A model generated the notes under the pieces. It did no database searches. It was not told where the DNA came from and saw nothing but the letters and a program-made list of their open reading frames with translations. DNA of 64,000 bases from the NCBI RefSeq assembly GCF_001519065.1, contig NZ_KQ954252.1, positions 267,535 through 331,534 of the forward strand. The letters are read 5' to 3'. Positions 1 through 64,000 of the stretch are shown here, one piece after another (within the stretch, counting starts at the first letter, position 1; the number at the start of each line of letters is the position of its first letter). The DNA comes from Novosphingobium sp. FSW06-99 (GTDB lineage Bacteria; Pseudomonadota; Alphaproteobacteria; Sphingomonadales; Sphingomonadaceae). A program made the translations under genes and the position numbers.

Positions 1-1
1 C

Positions 2-220
2 GCGTTTGTCGGGCCGGTGGCCGACAAGTACAAGATGACCGTGCAGCAACTGGCCGCCGAACGCGCGCTGCAACGCGAAGACCGCGTGGCCAGCGGGGCG
101 CAGGATGCCGCGCGTGGGCCGTTTGGGTTGGTCGGGGTGCTCGCCTGGCTGGCGGTCGGCATTCCGTTCCTGATCGGGCTGATTATCGCGCTGACCAAAG
201 TCGTGGCGATGTTCGGATAA
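2..220 (+). CDS. C-terminal fragment of a membrane protein (possibly MFS/OFA transporter)
   Basis: The reading frame is open from the left edge, so the gene is cut by the window and its true start lies outside. What remains is about 72 residues: a charged stretch rich in Glu, Arg and Ala, then one hydrophobic helix (about 25 residues, ending ...KVVAMFG) that should span the inner membrane at the very C-terminus. The pattern of a 'GPVADKYKM' type loop followed by a last transmembrane helix reminds me of the end of OFA-type major facilitator carriers, but too little is left to name it. A strong hairpin follows the stop codon directly. Confidence 0.4.
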   Translation, partial: AFVGPVADKYKMTVQQLAAERALQREDRVASGAQDAARGPFGLVGVLAWLAVGIPFLIGLIIALTKVVAMFG

Positions 221-221
221 A

Positions 222-261
222 GGCGCGCGCGCCATGCCCCGGTCGGGGCATGGCGCGCGCC
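222..261. terminator. Bidirectional hairpin terminator between convergent genes
   Basis: A 16-bp perfect GC-rich stem with a GGTC loop sits between the stop codon at 220 (plus) and the stop codon at 269 (minus). On the minus strand it is followed by TTTAT, so it may serve the YceI gene best. Placement between two convergent stops fits a shared terminator. Confidence 0.7.
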
Positions 262-268
262 CTGTCGA

Positions 269-883
269 TCAGCCCTGCTTTTCGAAGGCGGCGGTGATCG
301 TCAGTTTGACTTCGTCGCTGATCAGCGGGACATATTTGGTCACCCCGAAATCCGACCGCTTGATCACGCCGGTGGCGCCAAAGCCGATGGTGAACGCCTT
401 GCTCAGCGGATTGACCCCGGCACCGCCGAACGTGGCCTCAAGCGCGATCGGCCGGGTGACGCCGTGCAGCGTCAGATTGCCGTCGATATGCGCGGTATGC
501 GCGCCGGTCTGCGTGACTTTGGTCGCGGTGAAGTGGATTTCGGGATATTTCGCCGCGTCGAGCCAGGTCGGGTCTTTCAGTTCGCCATCGAGCACGCTGT
601 TGGTGGTCGAGATCGCGGCGACCGGCAGGCTGATATCGAGCGCATCGGCGGCGGGATTGGCGGGATCGAGCGTCAAAGTGCCGGTTGCACTGGGGATGAC
701 GCCAAAAAAGTCGTTGAACCCCATGTGGTTGATCGAAAATGCCGCCAGCGTGTGATGGCTTTCGACTTTGTAGGTGCCGGCGGGAACGGGGGTGTTCGGG
801 CTGCCGCCCATCTGGGCGAGCGCGATGGTCGGGACAAGCGCTGCGGCAAACAGCGGTGCAAACATGAGTTTTGTGGGATGCAT
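269..883 (-). CDS. YceI-family periplasmic lipid-binding-like protein
   Basis: 204 residues. Residues 1-23 form a signal peptide (MHPTKLMFAPLF..., cleavage near ALAQ), so the protein should be periplasmic. The rest follows the YceI lipocalin-like fold: an N-terminal 'YKVESHHTLAAFSINHMGF' type strand, 'NSVLDGELKDPTWLDAAKYPEIHF', and a C-terminal 'RSDFGV...LISDEVKLTI' strand. Members bind isoprenoid-like lipids in a beta-barrel; the physiological role is usually unknown. I chose the ATG at 883 because AGGA lies 9-10 bases upstream and a signal peptide begins there; the open frame runs on to 1273 but that part is antisense to the next gene. Monocistronic, convergent with the preceding fragment. 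Confidence 0.88.
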   Translation of the reverse strand: MHPTKLMFAPLFAAALVPTIALAQMGGSPNTPVPAGTYKVESHHTLAAFSINHMGFNDFFGVIPSATGTLTLDPANPAADALDISLPVAAISTTNSVLDGELKDPTWLDAAKYPEIHFTATKVTQTGAHTAHIDGNLTLHGVTRPIALEATFGGAGVNPLSKAFTIGFGATGVIKRSDFGVTKYVPLISDEVKLTITAAFEKQG

Positions 884-989
884 CGGTCGAGATCCTGTCA
901 TCTGAACGTGGCCGGAGGGTCGGCACGCCACCAGATGTAGACATTTCTGGGCCGGATGGTAGGCGCTTGGATGATATTCGGGGGGTGGG

Positions 990-1613
990 ATGAACCGCAA
1001 GTCTGGCGACGCGCCGATCACGCTGTCGCCGCTGACCCTGGCGCTGGTGCTGATCGTGCTGGCCTTTGTCGTGGCCGGGATGTGGCTGGCGCTGCATCGG
1101 CGGCCAGTGGCACCGGTCGCACTGCCCGCCGCGACCTGGCCCGATCGCCGCCTGACGCCCGGCGCAGTCGATCCGGCGGTCACCGATGCCGATATCTGCA
1201 CGCATGACTGGGCGCCGGGCGATCCGCCGCAACGTGGCGGGGACGAGACGTATTCCAGAGCGGCGCGGCACACTTCGGCCCAGATGAAAGATGCGGTGTT
1301 CGCCGCCTATCACCTGACCAATCCGCATGATGGCGGGCATGCGTGGGAAATCGATCATCTGGTTCCGCTGGGGCTGGGCGGGCGCGATGTGCGCGAAAAC
1401 CTGTGGCCCGAAAACCGCCGTGGCGATGGCATGAACGCCTGGGCCAAGGACCGGCTGGAATATCGGCTCTATCGGCTGGTGTGCCATCCGCCGCCGGGTG
1501 AGCCGCCCGTTCCGCTGGCGCAGGCGCAAGCGGCGTTTCGCACCGACTGGGTCGCCGCCTATCGCCGCTATTGCGCCGATGATGCGGATTGCCCGGCGTT
1601 TGGCGGGGATTAG
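990..1613 (+). CDS. Membrane-anchored HNH-like nuclease domain protein
   Basis: 207 residues. A single transmembrane helix (about residues 14-36) is followed by a Pro-rich linker and a soluble domain, probably periplasmic. The soluble part contains 'EIDHLVPLGLGG' and then 'NLWPE', which is the His-metal core of HNH/endonuclease-I-like folds (the DH of the beta strand and an N four turns later). Four or more Cys residues (ICTHD, LVCHP, RRYC, ADCPAF) could form disulfides or structural pairs, consistent with an exported domain. Close relatives are annotated only as HNH-signature proteins; the substrate is unknown. The frame converges with, and overlaps by 4 bases, the ParB-like gene. The start is preceded by a GGGGGTGG run. 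Confidence 0.7.
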   Translation: MNRKSGDAPITLSPLTLALVLIVLAFVVAGMWLALHRRPVAPVALPAATWPDRRLTPGAVDPAVTDADICTHDWAPGDPPQRGGDETYSRAARHTSAQMKDAVFAAYHLTNPHDGGHAWEIDHLVPLGLGGRDVRENLWPENRRGDGMNAWAKDRLEYRLYRLVCHPPPGEPPVPLAQAQAAFRTDWVAAYRRYCADDADCPAFGGD

Positions 1614-2230
1614 GCGATTCCGGCCCAACCGGGCAGATATTTCGCCTCGGCGCTGCGGGCCAGCGGTACGGCTCGCTCGACCGCCTTGTTGAAATGGTCC
1701 TTCAGATGGTCGGCATCGATGCGGTCGCGAAAGAAATCGGCCCACAGGAATTCGGTATAGGGCACGGGTGACTTGGCATAACCGCCCGCGCAGCGCACTT
1801 CGCCCGCCAGCGAGCGATAGGGATCGTCGGCCATATCGGTCAGCTTTTTCGGCAGATCCTCGAATTCGCAGCGCTTTCCCTTTTCGTCATAGGGGTGCAG
1901 CCAGTTGTGCGCGTCCATGAACGCCATGAAGCGTTTCTTGGGCAGCGTGTCGAGCCGGGCGATGAACGAGACCATGACTTCGGTCACGCCCTCCAGATGC
2001 ATCGCCAGCGCCAGGTGATGGTGATCGACCACCCACGGACGGGCGTCGGGGCCAAGCACGGCGGGGATCATGTGCGAACCGAGGTACTTGCCCGCCGAGT
2101 CGCGCGGGCGGTTGCGCCATTCCTCGCGCTTGGCCGATACCTCGCGCATGCCGACGGTCATCTGCGTCGGGCGCAAATCCTTGATCAGCACGGGGTGGAG
2201 CACGGGCTGGATGCGATGCGTCATGGCCAT
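1610..2230 (-). CDS. ParB-like protein (ParBc_2 type)
   Basis: 206 residues. The N-terminal half reads as the ParB/Srx-like fold of the ParBc_2 family: 'LHPVLIKDLRPTQMTVGMREV', then 'HMIPAVLGPDARPWVVDHHHLALAMHLEGV', where the DHHHLA segment corresponds to the nucleotide/phosphate-binding loop of the family. The C-terminal half is helical ('FMDAHNWLHPYDE...', 'FRDRIDADHLKDHFNKAVERAV'). These proteins are not the chromosome-segregation ParB: they lack the HTH and dimer domains and are usually single genes of unknown function. Start ATG at 2230; an in-frame ATG at 2224 is an alternative. Its stop overlaps the stop of the HNH gene on the other strand by 4 bases. Confidence 0.75.
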   Translation of the reverse strand: MAMTHRIQPVLHPVLIKDLRPTQMTVGMREVSAKREEWRNRPRDSAGKYLGSHMIPAVLGPDARPWVVDHHHLALAMHLEGVTEVMVSFIARLDTLPKKRFMAFMDAHNWLHPYDEKGKRCEFEDLPKKLTDMADDPYRSLAGEVRCAGGYAKSPVPYTEFLWADFFRDRIDADHLKDHFNKAVERAVPLARSAEAKYLPGWAGIA

Positions 2231-2424
2231 GGTTCAGGAATTCCCGGTTAAGGCGGTTTCGGCCAGCATGATCAGCCCCCGTCATACAGATTGCGTGCCG
2301 GGGCCAGCATAGGCCGGGCAGGGACGGGCGCAAGGCTTCCCGGTGGCGGCAAACGCACTCGGGCACGATTGCTGCGGCGGCATGCTTGTGCAAGACTGCC
2401 GCAAAACAAACAATGGAGAGAGCG

Positions 2425-3273
2425 ATGACCTTGGACATTCGCCCGCATGGGCGTGTCGGTGCGGAAATCCTGGGGGTCGATCTGGCCCGGATCGACAGTG
2501 CGGCGCTGGCGCAGATCCGCGCCGCCTTTGCCGAATATGGCGTGGTGTTCTTTCGCGACCAGACCATCGACGAGGATGACCATATCGCCTTTGCGCGCGC
2601 GCTGGGCCCGATCAACATCAACCGCTTTTTCGCGGCGCACCCGCGTTATCCTGAAATTGCGCTGGTGCTCAAGGAACCCGATCAGCGCGAAAACATTGGC
2701 GGCGGCTGGCATACCGATCATTCCTATGATGCCATTCCCGCGCTGGGGTCGGTGCTGGTGGCGCGCGAATTGCCGCCGCAGGGCGGATCGACCGGGTTCG
2801 CATCGATGTATGCCGCCTATGACGCGCTGCCCGATGGCTTGCGCGCGCGAATCGACGGCGCGCGGGCGGTGCATTCGGCACGCCATGTGTTCGGCAGCCG
2901 GTCGCGCGTCTATGAGACAGTGCGCGAAGCCGCCGATGATGGTCGCATCGGCAATGCCGGGGCCGCCGATGTGCTGGTCGATGTAACCCACCCGGTGGTG
3001 ATCACCCACCCGCTTAGCGGCAAGCGCGCGCTCTATGTCAATCCGGCCTTTACCACCGCGATTGTCGGGCTGGAACCCGACGCATCGCAGGCTCTGCTGG
3101 CCGACCTGTTTGCCCATGGCCAGGACTCGCGCTTCAACGAAACCTTCCATTGGCAACCCGGTTCGGTCGCATTGTGGGACAACCGCGCCACCTGGCACTA
3201 TGCGCACAACGATTATCACGGCCATCGCCGCGAAATGCACCGCATCACGATCGAAGGCGAACCCTTGCACTGA
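2425..3273 (+). CDS. TauD/TfdA-family Fe(II)/2-oxoglutarate dioxygenase
   Basis: 282 residues, the usual length for this family. The iron triad is visible: HTD in 'GGWHTDHSY' near residue 99 and the distal His in 'WDNRATWHYAHNDY', with the 2-oxoglutarate-binding Arg in the C-terminal 'REMHRITI'. The N-terminus (RPHGRVGAEILGVDL) and 'VVFFRDQ' are typical. The family hydroxylates or cleaves sulfonates, aryloxyalkanoates, quaternary amines and similar small acids; without sulfonate transport genes nearby the substrate cannot be named. Start ATG at 2425 has GGAGAG just upstream; earlier in-frame ATGs lack a site. A second, unrelated oxygenase gene follows after 26 bases, probably in the same transcript. 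Confidence 0.88.
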   Translation: MTLDIRPHGRVGAEILGVDLARIDSAALAQIRAAFAEYGVVFFRDQTIDEDDHIAFARALGPININRFFAAHPRYPEIALVLKEPDQRENIGGGWHTDHSYDAIPALGSVLVARELPPQGGSTGFASMYAAYDALPDGLRARIDGARAVHSARHVFGSRSRVYETVREAADDGRIGNAGAADVLVDVTHPVVITHPLSGKRALYVNPAFTTAIVGLEPDASQALLADLFAHGQDSRFNETFHWQPGSVALWDNRATWHYAHNDYHGHRREMHRITIEGEPLH

Positions 3274-3299
3274 CCGGCCCGTGCGTTAGGAACGCGGAC

Positions 3300-3932
3300 A
3301 TGACGCAGAATTTCCGGGTTTCCTTCCAGGCGGACGGCGCGCCTGCGCCGATCCGGCTCAGCCGGCACGAGCTGTTTCCCACGGTGATCTGGCAGGCGCG
3401 GCTGACGCAGCACGATGGCCACCTGGCCGCGTGGTGCGACGCGGTCGAGGCGATGCGCGCGGCCAGCCCGGAACCGGCCGGGCGCACCAACCGCGCAGGC
3501 TGGAACAGCCAGGACAATGCCGTGCTCGATCATGGCCTGTTCGCGATGCTGGGCGATGATGTGCGGCGTGTGGCGGGCGGGCTGATCCGCGAAATGGGTG
3601 GCGACGATCGCCCGTTCGCGCTGCAATCGTGGATCAACATGCACGATCGCGGCGGGTTCAATTTTCTCCACATGCACGACAATGTGCTGTTGAGTGGGTG
3701 TTTCTATCTGCGCGTGCCGCCCGGATCGGGCGCGCTGGTGTTTCGCGATCCGCGCCCCGGCGTGCTGCATTCACCGTTCAAGGGCAATGGGCCCAATGCG
3801 TCGAAAGATGTGCGGCTGGCCCCGTCGGCGGGCCTGCTGGTGTGTTTTCCACATTGGCTGGAGCACTATGTCGAACCGCACGAGAACGACCAAACCCGCA
3901 TCGCCATCGCGTTCAACGCGCTGGTTATGTAG
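3300..3932 (+). CDS. Putative 2OG-Fe(II) oxygenase (TIGR02466-like)
   Basis: 210 residues. The double-stranded beta-helix signature is present: 'HMHDN' (His-x-Asp) near residue 124, 'FPHWLEHYVEPHEN' supplying the distal His, and 'TRIAIAFN' with the 2-oxoglutarate Arg. 'RLSRHELFPTVIW' at the N-terminus is typical of the TIGR02466/PF13759 group, often found with modified natural products but without a general known substrate. The ATG at 3300 has TTAGGA at about -13; the open frame upstream overlaps the TauD gene in another frame and is not used. The 3' end overlaps the convergent MFS gene by 8 bases. Confidence 0.82.
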   Translation: MTQNFRVSFQADGAPAPIRLSRHELFPTVIWQARLTQHDGHLAAWCDAVEAMRAASPEPAGRTNRAGWNSQDNAVLDHGLFAMLGDDVRRVAGGLIREMGGDDRPFALQSWINMHDRGGFNFLHMHDNVLLSGCFYLRVPPGSGALVFRDPRPGVLHSPFKGNGPNASKDVRLAPSAGLLVCFPHWLEHYVEPHENDQTRIAIAFNALVM

Positions 3933-5151
3933 GGGTCGCGGCCAGTTGCCGGCGCCGCAGCAACCGCACGCCCAGCGCCAGCACCGCGATCGGCACGACC
4001 ATGCATCCGAACGCGGTCGCGCCGTCCAGCCCGGCGAACAGCATCGCCGTCAGGCGCGATCCGGTGGTGCCGCCCAGTGCCGAAAAGATCACCACCAGCC
4101 CCATCAGTTCGGGGTGGCGCGCGCGCGGGCTCGATGACAGCAGCACCGAGACCAGCGTCGGATAGATCGGCGCCATGAACAGCCCGATGCCCAGAAACAG
4201 CCACGCTGCCAGCGGCGCGTGCAGCCAGTCGGTGATCGGCACGGTACCGGCATGGCGGCTGAGCGGCACGATCAGCGCAATCGCCAGCGCCACCGCGACC
4301 AGCCCGACATTGACCACGGCGTACCAGCCAAAGCGCCGGATCAGCACGCCGCCGCCCAGCCGCCCGAGCGCGATCGATCCGGCAAAGAAGCTGCCCGCCA
4401 GCACGCTCATCGATTGGGGCAGACGCAGCACTTCGTTGTTGAACGTGGGCAACCACGTGCCGATGCCCTGTTCGACAAAGACATAGGAAAACGCGCAGAG
4501 AATGAACACCAGCACCAGCGGCAATCGCGCCAGTGCCAGCATCGCCAGGATCGAGGGCGCCTGGGTTGCGGGGGCTTCACGCGTGCCGTTGGCTGTCAGC
4601 AACAGTGCCAGACACACCGCGCACAGGCCCGCCAGGATCCAGTAGACATCCAGCCATTCGCGCCCGGTATCGACCAGCCCCGCACCGACAAAGCGGCTGA
4701 ACAGCACGGTCACCGACAGGACGCCGACCATGAAGCCGCCCTCGATCATCGAGGTCAGGCTGGCATGCGCGCGGGGGCTGTCGGTCACTTGCCCGATCAG
4801 CGTGTAGATCCCCACCTTGATGAACGCGAACGCCGTGCCGATCAGCACGAAGTGGACGCAGATCGCCCAATAGGCGCTGGCCAGCGGCATCAGCACACAG
4901 GCCGCCACCGACAGCGCCAGCGCACCCGCCATCGCGCGGCGAATGCCGATCCGCGTCAGATAGCTGGCGGTCAGGAACGAGACGGCGGCGATGGAAACAT
5001 CCTTGCACCCGTCAAACCAGCCCGCCCCGGCCTTGGTCACGCCCAGGCTGGCGATCGAGCGCAGGATCACCGTGCCCACCGTGTTGAGCAGCATGCCATA
5101 GGCAAGGTAGGTCAGCACCATGGCAAGGATAAGCCGGGAACGCTGGGACAT
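3925..5151 (-). CDS. MFS transporter, probable sugar carrier
   Basis: 408 residues with 12 hydrophobic segments (starting 'LILAMVLTYLAYGMLLNTVG'), the standard MFS length, in the inner membrane. The ATG at 5151 has AGGA 10 bases upstream; the frame runs further 5' but only through non-coding sequence. It is the last member of the minus-strand set lacI - GH65/beta-PGM - TonB receptor - MFS, so its likely job is to bring into the cytoplasm the disaccharide that the receptor takes across the outer membrane. The helix pairs and length resemble fucose/glucose-galactose type carriers, but I see no substrate-specific motif. A terminator separates it from the receptor gene, so it may have its own promoter in 5152-5311. 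Confidence 0.85.
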   Translation of the reverse strand: MSQRSRLILAMVLTYLAYGMLLNTVGTVILRSIASLGVTKAGAGWFDGCKDVSIAAVSFLTASYLTRIGIRRAMAGALALSVAACVLMPLASAYWAICVHFVLIGTAFAFIKVGIYTLIGQVTDSPRAHASLTSMIEGGFMVGVLSVTVLFSRFVGAGLVDTGREWLDVYWILAGLCAVCLALLLTANGTREAPATQAPSILAMLALARLPLVLVFILCAFSYVFVEQGIGTWLPTFNNEVLRLPQSMSVLAGSFFAGSIALGRLGGGVLIRRFGWYAVVNVGLVAVALAIALIVPLSRHAGTVPITDWLHAPLAAWLFLGIGLFMAPIYPTLVSVLLSSSPRARHPELMGLVVIFSALGGTTGSRLTAMLFAGLDGATAFGCMVVPIAVLALGVRLLRRRQLAATPT

Positions 5152-5195
5152 GGGCAACAGTCCTGCAAGAAAACAAGGCAGGAAAGCCTCTACCC

Positions 5196-5290
5196 GTGTG
5201 GAGCGAAGTTGGGGAGGGGCCTGCGGCACCCGATCCGTCGTGTGACCAATCGGCCTGGTATACCCCCACCCAACCTTCCCCCCCATGGGA
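5196..5290. repeat. Imperfect inverted repeat, intergenic palindromic unit
   Basis: GAAGTTGGGGAGGGG near 5201 and CCCCACCCAACCTTC near 5263-5277 are imperfect reverse complements about 60 bases apart. Similar CCACCCAACC-type palindromic units are common between genes in sphingomonads and related alphaproteobacteria (from memory). It lies upstream of the MFS start. Confidence 0.35.
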
Positions 5291-5311
5291 AGGCTCAATC
5301 AAGCCTTTGCG

Positions 5312-5349
5312 AAAAAAAGGGGGCGACGGGCGCAAGGTCCGCCGCCCCC
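5312..5349 (-). terminator. Rho-independent terminator of the TonB receptor gene
   Basis: Read on the minus strand, an 11-bp stem (5319-5349, one G-U pair, 9-base loop) is followed by seven T residues (5318-5312). It begins about 25 bases after the receptor stop codon. Confidence 0.88.
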
Positions 5350-5373
5350 AAGGGTGGAACGTGTCAAATAGGC

Positions 5374-7668
5374 TTAGAACTTGTAGCCGACGGTGAACTT
5401 GAACGACCGGCCAAAGATCGGACGGTTGTCAGGCAGTGCCGCGCCGGGGGTGTTCAGGAAGCGCGGGTTGCCTTCGGTCAGGCCGTGCGAGTTGGTCAGG
5501 TTGTCGGCAGCGACCTGGAACGACAGGCCGGCCCGTTCGACCAGCACGCCCGCACCGAGCGTCTGATAGGCGGGCAGCGACTGGATATTTTCCAGGTCGC
5601 CATAGCGATTGCCGATGGCTTCGAACGTGCCGTAGACCGTGGCGCGGGTCTGGCCAAAGCTGGCCTTGTAGGCAGGCGTGAGGCGCAACTGGTACTTGGG
5701 GATGCGTTCGGCCTGATTGTGGTCATAGCTGTCGCCAGGTGCCCAGGTCTTGGGGTTTTCGACCACGGCATCGGTCTGCACCGACAAGCCGAAATCGCTG
5801 GTCCAGCTACCGGACAGTTCCGCACCCCAGGTCTTTGACCCGGCAACCACCGGCGCCACGCCGACGTCGTTGTACACCGCGCCCTTCACTTTGTCATAGA
5901 ACCCGCTCAACGCCACATCGAGGCCGTGGCCGCGATATTTGACGCCGGTTTCGAACGACAGCACCGACCAGGTGTTGTCGAGCGCAGGCCCGGTGTTGCC
6001 GATCTGCGAACGCAGATCGTCAAAGCTGGGCATGTGATAGCCTTCGCTGGCGCGGGCATAGAGGTTGAGGTTGGACAGCAGCTTGTAGTCCAGCCCGACC
6101 GACCACGGCGTGGCATAGTTCGTCTTGCGGATGAACTGCCCGGCGCTGCCGGTGTTTTCCAGATCGAAGTTGGTCTTGAGGATTTCGTGGCGCACGCCCG
6201 CATCCAACCGCAACAGATCGGTGATCTGCCAGCTGTCGGACAAGTAGAACGCGTTTTCGTCGGAAGTGCCGAAATCTGCGATGCAATAGCAACCTGCAGT
6301 CGCGTTCGAGTTGTTCAAGTTGACGACGTCACCCGAACCACCGACCTGCATCCAGTAGTCGTTACCCAGGCTCCACACGTCGTTCGACGTGAAGTGCGAG
6401 AAGAAGTACCCGGCGGTGATCTTGTGCCCGGCAATCTTGTAGGTCAGCGCCAATTCGTTGCTGATCGAGTTGAGCGCCTTTTCGACCACCCACGCACCGA
6501 ACTGCTGCACATAGTCGTTGCCGGCCAGTGCTTGTGCGGTGTGAACGCCAGACACCACCGTCTGCCCAGGCGTGCCGTCGCCGTCGGCCAGGGCCGTTGC
6601 CACGGTGATCGCGCCTGCACCCGCCGGAACCAGCCCGGTCGTCTGCAAGGTGCCGTTGGTAAAGCCGAAGTGATCGGCCAGATCGAGGTTGTCGTTCAGG
6701 CTGAACGACAGGTTGCCGCCGCCGACAACGCCCTTCCAGCCGCGACCAGAACCGATATCGAACTGTTCGGTCGACCCGCTGCTGCCCGAACCCGGCGTGG
6801 CGATCGTCAGATAGCGGGTGTAGTTGTTGAGCTGGTTGTACGTGCCCAGATTGATGCCCGGCACGTTGGTGGCAAACGGCAGGAACCATTCACCGTGATC
6901 ATCGGTGTAACGCGCGAACACGTTGATCTTGCCGCTGTCGAACTTGTGCGACAGGTTGAGCGTGATCTGGCCACCCTTTTCGGTGTCGAACCCGGCCGAA
7001 CGGATGGTGTCGCCAGCCTGGTAATAGCCGCCGACCATGTAATAGGTGTCATCGGCCAGCTTGCCCGACATATAACCATCGATGCGCCGCGCGCCATAGT
7101 CGGTGGCCGAAACCTTGATGTCGCCCTGGGTTTCTTCGTGCCCTTCGCGCAGGATCAGGTTGGTGGTCAGACCCGGCTGGCCATCGGCGAACAATGCCGC
7201 AGGGCCACCGTTGACCGCTTCGACATTCTGGATGGTTTCGTCGATGCGCACCAGTGCGGTCTGGTCAAAGAACGACGGGCCGCTGCTGCCGTAGACCGGC
7301 ACGCCGTCGAATTCCATCGTCACGAACGGCGCGTCGCCGGTGGTCGGGATACCGCGCACAAACACGTTCGACGTGCCGACACCGCCCGAGCTTTCGACCC
7401 ACACGCCGGGAACCGACTTGAGCAGGTCGCCCGTGCTCTTGGGGTTTTCGATGGCGATCTGGTCGGGCGAGATCGTGGTGATCGAGTAGCCGGCTTCCAG
7501 CTTCTTGATGCCGCTGCCTGCTGCGCGACCAGTCACGATGATATCGGGTGCCGATGCGTCGGTGGCGGCGGCGGGGGCCGGGGCCTGCGCGGGGGCGGTC
7601 TGTGCATGGACCGCGATCGGGGCCGTTACGGCGGCGATCGTGGACAGCAGCATGTGCCGGTATGTCAT
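5374..7668 (-). CDS. TonB-dependent receptor (SusC/maltodextrin-type context)
   Basis: 764 residues. Signal peptide (MTYRHMLLSTIAAVTAPIAVHAQ), then an Ala/Pro-rich linker, plug domain starting 'DIIVTGRA' and running through 'LLKSVPGVWVESSGGVG', and a long 22-strand beta-barrel ending in aromatic Phe ('FTVGYKF'), the outer-membrane assembly signal. No STN domain is visible, so it should not act through an anti-sigma factor. It lies 46 bases downstream of the GH65/beta-PGM gene and two genes from a lacI gene, so it most likely imports an alpha-glucoside or oligosaccharide. The ATG at 7668 has AGAGGA seven bases upstream; the frame extends into the previous intergenic region without a better site. 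A terminator follows. Confidence 0.9.
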   Translation of the reverse strand: MTYRHMLLSTIAAVTAPIAVHAQTAPAQAPAPAAATDASAPDIIVTGRAAGSGIKKLEAGYSITTISPDQIAIENPKSTGDLLKSVPGVWVESSGGVGTSNVFVRGIPTTGDAPFVTMEFDGVPVYGSSGPSFFDQTALVRIDETIQNVEAVNGGPAALFADGQPGLTTNLILREGHEETQGDIKVSATDYGARRIDGYMSGKLADDTYYMVGGYYQAGDTIRSAGFDTEKGGQITLNLSHKFDSGKINVFARYTDDHGEWFLPFATNVPGINLGTYNQLNNYTRYLTIATPGSGSSGSTEQFDIGSGRGWKGVVGGGNLSFSLNDNLDLADHFGFTNGTLQTTGLVPAGAGAITVATALADGDGTPGQTVVSGVHTAQALAGNDYVQQFGAWVVEKALNSISNELALTYKIAGHKITAGYFFSHFTSNDVWSLGNDYWMQVGGSGDVVNLNNSNATAGCYCIADFGTSDENAFYLSDSWQITDLLRLDAGVRHEILKTNFDLENTGSAGQFIRKTNYATPWSVGLDYKLLSNLNLYARASEGYHMPSFDDLRSQIGNTGPALDNTWSVLSFETGVKYRGHGLDVALSGFYDKVKGAVYNDVGVAPVVAGSKTWGAELSGSWTSDFGLSVQTDAVVENPKTWAPGDSYDHNQAERIPKYQLRLTPAYKASFGQTRATVYGTFEAIGNRYGDLENIQSLPAYQTLGAGVLVERAGLSFQVAADNLTNSHGLTEGNPRFLNTPGAALPDNRPIFGRSFKFTVGYKF

Positions 7669-7714
7669 GGTTGATCCTCTCTTTGTCATCTTACGTCCTC
7701 CCTCGAAAATGGCG

Positions 7715-10603
7715 CTACGCCTGATGCGTCGCTGCCAAAGCTGTGCGATGTGTGGTGATGATTGCATCGAGCGACAGTTCGCCGATGCGCGGTACGGTCA
7801 GCGCGGGTCCGTCGAGCGTACCTGCCGGGCCGATGCCGATGGCAACCATGCCGGCGGCGCGGATCGCATCGACCCCGGCCTGCGCATCCTCGATGCCAAC
7901 GCAGGCCGAAGGATCGACGCCCATGGCATGGGCACAGGCCAGAAAGATGTCGGGCGCTGGCTTTGGTGCTGCAACCGCACCGGCATCGGCGATGAAATCG
8001 AACTGGTCGGCAATCCCCAGTCGCGCGATCACGTCGGGCGCATTGCGGCTGGCCGAGGCGAGCGCGATTTTCAGTCCGGCGCTACGCGCGGCGGCAAACA
8101 GATTGGCCACCCCGGCAAACAGGTTGGCCGGGGTATAGGCATCCAGCCGGTCGCGATACATCGCGTTCTTTTCGGCCAGGCACGCGGTGAACACGTCATC
8201 CGCCAGCGTCACGCCCGAATTTTCGCAGATCAGCCGCAACGAATTGGCGCGGTCGACGCCCTTCAGCCGCTCGTTGAACGCGCGGTCGAATGCCAGCCCA
8301 TGGCGGCGGGCGAGTTCGGCCCAGGCCTCGTAATGGTCTTCTGCGGTGTCGGTCAGCACCCCGTCGAGGTCGAAGATCAGCGCCTTGACGGTGGGCGCGG
8401 GGGCAAACACCGGCGCATCGCCGACATGCAGCGCGCGGCCATGGTCGAACAGCGCAACCGGTGCGCCATCGACCAGTGTATACGTCGTGCCTTGCGCAGT
8501 GACATCGAGCGCGATCGTGCTGCCGCGCCAGTTCAGCCGCAGGCCATAACGAGCCATGTCGGGCGTGGTCTGCGGGCGCAGATGCAGCGCCCCTTCGCGC
8601 AGCGTCAGCCCGGCATAGCCGAACGCGAGCACGTTCCAGCTTCCCGCCAGGGCGGCCATGTGCAGCCCGTGGTCGGTGTTGTGGTGGCGGTTTTCCAGAT
8701 CGACAAAGGCCGCTTCGTCAAAGAAGTGGTGCGCCGCCTCGGCCAGCCCGAGCCGCGCGGCGACAACCGCGAAGGCGGGCGCCGACAGCGTCGAATCGTG
8801 CGACGTGATCGGCTCGTAAAACGCATAGTTCGCCGCCTGGCGCGTGATCGGCATATCGACCAGACCCATCGCCAGTGCCTGGATCACATCGCCCTGTTTG
8901 CACACCTGATGGCGGAACAGCGTCATCGGGTGATGGTCGAGCAGCAGCGGCCGGCCCGGCACGCGCAGCGCGAACGGGAATGCGGGGCGCGCCAGAAAGC
9001 TGTCATCCTGCGCGCTGACGCCGTCGGGGCCATCGGTGGGCAGCCACATCGCGGCGGCGGCCCGGGCCCACAGGCGCGGTTCGTCGTCGTCGAGCCCGAT
9101 CCGCTGCGCCAGTGCGGCAAACCGCGCCGGATCGTCGGCCTGCAACCGCGCGGCGGTATCGGCGGCAAATGCCAGATGCTGGCGCGCAGCGGCGTTGGTG
9201 TAGAAATCGTTGTCGATCAGCGCGGTGTATTCATCGGGCCCGGTCACGCCATAGATGCAGAAGGCGCCGCCGCGCGCCGGGTCAAAGCGGCCGATGCGCG
9301 GCCAGATGCGCGCGGTTTCAAACAGCATTTCCGCCGCATCGGCCAGCAGCGCGGTATCGCCAGTGGCTTCGACGCACAGCTTTACCGCATGGGCAATATC
9401 GGCGTTGATATGCACTTGTGCCGCGCCGGTGGGATAGTGCGACGAACATTCGCGTCCGCCGATCGTGCGCCAGGCATAGAGCGCGCCGCTGGCATGGCCG
9501 AGCAGCCGCGCATTGGCGCGCGCCACATCGAGCGTGCCGATGCGATATTCGATCAAGGTGCGCGCGCGGTCTGGCGCGGTGAACGCCAGCACGGGCAGCA
9601 GGAACGCCTCGGCGTCCCAGAACGTGTGTCCTTCATAGCCGTCACCGGTCAGGCCCTTGGCCGCGGTGCCAAAGGCTGGGTCGCGTGATGCCGATTGCAG
9701 CACCTGAAACTGGTTGAACGCCAGTGCACGCGCCAGCGCCGGATTGCCGTCGATGGCGCAGGCCGCACCGGCCCAGAAATGGCGCAGCGTGGTCGCCTGT
9801 TCCCCCGCCAGCGTGTCGAAACCGGGGAGGGGATCGGTCTGCAACGCGCTGGCAGGAGTGGCGGCGACCACGCGGTCGAATGTCAGCGTTTCACCCGGGG
9901 CAAGCCGGGCAACAATCCCGCCGCCGTGGCGATGTTCGGCAGGTGCGGTGATCGTCTGGCGATAGACCAGCGACAATTCGCCGCTGGTGAACCGGGTGCT
10001 CTGCGCATCAATCGCATCGCTGTGCCAGCGGCGCACCAGCCGGGCCGAAATACGCGGGTCGTCGGCATCGCCGGTGGCGCTGTCGTGGCCCAGCCCGAAC
10101 ACCGGTTCGAGCGCGACCTGCCCGGTAAAATCGATCGCCGTGAACACGATCCGGCTGGCGATCAGCGGGCCGCCATCCAGCGGCACCAGCCGCAGGGCGT
10201 GGATTTCGAACGTGCGACCATCGGCCAGTTGCCAGCGCGTGGTGCGATCGAGCACCCCGCTGGCAAGATCGAGCGCGCGGGTGAAATGATCGATCCGCGC
10301 GGTGGCAAGATCGACCGGCAGGCCATCAATGGCGATGCGCAAGGCCACCGGGCTGGGGCACAGCACGCGCGTTTCGGTCGCGCTGGCATAACCTGGAAAG
10401 GCCTCGTGATAAGTGATCGGCCGGGTCACATAGGCCGAGGGCAGGATCAGGTCGGGGGCCAGGGCCAGTTCATCGACCGAGCCCTTGATGCCGACCAGAC
10501 CGTTGGCGAGTGCGAACAGCGAGGCATAGCTGTCGGCCAGCGGATCCTGCGAGGCAGGTTGTTCGATAGGCTGGGCGCACGTCGGCGACATGGCGGTTGG
10601 CAC
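7715..10603 (-). CDS. GH65 disaccharide phosphorylase fused to beta-phosphoglucomutase
   Basis: 962 residues with two enzymes in one chain. Residues about 20-735 are glycoside hydrolase family 65: 'GYEGHTFWDAEAF' (substrate loop), 'GVTGPDEYT' with the catalytic Glu acid, 'KQGDVIQAL' and 'SHDSTLS' at the phosphate site. Residues about 740-955 are a HAD-fold beta-phosphoglucomutase: 'FDLDGVLTDTAEDH' with the nucleophile Asp, 'LKGVDRANSL' cap loop, 'ASASRN' and 'KPAPDIF' motifs. Known chemistry: GH65 enzymes split maltose, trehalose, kojibiose or nigerose with phosphate to glucose plus beta-glucose 1-phosphate, which beta-PGM converts to glucose 6-phosphate. The fusion would hand over the intermediate. 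The specific disaccharide cannot be read from sequence. A GTG start at 10603 has AGAGGA six bases upstream; an ATG 12 bases later is possible. Downstream of lacI, upstream of the receptor. Confidence 0.93.
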   Translation of the reverse strand: MPTAMSPTCAQPIEQPASQDPLADSYASLFALANGLVGIKGSVDELALAPDLILPSAYVTRPITYHEAFPGYASATETRVLCPSPVALRIAIDGLPVDLATARIDHFTRALDLASGVLDRTTRWQLADGRTFEIHALRLVPLDGGPLIASRIVFTAIDFTGQVALEPVFGLGHDSATGDADDPRISARLVRRWHSDAIDAQSTRFTSGELSLVYRQTITAPAEHRHGGGIVARLAPGETLTFDRVVAATPASALQTDPLPGFDTLAGEQATTLRHFWAGAACAIDGNPALARALAFNQFQVLQSASRDPAFGTAAKGLTGDGYEGHTFWDAEAFLLPVLAFTAPDRARTLIEYRIGTLDVARANARLLGHASGALYAWRTIGGRECSSHYPTGAAQVHINADIAHAVKLCVEATGDTALLADAAEMLFETARIWPRIGRFDPARGGAFCIYGVTGPDEYTALIDNDFYTNAAARQHLAFAADTAARLQADDPARFAALAQRIGLDDDEPRLWARAAAAMWLPTDGPDGVSAQDDSFLARPAFPFALRVPGRPLLLDHHPMTLFRHQVCKQGDVIQALAMGLVDMPITRQAANYAFYEPITSHDSTLSAPAFAVVAARLGLAEAAHHFFDEAAFVDLENRHHNTDHGLHMAALAGSWNVLAFGYAGLTLREGALHLRPQTTPDMARYGLRLNWRGSTIALDVTAQGTTYTLVDGAPVALFDHGRALHVGDAPVFAPAPTVKALIFDLDGVLTDTAEDHYEAWAELARRHGLAFDRAFNERLKGVDRANSLRLICENSGVTLADDVFTACLAEKNAMYRDRLDAYTPANLFAGVANLFAAARSAGLKIALASASRNAPDVIARLGIADQFDFIADAGAVAAPKPAPDIFLACAHAMGVDPSACVGIEDAQAGVDAIRAAGMVAIGIGPAGTLDGPALTVPRIGELSLDAIITTHRTALAATHQA

Positions 10604-10688
10604 TTCGCATCCTCTTTCGGTTCGTGCCCTGAAACGGGCATCGACTCCCTGAAAGCGTTGGATACGGAAAGAATGGTATCGTTGTCAA

Positions 10689-10700
10689 GTTATCGATAAC
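10689..10700. promoter_or_regulatory. Probable LacI-family operator (GTTATCGATAAC)
   Basis: A perfect 12-bp palindrome with a central CG, the usual form of LacI-family sites, lies 88 bases upstream of the GH65/beta-PGM start in an AT-rich intergenic stretch, and directly downstream of a lacI gene. It most likely controls the disaccharide locus. Confidence 0.65.
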
Positions 10701-10757
10701 ATTATTGCAAGTGCGAAAAAACCACTTTGTAAAGCGCCTTTTTAAGCTAAAAAAAGT

Positions 10758-11783
10758 CTATGATTCCCGTGCTTTGATCTCAACGGGCATGGACTCTGAC
10801 AAGGGCTTTGCGCCTTTGGTCAGGGCAAGAATTTTTTGCGCCAACAGCTTGCCGCCACGGTCCCAGTCTTGACGGATCGAACTGACCGACGGGGTGAACA
10901 GCGCGGCGCCGGGGGCATCGTCAAAGCCGATTACGGCGACATCGTCGGGCACTGTGTGCCCCGCATCGCGCAGGCAGGTGATCACCCCCATGGCGATCGC
11001 ATCGCTGGACGCAAACACGCCGTCGAACACCGCACCGCCCGCCAGCAGCGTGCGCGCGGCATCATAACCGCCTTCGCGGGTAAACCGGCTCGATGCCTGG
11101 CCGACCAGCGTGGCCCCGGCCTCGTCGATGCGCGCGGCAAAGCCGCGCAGGCGGTCGGCGATTTCGAGGTGCTTGTCATCGCCGATGAACGCCAGCGCGC
11201 GTCGGCCCTGGCCCAGCAGATGGTCGGCGGCGATCCGCCCCCCCGCAACATTGTCCGATCCGATCGTGATATGGTCTTCATTGCCGTCGACCGAGCCCCA
11301 GATGACATAGGGCAGCCCGGTACGCTGGACCATGTCGACCGCATCCTCGTGCACGCCCTGGCCCAGCAGGATCAGCCCGTCGACCGCAGGGGGCGAGGCG
11401 ACGAACAGCGGCAGCGTGGTCAGCACCATGTTGTAGGCGTGGCTGGTCAATTCCTGCATGATCCCGCCCAGCAGCGACAGCGGATAGGGTTCGCTCATCG
11501 AACGGTCGTGCGACGGGGTCATCTCGATCACCACGCCGATCGTGCGCGTGCTGCGCTGGCGCAAGTTGCGCGCCGCGATGTTGAGCCGGAAACCATGCTG
11601 TTCGGCCAGGTGCAGCACGCGTTCGCGGGTGCTGGTCTTGACCAGCGGATGGCCCGACAGCGCGCGCGAGACGGTCATTTTCGACACCCCGGCGGCCTTT
11701 GCCAGATCGTCCATCGTGACTCGCGGGGACTCTGGCTTGTCGCGGCTCATCTGCGGTGTGGTTCCGGTCAAATCGTGGTGCAC
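10758..11783 (-). CDS. LacI-family transcriptional regulator of the disaccharide locus
   Basis: 341 residues. The N-terminal helix-turn-helix and hinge helix are clear ('VTMDDLAKAAGVSKMTVSRAL', 'NIAARNLRQRSTRTIGVV'), followed by a periplasmic-binding-protein-like sensor domain ('GLILLGQG', 'GFDDAPGAALFTPSVSSIRQD'). It lies immediately upstream of, and in the same direction as, the phosphorylase gene, so the expected inducer is a sugar or sugar phosphate of that pathway. I use the GTG at 11783 because AGGA lies a few bases upstream; an ATG at 11750 would give a shorter but still complete DNA-binding domain. It starts 85 bases after the end of the chemotaxis operon, with no clear terminator between. 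Confidence 0.92.
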   Translation of the reverse strand: MHHDLTGTTPQMSRDKPESPRVTMDDLAKAAGVSKMTVSRALSGHPLVKTSTRERVLHLAEQHGFRLNIAARNLRQRSTRTIGVVIEMTPSHDRSMSEPYPLSLLGGIMQELTSHAYNMVLTTLPLFVASPPAVDGLILLGQGVHEDAVDMVQRTGLPYVIWGSVDGNEDHITIGSDNVAGGRIAADHLLGQGRRALAFIGDDKHLEIADRLRGFAARIDEAGATLVGQASSRFTREGGYDAARTLLAGGAVFDGVFASSDAIAMGVITCLRDAGHTVPDDVAVIGFDDAPGAALFTPSVSSIRQDWDRGGKLLAQKILALTKGAKPLSESMPVEIKARES

Positions 11784-11868
11784 CGGTTCCTAACCGCATC
11801 GTCCCCGAATTCCAATCGCTTCTGTCACCAGTACGGTGCTGGCCCAGGGGCGTTCGGCAAACGTTCGC

Positions 11869-13566
11869 CTAAAACAGACCGTCCTCGTCCTGATCGACCG
11901 CAGGGGAGGGTGGCGCGCTGTCGACCGCGACATCGTTCACCAATCGCGCCAGTGCATAGCGCGCATGGACCAGACGTTCAGCGGCCATCGTATAGCGGGC
12001 CTCGATCCGGGGCAGCGCGCGACGCAGCCATGCCTCATCAGCCTCATCGAGCGAGGGCCGCGCGCGGGCAAATGCTGCGGTTGCGGGTTGCAGAGTCTGC
12101 ACCAGCCGATCATCGCCGCCGACGACGGCGCTGGCATCGTCGAGCTGGGTCATCAGGCGGCGCACGGTGGATTCGCCATCGGTCAGCGCGGCATCGCTTT
12201 GGCGACACGCACTGCCGATCACATCTTGCGCCTGATCGAGCATAGCGCCGACATCGGCCTGTTCCGCACCACCGCGCAGAACCTGGTTGAGCCCCGAAAG
12301 GCGGTCGATCGCGGTGGCGATCCTGGCTGCGGTCTCCTTCAACTGGGTGGCCTGTGCGGCGACTTCGACCGCGATCACCGCTACCGCGACGCCGGTCTGG
12401 CCCTGGCGCAGGCACAACAGCCGGGTGTTGATCGCGATCGCTTTCACATCGCGCACGATCTGGTCGATACTGTCGAGCCGCCGGGTCAGATCGTCGGCGG
12501 CGTCGGCGATGCAGCCGGTCATCGCATCGGCGCGCGTGGCGGTTTCGGCCAGGCGTCCGGTCATTTGCCCGATCGCGGCGATCCCGGTTTCCAGTTCGTG
12601 CAGCGAGCTGGCCCCATCGTCCGCCACGCGCTGGCTGACCAGCCCGGCCAGATCGCCGCTGGCCGCCGCCAGCAGCCCCAGCGATCGAGTCAACGCTGTG
12701 GTCTGGCGCGCATGGTCGGCGCCCGCGCTTTCGATCAGATCGCCGATCAGTCCGGCCAGATGGTCGCATGCGCCCGGCGGCATCGGTGCCTCGCGCGCTT
12801 CGGCGGCGATGATATCGATCGCTTCGGCGGCATGTTCGATGCGTTGTCTGGTGCTGTCGGCCACCTGGATCGCGGCGAGCACCCCGCCCACGCTGTCCTG
12901 CACCCGCATCGCCAGTGTTTCGATCTGTCCGGCAAGCGCCGCGCCCCCGGCAAGATGGCGTTCGAGCCGCGCGCTGCAATCGGTGATGTGCTGGTGGACC
13001 TGGTGCGACATGCCCGATTGGGCCGACAGCACCGTGGTATAGGCGCTGCGGACCGGGGCGATGCTTTGCAGCACCCCGGCCAGGCGCTCGGCAAAAATGC
13101 CGATTTCGGCCTCTCCGGTGGTCAATCGGCCGGCCATGTCATCGACAAAGATGCGAAAATCGCCGCCGGCGCCGGCAATCTTGATGTTCATCCCGTAGAT
13201 GCCGATCACCTGCAACTGGCGTCGGATATCGGCGATATGGCTTTCAACTTCGCGTACCAGCCGAGCGACATCGACCAGATCGCCGTCGCGCTTGCCGATC
13301 TGATCGGGCAATTGCGCGATTTGCGAGGCGGCTTCGCGCAATTGCCCCAGCGCCGCGCCCGCCCGATCGGCGTCGAGCGCCTGGCTCATGCCCGCCAGGC
13401 CGTCGAGCAAAGTGCGGATGGTGTCGATCGCTTCGGACAGCAGATTGCCGCCACGCACAAACCGCTCGTCAAGCCCGGCGGCCAGTTCGGCAAGCTGCGG
13501 GCGCAGCACGTCGCCCGGCCAGGTGCCATCGGGGGCGGTGTCGAGAACGGCTGCGCGTGTTGCCAT
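11869..13566 (-). CDS. Soluble MCP-like coiled-coil protein with degenerate signalling tip
   Basis: 565 residues, no signal peptide and no membrane segment. Most of the chain is long Ala/Glu/Asp-rich helix. Near residue 400 'VKAIAINTRLLCLRQGQTGVAVAVIAVEV' lines up with the hairpin tip of chemoreceptors (compare '[21 protein letters not shown]' in the two mcp genes here), but the invariant tip residues are replaced. It is the last gene of the che operon; its ATG overlaps the cheB stop as TAATG, so translation is coupled. It may be a cytoplasmic receptor relic or a scaffold/adaptor in the arrays. No family name can be given with confidence. Confidence 0.72.
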   Translation of the reverse strand: MATRAAVLDTAPDGTWPGDVLRPQLAELAAGLDERFVRGGNLLSEAIDTIRTLLDGLAGMSQALDADRAGAALGQLREAASQIAQLPDQIGKRDGDLVDVARLVREVESHIADIRRQLQVIGIYGMNIKIAGAGGDFRIFVDDMAGRLTTGEAEIGIFAERLAGVLQSIAPVRSAYTTVLSAQSGMSHQVHQHITDCSARLERHLAGGAALAGQIETLAMRVQDSVGGVLAAIQVADSTRQRIEHAAEAIDIIAAEAREAPMPPGACDHLAGLIGDLIESAGADHARQTTALTRSLGLLAAASGDLAGLVSQRVADDGASSLHELETGIAAIGQMTGRLAETATRADAMTGCIADAADDLTRRLDSIDQIVRDVKAIAINTRLLCLRQGQTGVAVAVIAVEVAAQATQLKETAARIATAIDRLSGLNQVLRGGAEQADVGAMLDQAQDVIGSACRQSDAALTDGESTVRRLMTQLDDASAVVGGDDRLVQTLQPATAAFARARPSLDEADEAWLRRALPRIEARYTMAAERLVHARYALARLVNDVAVDSAPPSPAVDQDEDGLF

Positions 13567-14636
13567 TACCGGGTCGCCGCCTGCAGCAGCGCCCGCGCGA
13601 TCCCGTCCAGCGCGACCACTTTTTCAGCCGCGCCACAGGCAATCGCTTCCTTGGGCATGCCGAACACCACCGAACTTGCTTCATCCTGCGCCAGCGTGCG
13701 TGCCCCGGCGCTGCGCATTTCGAGCAGACCTTTGGCCCCGTCGTCACCCATCCCGGTCATGATCACCCCGACGGCGTTGGCGCCCGCACTGCGTGCCGCA
13801 GACCGGAACAGCACATCGACCGAGGGCCGGTGGCGCGACACCAGCGGACCTTCCTTGACCGACACGACATAGCGCGCGCCCTGCCGTTCAAGCATCGTGT
13901 GGCGCAAGCCGCCCGGTGCGATCAGGACATGGCCACGCATCACCGTATCGCCGTCTTCGGCCTCTTTCACGCTGACTTCGCACAGGCCGTCGAGCCGCTG
14001 GGCAAAGGCGCGAGTAAAGCTTTCGGGCATGTGCTGGACCACGACGATGCCGGGGGAATTGGCGGGCAGCGCGGTCAGGACCGTGCGCAAGGCCTCGGTC
14101 CCGCCGGTCGAGGCGCCGATGCACACGACCATTTCGGTCGTCCGCGCCATCGCCCGCGTGTTCGGCGGTGGCAGCATCGCATCGGCGGTCAGTTTGGGCG
14201 CGGGGGACACGCGTTGCGCAGCGCTGCGCGCCGAAACGCGCGCCCGCGCCGCCGATTTGACCGTGTCGCGGATATGCTGGTGCTGTTCGGCCAGATGATC
14301 GGCCACGCCCATGCGCGGTTTCAGGATGACATCGACAGCGCCTGCCTCCAGCGCCTGAAACAGCGTTTCGCTGCCATTTTCGACCAGCGAAGACACCATC
14401 ACCACCGGCAGGGGGCACTGGCTCATCAATTTGCGCAAAAAGGTGATGCCATCCATGCGCGGCATTTCGACATCGAGCGTGATCACATCGGGCACGCGCC
14501 GCGCGATATGGCCGGCCGCGGCAAATGGGTCCGAGGCGACTTCCACTTCGAATACCGGATCGGCCGACAGGATGGTGACCAGCGCCTGGCGCACACTGGC
14601 ACTGTCATCGACCACCAGAACCTTGATTTTGGCCAT
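13566..14636 (-). CDS. cheB: CheB, chemotaxis protein-glutamate methylesterase
   Basis: 356 residues. Receiver domain at the N-terminus ('[14 protein letters not shown]', '[13 protein letters not shown]' with the phospho-acceptor Asp, 'KPRMG'), a linker, then the methylesterase domain with the catalytic triad regions '[12 protein letters not shown]' (Ser), 'VVVQHMP' (His) and '[10 protein letters not shown]' (Asp). It removes methyl groups from, and deamidates, chemoreceptors when phosphorylated by CheA. The ATG at 14636 has a strong GGAGGTGAT directly upstream, with the cheR stop one base away; the open frame further 5' overlaps cheR and is not used. Confidence 0.97.
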
Positions 14637-14637
14637 A

Positions 14638-15498
14638 TCACCTCCGCCGGTAAATGGTGTTGGTGACCAGTTCGAGGCGTGGATCACTACCCGCCGCGCC
14701 CTCGGAATGGCCAAGGAACAGGAACCCGCCCGGGTTCAGATTGTCGACCAGGCGCGACACCACCTGGCGCTGGACGGTCTTGTTGAAATAGATCAGCACG
14801 TTGCGGCAAAAGATCAGATCCATCGGTTTGCCCACCGGATAGGCGCTGTCCATCAGATTGAGCTGGGCAAAGCCGATCGTGGCGCGCAAGGGCGCGCTGA
14901 TGCGCACATCGCCGCGCTGCTTGTCGCGCGATTCCATCACATAGGCGTTGCGCAGCGCGGGCGGCACGGGATCGATCAGTTCGCTGGGATAGATGCCGCG
15001 CCGTGCGGTTTCCAGCACATCGGTGTCGATATCGGTGGCCAGGATGCCATAGCCCGGCCCGCCGTGCTGTGTGGCAAAGGCATCGAGCACCATGGCCAGC
15101 GTATAAGGTTCTGCCCCGGTCGAACAGGCCGCACTCCACGCGCGAATGGAACTGCCCGATCGCGCCGCATAAGTGGGCAGGATCTGCTGGCTCAACACCG
15201 TAAAATGGATCGGTTCGCGGAAAAAATCGGTCTTGTTGGTGGTGACTGCATTGATCAGGTGCGACATTTCCGCCGCCAGGTTGCCATCGACGAACAGATG
15301 GCGGCAATAATCGTCGAGCAGCAGATTGCCCAGCGCGCGCGCGCGCCGTCGCAACCGGCCTTCGAGCATCACGCGTTTGGACGAGGGCATCTGGATGCCG
15401 CAACGATCGTTGATCAGCTTGGCCAGCCGGTCGAAATTGGCCTGGCTGAGCGTGTCCTCCGACAGGTCGTTCAGCGATAGCCGGGTGTGGGCGTTCAA
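14638..15498 (-). CDS. cheR: CheR, chemotaxis protein methyltransferase
   Basis: 286 residues. The helical N-terminal domain ('[17 protein letters not shown]', '[13 protein letters not shown]') is followed by the SAM-binding domain: '[10 protein letters not shown]', '[18 protein letters not shown]', '[19 protein letters not shown]', '[13 protein letters not shown]' and 'GFLFLGHSE'. It methylates glutamates of the chemoreceptors encoded in the same operon. It starts 24 bases after cheW and ends one base before the cheB start codon. Confidence 0.97.
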
Positions 15499-15522
15499 GG
15501 CATGGATCCTTTTCTGGCCGGT

Positions 15523-16020
15523 TCAGGCCGCAGCGTCGAGCGGCAGCATCGGCGCCAGTTCGCTCCCGGTCAGCACCCCGGCAATATCGAGCAACAGCAC
15601 GAAGCCGTCGCTGCGCCGCATCACCGAACGGATATATTCGGCCTGCCACTGGCCGCCGAAATCGGGGATGGATTCGATCGCGGTCCCGGAAAAACCTGTG
15701 ACATCCAGCACTTTGTCGACCACCAGGCCCAGTACAAGGGTGCCTCCGTCGCGCCCGCTGCCGGGCAGGTCGACCACCAGGATGCGGGTGGTCTCATCGG
15801 CGGCGATTTCCGCCATGCCCAGCCGCAATCGCAGATCGATGATCGGAACCGACTGGCCGCGCACGTCGGTCAGGCCTTTGAGCCATTCGGGTGCGCCAGG
15901 CATGTGAAACGCCTCGCGGTGGTCGAGGATTTCGCGGACCATGTTGACCGGCAGGGCAAAGAATTCGGCGCCAAGCCGAAACACCACGGCCTGGATTTCG
16001 AGCGGCAGTGCATCGGACAT
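15523..16020 (-). CDS. cheW: CheW, chemotaxis coupling protein (copy 1)
   Basis: 165 residues, single CheW domain ('VVFRLGAEFFALPVNMVREIL', 'WLKGLTDVRGQSVPIIDLRLRLGM', 'LVVDKVLDVTGFSG'). CheW links receptor tips to the CheA kinase. The ATG at 16020 lies two bases after the stop of the upstream mcp, so it is expressed with it; the mcp-cheW order is repeated twice in this operon, suggesting block duplication. Confidence 0.95.
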   Translation of the reverse strand: MSDALPLEIQAVVFRLGAEFFALPVNMVREILDHREAFHMPGAPEWLKGLTDVRGQSVPIIDLRLRLGMAEIAADETTRILVVDLPGSGRDGGTLVLGLVVDKVLDVTGFSGTAIESIPDFGGQWQAEYIRSVMRRSDGFVLLLDIAGVLTGSELAPMLPLDAAA

Positions 16021-16022
16021 GG

Positions 16023-17720
16023 TCAGGCCACCTTGCTGAAGGCGGCGTCCTCGGCATCTGGGCCGCCGCTGCTGAGATCGAGTGCAAAGCCGGTCAGGCG
16101 CGCCTTCTGGTCGCCGATCGATCCGCTGCGCGGTGCCTTTGGCGAGGCGGCCTTGCGCGGTGCCTTGGTGCGGGCTGCTGTGGCACGCGGCGCCGGTGCC
16201 TGGATGCGGGGTGCCTGGGGCGGCGTGGTGGCACCAAGCCGGAAATAGGATATCCCCTGTTGCAGTTCCTCGGCCTTGGTCGACAACTCGGACGAGGTGG
16301 CGGCGATCTGCTCGGATGCGGCGGAATTCTGCTGGGTAACGCTGTCGAGCTGCTGGATCGCCTGGTTGATCTGCGAGGTGCCGACATCCTGTTCGCGACA
16401 CGCCGCGCTGATTTCCGACACCAGTTCGGCGGTGCGGCGGATATCGGGCACCAGCCGGGTCAACATGTCGCCAGCTTCCGCGGCGGCGGTTACCGTGCTG
16501 GACGAGACCGAGCTGATTTCGGCGGCGGCGGACTGGCTGCGTTCGGCCAGTTTGCGCACTTCGCTGGCGACCACCGCAAAGCCTTTGCCATGTTCGCCCG
16601 CGCGGGCCGCCTCGACTGCGGCGTTGAGCGCCAGCAGGTCGGTCTGGCGCGCGATTTCCTGCACGATGCCGATCTTTTCGGCGATCGTGCGCATCGCGAC
16701 GACGGCCTTTTGCACGGCCACGCCGCTGGTTTCGGCATCCTTGGCCGACTGGCGCGCGATCTTTTCGGTCTGCGCCGCGTTGTCGGCGTTCTGCTTCACG
16801 TTGGCGGCCATTTCCTCGATCGAGGCAGAGGCCTCCTCGGTGCTCGCGGCCTGTTCGCTGGCGCCTTGCGACACTTGTTCGGAGGTCGACGACAACTGCT
16901 GGCTGCCGGCCGCGACATCCTGCGCGACCAGCGTGGTGGTGCCGAGCACCTCGCGCAGGCGGGCGATCATGGTGTTGAGCTCGCCGATCAGGTCGGAAAT
17001 CTCGTCATTGCCGGCATAGCTGGCATCGCGGGTCAGATCGCCGCTGGCAACGGCCTCGACGGCGGTGGTGGCCGCTGACAGGCCCTTTGACACCGTGCTG
17101 CGGACCCACAGCGCCCCGCCTGCGGCGATCACCAGCGCCAGCGCCGAAACCGCGATCAGCATCGAGCGCGCACTGGCGAATTCGTCACCCGATTCGGTGA
17201 CCGCCTGCTTCATCGCCTGATCCTGCAGCTTGACCAGTTGGTCGATCGATCCGGCAATACCGTTGACCAGATCGCGCGACCGGGTGGTGGTCAGCTTGGC
17301 GGCATCGGCGGTGCGGTGTGCGGCGACCAGTTGGCGAACCTGGTCGTTGACCTGGGTATAGTCGTTCCATTTCTGCTGCACTTCCAGCCACAGCGGTTTG
17401 CCCTGTTCGCTGGCCAGCGTGATCCCTTTGGTCAGGGTCGCCTGCACTTCTTCGCGCGCCGCCATCATGCGGGTTTCATTGGCCTGGACTTCTGCATCGG
17501 TGGTGTCGAGCACCGCGTTCTTTTCCATGCGCACCACGGTCGCGACCTGGCCATCGACGGTCTGCGCCAGCGCGAGCCGCTGGACCGGACCATCGATCAC
17601 CGCCGACAGGTTGGCGTTGAGGCTGCTCATCCGGCTGACCCCGGTGATCGCCACCGCCAGCAGCAGGACGATGATGATGGAAAACGACGCAACTATCTTG
17701 AGACTGATCGTGGGGCGCAT
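16023..17720 (-). CDS. Methyl-accepting chemotaxis protein (copy 1)
   Basis: 565 residues. N-terminal membrane helix (about 8-30), a four-helix-bundle-like periplasmic sensor of about 160 residues, second membrane helix (about 188-208), HAMP ('[21 protein letters not shown]'), then the methyl-accepting domain with the tip '[21 protein letters not shown]'. After it comes a Pro/Ala/Lys linker and a conserved tail, '[18 protein letters not shown]' ... 'FSKVA', which is also present in the second receptor. The ATG at 17720 has AAGGA eight bases upstream. The sensor differs from that of copy 2, while the signalling domain is almost identical at DNA level, so the two receptors probably see different ligands but join the same arrays. 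Confidence 0.95.
16246..16925 (-). repeat. Direct repeat copy A: mcp signalling domain
   Basis: This stretch repeats at 18481-19160 with a constant offset of 2235 bases. By hand I count 19 differences in the 600 bases 16321-16920 (about 97% identity), whereas the sensor-coding parts on the other side of the border are clearly diverged. This is a large homologous repeat within one operon. Confidence 0.85.
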
Positions 17721-17745
17721 GGATCGGTTCCTTGAATGAACGGTG

Positions 17746-18249
17746 TCAGGCTGCGGCGGCGGTTTCGCCCGCGCGCCCGGCAATCTGGTCGAAAATCATC
17801 ACGAGATCGGGGATCAGCACGACATCGCCGCCGCGCCGCACCAGCGCGCGCAGCAACCCGCGCGGCCAGCGCACGCCGAGCGCGGGCGGCGGTTCGGCGT
17901 CGGCCTGGCGCAAGGTGGTCACTTCGTTGACCCGGTCGGTGCCGATCGCCAGGTGCAGCGTTTCGCCACCCAGTTCGAGTTCGAGCACGACCACTCGCGC
18001 ATCGGCCGACAGCGTGTCACGCTGTAGACCGAAGGCGACGTGCAGATTGGCGAGCGGGATCACCGCGCCGCGAAAATTGATCACCGATGCGACCAGCGGA
18101 TGCGCGCCATGAACCATGGTTTCGGGCAGGGGGTCTAGGATTTCGCGGACCAGCCCGGCTTCGATCGCCAGCGTTTCGCCGTGCACGTCGAACGTCAGCA
18201 CTTCGAGCGTGCCATCCTCGGCCCAGCCGATTGTCGTGTTGTCTGCCAT
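17746..18249 (-). CDS. CheW-like coupling protein (copy 2)
   Basis: 167 residues, CheW domain ('[21 protein letters not shown]', '[23 protein letters not shown]', '[14 protein letters not shown]'). It is diverged from the other copy and has an extra N-terminal stretch. The ATG at 18249 has AGGTGG nine bases upstream and lies two bases after the stop of mcp copy 2; it ends 25 bases before mcp copy 1. Two cheW genes each following an mcp suggest receptor-specific coupling, or dose adjustment. Confidence 0.92.
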
Positions 18250-18251
18250 GG

Positions 18252-20072
18252 TCAAGCCACCTTGCCAAATTCGGAGTCCTCGGAATCGGGACCGCCTGTC
18301 GAAAGATCGAGGGCAAACCCGCTCAACCGCGCACGCTGATCGCCGATCGATCCGGCCGTCCGCGCCGGGGTCACCTTGCGCGCGGGTTTGCCCCGGGGCG
18401 GAGCCTTGGCGGTCGGCACGGCTCTGGCCTCCGGCGCCTGTGTGCGTGCGGCGACGCGTATGCCGTGATCGAGCCGGAAATAGGCGATCCCTTGTTGCAG
18501 TTCCTCGGCCTTGGCCGACAACTCGGCTGAAGTGGCTGCGATCTGTTCGGATGCGGCGGAATTCTGCTGGGTCACGCTGTCAAGCTGCTGGATCGCCTGG
18601 TTGATCTGCGAGGTGCCGACATCCTGTTCGCGACACGCCGCGCTGATTTCCGACACCAGTTCAGCGGTGCGGCGGATATCGGGCACCAGCCGGGTCAACA
18701 TGTCGCCAGCTTCCGCGGCGGCGGTTACCGTGCTGGATGACACGGCGCTGATTTCGGCAGCGGCGGACTGGCTGCGTTCGGCCAGTTTGCGCACTTCGCT
18801 GGCGACCACTGCAAAGCCTTTGCCATGTTCGCCCGCGCGGGCCGCTTCGACTGCGGCATTGAGCGCCAGCAGGTCGGTCTGGCGCGCGATTTCCTGCACG
18901 ATACCGATCTTTTCGGCGATCGTGCGCATCGCGACGACGGCCTTTTGCACGGCCACGCCGCTGGTTTCGGCATCCTTGGCCGACTGGCGCGCGATCTTTT
19001 CGGTCTGCGCCGCGTTGTCGGCGTTCTGCTTCACGTTGGCAGCCATCTGCTCGATCGCGGCAGAGGCTTCCTCGGTGCTCGCGGCCTGTTCGCTGGCGCC
19101 TTGCGACACTTGTTCGGAAGTCGACGACAATTGCTGGCTGCCGGCCGCGACATCCTGCGCAACTTGCGAAGTGGTGCCCAGCACGTTGCGCAGACGACCG
19201 ATCATCGCGGCCATGGCATGGCCCAGCTTGTCCTGCGCCGACAATGGCGTGCTGGTCACGGTCAGATCGCCTTCGGCAATCGCCACCGCCACGCCAGCCG
19301 ATTGCGACAGGTTTTCGGCCATCGCGTTGACCTGACCGATCAGGTCGGCAATCTCGTCGTTGGTGCTGACCGCGATACGGGTGTCGACATCGCCCAGCGC
19401 CATTGACCCGATGGCCTCGCCGACACGGGCGATCCCGCGCGAAACCTGCCTGGAAATCCATACCGCGCCGCTGATTGCCGCCACAATCGCTGCCGCGGCA
19501 ATCGCCAGCAGCAGCATGCGGGCATCGACATATGTCTGATTGGCCAGCGCGGCGGCGTCCTTCAACCGCTGTTCCTGCAGCACGACAAGCTGATCGAGCG
19601 TACTGTCGATTGCGTTGGCCAGATCCCGCGAGCGTGTCCGGCTCACTTCGGCTGCTTCATCCGACCGGTCGGCCATGGCCAGCTTGCGCACTTCGTCGCT
19701 GGTCTGGATATAATCATTCCACTTTTGCAGCGCCTGCTGCCACATCGGGCGACCTTCTTCGGACGTGCGGGCAAGTCCCTGGTTAAGCAAATTCTGCATC
19801 GTGTCGCGCGCGGCCAACAGCTTGGTATCGACATCCTTTCGATCTGCCGGACTGGTCGCGAGCACCTCGTTTTTTTCAAGACGCACGACGGCGGACAGCC
19901 GTTCTTCCAACTTTTCGTCGTAGTTGAGGCGGCGGACGGGACCATCGATGAGGTTGTTGATAGTGTCGTCCAGTATGCCCATGCGGCTGACGGCGAACCC
20001 TGCAACCACGAGCAACAGGACAATGATGGCCGCAAATGTCCCGGCGAGCTTCAGCCTGATGGTCGGCCGCAT
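18252..20072 (-). CDS. Methyl-accepting chemotaxis protein (copy 2)
   Basis: 606 residues. Membrane helix (about 9-30), a periplasmic four-helix-bundle-like sensor, second membrane helix (about 186-208), a HAMP region that is longer than in copy 1 (a second HAMP-like '[16 protein letters not shown]' repeat accounts for the extra 40 residues), then the methyl-accepting domain with the usual tip and the shared C-terminal tail ending 'FGKVA'. The ATG at 20072 has AGGAG seven bases upstream. It follows cheA by 23 bases. Confidence 0.95.
18481..19160 (-). repeat. Direct repeat copy B: mcp signalling domain
   Basis: Partner of 16246-16925; see that entry. The 180 bases matching 16681-16800 and 16441-16500 show no difference at all. 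Confidence 0.85.
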
Positions 20073-20095
20073 GATCAAACTCCTAGAAAGATGGT

Positions 20096-22036
20096 TCAGC
20101 CGACCGCGCGCAGCCGGTCTTCCCGACCGCCCGCAGCGGCGAGCAGATGTCCGATGTCGAGGATAAGCGCGACTGTGCCGTCGCCCAGGATGGTGGCGCC
20201 GGCAAAGGCGGCGGCGCCTTTCTGCAAGGGCGACATCGATTTGATCACGGTCTGGTGGCTGCCGATGATCTGGTCGACCACCAGCCCTACGCGCGACGAA
20301 CCGCTGGCCACCACCACGATTTTCTGGAACGGGTCGGCCGGTTCGCTGACCGCGAACAAGTCGCGCAGCCGCACAAACGGCACCAGCCGCTCGCGCAGCG
20401 TGATCAGGCTGCGGCCCTGCGACCGGGTATCGTCGGCGGTGCTCAGTTCAAGGCATTCCTCGACCGCCGCCAGGGGCAGCACGTACCGGCCCGAACCGAC
20501 GCGCACCAGCAGCCCCTCGATGATCGCCAGCGTCAGCGGAATGCGCAGCGAGATCGTGCTGCCGTGTCCCGGCTGGCTGGCAATCTCGATCGTGCCGCGC
20601 AGGGCTTCGATGGTGCGCTTGACCACGTCCATGCCGACGCCCCGGCCCGACAGGCTGGTAACTTTGGTGGCGGTTGAAAAACCGGGGTGAAAGATGAACT
20701 GGATCAGGTCGTGATCGGGGATCGGCGCGCCGGGTTCGATCAAGCCGTTGGCCTCGGCACGGGCGCGCACGCGGTCGATATCGATGCCCCGGCCATCGTC
20801 GGTGATGGTGATCACCACCTGGCCGCCCGACTGGCACGCGGCCAGACGCACCGTGCCGGTGGGCGATTTGCCCGCCGCGCGCCGCGCCTCGGCATCTTCC
20901 AGCCCGTGGTCGCAACTGTTGCGCACCAGATGGACCAGCGGATCGAACAGGCGTTCGACCACTGTCTTGTCAACTTCGGTGCCTTCGCCTTCGATTTCCA
21001 GATTGATGTCCTTGCCCGTCTCGCCCGCCAGATCGTGGACCAGGCGGCGGAACCGGCCGAACAGTTGCGCCACCGGCACCATGCGCAAGACCATCATGGT
21101 CGTGCGCAATTCGCCCGACAGGCGTTCGATTTCCTCGGATACCGAGCGCAGCGCGATGTTTTCGTTGCTGCTGGCGATCTGCGACAGGCGGCTTTGCGCG
21201 ATCACCAGTTCGCCCACCCGGTTCATCACCGCGTCGAGCCGGTCGGCCGGGACGCGCACGGTTTCCACAGGCGCAGTGCGGGTCTGTTCGGTGCGCGGAT
21301 CGGGATCGGGCTCGCCGTGGTCGGCGCTGGCCTGCGGGGCCGCGTCGGCAGGTTCCAGCGCGGTCAGTTCCAGTTCCATGTCGTCGAGCACGAACAGGAA
21401 CACATCCTCGATCGCTTCCCTGCTGACCGCGCCGGTCAGCGTGATATCCCAGCCGATATGGCAATGGGCGGGATCGAGATCGGGCAGCGGCGGGATCGCA
21501 TCGAGCAGCGCGGTAACCTGGCAGGGGCCCAACTCGGCAAGTTCGGCCAGCAGCGCCAGCGGATTGATCCCGCGCGCCATGGCATCGGGGGCAATGCGGA
21601 ACCGCAGATGCCAGCCACCGCCGGCAGGCTGGGGCACCGGCGCCGTCTCGCCTTTGGGCGCACCGGTGGCCTTGGCCATTTCGGTTTCGAGCTGGGCCAG
21701 GAGTGTTGCCCCGGCGTCGTCCTTCGCCTCGCCATGCAACAGGCGACGCATATGGTCGCACGCCGCCAGAATCACCGACACCAGAGGGCCGGTCGCGGGC
21801 ACCTGACCCTTGCGCACCTGATCGAACGCGGTTTCGCAATGGTGGGTAAAATTGGCCAGCGCATCAAAGCCGAACATCGCGCCCGACCCCTTGACGGTGT
21901 GCAGCCCGCGAAACACCGCGTTGATCACCGCCATGTCGTCGAGCCGCTCGTTCAGATCGAGCAGCGCGCTTTCCACCGCATCGAGCACATCGGAAGCTTC
22001 GACCAGAAAGGCGGCAATCGGATCATCACTGCTCAT
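20096..22036 (-). CDS. cheA: CheA, chemotaxis histidine kinase
   Basis: 646 residues. Hpt domain with the phospho-accepting His46 in '[13 protein letters not shown]'; a middle region (about 140-235) in the place of the CheY-binding P2 domain; dimerization helices ('[25 protein letters not shown]'); ATPase domain with '[17 protein letters not shown]' (N box), 'DDGRGID' (G1) and '[10 protein letters not shown]' (G2); and a C-terminal CheW-like domain ('[21 protein letters not shown]'). It phosphorylates CheY and CheB in response to the receptors. The ATG overlaps the cheY stop as ATGA, so the two are translationally coupled. Confidence 0.97.
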
Positions 22037-22401
22037 CGACCCAGCACCTTCTTGGCTACGCGCACGATCTGGTCGGGCTGAAATGGCTTGACCAGCCAGC
22101 CGGTCGCCCCGGCGGCCTTGGCCTGCGCCTTGACCCCGTCATCGCTTTCGGTGGTGACAAAGATCACCGGAATACCTGCGCAGCCGGGCAGGCGGCGCAA
22201 TTCGCGGATCATCGTCAGCCCGTCCATGCGCGGCATGTTGAGATCGGTGACGACCATGTCGAACCGTCCGGCGCCCAGCTTGGCCAGTCCTTCGGCGCCA
22301 TCTCCGGCCTCGGTCACGGTGTAGCCCGCGCCCGACAGGGCGATGCGGATCGCCATGCGCACGCTGGCGCTGTCGTCGACGGTCAAAATCGATGCAGTCA
22401 T
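22033..22401 (-). CDS. cheY: CheY-type response regulator
   Basis: 122 residues, a stand-alone receiver: '[14 protein letters not shown]' (acidic pocket), 'FDMVVTDLNMPRMDG' (phospho-acceptor Asp), 'VIFVTTES' (Thr), 'WLVKPFQPDQ' (Lys). It carries the kinase signal to the flagellar motor or, in some systems, to other outputs. Start ATG at 22401 overlaps the stop of the STAS gene (ATGA). Confidence 0.95.
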   Translation of the reverse strand: MTASILTVDDSASVRMAIRIALSGAGYTVTEAGDGAEGLAKLGAGRFDMVVTDLNMPRMDGLTMIRELRRLPGCAGIPVIFVTTESDDGVKAQAKAAGATGWLVKPFQPDQIVRVAKKVLGR

Positions 22402-22694
22402 GGTTGATCGGCTCCATGGGTCCAGAATGGAATCGAGGTGTCGTCGCCAATGCCGGCCCGCGCGAGCACGTCGCGCACCGCTACGGGGGCGGGCGCAGCC
22501 AGGCGAAGCTGTGCGCCAACCGCGTCCGCGTGGCGCCGGGCGGATTCGATGATCTGGACAAAGCCGAGATCGGCGGACGTGATCCCGCCGATATCGAGCA
22601 CGGTGGTTGTGCCGGGTGTAATTGAATCGAGCAATTCGCGCTGTAAATCGCCGCCGTTACGCAGATCCTGGTCGCCGCAGAGTGTCAGTGTCAT
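22398..22694 (-). CDS. STAS-domain protein heading the che operon
   Basis: 98 residues. The fold is readable from 'LCGDQDLRNGGDLQRELLD' (strand-helix), 'TTTVLDIGGITSADLGFVQIIESARRHA' (the SpoIIAA/MlaB-like loop, where a phosphorylatable Ser would sit at 'TSADLG') and a C-terminal helix. Stand-alone STAS proteins act as anti-anti-sigma factors or as scaffold partners; in front of che genes the role is not established. I use the ATG at 22694 with GAGG at about -13; a longer frame reaches 22721. Its stop overlaps cheY. Confidence 0.8.
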   Translation of the reverse strand: MTLTLCGDQDLRNGGDLQRELLDSITPGTTTVLDIGGITSADLGFVQIIESARRHADAVGAQLRLAAPAPVAVRDVLARAGIGDDTSIPFWTHGADQP

Positions 22695-22771
22695 GCCCGG
22701 ATACCTCGTGTGTCCGGACATTCCTTAAGGCGGCACGACTTAATTCAGACCATGCCCATAGTTCTGGAATG

Positions 22772-24028
22772 CTACGTATCGGGCGCAAGTGTGCGGCGGC
22801 GCGGCGCCAGTGTTTCACGCTGTGTCAGCCAGATCAGCGCGGCGAGCGAAAAGGCCACGGCCGCGCTCGACATGGCGGTGGCCATGCCGGCGCTTTCGGC
22901 GATGCGCGCGGTAATCAGCGGCGCGAAAAAGCTGATCAGGCGGCCCCAGTTGAAAATCGACGCGGCGGTCGATTGCAGATGTGGGGGATAGAGTTCGGCC
23001 ATCCACGCGCCCCAGATCACACTGGAACACAATGTCGCGCCATAGACCAGGCCCAGCAGTTTCAGCACCAGCACATCCGATGGCACCAGCAGATATCCGG
23101 CGATGGCGAGGGCGGCGATGAAAAACCCGATCGCGTTGAACCGGCGGCCAAACCGGTCTGCCGCCCAGCCCCAGAAAAACCCGCCCGCGATATTGCCGGT
23201 GAATTGCCAGGCGACCAGTTGCCCGGCCAGCGCCGCCGACAAGTGGCGTTCGCCGGTCAGATACGTGGTCAGCCAGCCGCTGAAGGCGGCATAGCCAAAG
23301 AAATTGAGCCCGGTCATCGCCGCCAGCGCCAGCGTCTGGCGGCGCACGGCGGGGGCAAACAGTTCGCTGATCGGCAGCGCGGCGCCCTTGCGCCGCACCA
23401 GATCGATCGCCGACCCGGCCGGGATCAGCGCATAGCCCGCCATCGCCAGCACCAGCGGCGGAATGCCGCCGCCCCACAGCAGCACGCGCCAGTTGCCCGG
23501 CCCGACCTGGCCCATGGCAAAGCCCAGCGCGACGATCGCCAGGCTGAAACAGGCGTTGAGCAGGCTGGCCAGCCGCCCGCGCACGCCGGGCCCGAACAAG
23601 TTGACATAGATGCCCACCCCGACCGGAAAGCTGGCGCCGGTAAACAGCCCCAGCGCAAACCGTTGTGCCAGCAATTCGGGATAGGAGGCGACCCAGGCCC
23701 CGGCGATCAGCATCGCGCCATAGCCCGCCACCAGCAACGGAAACATCCGCCGCCGCCCGAACCGGTCGGCCAGTTGCCCGATCACCACTGCGCCGATCAG
23801 CGCGCCCGCGCCTTGCGCCGAATAGGCCGATCCCGCCGCCACCAGCGACAGATCGAGCGAGGCGCGGATGAACGGACGCAGCACGTCGACCGTGTTCCAC
23901 GCCCAGCCATAGAGAAATTCGCACACCATCAGCAGTGCAAAGATTGCCACCTGCCGCACCAGCCCCGGCCGGGGCGGGGCAGATGCGACGGCGTGGCGGG
24001 GCAGGGGTTCGCTGATGGCGGTGGTCAT
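22772..24028 (-). CDS. MFS transporter, aromatic/organic-acid symporter type
   Basis: 418 residues, 12 membrane helices. The loop 'GQLADRFGRRRMFP' between helices 2 and 3 and 'GWAADRFGRRFN' between 8 and 9 are the paired MFS signature; the arrangement resembles the AAHS/SHS organic-acid:H+ symporters. It is the last gene of the minus-strand set hydrolase - NTF2-fold protein - MFS, six bases after the NTF2-fold gene stop, and therefore under the palindrome at 26030. Probable role: uptake across the inner membrane of the compound, or of a hydrolysis product, handled by this locus. Start ATG at 24028. Confidence 0.88.
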   Translation of the reverse strand: MTTAISEPLPRHAVASAPPRPGLVRQVAIFALLMVCEFLYGWAWNTVDVLRPFIRASLDLSLVAAGSAYSAQGAGALIGAVVIGQLADRFGRRRMFPLLVAGYGAMLIAGAWVASYPELLAQRFALGLFTGASFPVGVGIYVNLFGPGVRGRLASLLNACFSLAIVALGFAMGQVGPGNWRVLLWGGGIPPLVLAMAGYALIPAGSAIDLVRRKGAALPISELFAPAVRRQTLALAAMTGLNFFGYAAFSGWLTTYLTGERHLSAALAGQLVAWQFTGNIAGGFFWGWAADRFGRRFNAIGFFIAALAIAGYLLVPSDVLVLKLLGLVYGATLCSSVIWGAWMAELYPPHLQSTAASIFNWGRLISFFAPLITARIAESAGMATAMSSAAVAFSLAALIWLTQRETLAPRRRTLAPDT

Positions 24029-24033
24029 CGCGA

Positions 24034-25164
24034 TCAGGCCGCGGCCTGGATCGCGGCGAGCTTCAACTGCACCAGCATCGAAAATTCGTCATAGACCGCC
24101 CATTCGTCGATGATCTTGCCATCGCGCACGTGGAAATGGGTGACGCCCATCACCGACAGATGGTGCCCGGTCGGCACGCCGAGCGAGCCATAGCCCAGGT
24201 GATGGCCATCGATCAGCCAGCGCACGGCATATTTCACGCCGCCTTCTTCGCTGTCGACCGAACAGATGTGTTGCGGCACGAACGCGGCATCGGGGATCAT
24301 CGCCACCAGCTTGATGGTCTGCTGCAACACGGCGGCCACGCCATAGAGTTCGCGCATAAGCGGCCCGTGCCACTGGCAATTGGCGGCATAGATATCGCTG
24401 ATCGTGCCGAACATGCGCTGGTTATAGATGCGGTGCAGCCAGCGCAGCAGCTCTGCCTCGCCCTCGGTATGGGCGATCGACAGGTCGGCGGCGCTTTCGG
24501 GCGGATATTGGCCGAGCAGGCGGCGGTTTTCCGACAAATCGAGCACGGTTTCACCCGAATCGAATTTCCGTTGCGCCAACGCCTGCGCAAAGACGTGCGG
24601 ATCGAGGCCGACCTGGACCAGCGGTCCCATGTTGTCGCGCACGATCCATTCCTTGTAGATGCGGTTTTCCAGGATCATGCAATCGGCCACGGTGCGCGTG
24701 CAGAACGTGCGCCCGGTCGGTTTGCCCCAACTGCCAAATTCGGTGTGGCGCCCCAGACCATGCGTCATGTGGCTGGTGTAGAACCCGTTTACGTCATCGC
24801 CGTTCCAGATCACCTGTTGCGCCATGCCGCGCCGGTCGGGAAATTCGGCCAGTCGCTGGATGGTGTCGCGAATGTGGGTTTCGCGATCATACATCGTGCC
24901 CAGTGTGGTGTAGGCCACGCAATTGTGCGTGTAATGGGTATAGATCAGCCCGACATCGCGTTCGTCCCAGATACGGTGGGTGCAACGGATGATGTAATCG
25001 ACGATATCGGTGTAGCAATCGTCAAACCCGCGCATCGATTGCACGCGCGCGCGGTTTTCGGGCACCAATTGGGTGAAATCGCGGCGCTCGACTTGCAGGA
25101 CGCGGCCATTGTCGACCGCCACGGGAGCAGCGGCGGGTTTTTTGGGGGAAGGGCTGTCAGTCAC
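24034..25164 (-). CDS. Tandem SnoaL/NTF2-like protein
   Basis: 376 residues with two similar halves, each of the NTF2/SnoaL alpha+beta cone: 'FDDCYTDIVDYIIRCTHRIWDERDVGLIYTHYTHN' in the first, 'EAELLRWLHRIYNQRMFGTISDIYAANCQWHG' in the second, each followed by strands containing HxH-like or WxxDxxH segments ('MGVTHFHVRDGKIIDEWAVYDEFSML'). SnoaL-like proteins are cyclases, isomerases, hydratases or lyases; none of these can be chosen here. GTG start at 25164 overlaps the hydrolase stop (GTGA). Its presence between a hydrolase and a permease argues for a catabolic enzyme. Confidence 0.75.
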   Translation of the reverse strand: MTDSPSPKKPAAAPVAVDNGRVLQVERRDFTQLVPENRARVQSMRGFDDCYTDIVDYIIRCTHRIWDERDVGLIYTHYTHNCVAYTTLGTMYDRETHIRDTIQRLAEFPDRRGMAQQVIWNGDDVNGFYTSHMTHGLGRHTEFGSWGKPTGRTFCTRTVADCMILENRIYKEWIVRDNMGPLVQVGLDPHVFAQALAQRKFDSGETVLDLSENRRLLGQYPPESAADLSIAHTEGEAELLRWLHRIYNQRMFGTISDIYAANCQWHGPLMRELYGVAAVLQQTIKLVAMIPDAAFVPQHICSVDSEEGGVKYAVRWLIDGHHLGYGSLGVPTGHHLSVMGVTHFHVRDGKIIDEWAVYDEFSMLVQLKLAAIQAAA

Positions 25165-25928
25165 GAAACCTCCATGGGTGAAGAGCGCTCAATCGGGGTG
25201 TGGCCGGTGGTAAGCCAGTCGCCAAGCGCAGTCGCGCAGGCGTCGGGTGCTTCCAGCGGCAGAAAATGTCCGGCCTCGGCGATCATCCGCAAGGTTGCGC
25301 AAGGCAAGCCCCCGGCCAGTTCCTGTTGCAACAAGGGCGGCGCGATCGCATCGCGCGCGCCGCCCAGCACGAGCGCAGGCATCGCCATCGACGCCAGCCG
25401 CGCGCGTTTGTCGTTGCGGGTCAGCGCCAGTTCGGTCTGTTGGCGCAGTGTGTCGGGCGGCGCGGCGCGGGCCATGGCGATGATCGATGCGCGCAAGGCC
25501 GCATCGTTGAGCCGCGACGGGGCAACCGAACGCGGCCACAGCACATTGCCGACCAGATCTTCGGGCGCCAGATCGGCGATCGCGCGGCGCATCGGGCAAT
25601 CCGCCGCCGGGACAGCACGCGCATTGCCCGCAATCAGCACCAAGGCGGCAACCCGCTCCGGCGCGCGGGCGGCGATATGCAGCGCAACGATCGCACCGAG
25701 CGAAAATCCCACCGCGATGAACCGGGGCGGCGCCTCGGCCAGAATGGCGCCGGCCTGGCTGTGGACATTGTCATACCCGGTCATCGTGCCATGGTGCACG
25801 GTGCGCCCGGCCATCGCCGGGCCGCCGTTGAGCGCGGCCAGCATTGGTGCAAACACCCGTGCATCGCACAAAGTGCCGGGCAGCATCAGCAGGGGTGCGG
25901 CGCGATCGATCGCCACGGGCGCAGGCAT
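25161..25928 (-). CDS. Alpha/beta hydrolase
   Basis: 255 residues. 'LLMLPGTLCDARVF' carries the oxyanion-hole region, 'AVGFSLGAIVAL' the GxSxG nucleophile elbow, 'GARDAIAPP' the acid and 'EAGHFLPLEAP' the His. The architecture fits carboxylesterases, lactonases and meta-cleavage-type C-C hydrolases. The start ATG at 25928 is the first after the intergenic palindrome; the much longer open frame that continues upstream is antisense to the cupin gene. First gene of the three-gene minus-strand operon that ends with the MFS carrier. Confidence 0.88.
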   Translation of the reverse strand: MPAPVAIDRAAPLLMLPGTLCDARVFAPMLAALNGGPAMAGRTVHHGTMTGYDNVHSQAGAILAEAPPRFIAVGFSLGAIVALHIAARAPERVAALVLIAGNARAVPAADCPMRRAIADLAPEDLVGNVLWPRSVAPSRLNDAALRASIIAMARAAPPDTLRQQTELALTRNDKRARLASMAMPALVLGGARDAIAPPLLQQELAGGLPCATLRMIAEAGHFLPLEAPDACATALGDWLTTGHTPIERSSPMEVS

Positions 25929-26029
25929 GCAGTCTCCCCACAGGCCCTGGTGCGGCCTGCATCTTGAAAATTTTGTAGCACGGCACGCGCCTTGCGGCTT
26001 GCGCTGCGACGGGCAATGGCTTAGCACAA

Positions 26030-26045
26030 TTGCATTCGAATGCAA
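26030..26045. promoter_or_regulatory. LacI-family operator TTGCATTCGAATGCAA (site 1)
   Basis: A perfect 16-bp palindrome with central CG in the 168-base region between the divergent hydrolase operon (start 25928, minus) and the bicupin (start 26097, plus). The same sequence recurs perfectly at 37038 and with changes at 28535 and 29865. It should control both flanking transcripts. Confidence 0.8.
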
Positions 26046-26096
26046 GAGGCGCGCTGGCCCTGTCTCGACACAGCCGGGCGGTGTTGCCCCCCAACC

Positions 26097-27128
26097 ATGG
26101 AGCAAAGTGTGACCGAATGGACCAACGAGGCCATGGCTGCGCGGCTTGTCCGCTATGCCGATCTCGTGCCCTGCCGCACCGCCTTTATCGACACCCGCAC
26201 GCCGGGTTCGACCGAGAAGGAAAATTTCACGATCATCGGCGCCGGGGTGTCGGAAAGCGCGGACCAGTTCGTGCACATCACCCAGCCGCACGGCTTCAAC
26301 ATCGGCGCCGCGCGTCAGCCGGGGGGCTGCGTCAATTCGCAGCACAGCCATGAAACCGCCGAAGTGTTCGTGGTACATTCGGGCCAGTGGCGGCTGCTGT
26401 TCGGACCCAATCGCGAAGACGGCACGCTCGACATCGGGCCCGGCGATGTCGTCTCGGTGCCGACGCGGATGTTTCGCGGGTTCGAAAACATCGGCGATCA
26501 CACGGGATTTCTGTGGGTCGTGCTGGGCGAGGATGATCCGGGCCGGGTGACCTGGGCCCCGGCGGTGTTCGAGGCGGCGGCCGATCACGGGCTGCGGCTG
26601 AGCAAGAGCGGCATGCTGATCGACACCAGCAGCGGCGAAGCAGTCTTGCGCGAAGCGGAAATGGCCGAGGCGATCGATCCGCAGGCGACGGCGGACCTCG
26701 CCACGCCGTCGCTCGACCGGCTGATGCAATGCGTGGCGCGTGCCGATGCGCGACCGGGCAATCCGGATTCGCCGCTCGCCGCCGAGGGCGTTGCCGAAGC
26801 CGGGGTGATCGTGCCGCAGGCGACGTCTGACGGCTTTGCCGCCGGGCCGATCGTCGGCTGGTGGCGCCACGGCTTCAACTTGCGCCAGTTGACTCTGCAA
26901 TCGGGCGCCTATGTGCCGCATCACAGCCGCGCCGAGGCCGAAGTGCTGTTCATCCAGAGCGGCACACTCGAAGTGAGCTGGCCCGAAGGCAGCCTGATCA
27001 TGGGGGCGGGCGATACGCTGACTGTGCCGATCGGTCTGCCCCGCGCGTTCCGCAACACCGCCTCGGTGCCATGTGTGGCCTTCGTGGTGCGCGGCACCGA
27101 CGATCCGGCGCGGCCGGTGTTCGCCTGA
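26097..27128 (+). CDS. Bicupin protein (possible dioxygenase or isomerase)
   Basis: 343 residues with two cupin barrels. The first (about 75-155) has 'HSHETAEVFVVHSG' (metal ligands H-x-H-x3-E) and 'GPGDVVSVPTRMFRGFENIG' as the second motif; the second (about 255-335) has 'PHHSRAEAEVLFIQSG' and 'GAGDTLTVPIGLPRAFRN'. Both halves therefore keep plausible metal ligands. Such proteins include gentisate and other ring-cleaving dioxygenases, but also sugar isomerases and quercetinase-like enzymes. The ATG at 26097 has only a poor ribosome-binding sequence. Divergent from the hydrolase operon across operator site 1 and ended by a strong terminator. Confidence 0.8.
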   Translation: MEQSVTEWTNEAMAARLVRYADLVPCRTAFIDTRTPGSTEKENFTIIGAGVSESADQFVHITQPHGFNIGAARQPGGCVNSQHSHETAEVFVVHSGQWRLLFGPNREDGTLDIGPGDVVSVPTRMFRGFENIGDHTGFLWVVLGEDDPGRVTWAPAVFEAAADHGLRLSKSGMLIDTSSGEAVLREAEMAEAIDPQATADLATPSLDRLMQCVARADARPGNPDSPLAAEGVAEAGVIVPQATSDGFAAGPIVGWWRHGFNLRQLTLQSGAYVPHHSRAEAEVLFIQSGTLEVSWPEGSLIMGAGDTLTVPIGLPRAFRNTASVPCVAFVVRGTDDPARPVFA

Positions 27129-27149
27129 TCGCACAAGCCCGAATGGTCG

Positions 27150-27179
27150 ACGGCGGCGCGGGCCCACCCGCGCCGCCGT
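27150..27179. terminator. Bidirectional terminator between bicupin and hisD-like gene
   Basis: A perfect 13-bp GC-rich stem with a CCCA loop and a short T run lies between convergent stop codons at 27128 and 27187. Confidence 0.85.
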
Positions 27180-27186
27180 TTTCGTA

Positions 27187-28482
27187 TCAGACCGTCAGGC
27201 CAAGCCGCTGATAGCGGATCGCGGCGGCCTTCTGGTGGCCTTCAAGTCCCTCGCTGCCGCTCTGCCGGATGGCGGGCAGGGCAACGGTCGGGATGGCGCG
27301 GTCCTCGATCCACTGATGCGTGGCGATCTTGACGTACGAGCCGACCCACAGCCCGCCGGTATAGCGGCCCGCGCCCATCGTCGGCAGCGTGTGGTTGGTG
27401 CCGACATTCTTGTCCGAATAGACCACGCTGGCGTTTTCGCCGATGAACAGCGATCCGTAATTGCGCAGTTTGGCCGCGAAATCATGCGGATCGCGGGTGT
27501 GCACTTGCAAATGTTCGGCGGCGACATGGTCGGAATAGGCGATCATCGCGGCTTCATCATCGCACAGCACGATCTCGCCGTAATTGGCCCAGCTTTCCCC
27601 CGCGACGGCTGCGGTCGCCAGCGTCTGCAACTGGCGTTCGACTTCGCGCACGGTGGCCTCGGCGAGCGCGCGGTCGGTGGTGATCAGCCCGACGCGGGTG
27701 CGCAGATCATGCTCGGCCTGACCCAGCAAATCGCAGGCGATCAGTTCGGGATCGCCGGTCGCATCCGCAACCACAAAGATTTCCGAGGGGCCCGCCAACT
27801 GGTCGATGCCGACCGGACCGAACACCTGGCGCTTGGCCTCGTTCACAAATGCGTTGCCGGGGCCCATTATCTTGTGGACTTGCGGTACGGTCTGCGTGCC
27901 ATAGGCCATTGCCGCGATCGCCTGCGCGCCGCCGATGCGGAAAATGCGGTCGGCGCCCGATAGATGGCAACCGGCGATCATCGCGCGGTGGGCGTTGGGC
28001 GGCAGGCATGCGACGACTTCGCTGCATCCGGCCACTTTGCCGGGCACGATGGTCATGATCGGCGCCGACAACAGCGGAAACCGTCCGCCCGGCACATAGG
28101 CACCGATGCGCTCGATCGGGATGACGCGGTGGCCAAGGTGGATGCCCGGCAGCGGTTCGATCTCCAGCGGCAGGATGGTCGACAGTTGCGCCTCGGCAAA
28201 GCGGCGCACGTTGTCGATGGCGAATTCGGTGTCGGCGCGGGTCTGCGGGGCCAGTTCGTCGAGCGCGGCCTGACGGTCTGCGGCGGTGACCTCGAACTGG
28301 TCGAGATCGATCTTGTCGAATTGCGCGCCGTATTGCCGCACGGCTTCATCGCCGCGTGCCCGCACATCGGCGAGCACGTTGGCAACGATGCCGGTCACAT
28401 CGCCGGCATCGACGAACTGGTCGCGCGCGGGCGCCTTGATATAGCGGGTGGTCTGGGCAAAGCCCGCGGGTGCGGATGTCAT
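27187..28482 (-). CDS. Histidinol-dehydrogenase-family dehydrogenase (copy 1)
   Basis: 431 residues, the full length of the HisD family. Zinc ligands and catalytic residues are in place: 'LLGQAEHD' (Gln and His), 'AAEHLQVHT' (catalytic Glu-His), '[13 protein letters not shown]' (Asp), and 'EGLEGHQ' near the C-terminus (His). 'GAYVPGGRFPLLSAP' and 'GPGNAFVNEAKRQVFGPVG' are the NAD-binding and hinge signatures. There is no other his gene nearby, and the neighbours are a LacI regulator, cupin and transporters, so it is probably one of the non-histidine paralogues (like HpsN, which oxidizes a sulfopropanediol alcohol in two steps to the acid). Start ATG at 28482 with GGAG seven bases upstream. 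Divergent from the lacI gene. Confidence 0.88.
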   Translation of the reverse strand: MTSAPAGFAQTTRYIKAPARDQFVDAGDVTGIVANVLADVRARGDEAVRQYGAQFDKIDLDQFEVTAADRQAALDELAPQTRADTEFAIDNVRRFAEAQLSTILPLEIEPLPGIHLGHRVIPIERIGAYVPGGRFPLLSAPIMTIVPGKVAGCSEVVACLPPNAHRAMIAGCHLSGADRIFRIGGAQAIAAMAYGTQTVPQVHKIMGPGNAFVNEAKRQVFGPVGIDQLAGPSEIFVVADATGDPELIACDLLGQAEHDLRTRVGLITTDRALAEATVREVERQLQTLATAAVAGESWANYGEIVLCDDEAAMIAYSDHVAAEHLQVHTRDPHDFAAKLRNYGSLFIGENASVVYSDKNVGTNHTLPTMGAGRYTGGLWVGSYVKIATHQWIEDRAIPTVALPAIRQSGSEGLEGHQKAAAIRYQRLGLTV

Positions 28483-28534
28483 CGGTTTCTCCGTGGCATG
28501 GCAGGAAGGATCGGGTCGAGAGCGGCGGGTCATA

Positions 28535-28550
28535 ATGAATTCGAATGCAA
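28535..28550. promoter_or_regulatory. LacI-family operator (site 2, 14/16 match)
   Basis: ATGAATTCGAATGCAA; two changes from the perfect palindrome TTGCATTCGAATGCAA, both in the left half. It lies in the divergent region between the hisD-like gene (start 28482) and lacI (start 28660), 53 bases before the former. It continues as AAGTCA, as does site 3 with one extra A. Confidence 0.72.
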
Positions 28551-28659
28551 AAGTCACAGGAAATGTCACGTGGATTGCAGGGCAGGGTGGATGCGACAGC
28601 GTTTGCCCGAACGGGTCAAGGCGACTAGACGTTGATATGTCCCTTTTTCGACGGTGATC

Positions 28660-29712
28660 ATGCCCAAACCGCAAACCAACAAGAAGACCACCGCAACGGG
28701 AATGGAAAAGGGGCGCCGACCCACTTCTTACGATGTGGCACGGATCGCCGGGGTGTCGCAATCGGCGGTTTCGCGCTGTTTTGCGCCCAATGCATCGATT
28801 GCCCCGGCCAAGCGCGCGCTGATCCTGAAAGTCGCCTCCGAAATCGGCTATCGCCCCAATGCGCTGGCGCAGGCGCTGATTTCCAAGCGCACCAACATTG
28901 TCGCGCTGATCATTTCGGCACGCACCAATCTCTATTATCCCGAAGTCCTGGCCGAATTGGGCGCGCGGCTGAGCGATCGCGACATTCGTGTGCTGCTGTT
29001 CACGCTGTCGGCGGAAAGCGATGTCGATGGCGTGCTCGACCAGATCTGGCGCCATTCGGTCGACGGGGTGATTTCGGCGGCGCGGATGAGCCCGGCGCAA
29101 ATCGCGCTGTTTGCCGAACATCGCGTGCCGCTGGTGCTGTACAACCGCGTCGGCAGCGGCGCCCCGTCGGTGCGATGCGATTCGGTGGCGGGCGAGCGCG
29201 ATCTGGTTGATCGGCTGCTGGCGGCGGGGCACACCCGCTTTGCCATCCTGTCGGGACCGGCCGACAATGTCGTCGCCGAAGAGCGGCGGCTGGCTGCGCT
29301 CTCTGCGCTGGCCGCTGCTGGAATCGGCGAAGTACCTGAAGAACGTGGTGATTTTTCCTATGCCAGCGGGCATCAGGCGCTGATCCGGCTGTACGAACGG
29401 TGCGGGACGATCGACACCGTGATCGCGGTGAGCGACCATATGGCGATCGGCGCAATCGATGCGGCGCGGATCACGCTGGGCCTGGCCGTGCCCGACGATC
29501 TGTCGGTGGTCGGGTTCGATGGCGCAGAACCCGCGCGCTGGGGTAGCTATGATGTGACCACGGTGCGCCAGCCGGTGCGGCGCATGACCGAAGCCGCCGT
29601 CGCCATGCTGATGGAACGGATCGAGGACCCGACCGCATTGTCCGAACAGCGCCTGTTCACCGGAGAACTGCTGCGCGGCAGCAGCGCACGACTCGCCGAC
29701 AGCGATTTGTGA
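28660..29712 (+). CDS. LacI-family regulator, probable master of the 23-39 kb regulon
   Basis: 350 residues. Long basic N-terminal arm, then helix-turn-helix 'TSYDVARIAGVSQSAVSRCF' and hinge 'RPNALAQALISKRTNIVALI', then a PBP-like sensor ('GVISAARMSP', 'VSDHMAIGAIDAAR', 'VVGFDGAEPARW'). LacI proteins bind 14-18-bp palindromes with central CG, which fits the TTGCATTCGAATGCAA sites flanking this gene and others between 26 and 37 kb; it is the only regulator gene in that interval. ATG at 28660; a GTG six bases earlier is in frame. Ribosome-binding sequence is weak. Likely a repressor released by a pathway intermediate. Confidence 0.92.
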   Translation: MPKPQTNKKTTATGMEKGRRPTSYDVARIAGVSQSAVSRCFAPNASIAPAKRALILKVASEIGYRPNALAQALISKRTNIVALIISARTNLYYPEVLAELGARLSDRDIRVLLFTLSAESDVDGVLDQIWRHSVDGVISAARMSPAQIALFAEHRVPLVLYNRVGSGAPSVRCDSVAGERDLVDRLLAAGHTRFAILSGPADNVVAEERRLAALSALAAAGIGEVPEERGDFSYASGHQALIRLYERCGTIDTVIAVSDHMAIGAIDAARITLGLAVPDDLSVVGFDGAEPARWGSYDVTTVRQPVRRMTEAAVAMLMERIEDPTALSEQRLFTGELLRGSSARLADSDL

Positions 29713-29864
29713 ATTCGAATACGGCATTTCGCCGTTATTTCGGCGTGGCGTGGCGTGGAAAATTCGTCAGAAATCGATGCATGGCAGCCTGACATGAATT
29801 TTAATGTATTAATTTCAATATTTTAACACTTTATTTTGGTCTCCGCATTCCTTGCGCAAAGTCA

Positions 29865-29880
29865 ATGACTTCGAATGCAA
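29865..29880. promoter_or_regulatory. LacI-family operator (site 3, one half conserved)
   Basis: ATGACTTCGAATGCAA lies 70 bases upstream of the TonB-receptor start. The right half (TTCGAATGCAA) is identical to the other sites. It is followed by AAAAGTCA, nearly as after site 2. The upstream 29780-29845 stretch is very AT-rich and probably holds the promoter. Confidence 0.65.
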
Positions 29881-29950
29881 AAAGTCATGGACAACGCGCC
29901 GCCCCACCGATAGGCTCGCGTCATCAAGGGGCAATAAAAGGACAATGCTC

Positions 29951-32242
29951 ATGCGAAGCATGTTTCGGGGAGTTTCGATTCTGGCGCTGATGGCCGCTTC
30001 GGCGCCAGCGATGGCTGCAGACAATGCCGGCCAACCCGCCGCCACCAGCGATACCGGCACCACCGACATCATCGTGACCGCCCAGCGCCGCGATGAAAAA
30101 TTGCGCGACGTGCCGATTTCGATGACCGCGCTGTCGGCCGATGCGCTGCAAAAGCTGCATGCCGACAACATCGGTCGGCTCGAATTCGCCACCCCCGGTT
30201 TTACCTGGGGTTCGCAAGGGTCGGACTCGTTCCCCGCCATCCGCGGTGTGCGCACCAGCCTGGTGTCGGCGCAGAACGACCCGGTGATCGGTTTCTACAT
30301 CGATGGCATCTATCAAAGCCGCACCCAGCAGCAGAGCATTCCGCTGTTCGACGTGGCGCGCGTCGAAGTGCTGCGCGGGCCGCAGGGCACGCTCTATGGC
30401 CGCAACACGTTTGGTGGTAATATCAGCGTGGTAACCCAGGATCCGACCAAGGATCCGGGTGTCGATATCAACCTCGATCGCGGCAACTGGAACGAAACGC
30501 GCATCGATGGCGCGATCAACATCCCGGTTACCGACAACCTGCAGGTCCGCTTTGCCGGGGTGTTCCAGCGCCACGACGGCTATGTCCATTCGACGTATCC
30601 GGGCGTCGTGCTCGATGACCTCAACGAAAATGCCCAGCGCGTCAGCGTGAAATGGACCCCCGCTTCGAATGTCGAGGTGTCGTTGCATGCCGGGATCTGG
30701 CGGCGCGACGATGCGGGGGCCGGGTCATACGGGTATAAAGTGGCGGGCACGCTGATCAATCCGGTCACCGGCTATCAATCGATCTATGGCCAGGCCTATG
30801 CGGTCAATCCGTCGGTTCCGGGCGGGCTGGTGGTCGGCGGCCAATCGATCGGCGTGCCGGTTACGGCGGGGCCGTGGACCAATGACTGGGATTACCAGCC
30901 GTTCGAACATATCGCCGAGGATTATGTGTCAGGCCAGATTGCGATCAATCTGGGCGCGGCCACGCTGAAAGCGATCACCGGCTATACCCATTTCCGCGCC
31001 GACCGCAGCGCCGACAACGACCAGTCGAGCGAGCATTTCCAGGCGTTCGGTTATGGCAACGGCATCCAGAACCCCGATACCAAGTCCGATGCATTCACCC
31101 AGGAAGTGCAGCTTGCCTCGAACGGCAACACCCGGCTGCAATGGATCGCCGGTCTCTATTATCTGCACGATTCGATCTTCGAGATCTATCAGCAGCAACT
31201 GACCGATCCGGGCGCGACCACCGACGGCTACAAGGAGACATCTGCGCTCCATACCGATGCTTTCGCGGTCTATGGCCAGGCCAGCTATGCGCTGATCCCC
31301 GATCAGCTCAAGGTTATCGGCGGTGCCCGCTATAGCTATGAAAAGAAGGCGTTTGCCTTTGCCGACTATGCCGACGCCCCGCCGGGAACCTATAATTTCA
31401 CCACGCCTTACAGCCAGACTTCGGGCAGCCCCAGCTTCAACAGCGGAACCTGGCGCGCGGGCCTGCAATATACCCCCGATCGCAACACGATGCTTTATGC
31501 CACCGCGTCGACCGGGTTTGAATCGGGCGGGGTGAACGATACCGGCGGCGACAGCCAGATCCCGTCATCCTATTCGCCGCAGAAAGTCTGGGCTTATGAA
31601 GTCGGCGCAAAATCGCGCATTCTGAACGGCCTGGCGGATGTCGAACTGTCGGGATTCTACAACAAGTTCTCGAACCTGCAGATCAACGTCTATACCCCGC
31701 TGGTGTCGTACTTTGGCTCGGCGGGCAAGGCGCGCAGCTATGGCGGCGAACTGGCTTTGCGCACGCATCCGCTGCCCAATCTGCATATCGATGCCACCGC
31801 GGCGCTGATGAATGCCAAGTATACCTATTACATCAGCGGCAACAATTTCTATGGGGCGTCGGGCGGCACCGATCCGATCTCGCTCAATCTGGCGGGCAAG
31901 CAGATCCCGCAGTCGCCCGATTTCAAGGCAACCGTGCTGGTCGCCTATGACATCAGCCTGGGCGATGCGGGCATGATCACCCCGTCGGGCAGCGTGCTGC
32001 ATTCGGCCAGCTATTACACTACCGATTACAACACCGTGCTCGACTGGCAGAAAAGCTATGAAAAGTTCGACGCCTCGCTGCGGTGGACCGCTGCCAATGG
32101 CAAGACCTATGTCGAAGCCTATGGCGACAACCTCAGCAATCAGGCCACGCTGCTGAGCGGCGTGATCGGCCGTCTGGAACGCATCCAGGTGTCCTATGCC
32201 GCGCCGCGCACTTATGGTGTGCGGGTCGGCACCAAGTTCTGA
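29951..32242 (+). CDS. TonB-dependent receptor of the LacI regulon
   Basis: 763 residues. Signal peptide (about 1-25, 'ALMAASAPAMAAD'), TonB box-like region and plug starting 'DIIVTAQRRDEKLRDVPISM', plug motif 'RVEVLRGPQGTLYGRNTFGGNI', then a long barrel ending 'YGVRVGTKF' with a terminal Phe. This is the most common sphingomonad receptor type, used for many small hydrophobic or aromatic compounds as well as siderophores; no iron genes are nearby. The ATG at 29951 is preferred because AAAGGA is eight bases upstream; the ATG at 29945 is too close to it. Expected role: outer-membrane uptake of the substrate of the 23-39 kb locus. Confidence 0.92.
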   Translation: MRSMFRGVSILALMAASAPAMAADNAGQPAATSDTGTTDIIVTAQRRDEKLRDVPISMTALSADALQKLHADNIGRLEFATPGFTWGSQGSDSFPAIRGVRTSLVSAQNDPVIGFYIDGIYQSRTQQQSIPLFDVARVEVLRGPQGTLYGRNTFGGNISVVTQDPTKDPGVDINLDRGNWNETRIDGAINIPVTDNLQVRFAGVFQRHDGYVHSTYPGVVLDDLNENAQRVSVKWTPASNVEVSLHAGIWRRDDAGAGSYGYKVAGTLINPVTGYQSIYGQAYAVNPSVPGGLVVGGQSIGVPVTAGPWTNDWDYQPFEHIAEDYVSGQIAINLGAATLKAITGYTHFRADRSADNDQSSEHFQAFGYGNGIQNPDTKSDAFTQEVQLASNGNTRLQWIAGLYYLHDSIFEIYQQQLTDPGATTDGYKETSALHTDAFAVYGQASYALIPDQLKVIGGARYSYEKKAFAFADYADAPPGTYNFTTPYSQTSGSPSFNSGTWRAGLQYTPDRNTMLYATASTGFESGGVNDTGGDSQIPSSYSPQKVWAYEVGAKSRILNGLADVELSGFYNKFSNLQINVYTPLVSYFGSAGKARSYGGELALRTHPLPNLHIDATAALMNAKYTYYISGNNFYGASGGTDPISLNLAGKQIPQSPDFKATVLVAYDISLGDAGMITPSGSVLHSASYYTTDYNTVLDWQKSYEKFDASLRWTAANGKTYVEAYGDNLSNQATLLSGVIGRLERIQVSYAAPRTYGVRVGTKF

Positions 32243-32250
32243 CGCAAGCG

Positions 32251-32290
32251 ACCGGCGGCGGGCCCGTCCCTTCAGGGGCCCGCCGCTGGT
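32251..32290 (+). terminator. Hairpin after the TonB receptor gene
   Basis: An 11-bp GC-rich stem (32255-32265 with 32276-32286) starts 13 bases after the stop codon. There is no T run, so it may be a factor-assisted terminator or an mRNA 3' end protector. Confidence 0.5.
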
Positions 32291-32456
32291 CACCTCTCCC
32301 ACCTTGCGTTAACGCATGGGGCGGTTTGTCCGAACGGGGCAGGCCGCCCCTTTTTTGGCACTGCTATCGATTGTAAACAAACGCCGCGCCGACGGGCGCC
32401 TGCGCCCACTTGCGGACCACCGATCGAAAGACCATTGTAGCACTGAGGAGGCGACA

Positions 32457-32864
32457 ATGACGGTATGGCGACGCTCGCTTGCAGCGATCACTTTCGTTAC
32501 AGGAGGCGTTTGGTTCGCCTCATCCTTCAAGTTAATCGCGGTTCCGCCCAGGATATCTCGGGGATTCCTGCTAACCTATATGGTGCTGTGGGGCGTTTCC
32601 AGCATTTTAGACTGGCGGTCGCGTAAAGAGCAGCCACAAAAAGATCCATCGCCATCACAAAGTGCCGTAGGCGTAATCGTCGCTACCGGAATCGTTGCGG
32701 TAGTAGCAACTGCCCATGACCCGGCCTATGCTTCCAGCTATGTTGTTCCGGCGATAATTTTGATCGCTACGGCTTTTCTGGCAATCGCGGCCTCCCGCTT
32801 TGCATCGAAGAACCAAGGCAACATTGGTGAAGCTCGGTTTGATACAACTTCAAACGGCAGTTAA
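32457..32864 (+). CDS. Small membrane protein of unknown function
   Basis: 135 residues with four hydrophobic segments (about 9-27, 36-52, 70-85, 92-112) and a polar Lys/Gln/Pro/Ser loop in the middle; the C-terminus is polar. I do not recognise a family. A strong GAGGAGG lies six bases before the ATG at 32457, so it is very likely translated. Base composition is visibly poorer in G+C and codon choice less biased than in the genes on both sides, which suggests a later arrival or weak selection. It stands alone between the TonB receptor and the convergent amidase operon. Confidence 0.65.
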   Translation: MTVWRRSLAAITFVTGGVWFASSFKLIAVPPRISRGFLLTYMVLWGVSSILDWRSRKEQPQKDPSPSQSAVGVIVATGIVAVVATAHDPAYASSYVVPAIILIATAFLAIAASRFASKNQGNIGEARFDTTSNGS

Positions 32865-32908
32865 CCTCCGCATCCGGTTATGCCCGCAGTCTATGCAATT
32901 GTCCCGTT

Positions 32909-34174
32909 TCAGGCGGCTTCGAGCTTGTGCGCCAGGGCGAACAGGCGCGCTTCCTCGCCATCGGGCAGCAGCAACTCCACGCCGATCGGGCGCGCGTCGG
33001 GCGTGCTGCGCACCGGCACGCTGATCGCGGGCCAGCCGGTGCGCGCTGCCAGTTCGGCGGCCCAGCCTCCGGCGGGATTGTCCAGGCTGTCGGGCACCAC
33101 GCGCAGTGTGGGATAGATCAGGCCATCGACGCGCGCATCGGCCATCGCCCGCACCAGCGCCAGTTTCAGCCCGGCATGACGCGCCAGAATGCCCGCCGCC
33201 TGTGCCGGATCGGCGGCCATGCGGCGGTGCAAGGCCTCGGCATGGTCGGGCAGAAAGTCCCCGCCGGCGACCAGTTCGGCCAGCGAGCGTGGCGCAGTAC
33301 CGGTCGCGAAATGATGCGCCAGATAGCGATCGAACGCGGCGGCAAACTCCACATCGACAATATGCGCGCCATCGAGCCATTCGGGCAGCGCGTCGCACAC
33401 AAACGGATCGACCAGCGTCACCCCGGTGCGATCGAGCCGGGCACAGGCCACATCGAGCGCCTGCACGATACGCGGATCTTCGCCCTGCGCCATGCGCAAC
33501 ACGCCGACCCGCACGGGGCTTGTGCGATCGGCCAACGGGGCGACCGTGCCGCCCATCGCGCGATAGACCATCAGCGCATCGGCTACCGATGCCGCCAGCG
33601 GGCCAACGGTGTCTGTACTCGGCGCCAGCGGGGCGATCCCATGCATCGGCAGCGCGCCGTGTGCCGGGCGAAACCCGACCACCCCGCAGACGGCTGCGGG
33701 AATGCGGATCGATCCCCCGGTATCGGTGCCCAGCGCCACGCGGGCATAGCCGCAGGCCACCGCGACGGCCGATCCGCCGCTCGATCCGCCCGCCGTTGTC
33801 GCCGGATCGAACGGACACAGCACATCACCGCCCAGCGAGCTGCGCGAACGGATCTCGAACGAGAATTCCGACAAATTGGTCTTGCCAATCGGCACGGCCC
33901 CGGCGGCGCGCAGCCGCGCCACCACCGTCGCATCGCCCGGCGCCAGGGCCTGCGCCAGCGCGCGGCAACCCGATGTCGTGGCCATGCCTGCCAGATCGAT
34001 ATTGTCCTTGATCGCGATCGTCACGCCATGCAGCGCGCCGCGCGGGCCAATTGCGGCATCGATCGCCTCGGCCCGCGCCGCGGCCGTGGGATCGAGCGCG
34101 AGCATGGCGTGCCAGTGCTGGTCTTCGGCGGCGATCCGCGCCAGACCGGCGTCGAGCGCGGCGCGCGCGGTCAT
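32909..34174 (-). CDS. Amidase-signature hydrolase
   Basis: 421 residues. The Ser-cisSer-Lys triad is visible: 'VTIAIKDNIDLAG' (Lys), 'TTAGGSSGGSAVAVA' (cis-Ser), 'LGTDTGGSIRIPA' (Ser nucleophile). Family members hydrolyse amides, ureides (allophanate) or esters. It is the last gene of the operon hisD-like - SDR - HpcH aldolase - amidase; its ATG overlaps the aldolase stop (ATGA). In this context it probably opens an amide in the substrate or an intermediate. Confidence 0.92.
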   Translation of the reverse strand: MTARAALDAGLARIAAEDQHWHAMLALDPTAAARAEAIDAAIGPRGALHGVTIAIKDNIDLAGMATTSGCRALAQALAPGDATVVARLRAAGAVPIGKTNLSEFSFEIRSRSSLGGDVLCPFDPATTAGGSSGGSAVAVACGYARVALGTDTGGSIRIPAAVCGVVGFRPAHGALPMHGIAPLAPSTDTVGPLAASVADALMVYRAMGGTVAPLADRTSPVRVGVLRMAQGEDPRIVQALDVACARLDRTGVTLVDPFVCDALPEWLDGAHIVDVEFAAAFDRYLAHHFATGTAPRSLAELVAGGDFLPDHAEALHRRMAADPAQAAGILARHAGLKLALVRAMADARVDGLIYPTLRVVPDSLDNPAGGWAAELAARTGWPAISVPVRSTPDARPIGVELLLPDGEEARLFALAHKLEAA

Positions 34175-34929
34175 TGGCAGGCGGCAATCAGGCGCGCCGC
34201 GCCATCGAGCAGAAAACCGTGATCGGACCCGAGCAAAAACAGGCTGGCCCCCTTGTCGGCCCAGTATGGCACATCGCCGGGGCGCGCCAGGAACATGCCG
34301 ATACGGCGATCATGGCGCAATCCGGCGGCGCAGATCCGTTCGACCGCCGCGACCACGCGCGGATCGTCCTGGGTCTGCGCGCCATAGGCCACAGTCAGGT
34401 CGGCGCGCCCGACAAACAGCGCATCGATCCCGTCGATGGCCGCAATCGCGTCGATCGCCTCGACCGCATCGGGGTCTTCGATCTGGGCGATCGCCACGGT
34501 TTGCGCGGCGCTGGCGGCCAGATGGTCGGCCATGGCGCGCGTGGTATAGCCGGCCGCGCGCGATGATCCGGCATAGCCGCGCCCGTTTTCGCCATAGTGG
34601 CAGGCGCGTGCGAACGCCGCCGCCTCGTCGGCGGTGCGGATATGCGGCGCAACCACGCCGGTTGCGCCGCAATCCAGCGCATTGAGGATATGTTCGGGGC
34701 TGGCCACCGGCACACGCACCAAGATCGGCATCTGACAGGCGCGGGCCATCGCCACGCAGCCGTCGATCGCCAGCCGGTCAAACGGGGCGTGTTCGGCATC
34801 GAGGCACAGGCAGTCGAGCGCAGACAGCGCCAGCACTTCGCTGACAATTGGCGAAGGCGTCTTGACGAAACAGCCGATCAGCCGTTCGGCGGAAAGCAGG
34901 CGTTGGCGAAAATCGCGGGCAGGGGGCAT
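34171..34929 (-). CDS. HpcH/HpaI-family aldolase
   Basis: 252 residues. 'DCLCLDAEHAPFD' (metal and catalytic region), 'ILVRVPVASPEHILNALDCGATGVVAPHIRTADEA' and 'IGMFLARP' are family signatures, and the fold is a TIM barrel. Enzymes of this group cleave 4-hydroxy-2-oxoacids (such as 4-hydroxy-2-oxoheptanedioate or 2-keto-3-deoxy sugar acids) to pyruvate plus an aldehyde, with a divalent metal. Start ATG at 34929 with AGGA eight bases upstream. It lies 11 bases after the SDR gene and overlaps the amidase start. Confidence 0.9.
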   Translation of the reverse strand: MPPARDFRQRLLSAERLIGCFVKTPSPIVSEVLALSALDCLCLDAEHAPFDRLAIDGCVAMARACQMPILVRVPVASPEHILNALDCGATGVVAPHIRTADEAAAFARACHYGENGRGYAGSSRAAGYTTRAMADHLAASAAQTVAIAQIEDPDAVEAIDAIAAIDGIDALFVGRADLTVAYGAQTQDDPRVVAAVERICAAGLRHDRRIGMFLARPGDVPYWADKGASLFLLGSDHGFLLDGAARLIAACQ

Positions 34930-34940
34930 CGGCAAATCCT

Positions 34941-35696
34941 TCAATCCGCGGTCCAGCCGCCATCGACAACCAGGCTGGTGCCGGTGATCAGCGACGCTGC
35001 ATCGCCCGCCAGGAACACAATCGCGCCCATCAGGTCTTCGACCTGGCCCAGCCGGCCCAGCTTGATTTTCGCCAACACGTGTTTGCGAAAGACGGTGTCT
35101 TCGAAAAACGGCCTGGTCATCGCGGTTTCGATGAAGGTGGGCGCGATCGTGTTCGAACGGATGCCGTGGGGCGCCAGATCGAGCGCCAGCGCCTTGTTCA
35201 ATCCCTCGATCGCCCATTTCGACGCGCAATAGAGGCTGCGGTTCGGCCCGCCGACATGGCCCATCTGGCTGCCCATATGGATCAGGCTGCCTTTGACGCC
35301 ATCGCGCAGCATAGCCCTGATCGCGCCCTGTGCGACGAAAAACGCAGCCTTTACATTCAGATCGAGCACGGCGTCGCAATCCGCCCCGGTCACATCCCAC
35401 ACCGGATTCGGGCGGTTGGTGCCCGCATTGTTGATCAGCACATGATAGGCCGGGCGGCTGTTGAAGAAGGCCGCCACCGCGTCGGTATCCGCCACATCGA
35501 GCACCGCCGCCTCGGCCCTGGCCCCGATCAGCCCGGCAGCCGCCTCGATCTCGCTGGCGGTGCGTGCCGCCAGCGTGACGTGCGCACCCGCCTCGGCCAG
35601 CGCGGCCGCTGCCGCCAGCCCGATCCCGCGCCCCGCCCCGGTGACCAGCGCGCGGCGGCCATCGAGGCGGAACGAAGGCGTTTTGGGCAATGTCAC
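34941..35696 (-). CDS. Short-chain dehydrogenase/reductase
   Basis: 251 residues. Classical SDR: 'GAGRGIGLA' (NAD(P) binding), 'INNAG', the catalytic Ser-Tyr-Lys in 'IHMGSQMG...[10 protein letters not shown]', and the C-terminal '[12 protein letters not shown]'. It probably oxidizes or reduces a hydroxyl in the pathway next to the hisD-like enzyme. GTG start at 35696 overlaps the stop of the hisD-like gene (GTGA). Confidence 0.9.
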
Positions 35697-37021
35697 GCGC
35701 GGGTCAGTTCGCTAGGGGTCGCCTGCCCAGCATAGGGCACATTGCGGTGGCCATAACGGCGCACGCGCAGATTGGCCTGTTCGCCATGCCCGGCAAACCC
35801 TTCCAGTGCGCACAGGCGGCTGCAATATTCGCCCACCAGTGCGCTCGCCTCATCGGTCAGCACTTTCTGATAGGTGCAGGTTTTCAGGAACTTGCCCACC
35901 CACAGCCCGCCGGTATAGCGCGCCGCCTTTTTGGTGGGCAGCGTGTGGTTGGTGCCGATCACTTTGTCGCCAAAGCTGACATTGGTGCGCGCGCCCAGGA
36001 ACAGCGCGCCGTAATTGGTCATGCTGTTCAGGAAATAATCGGGATCGGCGGTCATCACCTGAACATGCTCGCTGGCGATCTGGTCGGCAATGGTGACCAT
36101 TTCTTCGTAGCTGTCGGCCACGATCACCTCGCCATAGGCCTCCCACGCCTTGCGCGCGATCTCTGCAGTGGGCAGGATGGCCAGCAGGCGGTCGATTTCC
36201 GCCATCGTCGCGCGGGCAAACTGTTCGCTGTTGGTCAGCAGCACGCCGGGGCTGTCGGGGCCGTGTTCAACCTGGCCCAGAATGTCGGTCGCGGCCATTT
36301 CCGGGTCGCAGCCCGCTTCGTCGGCGATGATCAGCGTTTCGGTAGGGCCTGCGAACAAATCGATGCCGACCCGGCCAAACAGTTGCCGCTTGGCCTCGGC
36401 CACAAAGGCATTGCCGGGGCCGACCAGAATATCGACCGGATCGATGCTCTGCGTGCCGATCGCCATCGCGCCGATCGCCTGAATGCCGCCCAGCGCATAG
36501 ATCGCGTCGGCCCCGGCCATCGCCTGCGCGGCCACGATCGCGCGCGCCGGCTTGCCCTGAAACGGCGGGGCGCAAGTGACCACGCGCGAAACGCCGGCGA
36601 CTTTGGCAGTGATCACGCTCATATGCGCCGAGGCGAGCAGCGGGTACTTGCCGCCGGGCACATAGCAGCCCGCCGCGTTGATCGGCACATGCTTGTGGCC
36701 CAGGATCACGCCGGGCATGGTTTCCACTTCGACATCGTGCATGCTGGCGCGCTGGATCGTCGCGAAATTGCGCACCTGGGTCTGCGCGAATTCGATGTCC
36801 TTGCGCTCTTGCGGGCTCAGACTGTCGACTGCCGCATCGATTTCGGCCTGGCTCAGGCGATAGTCATCGCGGTCCCAGCCGTCGAACTTGATGCTCATCT
36901 CGCGCAGCGCCGCGTCGCCGCGCTGTTCGATGTCCGCCAGTGCCGCCTCGACAATGTCGCGCACCTTGCGATCCGCCGCCGCCTTCACATCGGCATTCGC
37001 GCCGCGTTTGAGGTAATACAC
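35693..37021 (-). CDS. Histidinol-dehydrogenase-family dehydrogenase (copy 2)
   Basis: 442 residues. The same active-site set as copy 1 is present: 'LGQVEHGPD', 'ASEHVQVMT', '[13 protein letters not shown]' and 'LEGFAGHGE'. '[19 protein letters not shown]' resembles, from memory, the HpsN (sulfopropanediol 3-dehydrogenase) branch more than true HisD. It is only moderately similar to copy 1, so they are old paralogues, probably with different substrates. GTG start at 37021 with GGGAG seven bases upstream. First gene of a four-gene operon; operator site 4 lies 17 bases upstream, ideally placed for repression. Confidence 0.88.
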
Positions 37022-37037
37022 ACGATGTCTCCCTGAT

Positions 37038-37053
37038 TTGCATTCGAATGCAA
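37038..37053. promoter_or_regulatory. LacI-family operator TTGCATTCGAATGCAA (site 4)
   Basis: Identical to site 1 over all 16 bases. It sits 17 bases before the hisD-like copy 2 start (minus) and 139 bases before the cstA start (plus), so it may control both. Confidence 0.8.
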
Positions 37054-37191
37054 GATACGATCGCGCGCGCCGCTGTCAAGCCCGATGGCGTGTTGGCAAG
37101 GCGTTGGCGCGCCGACCAATGTCGGCAATTGGAGCGCGCCAAACTTTGTGTACAAGCGGCGCATCGGGTTGGTACCGAACAGGAGGCAGGT

Positions 37192-39237
37192 TTGCGCAAA
37201 GCGGTGGTCTGGGGCGCGATTGCGGTGCTGGGAACATGGGCGCTGGCCATGGTGGCGCTGGCGCGGGGCGAAACGGTCAATGCGGTGTGGGTGGTGATCG
37301 CGGCGGTCTGCACCTACCTGATCGCCTATCGCTGCTATGGGCGGTTCATCGCGCAACGGGTGGTCGGGCTCGATCCGGCACGGCCGACCCCGGCGCATAC
37401 GCGCGCCGACGGGCTCGATTTCGTGGCCACCGACAGGCGGGTGCTGTTTGGCCACCATTTCGCCGCGATCGCCGGGGCAGGGCCGCTGGTCGGGCCGGTG
37501 CTGGCCGCGCAGATGGGCTATCTACCGGGCATGCTGTGGATTCTGGCGGGCGTGGTGTTTGCCGGCGCGGTGCAGGATTTTGTCATCCTGTTCGTGTCGA
37601 TGCGCCGCGAAGGGCGCTCGCTGGGCGAACTTGTCCGGCTGGAAATGGGTACCGCCGCCGGCGTGATCGCGTTGTTCGGCACGTTCCTGATCATGGTGAT
37701 CATCCTGGCGGTGCTCGCGCTGATCGTGGTCAAGGCGCTGGCCAACAGCCCGTGGGGCCTGTTCACCGTTGCCGCCACGGTGCCGCTGGCGTTGCTGATG
37801 GGCGGCTACAGCCGGTGGGTGCGCCCGGGACGGATCGGCGAAGTGTCGCTGCTGGGCATGGTCGGGCTGTTGCTGGCGATCATGTTCGGGCGCACGGTGG
37901 CCGACAGCGCCGCGCTGGCGCCGTGGTTCACGGTATCGGCGGTGCAACTGTGCTGGATTCTGGTGGGGTATGGCGCGATCGCGTCATTGTTGCCGGTGTG
38001 GCTGTTGCTGGCACCGCGCGATTATCTGTCCACGTTCCTCAAGATCGGCGCGATCCTGGCGCTGGCAGTCGGCATCGTGATCGTCGCGCCGCCGCTGCGG
38101 ATGCCTGCGGTGACACAATTTGTGCATGGTGGCGGGCCGGTCTGGTCGGGTTCGTTGTTTCCGTTCCTGTTCATCACCATCGCCTGCGGCGCGGTGTCTG
38201 GGTTTCACGCGCTGATCGCCAGCGGCACCACGCCCAAGCTGATCGCCAATGAACGCGATGCGCTGTTTATCGGCTATGGCGCGATGCTGGCCGAAAGCAT
38301 GGTGGCGATCATGGCGCTGATCGGTGCGTCGGTGATCGATCCGGGCGTCTATTTCGCGATGAACAGCCCGGCAGCGGTGGTCGGTACCGATCCGGCCAGC
38401 GCGGCGCGGGCGGTTTCGGCAATGGGCTTTGCGGTGACCCCGGCAACGATTGCGGCGGTGGCGCACGATGTCGGCGAACAGACAGTGATTTCGCGCGCGG
38501 GCGGGGCACCGACGCTGGCGGTGGGCATGGCGCAGATTTTCAGCCAGGTGATCGGCGGCAAGGCGCTGATGGCGTTCTGGTACCATTTCGCCATCCTGTT
38601 CGAGGCCTTGTTCATCCTGACCGCCGTCGATGCGGGAACGCGCGCGTGCCGGTTCATGCTGCAGGATCTGATCGGGCTGGCGGTGCCCTCGTTCCGCAAT
38701 GCCACCGGGATCGTGCCTGCGCTGGTCGGCACTGCCTCGTGCGTTTCGGCCTGGGGGTTCATCCTCTATCAGGGGGTGACCGATCCGCTGGGCGGGGTGA
38801 ACACACTGTGGCCGCTGTTCGGCATTTCCAACCAGATGCTCGCTGCGATCGCGCTGACGCTGGCGACGGTCGTGCTGCTGCGCATGAAACGGCAACGCTA
38901 TGCCTGGGTGACGATACTGCCGACCGCGTGGCTGCTGGTGTGCACGCTGACGGCGGGCTTGCTCAAACTGGTCAGCAGCGATCCCAAAGTGGGCTTTCTG
39001 GCGCACGCGGCCAGGATAGGTGCAGCCATCGCGCGCGGCGAAGTGCTGGCCCCGGCCAGGTCGATGGCCGACATGCGCGCCATTGTGTGGAACGATCGCG
39101 TCGATGCCGGGTTGACCGTGCTGTTCGTGGCGGTGGTGGTGGCCATGGTGCTGTTCGGCCTGCGCGCGGGCCTGGGCGCGCTGCGCGCCGATCGCCCGAC
39201 GGTGCACGAACTGCCCGGCCAAGCGGTGGGGGCATAG
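37192..39237 (+). CDS. cstA: CstA-family carbon starvation / pyruvate transporter
   Basis: 681 residues, about 16-18 membrane helices. 'GHHFAAIAGAGPLVGPVLAAQMGY' and 'ISNQMLAAIALTLATVVLL' are CstA signatures. CstA proteins were first linked to peptide uptake and later shown to carry pyruvate. I choose a TTG start at 37192 because AGGAGG lies five bases upstream and a membrane helix begins just after; an ATG at 37048 in the same frame falls inside the operator and has no ribosome-binding site. Followed three bases later by its usual small partner. Divergent from the aldolase operon, which could produce pyruvate. Confidence 0.92.
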   Translation: MRKAVVWGAIAVLGTWALAMVALARGETVNAVWVVIAAVCTYLIAYRCYGRFIAQRVVGLDPARPTPAHTRADGLDFVATDRRVLFGHHFAAIAGAGPLVGPVLAAQMGYLPGMLWILAGVVFAGAVQDFVILFVSMRREGRSLGELVRLEMGTAAGVIALFGTFLIMVIILAVLALIVVKALANSPWGLFTVAATVPLALLMGGYSRWVRPGRIGEVSLLGMVGLLLAIMFGRTVADSAALAPWFTVSAVQLCWILVGYGAIASLLPVWLLLAPRDYLSTFLKIGAILALAVGIVIVAPPLRMPAVTQFVHGGGPVWSGSLFPFLFITIACGAVSGFHALIASGTTPKLIANERDALFIGYGAMLAESMVAIMALIGASVIDPGVYFAMNSPAAVVGTDPASAARAVSAMGFAVTPATIAAVAHDVGEQTVISRAGGAPTLAVGMAQIFSQVIGGKALMAFWYHFAILFEALFILTAVDAGTRACRFMLQDLIGLAVPSFRNATGIVPALVGTASCVSAWGFILYQGVTDPLGGVNTLWPLFGISNQMLAAIALTLATVVLLRMKRQRYAWVTILPTAWLLVCTLTAGLLKLVSSDPKVGFLAHAARIGAAIARGEVLAPARSMADMRAIVWNDRVDAGLTVLFVAVVVAMVLFGLRAGLGALRADRPTVHELPGQAVGA

Positions 39238-39240
39238 GCG

Positions 39241-39429
39241 ATGCTGCGCGATATGCTTGCCATCGTCACCGCTGCGAGCCGGCTGATGGTGGGCCAAAGC
39301 TCGTACCGGGCCTATTGCGACCACATGGCGGCGCATCACCCCGATGCGCCGGTGATGGATGAACGCGCCTTTTTCCGTAGCCGCCAGGAAGCGCGCTATG
39401 GCGGCAGGGGCGGCGGCCGCTGTTGTTGA
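39241..39429 (+). CDS. YbdD/YjiX-family small partner of CstA
   Basis: 62 residues. Members of this family are short cytoplasmic proteins encoded directly after cstA/btsT and needed for transport in the cases tested. Seen here: 'YRAYCDHMAAHHPDAPVMDERAFFR', the conserved centre. Gap to cstA is three bases. The C-terminus is Gly/Arg-rich. Confidence 0.9.
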   Translation: MLRDMLAIVTAASRLMVGQSSYRAYCDHMAAHHPDAPVMDERAFFRSRQEARYGGRGGGRCC

Positions 39430-39435
39430 GTGCGG

Positions 39436-39465
39436 GGGCGGTGCCGGTTGGTGCCTGCACCGCCC
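39436..39465. terminator. Hairpin between convergent ybdD and efflux genes
   Basis: GGGCGGTGC and GCACCGCCC pair in a 9-bp stem with a 12-base loop between stops at 39429 and 39472. No T run. Confidence 0.5.
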
Positions 39466-39471
39466 GCCTGG

Positions 39472-40911
39472 TTATCCGCCCTTAGCCTGGTTCCACCCTC
39501 CGCCAAGCGCGCGGAACAGGTCGACCTGGGCAAACGCCGCATCGCGGCGCGCCGCCACCAGATCGCTGTCGGCCGAGGCCAGCGTGCGTTCCGCATCGAG
39601 CACGGTCAGGAAATCGATCCGGCCTTCGCGCTGGCGTGCCAGCGTGATGCGCGCGGCGCGGGCGGCTTCGTCGCGGGCGCGTTCGAGCGTGGCAATGCGG
39701 TCGTGCATCTGCGCATAAGTCGACAAAGCGCGTTCGGTTTCTTCCAGCGCGGTCAGCACGGTGCCGTCGAACTGCGCCAGCGAGGCCGCGCTGTCGGCGC
39801 GCGCGGCGGCGATCTGCGCGCGTACCGCGCCGGTGTTGGGGAACGTCCAACTGATCAGCGGTCCCACCGACCAGCGCGAGGCGTCGCTGCCGAACAGGCT
39901 CATCCCGCCCAGCGCGGTCGATCCGCCCGACGCGCCCAGCGTGATATGCGGGTATAGGTCCGCCGTGGCGACGCCGATCCGCGCGGTGTCGGCGGCCAGC
40001 CGCCGTTCGGCCGCGCGCACATCGGGGCGCCGCGCGATCAGCGCCGCACCATCGCCGACCGGGACGGCCTGCGCCGGATGCGGGGTGACCGTGCGCGTGG
40101 CCACATCGGCGGGCAGGTCCTGCGGGGTGCGTCCCGTCAGCGTGGCCAGGCGCAGCAGGGCCGACTGGCGATCGGCGGCGATTTGCGGAATGGCCGCCGC
40201 CTGCTGATCGCGCAGCGCGGTCACGCGGATCAGGTCGAGCCGGTCCGACCGCCCGACATCGACGCGCGCGCCGGTGATGTGCACCGATCGGTCGAGCAGG
40301 GCGACGGTGTCCTGCGCCACCTGCAACCGTTCGGCGCTGGTGGTGACATCGAGGTACGCGCGCACAGTGTCGGCAATCACCGCCACGCGCACCGCGTCGG
40401 CATCGGCCTGCGCCGCCGCGCTGTCGCCGCGCGCGGCCTCGATGCCCCGGCTGACGCGCCCGAACAGATCGACTTCGTACGACAGCGTCAGGCCGCCGTC
40501 ATAGACCCAGGCCTCACGCGGTTCGCCCTGCGTCAACTGTGCGGACGAAATGCGTTCGCGCTGTCCCGACACCGCGATGCCGGTGGTCGGCAGGCGGTCG
40601 GACCGGGCACTGCGCAACAGCGCGCGGGCATGATCGACGCGCGCGGCGGCCACGCGGATGTCGGTGTTGGCCGCCAGCGCGTCATCGACCAGACGGTTGA
40701 GCACCGGATCGTTGTAAAGCGTCCACCAGCGATCGACCGTCGCTTCGCGGCTGACCACCGGCGCACTGGCGCCGATGAACGGAGCCGCCGCCGACACCGG
40801 CGCCTTCACCGGATGATAGTCGGGCCCCACCGCGCAGCCGCTGAGCAGGCTGAACGCCAGCAACAGATAGTTGAAGTGCCGGGCCACCAGATGATTGATA
40901 AGTCGGTTCAT
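39472..40911 (-). CDS. RND efflux outer-membrane channel lipoprotein (NodT/OprM type)
   Basis: 479 residues. The lipobox 'LLSGC' places the lipidated Cys at residue 26, so it is an outer-membrane lipoprotein. Two repeated efflux-channel domains follow ('DPVLNRLVDDALAANTDIRVAAARV', 'VYDGGLTLSYEVDLFGRVSRGIEAARGD' in the first; 'RRPDVRAAERRLAADTARIGVATADLYPHI' in the second). It forms the exit duct of the tripartite pump encoded upstream. Start ATG at 40911, 11 bases after the pump gene. Confidence 0.93.
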   Translation of the reverse strand: MNRLINHLVARHFNYLLLAFSLLSGCAVGPDYHPVKAPVSAAAPFIGASAPVVSREATVDRWWTLYNDPVLNRLVDDALAANTDIRVAAARVDHARALLRSARSDRLPTTGIAVSGQRERISSAQLTQGEPREAWVYDGGLTLSYEVDLFGRVSRGIEAARGDSAAAQADADAVRVAVIADTVRAYLDVTTSAERLQVAQDTVALLDRSVHITGARVDVGRSDRLDLIRVTALRDQQAAAIPQIAADRQSALLRLATLTGRTPQDLPADVATRTVTPHPAQAVPVGDGAALIARRPDVRAAERRLAADTARIGVATADLYPHITLGASGGSTALGGMSLFGSDASRWSVGPLISWTFPNTGAVRAQIAAARADSAASLAQFDGTVLTALEETERALSTYAQMHDRIATLERARDEAARAARITLARQREGRIDFLTVLDAERTLASADSDLVAARRDAAFAQVDLFRALGGGWNQAKGG

Positions 40912-40922
40912 GATCGGCCTTT

Positions 40923-43900
40923 CTATTCGGCAGGCTGCAGCGCGACGCGGCGCGCAGGGCTGCGCAACCGGTCGGCCATGCGCCGGCACAAGACGTAGAA
41001 CGTGGGGGTGAACAGCAGGCCAAAGCCGGTGACGCCGGTCATCCCGTAGAACACCGCCGTGCCCAGCGCCTGGCGCAATTCGGCGCCTGCACCGCTGGCC
41101 ATGACCAGCGGCAGGGCGCCCAGGATGAACGCCAGACTGGTCATCAGGATCGGGCGCAGACGGGTGCGTGCGGCATGGATCGCGGCCTCGACCGGGCTCA
41201 TGCCCTGTTCGTCTTCGGCGGCGCGGGCGAATTCGACCACCAGAATGGCGTTCTTGGCCGCCAGCGCGATCAGCACGACCAGGCCGATCTGCGTCAGGAC
41301 ATTGTTGTCCATCCCGCGCAAGTTCACCCCGACCATCGCGGCAAACAGGCACATCGGCACGATCAGGATGATCGCCAGCGGCAGAGCGAGGCTTTCATAC
41401 TGGGCCGCCAGCACCAGGAACACGAACAGCACTGCCATCCCGAACACCACGCCCGCGGTGTTGCCCGCGTGCTTCTGCTGATAGGCGATATCGGTCCATT
41501 CGCCGCCGTAGCCGGGAGCCAGCGTGGCATCGGCCAGCTTTTCGATGGTCGTCAGCGACTGCCCGGTCGAATAGCCGGGCGCGGTGTCGCCATCGATTTC
41601 GACTGCCGGTTGCAGGTTGTAGCGCACCACGCGATAGGGCCCGGTCTTGTCGCGGAACGTCGCCACCGATCCCAGGGGGACCATCTCGCCGGTGTTCGAC
41701 CGGGTTTTCAGATTGGCAATATCGGCAACGGTTTCGCGAGAGCCTTGATCGGCCTGCGCGGTCACGTGATAGGTGCGTCCCAGCAGGTTGAAATCGTTGA
41801 CGAAGGCCGAACCCAGATAGACCTGCATCGCCTCGAACACGCGTTCGGGCGGCACGCCGAGCAAGTCGGCCTTGCGCCGGTCGACATCGGCATAGACACG
41901 CGGCGTGCCGACATCGAACAGGGTATAGACCTGATGCAGCCCGGCCTCGGCATTGGCTTTGGCAATCAGCGCGCCTGCCTGCTGGTTCAAGGCATCATAA
42001 CCGCGCCCTTCGTGATCCTGCAGCATGAAGCGATAGCCACCGCCTGCGCCGATGCCCTGGATGACCGGGGGCGGCACGATCAGGATGCGCGCCTTGTCAT
42101 AGCCGGCGACCGCCTGCTTGGCCTGATCCATGATGCCCTGATAGGTCGCGCCCAGCGCGTGGCGTTCGTCAAAGGTCTTGAACGGGAAATAGATCGCCGC
42201 CGAATTGGGCGCCGCGGTCTGCGACGGCCCGTGGAACCCGGCAAACATCACCGCCCCGCGCAGGCCCTTGATCGGCAGGATGCGCGCGGCAACGTCGCGC
42301 GTGACCGCATCGGTGCGTTCGAGCGAGGCGCCCGACGGCAATTGCACGACCGCCAGGAAATACCCCTGGTCCTGCGCCGGGATAAAGCCCGAAGGCGTCA
42401 CCCAGAACAGCGCCACCGTCGCCGCGATCAGCGCGGCATAGACCGCCAGCATGCGGCGCGGCGCCCCCAGCAGGCGCCGGGTCAGATCGGCATAGCCATC
42501 GCTCAAGGTGTCGAACCAGGCGTTGAAGCGGTTGCCCGCGCGCGCCAGCAGGCCGGGGTGTTCGGCGTGTTGATGCGGGCGCAGCAACAGCGCCGCAGCG
42601 GCGGGCGACAGCGTCAGGCTGAGCACCAGCGACACCACGGTGGCGCTGGCGATGGTCACGGCGAACTGGCGGTAGAACGCGCCCGACAATCCGCCGATGA
42701 ACAGCGTGGGCACAAACACCGCACACAGCACCAGCACGATGGCCACCAGCGCCCCGGCCACTTCGTCCATCGACGTGCGCGCGGCCTGCAAGGGGCTCTG
42801 GCCGAGGCCGATGTTGCGTTCGACGTTTTCGACCACCACGATCGCGTCATCGACGACGATGCCGATCGCCAGCACCATGCCGAACAGCGACAGCGCGTTG
42901 AGCGAATAACCCAGCGCCAGCAGCGTGACCGCCGCACCCAGCAGCGAGACCGGAATGGCCAGGATCGGGATCAGCGCCGCGCGCCAGTTCTGCAGGAACA
43001 GCAGAATGACTAGCACCACCAGCACCATCGCTTCGAACAGGGTATGATAGACCGCGTCGATCGACTGGCCGATGAATTCGGTGGGGTTGTAGATCACCGA
43101 ATATTCCATCCCGCGCGGAAAGGTCTTCGAGATCGTGTCCATCTCTGCCTTGACGCGCGCGGCCGCAGCCAGCGCGTTCGAACCGGGGCGTTGCATCACC
43201 GCGATCACCACGGTGGGCTTGTTCGACAGATACGTGTTGGTGCCATAGTCCTGCGCGCCGAGTTCGACCCGCGCGACATCGCGCACGCGCACCTGGTGGC
43301 CCGCCGCGTCGGTGCGGATGACCACATCGGCAAACTGATCGGGGGTGGTCAGGCGGCCCTGCATTTCCACGCCAAGCTGGAACGCATCGCCCTTGGCCAC
43401 CGGCGGCGCGCCGAGCGCGCCCGATGACACTTGCACGTTTTGCGCGCGCAAGGCGGCGACGATTTCGCCCGCCGTCAGGTTCAGCGCGGCGGCGCGGCCC
43501 GGATCGATCCAGATGCGCATGGCATAGTCGCGCGAACCGAACAGTTGCACATCACCCACCCCGTCAAGCCGGGCGAGTCGGTCGCGGACCTGGGTGAGCG
43601 CATAGTTCGACAGATAGTCGCGGTTCAGGCTGCCGTTGGGCGACTGCAGGTTGACCACCATCAGAAAATCGGGCGAGGTCTTGCGCGTCACCACGCCCAG
43701 CCGCTGTACTTCGTCGGGCAGGCGCGGCACGGCCACAGCCACGCGGTTCTGCACCAGCACCTGGGCGGTATCGAGATTGGTGCCGATCTTGAACGTGGCG
43801 GTGATCTTGACATTGCCGTCACCGGTCGACTGGCTGCTCATATAGAGCATGTTGTCGACACCGTTGATTTCCTGTTCGATCGGGGCGGCCACCGTGTTGG

Positions 43901-44078
43901 CCACGGTTTCGGCCGATGCGCCGGGATATTGCGCGCTGACGGTAACCGTGGGCGGCACGATATCGGGATATTGCGAGACCGGCAGGGCGAAAAAGGCCAG
44001 CGCACCGATCACCGCGATGATCACGGCGATCACCCCGGCAAAGATCGGACGGTCGATGAAAAAGCGCGACAGACGCAT
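40923..44078 (-). CDS. RND multidrug efflux pump, inner-membrane subunit (HAE1/AcrB type)
   Basis: 1051 residues, the normal length. 'MRLSRFFIDRPIFAGVIAVIIAVIGALAF' is the first helix, 'GIVVDDAIVVVENVER' holds the paired Asp of the proton relay in helix 4, and 'ALAAKNAILVVEFARAAEDEQG' in helix 10 carries the Lys. Two large periplasmic loops form the porter and docking domains. The family exports hydrophobic drugs, bile salts and aromatic compounds. Middle gene of the adaptor - pump - channel operon; under the TetR gene and operators near 45.9-46.6 kb. Confidence 0.95.
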   Translation of the reverse strand: MRLSRFFIDRPIFAGVIAVIIAVIGALAFFALPVSQYPDIVPPTVTVSAQYPGASAETVANTVAAPIEQEINGVDNMLYMSSQSTGDGNVKITATFKIGTNLDTAQVLVQNRVAVAVPRLPDEVQRLGVVTRKTSPDFLMVVNLQSPNGSLNRDYLSNYALTQVRDRLARLDGVGDVQLFGSRDYAMRIWIDPGRAAALNLTAGEIVAALRAQNVQVSSGALGAPPVAKGDAFQLGVEMQGRLTTPDQFADVVIRTDAAGHQVRVRDVARVELGAQDYGTNTYLSNKPTVVIAVMQRPGSNALAAAARVKAEMDTISKTFPRGMEYSVIYNPTEFIGQSIDAVYHTLFEAMVLVVLVILLFLQNWRAALIPILAIPVSLLGAAVTLLALGYSLNALSLFGMVLAIGIVVDDAIVVVENVERNIGLGQSPLQAARTSMDEVAGALVAIVLVLCAVFVPTLFIGGLSGAFYRQFAVTIASATVVSLVLSLTLSPAAAALLLRPHQHAEHPGLLARAGNRFNAWFDTLSDGYADLTRRLLGAPRRMLAVYAALIAATVALFWVTPSGFIPAQDQGYFLAVVQLPSGASLERTDAVTRDVAARILPIKGLRGAVMFAGFHGPSQTAAPNSAAIYFPFKTFDERHALGATYQGIMDQAKQAVAGYDKARILIVPPPVIQGIGAGGGYRFMLQDHEGRGYDALNQQAGALIAKANAEAGLHQVYTLFDVGTPRVYADVDRRKADLLGVPPERVFEAMQVYLGSAFVNDFNLLGRTYHVTAQADQGSRETVADIANLKTRSNTGEMVPLGSVATFRDKTGPYRVVRYNLQPAVEIDGDTAPGYSTGQSLTTIEKLADATLAPGYGGEWTDIAYQQKHAGNTAGVVFGMAVLFVFLVLAAQYESLALPLAIILIVPMCLFAAMVGVNLRGMDNNVLTQIGLVVLIALAAKNAILVVEFARAAEDEQGMSPVEAAIHAARTRLRPILMTSLAFILGALPLVMASGAGAELRQALGTAVFYGMTGVTGFGLLFTPTFYVLCRRMADRLRSPARRVALQPAE

Positions 44079-44115
44079 GATAGTGTGTCCCGTTAAAAGG
44101 GCGAAACCGGGCGAT

Positions 44116-44135
44116 CCGGGTGCGGTTGCACCCGG
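44116..44135 (-). other. Intra-operon hairpin between adaptor and pump genes
   Basis: CCGGGTGC-loop-GCACCCGG, a perfect 8-bp stem with four-base loop in the 86-base gap. It could tune the ratio of adaptor to pump or protect mRNA ends. No T run. Confidence 0.4.
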
Positions 44136-44164
44136 TCAAACAATGTGACGCGGAACGCCGGGGG

Positions 44165-45454
44165 TCAGTGTGCGAACGTGACCTGGGCGGCGGCAGGCGT
44201 GGTATCGACGGGCGCCGCCGCCTCGGGCTGGGCAACGATCGGGGCCGAACGGATCTGTGCCTTGGCACCGGGCATGGCCGCCTGGACATTGGTCACCACC
44301 ACCCGGTCGGTGGGCAGCAAGCCGCCCCGGATCACGCGCAGCCCGCGCACCACCGGGCCAAGCTCGACCGGTTTGGCGCCGACCGTGCCATCGGCGCCGA
44401 CCACCAGCACGGTCTTGCGCGCCTGGTCGGACTGGATCGCCTCGTCAGGCACCAGCAGCGCCTTGACCATGCCACCGCCCGACAGCCGCATATTGCCGAA
44501 CAGGCCGGGGGTGAGGAACAGTTTGGGATTGGCGATCACCGCGCGGCCGCGGATCGTGCCCGAATGGGGATCGAGCCCGTTGTCGGTGAAATCGAGCCGC
44601 CCGTGCCATTGATAGCCCGGTTCGTCCTGCAATTTGATCTCGACTTCCGGCGCGGTGCCATGGGCGGCCTTGTCGCGCTGCGCCTTGAGGAACAGCGCTT
44701 CGGAGCTGTCGAAGTTGAAATAGATTGGATCGAGCGCGTTGATGGTGGTCAACAGGGTCGCGTTGGCACCGTCGCCGGCTGCGACCAGATTGCCGATATC
44801 GACGCGGCGGTCGGAAATCCGTCCGGTGATCGGTGCGCGCACCTCGGTGAATTCCATGTCGAGCGCGCGCTGGCGGGCACGCGCCTCGGCGGCGGCCAGG
44901 CTGGCCTGCGCCGATTGCAGCCGGGCGCGCAAGCCATCGACTTCACCTGCCGAAACCGCTTCGTCGCCCGACAGCCGCGCGGCGCGGGTATAGTCGGATT
45001 GTGCCAGCGTCAGCGCGCTGCGCGCGGCGGCGACATTGGCCTGTGCCTCGGCCAGCGCGGCGCGATAGGGCCGCTGGTCGATGGTGAACAGCACCTGGCC
45101 CTTGTGCACCAGATCGCCGTCGCGGAAATGCAGTGCGGTAACCTGACCCGCGACGCGGGGGCGCACTTCGACCATCTGGCTGGGGGCGAACCGGCCGACA
45201 TAGTCGTCCCATTCGACCACCGGGGCGACCAGCGGCGTGGCCACGCCCAGCGTGGGTGCTGGCGGGGTGACCGCCTTCACCGCCTGGTGCGCCACCAGCG
45301 ACCAGCCCAGCGCAACGGCCAGCGCCAGCGCGATCGCGCCGATCGCGACCTGGCGCGAAGACACCAGGCCGGTGGACGTGATGGTGCCGTTGGGCGCCGT
45401 ATAGCCCAGGCCCGCCTGGGGTTCGGCATTTTCGATGGTCGATGGCATATCCAT
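44165..45454 (-). CDS. RND efflux periplasmic adaptor (HlyD/AcrA type)
   Basis: 429 residues. One membrane helix near 39-56 ('VAIGAIALALAVALGWSLVA') anchors it, without lipobox. Lipoyl half-motifs 'EVRPRVAGQVTALHFRDGDLVHKGQVLFTID' and 'TEVRAPITGRISDRRVDIGNLV' flank an alpha-hairpin ('ARSALTLAQSDYTRAARL'), followed by beta-barrel and membrane-proximal domains. It joins pump and channel. ATG at 45454 has GGAG nine bases upstream; the frame is open to 45595 but that start has poor spacing. The N-terminal cytoplasmic arm of about 40 residues is longer than usual. Confidence 0.9.
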   Translation of the reverse strand: MDMPSTIENAEPQAGLGYTAPNGTITSTGLVSSRQVAIGAIALALAVALGWSLVAHQAVKAVTPPAPTLGVATPLVAPVVEWDDYVGRFAPSQMVEVRPRVAGQVTALHFRDGDLVHKGQVLFTIDQRPYRAALAEAQANVAAARSALTLAQSDYTRAARLSGDEAVSAGEVDGLRARLQSAQASLAAAEARARQRALDMEFTEVRAPITGRISDRRVDIGNLVAAGDGANATLLTTINALDPIYFNFDSSEALFLKAQRDKAAHGTAPEVEIKLQDEPGYQWHGRLDFTDNGLDPHSGTIRGRAVIANPKLFLTPGLFGNMRLSGGGMVKALLVPDEAIQSDQARKTVLVVGADGTVGAKPVELGPVVRGLRVIRGGLLPTDRVVVTNVQAAMPGAKAQIRSAPIVAQPEAAAPVDTTPAAAQVTFAH

Positions 45455-45851
45455 GGGATCAACTCCGGCATTCGGGATCGGGTTCGCGGCTTGGCAATCA
45501 CGATCGGCAGGATGCGGGGGCGCAGCGCCGATCACGCCCGATGGCGGATCAACCTGCATCCGCACCGGCGCGACCGGTCGGGTATCTTTGAACATCCTCT
45601 TTGGTCAGGACGGACCGGTCCCGTGCGGCGGCGCCCCGGGTGGGGGGGAGGGCGCACAACCGAACGGGAACCGGCGTCAGCCTGACCCCAGGCGCCATGC
45701 CCGGATGGGCCACGGCGAGGGACAGACCGGTTGCGGCGCAGGTTATGCCTGTCGCCGAACTGTTGAATGCGCCGACGCGAAGCCCAACGCCGGGATTGGG
45801 TACGTTGGGTTCGTCTGACCAGGGGTGGGAGTGGTGGCCCCGACACATTCA
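45455..45851 (-). other. Long leader of the efflux operon (no gene seen)
   Basis: About 400 bases between the operator at 45852 and the adaptor start. I see no convincing gene; short frames here lack good start sites. If transcription begins at the operator, the efflux mRNA has an unusually long 5' leader. Confidence 0.4.
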
Positions 45852-45865
45852 ATACCAATCGGTAT
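45852..45865. promoter_or_regulatory. TetR operator (ATACCAATCGGTAT)
   Basis: One base off the perfect palindrome ATACCGATCGGTAT found at the tetR start. It lies just after the tetR stop and upstream of the efflux operon, so it is the expected control site for the pump. Confidence 0.72.
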
Positions 45866-45936
45866 AGAATGCTCGGGCGGGTCCGTCAACCGATTTGTGT
45901 ACCGGGCGGTAATTTATGTATCGAATTGTACGTCGG

Positions 45937-46572
45937 TCAGCGTCCGGGCCACAGCATCAGCGTGGTCTGCACCAGTTGTTCAAGCTCTTCGGGACTGGCA
46001 CCGGTGCTGGCCTGCACGCTGAGGCCCTGCATCACTGCGCACAGATAGCTGGTCAGGGCTTCGGCGGTGACGTGGTCGGGCAAATCGCCCTCGGCCTTGG
46101 CGCGTTCGAACCGGGCGACGATGGCCCGGTCCGACGAGGCACGCCGTGCCATCACCTCTTCGCGAATCGAATCGGCAAAGTTGGTGCAGGCGACTGCGCT
46201 GATCACGCCCATGCAGCCGCGCGGATCGTCGCCACCGATTTGCATGGTCAGCGCGCCATGCAGGAACCGTTCGGCCACACCGCGTGCGGTCGGGGCTTCG
46301 AGTGCGGTATGGACATAGGCCAGCTTGTCGCGCTCATAGAGATCAAGCGCCTTGCAAAACAACGCTTCCTTGTTGCCGAAACAGGCATAGAGGCTGGGCT
46401 TGGTGATGCCCATCGCCTCGGTCAGTTCGGCCATCGAGGCGCCTTCATAGCCGCGTGTCCAGAACACCCGCAGCGCCGCCGTCAACGCGGTTTCGACACA
46501 GAACTGGCGCGGGCGGCCACGCGCGGCGGCGGGCGTCCCGGCAATGTCTAGCTGGTCATCGATGGTTTCCAT
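45937..46572 (-). CDS. TetR-family regulator of the RND operon
   Basis: 211 residues. N-terminal helix-turn-helix 'ALRVFWTRGYEGASMAELTEAMGITKPSLYACFGNKEALF' is classic TetR; the C-terminal part is a helical ligand domain. The gene lies directly upstream of the pump operon, same strand, and both its own start codon and the pump promoter region carry ATACCRATCGGTAT sites. It should repress itself and the pump until a pump substrate binds. ATG at 46572 overlaps the operator. Confidence 0.93.
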   Translation of the reverse strand: METIDDQLDIAGTPAAARGRPRQFCVETALTAALRVFWTRGYEGASMAELTEAMGITKPSLYACFGNKEALFCKALDLYERDKLAYVHTALEAPTARGVAERFLHGALTMQIGGDDPRGCMGVISAVACTNFADSIREEVMARRASSDRAIVARFERAKAEGDLPDHVTAEALTSYLCAVMQGLSVQASTGASPEELEQLVQTTLMLWPGR

Positions 46573-46584
46573 ACCGATCGGTAT
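46571..46584. promoter_or_regulatory. TetR autoregulatory operator (ATACCGATCGGTAT)
   Basis: Perfect 14-bp palindrome overlapping the first two bases of the tetR start codon. Binding here would block both transcription and access to the start region. Confidence 0.75.
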
Positions 46585-46650
46585 ATAGATTATCCGTGCC
46601 GCCGCGTCCAGTTGCGACGTGCAGCCCCGCGTGCCGGCCGCAATCGGGGT

Positions 46651-48435
46651 TCAGGCGGCCACGGCCAGCCGGTTTCGGCCGTCGCTCTTCGCGTGATAGA
46701 GCGCGGTGTCTGCGGCGGTCATCACGGCCTCGGGGCTCGATCCCGGATCGAACCGGGCCAGGCCTGCGCTGACCGTGGCGTGCAGCACGGGCGCGCCTGC
46801 CGGAAAATCCCGCGTGGCGGCAAAGCGCGCGACGATCCGTTCGCAAATCTGCCGCGCGTCCTCTATCCTCGCGCCGAACAGCACCACGGCAAATTCCTCG
46901 CCATCCAGCCGCACCGCGTTGTCCCCCGATCGCACCGATTCGCGCAGGACTTGCGCAAACGTGCGGATCACCTGATCGCCGATGGCACGCCCGTGCAGAT
47001 CATTGATCTGCTTGAAATGGTCGAGATCAAACAGCGCCAGACAGCCCGATTGTCCCGAGGCAAGGCCTTTGGCCAGGTCCAGATCGAACACCCGCCGGTT
47101 GGCAAGGCCGGTCAGGGGATCGGTCATCGCCAGATGGGGCAGGTTGTCGATCATCTCGCGCCGCCCGCTGATGTCGCGGATCAATGTCAACGTGCCGTTC
47201 ACCCGGCCCTGGTGATCGAGCACCGCGCGCGTGCTGCCTTCGACCCACAGTTCGCTGCGATTCTTGCGCAAGATGCGGAATTCTGCCGCGATCATGGCAT
47301 CTTTGGTGTCCATCAGGCTGCGGCGACTGGCGCGTACGCGGGGCGCATCGCGCGGGTGGACCAGTTCGAACACCGATCGCCCGACCACTTCCTCGGGCAG
47401 ATAGCCCCACAGCCGCACCAGCGATGGCGAGGCGAAGCTGACCGTGCCGTCATATTTGACGCGGATGATCACGTCGCTCGATCGTTCGATGATCAGGCGG
47501 TGCAACGCTTCGGCGGCCTGCACGCGCTCAAGCAGGCGTTGGCGGGCCACAAGTTCCGCCGACAGCGGCAACACAACCAGCACGACCGAGGCGAAATAGC
47601 CCTGCAGCACTTCATAGCGCAGCCACGTGCTGACATGCAGCAACATGGTCGGACCGAAACCCGCGCTTGTCCCGATCAGCCCGACGGTCATCAGAATGAT
47701 GACTGAGGCCATCGCCCCGAACCGCCCGAGCCGCAGCGTCGTCGCCACCATCACGATCAGCGGCAACAGCACGAGCGGAACGACATTCTGCCCGAACGTC
47801 AGCAACGATGCCAGGGCGACCAGACCCAGCAACAGCATCGCCTCGCGCTTCAACCGGGCCGAGGCCGATTGCAGCCAGTGGCGCGCCTCGCCTTGCCGGG
47901 CCAGCAGCAGCGGCGGGGAAAAGGCAATGAAACCCAGGGCATGCGCACCGAACCAGTCGCCCCAGGCGCGCATCACGGGCAGACCCGCGACCCAGTGGAT
48001 GACCCACGCCGCCGGCGCTGCGCACAGCGCGGGCACCAGCAGGCCGGCAACGAGCAGAAACCGCACCACTTCGTCGATCGACTGCAAACGGCCAAAGCGC
48101 GGGTAGATCCGCTTGACCACCCAGGCCGCGGCCCAGGCCTCGCCAACGCTGATCAGCGCCAGCGGCAGCGCTGCCAGCGGGCCAAATCCGAACCACCAGA
48201 TTGCCGCCGCGGCGCAGGCCACGGCGGTCATCCCCACGTCCGGCCAGCGTCGGCGCGGCGTGACCACCAGTTGCACGAACAGCACCGCGCCCGCAATCCA
48301 CACCACGGCCACCCCGCGATCAAAGCGCGAGAGCAACAGCCCGAATGTCAGGCTGGCGAAATAGACCAGCGCAAAGCGGGCGGCCGAAAACAGACGTGCA
48401 AGGCGATGTGGCACCATTGTGGCCGATATGTCCAT
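46651..48435 (-). CDS. MASE1-PAS-GGDEF protein, putative diguanylate cyclase
   Basis: 594 residues. Residues about 15-300 hold eight or more membrane helices in the MASE1 sensor pattern ('VVWIAGAVLFVQLVV', 'FGAHALGFIAFSPPLLLA'). A PAS domain follows ('LIIERSSDVIIRVKYDGTVSFASPSLVRLWGYLPEEVVG' to 'LIRDISGRREM'), then GGDEF ('DPLTGLANRRVFDLDL', 'LALFDLDHFKQINDLHG'). The signature reads 'RLDGEEFAVVL': the first Gly of GGEEF is Asp. This may still allow c-di-GMP synthesis, or may mark a degenerate enzyme; an RxxD inhibitory site is not obvious. ATG at 48435; weak ribosome-binding site. Confidence 0.88.
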   Translation of the reverse strand: MDISATMVPHRLARLFSAARFALVYFASLTFGLLLSRFDRGVAVVWIAGAVLFVQLVVTPRRRWPDVGMTAVACAAAAIWWFGFGPLAALPLALISVGEAWAAAWVVKRIYPRFGRLQSIDEVVRFLLVAGLLVPALCAAPAAWVIHWVAGLPVMRAWGDWFGAHALGFIAFSPPLLLARQGEARHWLQSASARLKREAMLLLGLVALASLLTFGQNVVPLVLLPLIVMVATTLRLGRFGAMASVIILMTVGLIGTSAGFGPTMLLHVSTWLRYEVLQGYFASVVLVVLPLSAELVARQRLLERVQAAEALHRLIIERSSDVIIRVKYDGTVSFASPSLVRLWGYLPEEVVGRSVFELVHPRDAPRVRASRRSLMDTKDAMIAAEFRILRKNRSELWVEGSTRAVLDHQGRVNGTLTLIRDISGRREMIDNLPHLAMTDPLTGLANRRVFDLDLAKGLASGQSGCLALFDLDHFKQINDLHGRAIGDQVIRTFAQVLRESVRSGDNAVRLDGEEFAVVLFGARIEDARQICERIVARFAATRDFPAGAPVLHATVSAGLARFDPGSSPEAVMTAADTALYHAKSDGRNRLAVAA

Positions 48436-48456
48436 GGTTTGCCCCGCACTGCCCTA

Positions 48457-48721
48457 GGGCGTAAACGCATAAATGGCATCAACGAGGCGGCAAAATGGCG
48501 AACATATCGCGCCGAAAGGCGCGCGGCTAAGGCTGGTTGCCTTTGCAAGCGCATTTCGGTTCGAGATGGAAGCCATTTTGCCGTCCCTTCGGGATTTGAC
48601 CCAAGAGGCCAATCGCTACGTTGGACAGGCTTGAAATAGCACCACTATTCCTGCGCCTATCCGCCGTGGGCCGGGCCTCTTGGTCTCATACCGCTTTGAT
48701 GCCATTTATGCACTTACGCCC
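48457..48721. mobile_element. MITE-like element with 26-bp terminal inverted repeats
   Basis: 265 bases with no coding capacity. The ends GGGCGTAA..GCATAAATGGCATCAA (48457-48482) and their reverse complement (48696-48721) match at 24 of 26 positions. Both ends are flanked by TA within CTAG, the target typical of IS630/Tc1-type transposition. Inside are two more inverted repeats: CGGCAAAATGGC at 48488 with GCCATTTTGCCG at 48572, and GACCCAAGAGGCC at 48598 with GGCCTCTTGGTC at 48674, so the RNA would fold into nested stems. It lies between the permease stop and the GGDEF gene start. Confidence 0.7.
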
Positions 48722-48769
48722 TAGCCCGCATAAGGCGCGCGGGCAAGCAAAGAGCCGGAATTCTGCGGT

Positions 48770-50134
48770 TCAGCCGGTGCGGCCGTGCCGGAACAGCCGA
48801 TGCAGCACGATCAGGCCGATCACGCTCAACACCCCCATCGCCAGCGGCGCGCGCTGGTCGGGGATAAAGGCCATGGCCACCAGGATTGCCAGCATCGCCA
48901 CGATCGCCGCGCGCGTCAGCCAGGGAAAACCCCACATGCGGATGGTCAGCCGCGCGGGCGTTTCGGTTTCGAACCGGGCGCGCAGGCGCAATTGCGAAAA
49001 CGCGATCGCCAGATAGACGAACAACGCCACCGTACCATAGGATTCGACCAGAAAGGCGAACACCCGGTCGGGCGAAAGATAGGACATGATCACCGCCAGA
49101 AACCCAAAGCCGGACCCGCACAGGATCGCCGCAACCGGCACGCCGCGCGGGCTGAGCCGGGCCAGAAAGCGCGGGGCATCGCCGTGGCGGGTCAGCGCAA
49201 AGGCGATCCGAGACGAGGCATAGAGCCCTGAATTGAGCGCCGAAAGCACCGCAGTGAGCACCACCGCATTCATGATCTGCGCCGCCGCCGGGATGTTCAT
49301 CGCCACCAGCGCACTGACATAGGGGGTCGCCACTTGCGGCGAATTCCACGGCATGATCATGACCACCAGCAGGATCGAGCCGACATAGAACACCAGCACG
49401 CGGCTGATCACCGAATGGGTCGCGCGGGCCACTGCGCGCGCGGGCTGTTCGGATTCGGCGGCGGCAATGGTGACGATTTCGGCGCCGAAGTAGAACCCCG
49501 TGGCGGCCACCGCGCCAGTCAGCACCGGCAGCCAGCCATTAGGCGCAAACCCGCCATGCGCGGTCAGGTGCTTCAGCCCCGGGCCGCCGCCGGGCCACAG
49601 CCCCAGCACATAGCTGGTGCCCAGCACCAGAAAGACGATGATCGCCGCCACCTTGATCGAGGAAAACCAGAACTCGAATTCGCCATAGGATCGCACCGAT
49701 CCCAGATTGGTCGCGGTCAGTGCCAGCATCAGCCCCAGTGCGAGCAGCCATTGCGGCGCTTCTGGCAACCAGAACCGGATCAGGTCGGCCCCGGCAATCG
49801 CCTCGATCGCCACCACGATGACCCAGAAATACCAGTACATCCACCCGGTCAGAAACCCCGCCAGATCGCCCAGGGCTAGCCGCGCATAGGCATAGAACGA
49901 TCCGACCGCGGGCAGCGCAGTGGCCATTTCACCGAGCATGCGCATGACCAGCACCACCAGCGTGCCGGTCAGCAGGAACGACAGGCAGGCAGCCGGACCG
50001 GCAGACTGGATCACCACCCGGCTGCCGACAAACAGACCCGCGCCGATCACCCCGCCCAGCGCGATCATCGTCATGTGGCGTTGTTTCAGGCCCTGGGCGA
50101 GCTGGGGTGGCGGCACTGCATCGGGGTCGGTCAC
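48770..50134 (-). CDS. APC-family amino-acid permease
   Basis: 454 residues, 12 membrane helices. 'MTMIALGGVIGAGLFVGS' is the first helix motif of the amino-acid transporter (AAT) branch, and 'FYFGAEIVTIAAAESEQPARAVARA' is its central signature, as in GABA, proline and aromatic amino-acid permeases. Substrate not determinable. GTG start at 50134. The neighbouring MITE-like element lies just downstream. Confidence 0.9.
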   Translation of the reverse strand: MTDPDAVPPPQLAQGLKQRHMTMIALGGVIGAGLFVGSRVVIQSAGPAACLSFLLTGTLVVLVMRMLGEMATALPAVGSFYAYARLALGDLAGFLTGWMYWYFWVIVVAIEAIAGADLIRFWLPEAPQWLLALGLMLALTATNLGSVRSYGEFEFWFSSIKVAAIIVFLVLGTSYVLGLWPGGGPGLKHLTAHGGFAPNGWLPVLTGAVAATGFYFGAEIVTIAAAESEQPARAVARATHSVISRVLVFYVGSILLVVMIMPWNSPQVATPYVSALVAMNIPAAAQIMNAVVLTAVLSALNSGLYASSRIAFALTRHGDAPRFLARLSPRGVPVAAILCGSGFGFLAVIMSYLSPDRVFAFLVESYGTVALFVYLAIAFSQLRLRARFETETPARLTIRMWGFPWLTRAAIVAMLAILVAMAFIPDQRAPLAMGVLSVIGLIVLHRLFRHGRTG

Positions 50135-50271
50135 GCAAGGCGGCTTTCAAACAGGAGCGGCGAATTTCAAACAGGATCTACGCGCGAATCGGATCGATGC
50201 GGCACCGACAACCGCACGTGCATGCGCCAAGATCAAGCCGATCGCGGTGGCGGTCACGCCGGTGCAATCCG

Positions 50272-51156
50272 TCATGGCGCGCGGACCGATCCGCGCACCA
50301 GATCGAGCCAGGCGCGCGCCGCATCAGACAGATAGGCGCCGCGCCGCCACAGCATGGCCAGATGCCAATCGGTGGCGGGCTCGTCCAGAACGACTGCCCG
50401 GACGCGCTCGTGCGGTCGTTGTGCGGCGATCATGCGCGGCAGAAAGGCAATGCCCATCCCGGCCGCCACCAGTTCGACGACAAAGTCGACTTGCGCACTG
50501 CGCGCGACGATCCGGGGGGCAAATCCGTGGCGCGCGCAGCCCTCGATGATGATCCGGTTGATTGCGAACCCGGCCTCGAACAGGATCAGCGGCTGGTCGC
50601 GCAGTGCGGTCAGGTCGATCGTGTCCCGCCCGGCCAATGGGTGTCCGGCGCGGATCAGCGCGACCAGCGGTTCGCAGCGGATCGACTGGATATGAAAGGC
50701 ATCGGCTGCCGGCAGCAGCGAGGCCGCCAGTTCGATATCACCCGCCAGCAGCAAGTCTTCGAGGTGGCTGGCGCCATGTTCGACCAACTGGATTTCCACC
50801 CCCGGATAGCGTTCGCGAAAATCGGCAAACAGCGGGGCAAACAGCACCGCGCTGCCGACCGGCGGCAACCCCAGCCGCAAGGTGCCGCGTTTCAGCCCGC
50901 GCAATTCATCGAGTTCGGCCAGCAGGTCTGTGCTCTCTGCCAGCAGGCGCACAGCACGGGCATAGACCGCTTCGCCGATCGTGGTCAGCGTGGTGCGATG
51001 TCCGATGCGATCGAGCAGGGGGGCGCCGATTTCATCTTCCAGTTGCCTGACTGCCTTGCTGACGGTCGACTGGGTGGAAAACAACGTCTTTGCGGCCGCC
51101 GAAAAGCCACCCTGGCGCACAACCTCGACAAAGGCGCGAAGCGTTCTGAATTCCAT
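50272..51156 (-). CDS. LysR-family regulator next to FUSC gene
   Basis: 294 residues. N-terminal winged helix 'FRTLRAFVEVVRQGGFSAAAKTLFSTQSTVSKAVRQLEDEIGAPLLDR' and a LysR substrate domain ('GTLRLGLPPVGSAVLFAPLFADFRERYP'). Divergent from the FUSC gene with an ATTCC-N5-GGAAT site at its own start, so it probably regulates that exporter, like AaeR with the aae efflux genes. ATG at 51156 has GGA six bases upstream; an ATG at 51162 is possible. Confidence 0.9.
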   Translation of the reverse strand: MEFRTLRAFVEVVRQGGFSAAAKTLFSTQSTVSKAVRQLEDEIGAPLLDRIGHRTTLTTIGEAVYARAVRLLAESTDLLAELDELRGLKRGTLRLGLPPVGSAVLFAPLFADFRERYPGVEIQLVEHGASHLEDLLLAGDIELAASLLPAADAFHIQSIRCEPLVALIRAGHPLAGRDTIDLTALRDQPLILFEAGFAINRIIIEGCARHGFAPRIVARSAQVDFVVELVAAGMGIAFLPRMIAAQRPHERVRAVVLDEPATDWHLAMLWRRGAYLSDAARAWLDLVRGSVRAP

Positions 51157-51160
51157 CAGC

Positions 51161-51175
51161 ATTCCATATCGGAAT
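51161..51175. promoter_or_regulatory. LysR binding site ATTCC-N5-GGAAT
   Basis: Perfect 5-bp inverted repeat with five-base spacer, immediately upstream of the lysR start and about 80 bases before the divergent FUSC gene. It fits the T-N11-A type of LysR sites. Confidence 0.6.
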
Positions 51176-51256
51176 AGAATTCAGTCAATCAAGTCGTTTT
51201 GATCGCGAAAGGTCCGCGTTTATGGCGGGGGCCCGATCCCACGGACCCCGCACGCC

Positions 51257-53077
51257 ATGACCCACGCCACTTGCCCCGCCGGTGTGACCCCGGCGTTGAC
51301 CATGCCCCGGTTTGCCGACCACTGGCGCCTGGTGTCGCGACGGCTGCGCGCGGGCGCCATCGCCTATGTGCCCGAACGGTTCGGCCTGGTCGAAGGGCTG
51401 CGCGCAGCCACGGCGGTGGCGATCATGGTCGGCGCCAGCCTGCTTGTGCACCAGCCGACGCTGAGTTGGGGCGCGTTCGCCGCATTCTGGACCTGCCTTG
51501 CCGATCCCGACGGACCGGACCGTACACGCCTTGTGACGATGGGCGGTTTCGTGGTGCTGGGCACGGTGCTGGCGCCGCTGATGGTGCTGTTGGCCGGTTG
51601 CGGGCCCACGACGGCGACGCTCGCGCTGTTTGCAATCGTCGCGTCGAATGCGCTGCTGTCGCGGTTTGGCGCGGTGGCTGCACAAGTCGGCATGCTGGCC
51701 AATGTCGTGGTGGTGGTGGCGATCGACCAGCCGCTGGCGACCACCGACCCGGCCATGCTGGGCGGTGCCTTTCTGACCGGCGGCGTGTTTGCGCTGCTGT
51801 TGTGTCTGGTGATCTGGCGCACCCATCCGCGCGACAGTGCCGCGCAGAACGCGGCGGCGATCGTGCGTGATCTGCGCGACATGACCGGGGACCTGCATGC
51901 GCTGGCGCTGCACGGTGTCAGGCCGGACAGGCAACACCGGCGGGCGTTGCGCGCCACGCTCGAACGCGCGCGTGTCGACATGGCCATGGCGGACCCGGAT
52001 CTGGCCGCGCTCGCCGATGCGGCAGAGCACATCCTGGCCGGGCTGATCGCGCTGGACCACGCCATGGTTGAGCGCGCACGCGATTGGCCCGGTGCATCGG
52101 TCTGCGCGATGCTGGAAACGCTCGATGACGCGCTGTCGACCATGGGCCGGGGTTTGACCCGGCACAACTGGGCCCATGCCGAGGTAGGCGCGCACGTGCA
52201 GACCTTGCGCGACCTTGGCCGCGCTACCCCGGGCCTGCCGTCGCGTGTGGCCGCGCTGTGGGCCGACGCGTTGTGCGTGGCGTCGCCCCGGCCACACCGT
52301 CGATCATCGCCGGCGGCGATGGCGGCACCGATCCGGGGCATCGCCGTGCCGGGCCATGCGCTGCGCCTGGCAGTGATGGTCACCATCACCCAGATCGTGA
52401 CGCAAGGCCTGCATCTGGGCTTTGCCTATTGGGCGACGATGGCAATCGTGGTGGTCATGCAACCCGATGTCATGGCGACCTGGCCACGCATGATCGAACG
52501 CGTCGTCGGCTCGATGGTCGGCGGTGGCGCGGCCGGCTTGCTGACCACGGTATGCACCGACGCGTGGCAACTGGTGGCGATGGTCTTTCCACTGGCGGCG
52601 GCCACCATTGCGCTGCGCCGCGTCAATTACACGCTCTATGTCGTGTTCCTGACGCCGCTGTTTGTCACGGTCGCCGATCTGACTGCTGCGCACGCGGCCA
52701 CCGGCTATGGCATCGCGCTGGCACGCACCGGCACCAATGTGCTGGGCAGCGTGCTCGGGCTGGCGGGTTCGCTGTGCCTGTCATCGCAACGTCCGGGCGG
52801 AATGCTGGCAAGGGCGCTGTCCGCCGCCGTGGCCGCCAATCTGCACTATGCGCGCCTGACGCTTGATGCGACCGTGGCCTTCGACCAACGCGAACACGCC
52901 CGGCGCGAGGCCGAACGCGCCAGCGCGGTGGCCGAGGCGCGGTGCCTGTCGATCATCGGCGCAGCCTGCCTTCCGCGCCCCGCCTACCGCCAGGCAGAGG
53001 CGTTGCTGCGGCATCTGCGCTACCTTGCAGGCGCGACCACGATCGCCAGCGTCGAACGCGGGCATCAGGCATGTTGA
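51257..53077 (+). CDS. FUSC-family (AaeB/YccS-like) aromatic-acid exporter
   Basis: 606 residues. Two blocks of five to six membrane helices (about 50-190 and 375-500) separated by a cytoplasmic helical region, the FUSC layout: 'SWGAFAAFWTCLADPDGPDRTRLVTMGGF' and 'WATMAIVVVMQPDVMATWPRMIERVVGSMVGG' are the repeated signature loops. AaeB-type members export hydroxylated aromatic acids such as p-hydroxybenzoate. No membrane-fusion partner gene is adjacent. The ATG at 51257 has a poor ribosome-binding site; an ATG at 51302 is an alternative. Confidence 0.87.
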   Translation: MTHATCPAGVTPALTMPRFADHWRLVSRRLRAGAIAYVPERFGLVEGLRAATAVAIMVGASLLVHQPTLSWGAFAAFWTCLADPDGPDRTRLVTMGGFVVLGTVLAPLMVLLAGCGPTTATLALFAIVASNALLSRFGAVAAQVGMLANVVVVVAIDQPLATTDPAMLGGAFLTGGVFALLLCLVIWRTHPRDSAAQNAAAIVRDLRDMTGDLHALALHGVRPDRQHRRALRATLERARVDMAMADPDLAALADAAEHILAGLIALDHAMVERARDWPGASVCAMLETLDDALSTMGRGLTRHNWAHAEVGAHVQTLRDLGRATPGLPSRVAALWADALCVASPRPHRRSSPAAMAAPIRGIAVPGHALRLAVMVTITQIVTQGLHLGFAYWATMAIVVVMQPDVMATWPRMIERVVGSMVGGGAAGLLTTVCTDAWQLVAMVFPLAAATIALRRVNYTLYVVFLTPLFVTVADLTAAHAATGYGIALARTGTNVLGSVLGLAGSLCLSSQRPGGMLARALSAAVAANLHYARLTLDATVAFDQREHARREAERASAVAEARCLSIIGAACLPRPAYRQAEALLRHLRYLAGATTIASVERGHQAC

Positions 53078-53217
53078 CCAAAATGTCTGGTCGTGTAGAG
53101 GACGGCGCGTCGCGATGGTCTGCGGGCCAACGTCAGACCACGCCAATCGATCGACAGCCGATAGCACGTCCTATGCGAAGTGTTTATCCCTTGCTGTTCA
53201 GATAGTTCGGCAAGAGC

Positions 53218-53293
53218 GGGCGGTTAGCTCAGTTGGTAGAGCATCTCGTTTACACCGAGAGGGTCAGCGGTTCGAGCCCGTTACCGCCCACCA
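53218..53293 (+). tRNA. tRNA-Val (anticodon TAC)
   Basis: 76 bases. Acceptor GGGCGGT pairs with ACCGCCC; D-arm GCTC-AGTTGGTA-GAGC; anticodon stem TCTCG/CGAGA with loop TTTACAC, anticodon TAC; T-arm with TTCGAGC; CCA encoded at 53291-53293. Confidence 0.97.
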
Positions 53294-53518
53294 TTGCCAC
53301 GACTCAAGGCGTGTTGCGGAATCCTTGAAGCCCTGGGAAAACCGGGATTGATATGGGGTCAACAGGCTCGTTGGGTCAACGCAAGTCCGCAATCGGGCCA
53401 ATCCACGCAGTTCGCAGATGCGGTATTTAACCCCGCTTCCGACGGATTGATTTGGCAAGCGTGCGTCCGGGCAGCGGCGCTACCTTCGGAGCCTGCACCA
53501 CGTGCCGGGACACGATCG

Positions 53519-54373
53519 TCAGGCATCGCACAGTCCGCGTATGACCATGTTGATGTCTGTTTGGCCGCGCACCACATTGTCGTGGTCTTCGAATGCAATC
53601 CAGCCTTCGTTGAAACCGTCAAGCATCTGGGCACGCGGGACGGGATTGTGCATGCCCTGTGCGGTGAAAAGCGTCTCCCACTGATCGCGCGCGATCGGCT
53701 CTGCGCGCACGGGCCGCCCCAGTGCGTTTGCAAATGCGGCCGCAATATCATTGGGGCTCGTTCGAGCCGGGCCTTCAAGCTCGACGATACGCGGACCGGT
53801 CCAGGTCTCTTGCAGCAATTGCGCCGCGATCCGGCCGACGTCGGCGGTTGCCACCATGGGCACCGCCTGGTCGAGCGGCTGAAGAAAACTGCCGATCACG
53901 CCTTCACGCGCGGCCGGTACATCCCACAGCGCATTTTCCATGAACCATGCCGCGCGCAAAAAGCAGACCGGCATGTCCAGCGCACCCAGCGCCCGTTCGA
54001 CCTCGCCCAACTGGCCGAGCAGATTGGGCTGGCTGGCTTGCGCGCCGATGGTCGAAAGGCACACGATCCGTTGCGGACGCGCGGCGGTGATCGCCTTGGT
54101 CAAGGCGGCAATGATGACCTTGATTTCAGGGAAGCCTGGCTGCGGATCGAAATTCGGCGGAATCAGGATGAATACCGCCTCTGCACCGGTCAGCGCCGTG
54201 GTCAGCGCGGCGGCATCGGCAATATCGGCATATGCAATCGCACATCCCCGTGACGACCAGTCTGCTGCCTTGGCGCGATCGCGCAGCACAGCCCGGACCT
54301 TTTGCCCGGCATCAAGCAAGGTCTGCGCAACCACGCCACCGACTTTGCCGGTTACACCCAGTATTGCGTACAT
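53519..54373 (-). CDS. NmrA-like NAD(P)-binding protein
   Basis: 284 residues. Rossmann start 'YAILGVTGKVGGVVAQTLLDAGQKVRAVLRD', 'YADIADAAALTTALTGAEAVFILIPPNF' and 'IVCLSTIGAQA' are typical of the NmrA/atypical SDR group, which contains redox sensors and NADPH:quinone-type reductases. The Tyr of classical SDR catalysis is absent. ATG at 54373 with AGGAG eight bases upstream. Second gene of an SDR-NmrA operon, 28 bases after the SDR, divergent from a LysR gene. Confidence 0.87.
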   Translation of the reverse strand: MYAILGVTGKVGGVVAQTLLDAGQKVRAVLRDRAKAADWSSRGCAIAYADIADAAALTTALTGAEAVFILIPPNFDPQPGFPEIKVIIAALTKAITAARPQRIVCLSTIGAQASQPNLLGQLGEVERALGALDMPVCFLRAAWFMENALWDVPAAREGVIGSFLQPLDQAVPMVATADVGRIAAQLLQETWTGPRIVELEGPARTSPNDIAAAFANALGRPVRAEPIARDQWETLFTAQGMHNPVPRAQMLDGFNEGWIAFEDHDNVVRGQTDINMVIRGLCDA

Positions 54374-54401
54374 GTCCGATCTCCTTTTCGGATAGAAACT
54401 G

Positions 54402-55142
54402 TTATTTCGTCCAGGGGCTCGCGCCCTGGTCCCACATTGACTGCTGGCCGCGTTCGAATGCGGCGCGATCTGCGGCAAGCGCGTCATGAATTTCAATTGC
54501 GCTGCTGTCGGCCAGGACGTGGTCTTCGCCGACGCGCAGGCCATGCAGCGCCTGATCGGCGACGTCTTGAGCCCTGCTTTTCGGTCCGGCAACGTGTCGC
54601 GCCATGTCGGTGTCGATGAACCCGGCATGGACGCCCAGGACCCGCGTTCCCTGGCCGCAAAGCTCGATCCGAAGCGCATTGGTCACCGCCAGTGCCGCAT
54701 GTTTCGACGTACAGTAGGTGGCGTTGAACGGGTTGACGAACCAGCTCGCGACAGACAGCACGTTGATGATCGCGCCGCCGCCGTTGCGCGCCAGCAAGGG
54801 CGCAAAACTGCGCGCCATCGCCAGCACGCCAAACACGTTGACCTCGATTTCGCGTCGCAGGGCATCGTCCGAACCGGGCGCCAGGATCGGCGTGGTCAGC
54901 ATGATGCCGGCATTGTTGACCAGGATTGTAACATCGGGGCAGTTTTTCGCTGCGGCTGTGATGTCCGTTGGTGACATCACATCAAGGCGCAGTGGCACCA
55001 CGCGCTCGTCCAGATGGCTCGCAGGCTGGCGACATGCGGCATAGACCTTGCCCGCTCCACCGGCCAGCAGTGCGTCGACAAAGGCTTTGCCCAAGCCCCG
55101 GTTGGCGCCTGTTACGAGTGCGACAGCTCCTTCGATGTCCAT
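54402..55142 (-). CDS. Short-chain dehydrogenase/reductase
   Basis: 246 residues. 'LVTGANRGLGKAFVDALL' (cofactor site), 'ILVNNAG', catalytic Ser and Tyr-x3-Lys in 'INVLSVASWF...ATYCTSKHAAL'. ATG at 55142 has AGGAG upstream. Substrate unknown. First gene of the operon divergent from lysR at 55251; a palindrome lies in between. Confidence 0.9.
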   Translation of the reverse strand: MDIEGAVALVTGANRGLGKAFVDALLAGGAGKVYAACRQPASHLDERVVPLRLDVMSPTDITAAAKNCPDVTILVNNAGIMLTTPILAPGSDDALRREIEVNVFGVLAMARSFAPLLARNGGGAIINVLSVASWFVNPFNATYCTSKHAALAVTNALRIELCGQGTRVLGVHAGFIDTDMARHVAGPKSRAQDVADQALHGLRVGEDHVLADSSAIEIHDALAADRAAFERGQQSMWDQGASPWTK

Positions 55143-55214
55143 CTTTGCGGCTCCTGACTGCTTGGCTTGCAATTGATGCTATGCCGCAGCAGAACCATTG
55201 ATTAAAGTGCGCCT

Positions 55215-55232
55215 TCATCACTATACTGATGA
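55215..55232. promoter_or_regulatory. LysR-type site TCATCA-N6-TGATGA
   Basis: Perfect 6-bp inverted repeat with CTATAC spacer, 19 bases before the lysR start and 73 bases before the divergent SDR start. Confidence 0.6.
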
Positions 55233-55250
55233 CTCAAAATCAGGAATGAC

Positions 55251-56150
55251 ATGGCATTCGATGGTCGATTGCTGTCAGGCGTCAGCGTTCTTGCCGCCGT
55301 TATCGAAGGTGGCAGTTTTGTCGCCGCCGCAGAGGCGTTGGGCCTGTCGGCATCGGGCGTCAGTCGATCGATTGCTCGCCTCGAAGAACGCCTGGCCATT
55401 CGCTTGCTCGATCGCACCACGCGTTCGCTCCGTCTGACCGACGAAGGCCGCAGCTTTTACGAACGGGTTGCACCATTGCTCGATGGGATCGGGGAAGCGG
55501 CAGAGTTGGCCTCGGGCAACACAGTGGCCGTCCGCGGAAAATTGCGCGTGAATGTCGATCCCTATTTCTCGCGTCTGGTGCTGGCGCCGCATTTGCCCAA
55601 ATTTCTGTCCAGCCATCCCGATCTGACGCTGGAATTGATTACCAGTGACGATATCGGCGATCTGGTGGCCGATGGCGCGGATCTTGCGGTGCGTTTTGGC
55701 CCCCAGCCGGTATCGTCACAGATCGCGGTGCGTCTGCTGGCTACGCGCATTCTGACGGTCGCAGCGCCAAGCTATATCGCCCGCTGCGGCAGACCGGTTG
55801 TGCCACAGGATCTGGCTGATCATGAATGCATCCAGTTCCGCGATCCGGTCACAAAGCGGCCGTTCGAATGGGAGCTTCATCAAGGCAGGACGATCGTGCC
55901 CGTGACAACCCGGGGCAGGCTGGTCGTGCGCGATGTCGGCACGATGCTGGGCGCGTGCCTGGCCGGTGCGGGCATCGCCCAGGTGCTGGCCCTGGGCGTG
56001 CAGGATCTGCTTGCCCAAGGGCGACTGGTCGATCTGTTTCCTGACTGGCCGGGCGAAACCTTCCCGCTTTATGTCGTGCACACATCGCGTCGGCACCAAT
56101 CGGCCAAGGTACGGGCGTTCATTGCATTTTGCACCGACATCACCGGGTGA
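55251..56150 (+). CDS. LysR-family regulator of the SDR-NmrA operon
   Basis: 299 residues. Winged helix 'LAAVIEGGSFVAAAEALGLSASGVSRSIARLEERLAIRLLDRTTRSLRLT' and a CrgA-like effector domain ('VNVDPYFSRLVLAPHLPKFLSSHPDLTLEL'). Divergent from SDR-NmrA, the usual target arrangement for this group, where such pairs respond to quinones or aldehydes. AGGA five bases before the ATG at 55251. Confidence 0.92.
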   Translation: MAFDGRLLSGVSVLAAVIEGGSFVAAAEALGLSASGVSRSIARLEERLAIRLLDRTTRSLRLTDEGRSFYERVAPLLDGIGEAAELASGNTVAVRGKLRVNVDPYFSRLVLAPHLPKFLSSHPDLTLELITSDDIGDLVADGADLAVRFGPQPVSSQIAVRLLATRILTVAAPSYIARCGRPVVPQDLADHECIQFRDPVTKRPFEWELHQGRTIVPVTTRGRLVVRDVGTMLGACLAGAGIAQVLALGVQDLLAQGRLVDLFPDWPGETFPLYVVHTSRRHQSAKVRAFIAFCTDITG

Positions 56151-56215
56151 ACTGCCAACCCGACAAAGGGATCAGTGCATTTCACGAGCATCGTGCAAAC
56201 ATGATGCGATACCAA

Positions 56216-56752
56216 TCAGGGCTTGTGGTCGTGCCCGTCGGTGGCGTCGGGCGCAGGCCGAAGGCGGGAGATATACCCTGCGACCGCTTCGCGCTCCGGA
56301 AGGGTCAGGGCAGTCGCGACCGCTTTCATAAGGGCGTTGTGACCATCCGGACCAGCGTAATGGGCCAGCCGTGCAAGGATGTAACTGGCTGGCTTGCCCG
56401 CGAGCGGTGGTGCCTTGAGGGCCGGGTTGCCGGCAAGTGTTGCGCCATGGCAAGTGACGCAGGCCGTCGCACCGCCTGCCGATCCTGAGCTGACGATCCG
56501 CTGTGGATCGATATCCTGGGACCATGCGGGCGAAGCGCCAACGACCAACGCCAGCCAAGCTGCGCACATGAAGCGCAGGTCCCTGCGTGCTTGCATCGTT
56601 TTTTGCAAAAAACCCGAGCCCACTTTTTTGCACGATGCTGCCGCGCCAGAGACCGCGCCAAACCCGGTGATCGTCTCGACGACGGCCGGGCGGTCGATGG
56701 ATGAGGCGCTGGCCGGCATCGAACGGCGGCAATGGGGGTTGGTCTTGGTCAT
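56216..56752 (-). CDS. Class I cytochrome c (start uncertain)
   Basis: The heme site 'CVTCH' and a later Met in 'NALMKAVATAL' as axial ligand mark a small c-type cytochrome; 'PPLAGKPASYILARLAHY' is typical of the c4/c553 group. Two starts are possible. The ATG at 56752 has AGGA eight bases upstream and follows the cyclodeaminase-like gene by 35 bases, but adds 52 residues before the signal peptide. The ATG at 56596 begins a normal signal peptide (MQARRDLRFMCAAWLALVV..., cleavage near AWSQ), but has no ribosome-binding site and lies behind a hairpin. The mature protein of about 100 residues should be periplasmic and pass electrons. Last gene of the DauR-like operon. Confidence 0.8.
   Translation of the reverse strand: MTKTNPHCRRSMPASASSIDRPAVVETITGFGAVSGAAASCKKVGSGFLQKTMQARRDLRFMCAAWLALVVGASPAWSQDIDPQRIVSSGSAGGATACVTCHGATLAGNPALKAPPLAGKPASYILARLAHYAGPDGHNALMKAVATALTLPEREAVAGYISRLRPAPDATDGHDHKP
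56593..56638 (-). other. Two-tier hairpin inside the cytochrome reading frame
   Basis: GCATCGT pairs with ACGATGC (outer) and GCAAAAAA with TTTTTTGC (inner), with a 5-base T bulge. It covers the codons before, and the first base of, the alternative ATG at 56596. It also contains the perfect palindrome GTTTTTTGCAAAAAAC at 56598-56613. Confidence 0.6.
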
Positions 56753-56787
56753 GGCATTGTCCTTCCGTTCAAACAGCAGGGGAACTA

Positions 56788-57741
56788 TCAATGCGAGCCG
56801 CCCGACGCAGGGATGCTCGTACACAACCGGCGATAGACTTCGCTTGCGACGCCAACATCCTGCGCTGCAAGCCCGGTCAGATCTACCACGGTCAGTCCTG
56901 TATTGGCGATTTCCGGAGCCGCCAGCAAATCGCCGAGCTGCATCAGGCGCGTGTGGTGCAGGCGGCGCCCCTGGATTTCGCCATGATCCAGGCACAATGC
57001 GATATCGTCACAGACAATCCGGTCGGCACGGTCGATCACATCGGGGTCCAGTTCACGTTTGCCGGGCATATCCGCGCCGACAGCCACGATCAGGCGCACG
57101 TGATCGAGATCGACAGCCTTCAACAAAGGCACGCGCGACGGGGTGCATGTCACGATGGCCCTGGCCTGCGCGGCCACCTCGGACGGACTGTCGCACGGCA
57201 TGGCTTCAAGTCCTGCGGCCCGAAGTTCGTGCACAAGACGCTGTACCGACGATGCCGTCCGCGACCATACTGCAACGCGAGCAATGCGGTTGTGCGCGCA
57301 AATCCGGCGTGCCTGGAACAGCGCCTGGGTCCCCGCACCGAGCACACCGAGCATGTCCGTAGCCGGTGGGGCACAGGCTTCGACCGCCAGCGCGCCGGCC
57401 GCCGCCGTGCGCGCGTCGGTCAGCCAGCCATCGTCGGCCAGCAAGGCAAGCGGCGCGCCGGTTTCTGCCGACAGAACCAGCATCAGGCCATTGCCCGAAG
57501 CCAGCCCCGTGTCGGAATTCCCGTGAAAGCTGGTCGCGACCTTGATGACGAACACGCGAGAGCCCGCAGCATGACCTGATTTTATGTGGCAGTCACCCTG
57601 CGGTTCGGCGAAATGCAGGTGAACAGGTGGTGGCGAGGCGATGTTTCCGTGCGCATGATCGATCAGCGCACGGCGCACAGAGGCAATCACCAGATCGGGC
57701 GTGGCAATCGACCGTATGGCAGCGGCGCTGAAGATGCGCAT
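56788..57741 (-). CDS. Ornithine cyclodeaminase / mu-crystallin family protein
   Basis: 317 residues. 'IKSGH' and 'VATSFHGNSDTGLASGNGLMLVLSAETG' form the substrate part; 'MLGVLGAGTQALFQARRI' is the NAD-binding Rossmann motif. The family includes ornithine cyclodeaminase, ketimine reductases, alanine and N-methyl amino-acid dehydrogenases, and DauB (the NAD(P)H-dependent partner in D-arginine use). The DauR-like regulator two genes upstream favours a DauB-like role. Starts four bases after the aminotransferase stop. Confidence 0.88.
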   Translation of the reverse strand: MRIFSAAAIRSIATPDLVIASVRRALIDHAHGNIASPPPVHLHFAEPQGDCHIKSGHAAGSRVFVIKVATSFHGNSDTGLASGNGLMLVLSAETGAPLALLADDGWLTDARTAAAGALAVEACAPPATDMLGVLGAGTQALFQARRICAHNRIARVAVWSRTASSVQRLVHELRAAGLEAMPCDSPSEVAAQARAIVTCTPSRVPLLKAVDLDHVRLIVAVGADMPGKRELDPDVIDRADRIVCDDIALCLDHGEIQGRRLHHTRLMQLGDLLAAPEIANTGLTVVDLTGLAAQDVGVASEVYRRLCTSIPASGGSH

Positions 57742-57745
57742 GGTC

Positions 57746-58882
57746 TTACGGATAATTGCGCATCACATGGGCGCGCATGGCGGCCAGTCCTTCATCGATC
57801 CCGTTGCGGCCATAGCCCATACGGAACCGATCCGGAGGTGTGGGTGTCAGCGCCGATGCATAGACGGACGGTGGCAACACCACGGCGCCAGCCTCTTCGA
57901 CCAGCCGTCGTGCAAATGCCTCGACACCATCTGCACCTTTGTATCGCGGATAGATCACGATGCCGCCGTCGGGCGTGTAGCTTTCGAACAAGTGGGGAAA
58001 TTCACCGAGAAAGGCCTGGACTTTGGCCAACCCGTCGCGCGCGAGCGCACGCTTGCGTTCCAGGATGGCCTCGGCGCCGTGCAGCGCCACCACGGCCAAC
58101 CGTTCGCTGGGGGCGCTGTTGCAGATCGACAGATAGTGCTTGTAGCGGACCATCCGTTCCAGCAACTCGCGATCGCGGCAGGCAATCCAGCCCACGCGCA
58201 GGCCCGGCAGGCCATAGGCCTTTGACATCACGTTGAGCGACACGCCGCGTTCATAGGCATCGACGGCATGGGGCAGGCGCAGCGCCGGGTCGCGTTCGAT
58301 CAGGCGATAGACTTCGTCGGAAAACAGCCAGATGCCGTGATGGCGGCACAGCTCGACCAGCGCGTCGAAGCGGTCTCGTTCGAGGATCTTGCCGGTCGGG
58401 TTGTGCGGAAAATTGATATAGACCACGCGGGTGTTGGGGCGAATGGCGGCGGCCACCCGATCGATATCCAAAGTCCAGTTCTGATCGGGCTCAAGCGGCA
58501 CTCCGCTGACTTCGCATATCGACAGCGGCACGCTTTCTGCCGACTGATAGTTGGGGGTGACCACGATGGCATGCGCGCTGCGATCAAGCAGCACGCGATA
58601 GAACGCATAGAGTCCTTCCTCTGCGCCTGCGAAACACAGCACATCCTCGGGCGCGCAAAGGTCATACGTCGCGGCGATCGCCGCCCGCAGGTCGGGCGCG
58701 CCATATGGTTCTGTATAGCCCAAAGGCTGTTCCAGAAAACGATCGAGCGCATCCGGGCCGGTCAGCGCCAGCAGATCCCTGATCGACATCGTCTGGGCGT
58801 CCGACGCCGTCATGTGGTGTCTGGCGGCAAATTCCCAACGCCCGAGGTACGTTTCAAGGCGGAATTCAGGCAATGTGGTCAT
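57746..58882 (-). CDS. PLP aminotransferase, capreomycidine-synthase-like
   Basis: 378 residues, fold-type I class I/II. 'YINFPHNPTGKIL' (Asn of the PLP site), 'FSDEVYRLIE' (Asp), 'VMSKAYGLPGLRVGW' (Schiff-base Lys) and 'RFRMGYGR' (Arg binding the carboxylate). The N-terminus ('DLLALTGPDALDRFLEQPLGYTEPYGAPDLRAAI') resembles, from memory, the VioD/capreomycidine synthase branch, which uses hydroxyarginine. ATG at 58882 overlaps the regulator stop (ATGA), so the two are co-translated. Confidence 0.87.
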   Translation of the reverse strand: MTTLPEFRLETYLGRWEFAARHHMTASDAQTMSIRDLLALTGPDALDRFLEQPLGYTEPYGAPDLRAAIAATYDLCAPEDVLCFAGAEEGLYAFYRVLLDRSAHAIVVTPNYQSAESVPLSICEVSGVPLEPDQNWTLDIDRVAAAIRPNTRVVYINFPHNPTGKILERDRFDALVELCRHHGIWLFSDEVYRLIERDPALRLPHAVDAYERGVSLNVMSKAYGLPGLRVGWIACRDRELLERMVRYKHYLSICNSAPSERLAVVALHGAEAILERKRALARDGLAKVQAFLGEFPHLFESYTPDGGIVIYPRYKGADGVEAFARRLVEEAGAVVLPPSVYASALTPTPPDRFRMGYGRNGIDEGLAAMRAHVMRNYP

Positions 58883-59502
58883 CGGTTGCTACTCCGTGCG
58901 GCCGCCAGGCGTTTGTAAAGCGTGGCGCGTGAAACGCCCAGGGCCGTTGCGATATGGTCGGCGGCCTTGCGAATGGAAAAGAAGCCACGCGAATCGAGTA
59001 CGGCCGTCAGCGCAATCAGATCGGCGGTGGTCAGCCCTGCCAGCGACGCACTGCGCTGCGACAGGAATTCGGCGATCTGGGCGTTGATCTGCTCGCGCCA
59101 ATCGGCGGGAAACAAGTGCTCTGCGCGCGGGGCCGTTGCCGCTGGCATCAGCATCAGCCGTTCAAGCATGGCGTGCGCCTGCGCCAGCGCCGACACATCT
59201 AGATTGATGCACAGCAGCCCCGCCGGGCTGCCGTCGTGCCCCGCAATCGACACCGACACCGATTTCAGGGCGCGCCCGTCATAGTTGGTCTTGGCATATG
59301 GGCCGATCACCGGTCCTGCAAACGGCTTCAGATCGGCAGTTTCGTTCAATGCGGGATCGCCCGCCCGCCGCTTTGAAAAAGCCCCGGCGATATGGAGGAT
59401 CACATCCTGATCCAGATCGTGCACCACGACCTCCGCCTGCGGCTGCAACAACACGGCGACCGCATCGGCAATGGCAAAATAAGGTTCCGGGTTCCAGCGC
59501 AT
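58879..59502 (-). CDS. YheO/DauR-family transcriptional regulator
   Basis: 207 residues. An N-terminal PAS-like YheO domain ('FAIADAVAVLLQPQAEVVVHDLDQDVILHIAGAFSKRRAGDP', 'GRALKSVSVSI') is followed by a C-terminal helix-turn-helix ('GFFSIRKAADHIATALGVSRATLYKRLA'). DauR, the best-known member, represses D-arginine catabolic genes. Here it heads its own operon. The ATG at 59502 lies very close to a TTGACA-N17-TATGGA promoter-like sequence, so the message may be nearly leaderless. Confidence 0.9.
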   Translation of the reverse strand: MRWNPEPYFAIADAVAVLLQPQAEVVVHDLDQDVILHIAGAFSKRRAGDPALNETADLKPFAGPVIGPYAKTNYDGRALKSVSVSIAGHDGSPAGLLCINLDVSALAQAHAMLERLMLMPAATAPRAEHLFPADWREQINAQIAEFLSQRSASLAGLTTADLIALTAVLDSRGFFSIRKAADHIATALGVSRATLYKRLAAARSSNR

Positions 59503-59525
59503 GTCGCATCCATAAGTCTCAATTT

Positions 59526-59552
59526 ACAAATTGTCAATATAAGACAATTTGT
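59526..59552. promoter_or_regulatory. Operator: ACAAATTGTC-N7-GACAATTTGT
   Basis: Perfect 10-bp inverted repeat with 7-base spacer, 24 bases upstream of the DauR-like start and overlapping a TTGACA element on the minus strand. Very AT-rich compared with the surroundings. Likely autoregulatory site. Confidence 0.7.
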
Positions 59553-59763
59553 CTAAAAGAGATGGACGCACCACCAGGTTTGCCGCTGGCGCGCGCTCGG
59601 TCATCAGCGATTGCGCGCATTGTCGAAGCAAGTGTGTGCCAGGATTGATTTTGCACACGGTGTCGCGATCTCTCTTTGCGGATGCCGGCGCCACACGCTT
59701 GCAAAGGTGACGCAGCGCTTCGCTTTGGGGTAGGACATCGTTGCGCAAGGGAGCGTTCGATTC

Positions 59764-60690
59764 ATGGATTATTTTGCAGCGCTCAGGTTTTTTACGCGCT
59801 CGGCCGCGCTCGGAAGTTTTTCGAGGGCGGCGGAAGAGGAAGCCGTGAAAGTCTCGACAGTCTCCCGCCATATCCGCGCACTGGAAGCCGATGTCGGGGC
59901 AGCCCTGTTCAATCGATCGACCCGGCGTCTGCATCTGACAGAAGCCGGGCGCACGCTTCACACCCGGGCGCATGGCATCCTGGCCGACCTTGACGATGCG
60001 CGCAGCGCGACGCGCGAACTGAATTCGCGACCGCAGGGCCTTTTGCGGGTAACCGTGCCGGGCACCTTTGGCAGGCGCCATGTCATGCCGCATCTTTCGG
60101 ATTTCCTTGGGCTTTATCCCGATATCAGGCTGGATTTGACGATCGAAAACCGGACGATCGATCTGATCGAGGCGGGTATCGACGTCGCGATACGCACCGG
60201 GACACTGCGCGATTCATCGCTGATTGCCAGGCGTCTTGGCGCGCACCAACGCATTCCCGTGGCGAGCCCGGCGTACCTTGCCAATCATGGCCCGGTTGCC
60301 CAGCCAGAGGATCTGCAGGCGCTTGACGCCATGAACTTTGCATCGACCTCCGATCTTACCTGGTATTGCCGCCCGTCCGGTTCCACGCCGGCCGACTTGC
60401 GCGGGGTGACGATGGCCGGATGGATCAGGATCAACGACTACGACGCGCTGTTGCAGGCGACCATCGACGGGTTGGGCGTGGCGCTGTTGCCGCGATGGCT
60501 GGTTGCGGGCGCGATCGAAGCCGGAACGCTGGTGGCGCTGCTGCCCGGTTACACATGGTCGGTTGATACGACCTGGGGAGAAACGGCGATCTGGGCGGTT
60601 TACCCGCCCAAGCGGATCGTCTCTCCCAAAGTGCGCGTTTTTATCGATTTTGTGGCGCAGCGGGTCCGGGACCAGCATGATTGGCAGTAA
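59764..60690 (+). CDS. LysR-family regulator
   Basis: 308 residues. 'FFTRSAALGSFSRAAEEEAVKVSTVSRHIRALEADVGAALFNRSTRRLHLT' is the winged helix; the effector domain follows ('GLLRVTVPGTFGRRHVMPHLSDFLGLYPDI'). Divergent from the DauR-like operon and upstream of a cupin gene in the same direction (292 bases away); either could be its target. GGGAG about ten bases before the ATG. Confidence 0.9.
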   Translation: MDYFAALRFFTRSAALGSFSRAAEEEAVKVSTVSRHIRALEADVGAALFNRSTRRLHLTEAGRTLHTRAHGILADLDDARSATRELNSRPQGLLRVTVPGTFGRRHVMPHLSDFLGLYPDIRLDLTIENRTIDLIEAGIDVAIRTGTLRDSSLIARRLGAHQRIPVASPAYLANHGPVAQPEDLQALDAMNFASTSDLTWYCRPSGSTPADLRGVTMAGWIRINDYDALLQATIDGLGVALLPRWLVAGAIEAGTLVALLPGYTWSVDTTWGETAIWAVYPPKRIVSPKVRVFIDFVAQRVRDQHDWQ

Positions 60691-60982
60691 GCTGCTACCC
60701 ACACTCGGGAGCACATCGATCCAGTTGATATCACGATCGACTGCTTGACTGACCGGCAGCGGTGCCGCGGCATTTGCGGATGTGTTCACGATTGATCCCC
60801 GATGCGCATGCGGGACTTGCCGTCCGTCAGTGGGGGTTTGTCTGCACGGCTCGACAGGGGTCGGTCCATACCCCGATGCGCAACAATCATTTGCCGATCG
60901 GGTACTTCATTCGAACCGCGGCGAGGCAGACAGTCGGGACAAACGCCACCCTGACCTGACGCTTCACAATCGGAGAACCACG

Positions 60983-61942
60983 ATGACCATGCTCGATTTG
61001 CCTTCCGCCGACATTGACGCGGACGATGATGCGATCGTTGTTGCACAAGATAGCCAAGGGCTGTTTTATGAATACAGCAAGGCTGCAGACCCGATCCGGC
61101 CCAGCCTGACCCCGCGCGTGCCTTTTCGCTTTTTTCCGGCTTCGCTGCATGCCGATGGTCCAACCGGCATCCGGCCGCTTGATCTCAGCACCGAACTGAA
61201 AACCGAAGGCCCGGCGACGAGTCCAGGTCTCAGCGCAAACTTCGTCCGCGTGCTCAAGGGGGAACACCTCGCACTCGCGTCAGTCGCCACATCGATGGTG
61301 TTCTATGTTCTGAAGGGAGAGGGTGCGGCCCACCAGTTGTCGGACCGGTTTGCGTTCGCGCAAGGTGACTTCTTCACGTTTCCGGGCACCGCCGATGTCA
61401 TGCTGATCGCAACCGAAGACACCACGCTCTATTACGTCGATGATGCGCCGTTGCTGCGCTATCTCGGCGTGCGCCCGGTTTGCGCCCGCTTTCAGCCGAC
61501 CATCTACAAAGCTGATCGTGCGAATGCCGAACTTGCCAGGGTCGCGAGCGATCCGGCGGCCTTGCATCGCAGTCGGGTGAGCCTCCTGCTGGGCAACACC
61601 GCGTTCCCGCTGACCCGCACCGTCACCCACACGCTGTGGGCGATGTACGGCCTGATCGGTGCCGGCTCTATCCAGCGGCCCCACCGGCACCAGTCGATCG
61701 CGCTCGACCTGATCGTCGACTGCGCGCCGGGGGTCTATACGCTGGTTGGTCGCGACATCGATGCAGACGGCACCATCGTCAATCCTGTCCGGGTCGACTG
61801 GAAACCGGGCTGTGCCTTCGTGACGCCTCCCGGCTACTGGCATGCCCATTATAACACTTCGGGCAGCGAGGCGCGGTTGATCCCGATTCAGGATGCGGGT
61901 TTGCAGACATATTTGCGTTCGTTGGATATCCGTTTCGCCTGA
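60983..61942 (+). CDS. Cupin-fold protein, possible dioxygenase
   Basis: 319 residues. Two cupin halves: the first ('SMVFYVLKGEGAAHQLSDRFAFAQGDFFTFPG') lacks a clear metal set; the second ('IQRPHRHQSIALDLIVDC' and 'FVTPPGYWHAHYN') keeps HxH and a later His. The organization resembles gentisate/salicylate 1,2-dioxygenase-like bicupins, but key residues cannot be checked by eye. ATG at 60983 has GGAG seven bases upstream; an open frame further 5' lacks a site. A hairpin follows 40 bases after the stop. Confidence 0.78.
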   Translation: MTMLDLPSADIDADDDAIVVAQDSQGLFYEYSKAADPIRPSLTPRVPFRFFPASLHADGPTGIRPLDLSTELKTEGPATSPGLSANFVRVLKGEHLALASVATSMVFYVLKGEGAAHQLSDRFAFAQGDFFTFPGTADVMLIATEDTTLYYVDDAPLLRYLGVRPVCARFQPTIYKADRANAELARVASDPAALHRSRVSLLLGNTAFPLTRTVTHTLWAMYGLIGAGSIQRPHRHQSIALDLIVDCAPGVYTLVGRDIDADGTIVNPVRVDWKPGCAFVTPPGYWHAHYNTSGSEARLIPIQDAGLQTYLRSLDIRFA

Positions 61943-61981
61943 TCCGGACGTCGCACAGCGCGTCGCCACGGGCCGGTGCCG

Positions 61982-62015
61982 ACTTCGAAACGCGCCCTTT
62001 CGCGCGTTTCGAAGT
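61982..62015. terminator. Perfect 14-bp hairpin after the cupin gene
   Basis: ACTTCGAAACGCGC and GCGCGTTTCGAAGT pair perfectly around CCTTTC. There is no T run, so a terminator role is likely but not proven; it also lies 13 bases before the possible mlaA start and could be an operator. Confidence 0.55.
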
Positions 62016-62027
62016 TGACACTGAGGT

Positions 62028-62954
62028 GTGGGGCGACGCGATTGGCGGCGTCATCATCGCGTGGCAGCAAACGAACGCAATCCGGATGAGATCCCCTCGG
62101 CGACGCTGAACGCCTTCACGCGTGTGCAGCGTATTGCCTTGGCCGCTGTATTCCTGCTGAGCCTGGCCGCACCGGACGTGAGTCTGGCGGCTGCCCCATG
62201 CGAGGCGACAGAAACGGTTGTTCCTGCCGAACAACCTGCCCCCGCCGACACCGGGGACGCGGCAACCGCGTCAGCACAGCCGGTCGATCCCACGACGGCA
62301 ATCGTGGTTACGGGGGCGCAGCGGCGATCGAGTGCGGACCCTTTGGAAACGGTCAATGAAAAATCCTATGCGGCCGTTCAGGCGGCAGACCGCCTGGTCG
62401 TCGCGCCGATTTCCCTTGCATATGAAAAGACTGTTCCCAGCCCGTTGCGCGACGGCATTCACAACGTGCTCTACAATTTGCGCGAACCGGTGGTGATTGC
62501 CAATTTTCTGCTGCAACACCGGATCGGCAAGGCGGGGCGATCGCTGGCGCGCCTGGCGATCAATTCCACGATCGGTGTCGGCGGACTGTTCGATTTTGCC
62601 AAGCGCAAACCGTTCAAAATTCCTTTTCGCCGGAATGGTTTTGCCAATACGCTGGGATTTTACGGGATCAAGCCCGGCCCATACATGTATCTGCCCATAG
62701 TCGGTTCGACGACACTGCGCGATCTTGTCGGAACGGTTGCCGATCGCATGTTTCTCTCGTTGGCTGTTGGCCCGCCCTTCACGAGGCCCGCCTATCGCAT
62801 ACCGGTCATCGTGCTTGGCACAATGGACGACCGCCTGGTCAACGATGTGCAGATCAAGCAGATGAGGGAACAAGCCAACGCCTACGTCGCCACGCGAAAT
62901 GCCTATCTGACGATCCGCGCCGAAGAGATCGCGGCATTGCATCACCCGGATTGA
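62028..62954 (+). CDS. mlaA: MlaA (VacJ) family phospholipid-transport protein
   Basis: Up to 308 residues. 'DPLETVNEKSYAAVQAADRLVVAPISLAYEKTVPSPLRDGIHNVLYNLREPVVIAN' and 'STIGVGGLFDFAKR' are clear MlaA signatures. MlaA is an outer-membrane doughnut that moves stray phospholipids from the outer leaflet to the MlaC carrier. The N-terminal hydrophobic stretch is a signal peptide, but no canonical lipobox is seen (AAAPC is the nearest). The start is uncertain: GTG at 62028 has GAGGT touching it, and GTG at 62061 has no site. 'AIVVTGAQRR' between the signal and the MlaA domain resembles a TonB-box linker and is unusual. No mlaBCDEF genes nearby. Confidence 0.83.
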   Translation: MGRRDWRRHHRVAANERNPDEIPSATLNAFTRVQRIALAAVFLLSLAAPDVSLAAAPCEATETVVPAEQPAPADTGDAATASAQPVDPTTAIVVTGAQRRSSADPLETVNEKSYAAVQAADRLVVAPISLAYEKTVPSPLRDGIHNVLYNLREPVVIANFLLQHRIGKAGRSLARLAINSTIGVGGLFDFAKRKPFKIPFRRNGFANTLGFYGIKPGPYMYLPIVGSTTLRDLVGTVADRMFLSLAVGPPFTRPAYRIPVIVLGTMDDRLVNDVQIKQMREQANAYVATRNAYLTIRAEEIAALHHPD

Positions 62955-63268
62955 ATCGCGCGTCGCCTGATCCCGTTCTCGAAGGGAAAGGTCGACCGCG
63001 CGGCGGCGCAATCAACAGGACAATTGGCACGCTCTGGCGGGAACCGATCGTGCCGCTCATATCCGGGGCGCTGACCGTCGGTGTCGAGACTTGCAACGGC
63101 GCGGGACCATTGCGATCGTTGGGCCAATTTTCGGCCTATGACCAATCGACTTTTCTGACCGCGGATACGCATCTTGCTGGCAGGTGGTGTCGCCCGGCAC
63201 CGGTGGGGCCAGTGCCGGGCGATCTCACACCTGCCGGGCGGTGGAACAGACCCGAACCGCCCTGCAGA
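62955..63268. other. Intergenic, no gene recognised
   Basis: About 310 bases. Open frames cross it on both strands but show no family signature, start site or codon pattern that I trust. No repeat, tRNA or palindrome of note. Confidence 0.4.
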
Positions 63269-63460
63269 TCACGCCTTGATGCTGAACGTCGATCCGGACA
63301 TCAGCGATTCAACTGCACTGGCGATCTGTTGGCCCGGACTCGATGCCGCAGGGCTGGCGGCAGCCGGCGGCGGACTCGATTGGCTGACGGTATTCTGCTG
63401 TTGGGTCGCCCATGCTGCCGAAGCAGCGCTGGAACCCGAACCACCTACACGCATTCCCAT
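63269..63460 (-). CDS. Possible small protein (63 aa), unknown
   Basis: 63 residues, low complexity: Ser, Ala, Gln and Pro-rich with 'SSPPPAAASPAASSPG' in the middle and an amphipathic C-terminus 'ASAVESLMSGSTFSIKA'. The ATG at 63460 has GGGAG eight bases upstream, which is the main reason to list it. No signal peptide or membrane helix. I do not recognise it. Confidence 0.4.
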   Translation of the reverse strand: MGMRVGGSGSSAASAAWATQQQNTVSQSSPPPAAASPAASSPGQQIASAVESLMSGSTFSIKA

Positions 63461-64000
63461 ATCAATTCTCCCGAATGGGATGTTGATGACGCACCGAAGC
63501 ACAAGAACGACCGGCAGATGAGATGGTTAAGCCGACAAGGCTGGCACGTCGCTGTCGGCGACGAAAAGCGGGTTCAATCGCAGGGTGAAAGTCTGGGTCG
63601 CCCGAGGCTGGAATCGCTTCCAGCATCCGGCGACCCAGTACGTTCGGCAGCAATACTGGTCAGCCTGGTGCCTGGCCATTGCCGACGAACGCAATTCCCA
63701 GCGGACTGGTGCGTCTGAAAGTCGCTGGAAATAGAATTGCGTGTTTGCGAACGAGCCACGCAGGACCGTTTGGCCTGGCGGCGATCCGGGCGAAGATTTG
63801 GATATCGGTTCCGTTCACCTGCCTGAGACGCCGCGCCCGAACAGTGTCCGCAGTGCGTCCCTGGAAAGATTCCCGCACATATTAGGCCAAACTGCACTGA
63901 CGTGCAGTCATACCTCCCGCCCCGCCATCCCGCCCGACCACCATAGCCTGATAGTATCGTTGGTGGTCGGGCGGGGAGGTATGAACAGCGCTTTTTACGG
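63461..64000. other. Right-edge region without clear gene; contains long hairpin
   Basis: About 540 bases. No frame here has a convincing family signature. Near the end CATACCTCCC (63909-63918) and CGCCCGACCACCA (63931-63943) pair with TGGTGGTCGGGCG (63961-63973) and GGGAGGTATG (63974-63983), giving a 23-bp stem with a 12-base bulge on one side and a 17-base loop. This could be a REP-type unit, a terminator, or the end of an element that continues beyond the window. Confidence 0.5.

Follow-up and report, generated by a model that had tools for sequence, protein, structure and literature searches.

A 16-base palindrome recurs between the genes of a cluster in Novosphingobium sp. FSW06-99, and near-identical copies front the same uptake and breakdown genes in several bacterial classes, sometimes on plasmids. 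The arrangement of the sites, their conservation and the accompanying genes are direct observations, and they probably mark a conserved catabolic regulon. In it, the palindromes front operons for transporters and enzymes, and the product of the nearby lacI gene likely keeps these operons repressed in the absence of a ligand.

The window (the whole stretch of 64,000 nucleotides that was analysed) contains four intergenic operators, none with an assigned strand. As the initial annotation had it, the palindrome is perfect at 26030..26045 (0 mismatches; between the hydrolase and bicupin genes) and 37038..37053 (between hisD2 and cstA, 16 bases upstream of hisD2), and partly conserved at 28535..28550 (2 mismatches; between hisD1 and lacI) and 29865..29880 (3 mismatches; between lacI and the TonB receptor gene, upstream of the latter). 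On the other strand, this last operator reads TTGCATTCGAAGTCAT, and the same form recurs near receptor genes of relatives. Allowing up to 3 mismatches, there are 5 matches in the window versus 0.44 expected, a number reached in 0 of 100 shuffles; the fifth match, at 53583, lies inside an ORF. The exact palindrome occurs at two places only in the 4.79 Mb genome, both in the window, and with up to 3 mismatches 13 places are found versus 1 for the reversed control. Outside contig C2, seven places match with 3 mismatches (L005, L008-L013), and the only hit to a cluster gene within 1.5 kb on either side of them is one of 26% to the TonB receptor; a 2-mismatch place on C6 falls within ORFs that are presumably kdsB-kdsA.

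The gene identities proposed initially agree with Pfam. On the minus strand lie genes for an MFS transporter (22772..24028), which comes closest to models of aromatic-acid and other organic-acid symporters without reaching their cut-offs; a tandem NTF2/SnoaL-fold protein (24034..25164), annotated "ester cyclase" in relatives; an alpha/beta-hydrolase (25161..25928; 25161-25985 in the searches); the histidinol-dehydrogenase-like hisD1 (27187..28482); an amidase-signature protein (32909..34174); an HpcH/HpaI-type aldolase (34171..34929, the start being read from the sequence, with 34171-34938 used in searches); a short-chain dehydrogenase (SDR; 34941..35696); and hisD2 (35693..37021), also histidinol-dehydrogenase-like. 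The plus strand carries genes for the bicupin (26109..27128, starting at 26097 or 26109), the LacI-family regulator (28654..29712) and the TonB-dependent receptor (29945..32242; 29939-32242 in the searches). The ORF coordinates bear out the overlapping stop and start codons, with 4-base overlaps for hydrolase/NTF2 (25161-25164), HpcH/amidase (34171-34174) and hisD2/SDR (35693-35696). The aldolase belongs to the HpcH/HpaI superfamily (PF03328, 90.7 bits versus a cut-off of 25). Catalytic motifs are present in the HisD, HpcH, SDR, amidase and hydrolase proteins, judged against what we take to be the reference motifs of these families. Neither hisD1 nor hisD2 is the histidine-biosynthesis gene, which is a third copy on C4 that outscores both on PF00815 (551 bits versus 452 and 442) and is 39.5% identical to hisD1 and 40.7% to hisD2. 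The bicupin is predicted with high confidence (pLDDT 90.9), and 7311 proteins match it at E 1e-10 or better among 8000 candidates scored. Its Foldseek matches are general bicupins (MncA, oxalate decarboxylase, quercetinase and seed storage proteins, at TM about 0.5), so that the structure does not assign a function.

Conservation of the operators was assessed by footprinting the four intergenic regions (six genes) in 6-7 relatives. Of the 185 16-mers of each region, conservation is highest for the site itself or for its neighbour shifted by one base. The sites at 26030 (7 relatives) and 37038 rank first; at 28535 (7 relatives), the shifted 16-mer ranks first, with the exact site among the top 5; and at 29865, the shifted 16-mer again ranks first (6 relatives). 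Among 80 loci with the same LacI, 101 sites with at most 2 mismatches, spread over 58 loci, compare with 0.3 expected, although LacI similarity was the basis for choosing these loci and many of them are related, which makes p values overstate their independence. A search for the motif in these relatives, as proposed initially, found sites in 67 of the 80 LacI loci, mostly upstream of orthologous genes, while 13 had none by the same criteria. The motif is also specific. In 385 alphaproteobacterial genomes the exact palindrome occurs five times, and four of these copies, the window's own two included, fall in this cluster. Within the family, sites with at most 1 mismatch occur in 3 of 6 genomes with a LacI orthologue (the other 3 have none) versus 4 of 243 without one, each of these four having a single site (p 0.0003; 2 of 5 versus 4 of 243, p 0.005, when the window's genome is left out).

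The neighbouring LacI protein carries a helix-turn-helix domain (PF00356, 38.7 bits; cut-off 27) and a periplasmic-binding-type sensor domain (PF13377, 88.9 bits; cut-off 26.5), which places it in the LacI family, and the palindromic operator is conserved beside its own gene and its presumed targets. Six recognition-helix residues are invariant in 80 aligned sequences, and Tyr26 is present in 79. A residue near the helix covaries with the operator centre: Tyr loci have A-CG-T at 1 of their 168 sites and non-Tyr loci at 7 of 17, although only 83 of the 168 carry the exact T-CG-A centre. It is conceivable that another factor reads the palindrome and that lacI is merely a neighbour, since LacI proteins with as little as 32-33% identity to that of the window have this operator next to them too. 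However, the helix residues are unchanged in those proteins, and helix and operator covary. Moreover, among loci found via hisD2 rather than LacI, every one with CG-centred sites (up to 3 mismatches) has a lacI match (L126, L127, L128, L130, L132, L137, L142, L143, L145, L147, L148, L149 and L152), making a different reader very improbable. Together, the footprint, site enrichment, specificity, helix invariance and helix-operator covariation make a LacI-operator regulon at this cluster a well-supported prediction; the initial proposal of a single palindrome-marked regulon is borne out, with the adjacent LacI, in all likelihood, as its reader.

The recurrent genes in relatives encode a HisD-like protein, the SDR, the bicupin, a SnoaL-type protein, the hydrolase, LacI, a transporter and either the HpcH aldolase or an RraA-type protein, which replaces HpcH in several relatives and has an Arg-Asp pair in each of four sequences inspected. 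The amidase and a second hisD are marks of one cluster variant. The gene set occurs on plasmids as well as in alpha-, beta- and gammaproteobacteria. Pantoea, Klebsiella, Roseibium and Alloyangia have the core, Martelella has most of it, and a plasmid of Novosphingobium sp. EMRT-2 retains the whole set with three exact sites in matching positions. The hisD2-SDR-HpcH-amidase block, a search for which had been suggested, does recur in relatives, and in Pantoea its four genes are divided between two operons. Genes of the hisD2 type also occur in clusters of different make-up that lack the operator. Of the 13 genes initially described as fronted by the sites, 11 recur; cstA and ybdD seem not to be members of the regulon, because among 86 loci only that of the window has cstA next to the cluster, and site 37038 is much nearer to hisD2 (16 bases to its start at 37021) than to cstA (approximately 138 bases to the likely start at 37192). 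Nor does cstA appear in the feature list for the surroundings of the EMRT-2 cluster. With their membership unsupported, the argument from CstA as a pyruvate carrier loses its support as well.

From this gene content, we infer repression, its effector, a substrate and each catalytic step. LacI would release the operons from repression on binding the growth substrate or an intermediate. The compound, on which the regulon likely lets the cells feed, would be taken up by the TonB receptor and the MFS protein, and its amide, ester or lactone links cut by the amidase and the alpha/beta-hydrolase. The enzymes are predicted to convert a vicinal CH2OH to an acid and to release pyruvate: the HisD-like enzymes would take a CH2OH that neighbours a hydroxyl or amino group to the carboxylate, in a four-electron oxidation with NAD, and the SDR would oxidise a secondary alcohol. 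Rearrangement or opening of the skeleton would fall to the bicupin and SnoaL-type proteins, after which the aldolase may split off pyruvate or a related 2-oxo acid. This last step is not certain, because RraA-type proteins can also be dehydratase/decarboxylases, according to the available text of PMC8563752.

A sugar-acid pathway is a specific form of the conserved-regulon explanation. Here, a 2-oxo-3-deoxy sugar acid would become a 2-oxo-3-deoxy-aldarate through oxidation of its terminal CH2OH by HisD2, and cleavage by the GarL-like aldolase would yield pyruvate and tartronate semialdehyde. By NCBIfam and PDB, HpcH is indeed closest to GarL (1dxe is the closest solved relative), sugar-type ABC importers stand within the clusters of several relatives, and an RraA-like enzyme of a Flavobacterium acts on a 2-keto-3-deoxy-hexarate (PMC8563752, as far as its available text goes), which would explain the HpcH/RraA exchange. 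Yet the GarL model score of HpcH (145.8 bits) is far under the equivalog cut-off of 406.75, and the amidase, two HisD copies, bicupin and SnoaL proteins are left unexplained; we consider this pathway possible but doubtful. Sulfonate (DHPS or sulfolactate) catabolism is suggested by the best solved relatives of both HisD proteins, HpsN (8v35) for hisD2 and the (R)-DHPS dehydrogenase (8wwe) for hisD1. When aligned with HpsN, hisD2 keeps the equivalents of the catalytic Glu318-His319 (SEH) and Asp352 (GDK). However, the His126 that recognises the sulfonate in HpsN, in the motif GRY(A/S)H (PMC11382572, available part), is Leu in both hisD2 (GKYPL) and hisD1 (GRFPL), and a read-through of the features listed for the relatives' clusters shows no sulfolyase. 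With this diagnostic residue missing from both proteins, a sulfonate substrate is barely credible and was rejected. A conserved His, in ASAHM, is a candidate specificity residue of HisD2.

The regulon could also be the missing bacterial route for catabolism of mycosporine sunscreens. HisD2 would then convert the ring C(OH)-CH2OH to C(OH)-COOH, the MetE-like protein of most relatives would remove the O-methyl group, and the bicupin would open the resulting cyclic reductone to 4-carboxy-4-hydroxy-2-oxoadipate, to be split by HpcH or RraA into pyruvate and oxaloacetate. The L-serine ammonia-lyase of some clusters would use released serine, and side chains of the amino-alcohol or amide kind would be left to hisD1 and the amidase. 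A MetE-like gene, which suggested O-demethylation, is present in 71 of 86 loci; the window cluster lacks it, and a copy 49% identical lies elsewhere in the window's genome. We demoted this route, which now seems quite improbable, because the MetE-like gene is missing from the window-type module, from four of the nine related genomes searched (L014, L016, L017 and L037, for which completeness is not given) and from the Klebsiella core.

The conserved catabolic regulon thus remains the preferred explanation. Among the papers that our search of the open-licence literature listed, none describes this gene set, the motif or a mycosporine-catabolic cluster, in agreement with the initial annotation of the regulon as undescribed. 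Bacteria from leaves, soil, freshwater blooms and the sea share this operator and enzyme module, sometimes on plasmids, which implies that a common natural compound is degraded by a pathway absent from the current annotation of their genomes. The operator is a ready handle for finding the inducer.

Compared with known systems, the window aldolase has the HpcH fold and what we take to be the active-site motifs of the GarL/HpaI pathways, but scores below the GarL and HpaI model cut-offs, and the window proteins searched include no sugar-acid dehydratase. The RraA-type proteins that replace HpcH in relatives, of which the window has none, share the Arg-Asp pair with the HMG/CHA aldolases (PMC5065237, available text), whereas they score 22-30 bits against CHA model cut-offs of 179 and 304.5. 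DHPS catabolism by HpsN/HpsO likewise places a HisD-like four-electron dehydrogenase beside an SDR, as described in the available parts of PMC11382572 and PMC11131964; the window cluster, by contrast, has no His126 motif and adds an aldolase, amidase, bicupin and SnoaL proteins. The available main text of the LacI regulon survey (PMC4052901) contains no occurrence of histidinol, TonB or Sphingomonadales. While the window enzyme set forms no recognisable sugar pathway and the gene set spans three proteobacterial classes as well as plasmids, the cluster resembles the local catabolic regulons of that survey in having lacI beside its targets, a palindromic operator and predicted control of catabolic operons.

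Four intergenic copies of the 16-base palindrome TTGCATTCGAATGCAA lie in the window: exact at 26030 and 37038, with 2 mismatches at 28535 and with 3 at 29865. A fifth match (3 mismatches) falls within an ORF at 53583. These 5 matches compare with 0.44 expected, and at least 5 were reached in 0 of 100 shuffles. Across the 4.79 Mb genome, the two window places are the only exact copies, and 13 places lie within 3 mismatches versus 1 for the reversed control. The likely gene starts, as read from the sequence, are 25928 (hydrolase), 26097 or 26109 (bicupin), 28482 (hisD1), 28654 (lacI), 29945 (TonB receptor), 37021 (hisD2) and about 37192 (cstA), so that all four sites are indeed intergenic, as the initial annotation had proposed; the 4-base gene overlaps that it described are also real. 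Overlapping the lacI stop codon, at 29710-29723, is one more partial palindrome, TGAATTCGAATACG, which is weak, and in the related locus L014, GTGAATTCGAAGGCAA stands immediately past the lacI match.

For a phylogenetic footprint, all 16-mers in the 200-base stretches preceding six window genes (four intergenic regions) were scored in seven close relatives (L014, L015, L016, L018, L021, L106 and L142; six for the receptor). Upstream of the bicupin, hydrolase and hisD2, the operator ranks first of 185 16-mers with a mean of 1.0 mismatch, the median over all 16-mers being 5.7-6.1; the L014 cluster has no hisD2 copy, and the region upstream of its hisD1 was used for hisD2. At hisD1/lacI and at the receptor, the top 16-mer is one base from the listed site (2.29 and 1.33 mismatches), with the exact 16-mer in the top 5 and top 7, respectively.

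When species genomes were scanned with the LacI protein, 108 relatives were confirmed, and the best 80 of these were kept. These come mostly from Sphingomonadales, Hyphomonadaceae and Caulobacteraceae, Rhodospirillales, Woeseiaceae and other gammaproteobacteria, and Burkholderiales/Rhodocyclaceae; metagenome bins are numerous among them, including two with the labels Actinobacteria and Chloroflexi that may be misbinned, and contig ends truncate some of the loci. Over the 1.44 Mb of these loci, which were chosen by LacI and are in many cases mutually related, 13, 46, 101 and 157 sites occur at 0, up to 1, up to 2 and up to 3 mismatches, against 0.0, 0.0, 0.3 and 7.3 expected under a first-order Markov model. 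A second form, TTGCATTCGAAGTCAA, also recurs, and adding it (up to 1 mismatch) gives 138 sites in 67 of the 80 loci, leaving 13 loci without a site. Seven of the 138 sites lie within a core gene, and another 7 have no core gene start inside 400 bases. The starts near sites, where a single site may count for two genes, are those of the TonB receptor (38), hisD (34), LacI (30), the second SnoaL protein (28), bicupin (24), SDR (20), the first SnoaL protein (11) and L-serine ammonia-lyase (6).

The best evidence here that LacI would read the palindrome is covariation between a residue near its recognition helix and the operator centre. Across 80 aligned LacI sequences (the window's plus 79 from 78 loci), Ser35, Gln36, Ser37, Val39, Ser40 and Arg41 are invariant and Tyr26 is present in 79. 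Of 119 loci examined, 19 were dropped for want of a recognisable helix motif, which left 100; sites were counted with a CG centre and 2 mismatches allowed. The 89 Tyr loci have 168 sites, centred on T-CG-A in 83 and on A-CG-T in 1, while the 10 non-Tyr loci have 17 sites, with A-CG-T in 7 (5 loci) and T-CG-A in 1; one locus, L037, encodes LacI proteins of both kinds. The association has a Fisher p of 1e-7, ignoring kinship of loci. In Klebsiella and Salmonella, LacI (32-33% identity) retains the Tyr and the sites are centred on TTCGAA; in Pantoea and Delftia, LacI has Gln and the sites are of the TACGTA type. We take the covarying Tyr to be the equivalent of a DNA-contacting Tyr in Lac repressor.

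The operator with up to 1 mismatch is present in 7 of 249 family genomes: 3 of 6 with a LacI orthologue (E up to 1e-60) versus 4 of 243 without (Fisher p 0.00027), or 2 of 5 versus 4 of 243 (p 0.0047) when the window's genome is excluded. The orthologue is patchily distributed among family genomes and was not found in the 3 other listed genomes of the genus. A search of 385 alphaproteobacterial genomes for the exact palindrome finds 5 copies, spread over 4 of them. Two are the window's own; a third is upstream of hisD2 in G430, a fourth separates bicupin and SnoaL genes in G270, and the last, in G378, is on a short piece of contig that has no recognised gene.

By tblastn, gene content was compared in 86 loci (the window, the 80 relatives and 5 further genomes). 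HpcH is found in 76, the first SnoaL protein in 75, hisD-type genes, bicupin and a MetE-like protein in 71 each, the TonB receptor in 70, SDR in 62, the hydrolase in 61 (identity often just 31-36%), the second SnoaL protein in 56, amidase in 10, RraA in 5 and cstA in 1; the hisD1 and NTF2w columns undercount relatives, since the queries pooled the two kinds. HisD1 is 79-88% identical in L014, L015, L016, L018, L019, L020, L021 and L061. Annotated plasmids show the arrangement plainly. That of Novosphingobium sp. EMRT-2 carries hisD2-SDR-aldolase-amidase, TonB receptor, LacI, hisD1, cupin, hydrolase, ester cyclase and MFS. Three exact operator sites accompany these genes, and cstA is not among the features in the stretch shown. 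Pantoea has amidase, hisD1, ester cyclase, NTF2, LacI, MFS, hisD2, SDR, hydrolase, HpcH and cupin, and a Klebsiella plasmid only LacI, hisD2, SDR, MFS, hydrolase, HpcH and cupin. Roseibium, Alloyangia and Martelella have ABC importers, and RraA in place of HpcH (in Martelella, SDR is not listed in the stretch shown). We read hisD2, SDR, hydrolase, aldolase and bicupin as a probable core, with an exchangeable periphery that would comprise either hisD1-amidase-ester cyclase or MetE-like-SnoaL, plus transporters. The cstA gene (37192-39429), the sole CstA of the genome, had been counted as a member; it shares its intergenic space with hisD2 but is absent from the relatives' clusters, and we leave it out. 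Two plasmids typed as conjugative, from Salmonella Milwaukee (L148) and Klebsiella michiganensis (L143), have LacI, a gene of the hisD2 type and operator sites in pairs whose starts lie 55 bases apart.

HisD2 relatives (E up to 1e-130) occur in 58 of 385 alphaproteobacterial genomes, often in other settings. Ten of 20 such contexts (L118, L119, L120, L125-L128, L130-L132 and L137, excluding one that its contig truncates) have bicupin at 31-57% and several other core genes, a combination not seen in others, for example L121-L124 and L134-L136. Two 1.4 Mb alphaproteobacterial genomes (L118, L119) retain a hisD2-SDR-bicupin-SnoaL-MetE-RraA cluster, which in L118 includes a sugar-type solute-binding protein. 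In N. aromaticivorans pNL2 (L141) and Blastomonas (L146), hisD2 at 91-92% identity and SDR lie in aromatic-type clusters with no LacI match and no site at up to 3 mismatches, and the dehydrogenase pair thus serves other pathways too.

The MetE-like gene, together with L-serine ammonia-lyase beside the operator and the expected ring-opening product, raised the idea of mycosporine catabolism. In the window's genome, a lignostilbene cluster contains a MetE-like gene next to folD and a gene for syringate O-demethylase, a place that fits a role in methyl-group handling. The window's version of the module has no MetE-like gene in its cluster; this counts against the idea, and we therefore consider mycosporine catabolism very improbable. 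The lignostilbene cluster itself (L105, G000:C5, about 2810-17124, outside the window) encodes two lignostilbene dioxygenases and a DesA-type syringate O-demethylase, all above NCBIfam cut-offs, and its side-by-side MetE-like gene and folD suggest that methyl groups may be disposed of via folate.

As to the chemistry of the hisD2-SDR-hydrolase-aldolase-bicupin core, the window proteins fall outside the narrower families in membership tests. HpcH/HpaI enzymes are class II pyruvate aldolases. The exchange of HpcH and RraA among relatives points to what would be one 2-oxo-acid step. One report describes the RraA-fold HMG/CHA aldolases as class II pyruvate aldolases (PMC5065237), and another describes a known RraA-like enzyme as a dehydratase/decarboxylase (PMC8563752). 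HisD-family enzymes (HisD, HpsN), in the account of a third, oxidise to a carboxylate a CH2OH whose neighbouring amino or hydroxyl group is bound to zinc (PMC11382572).
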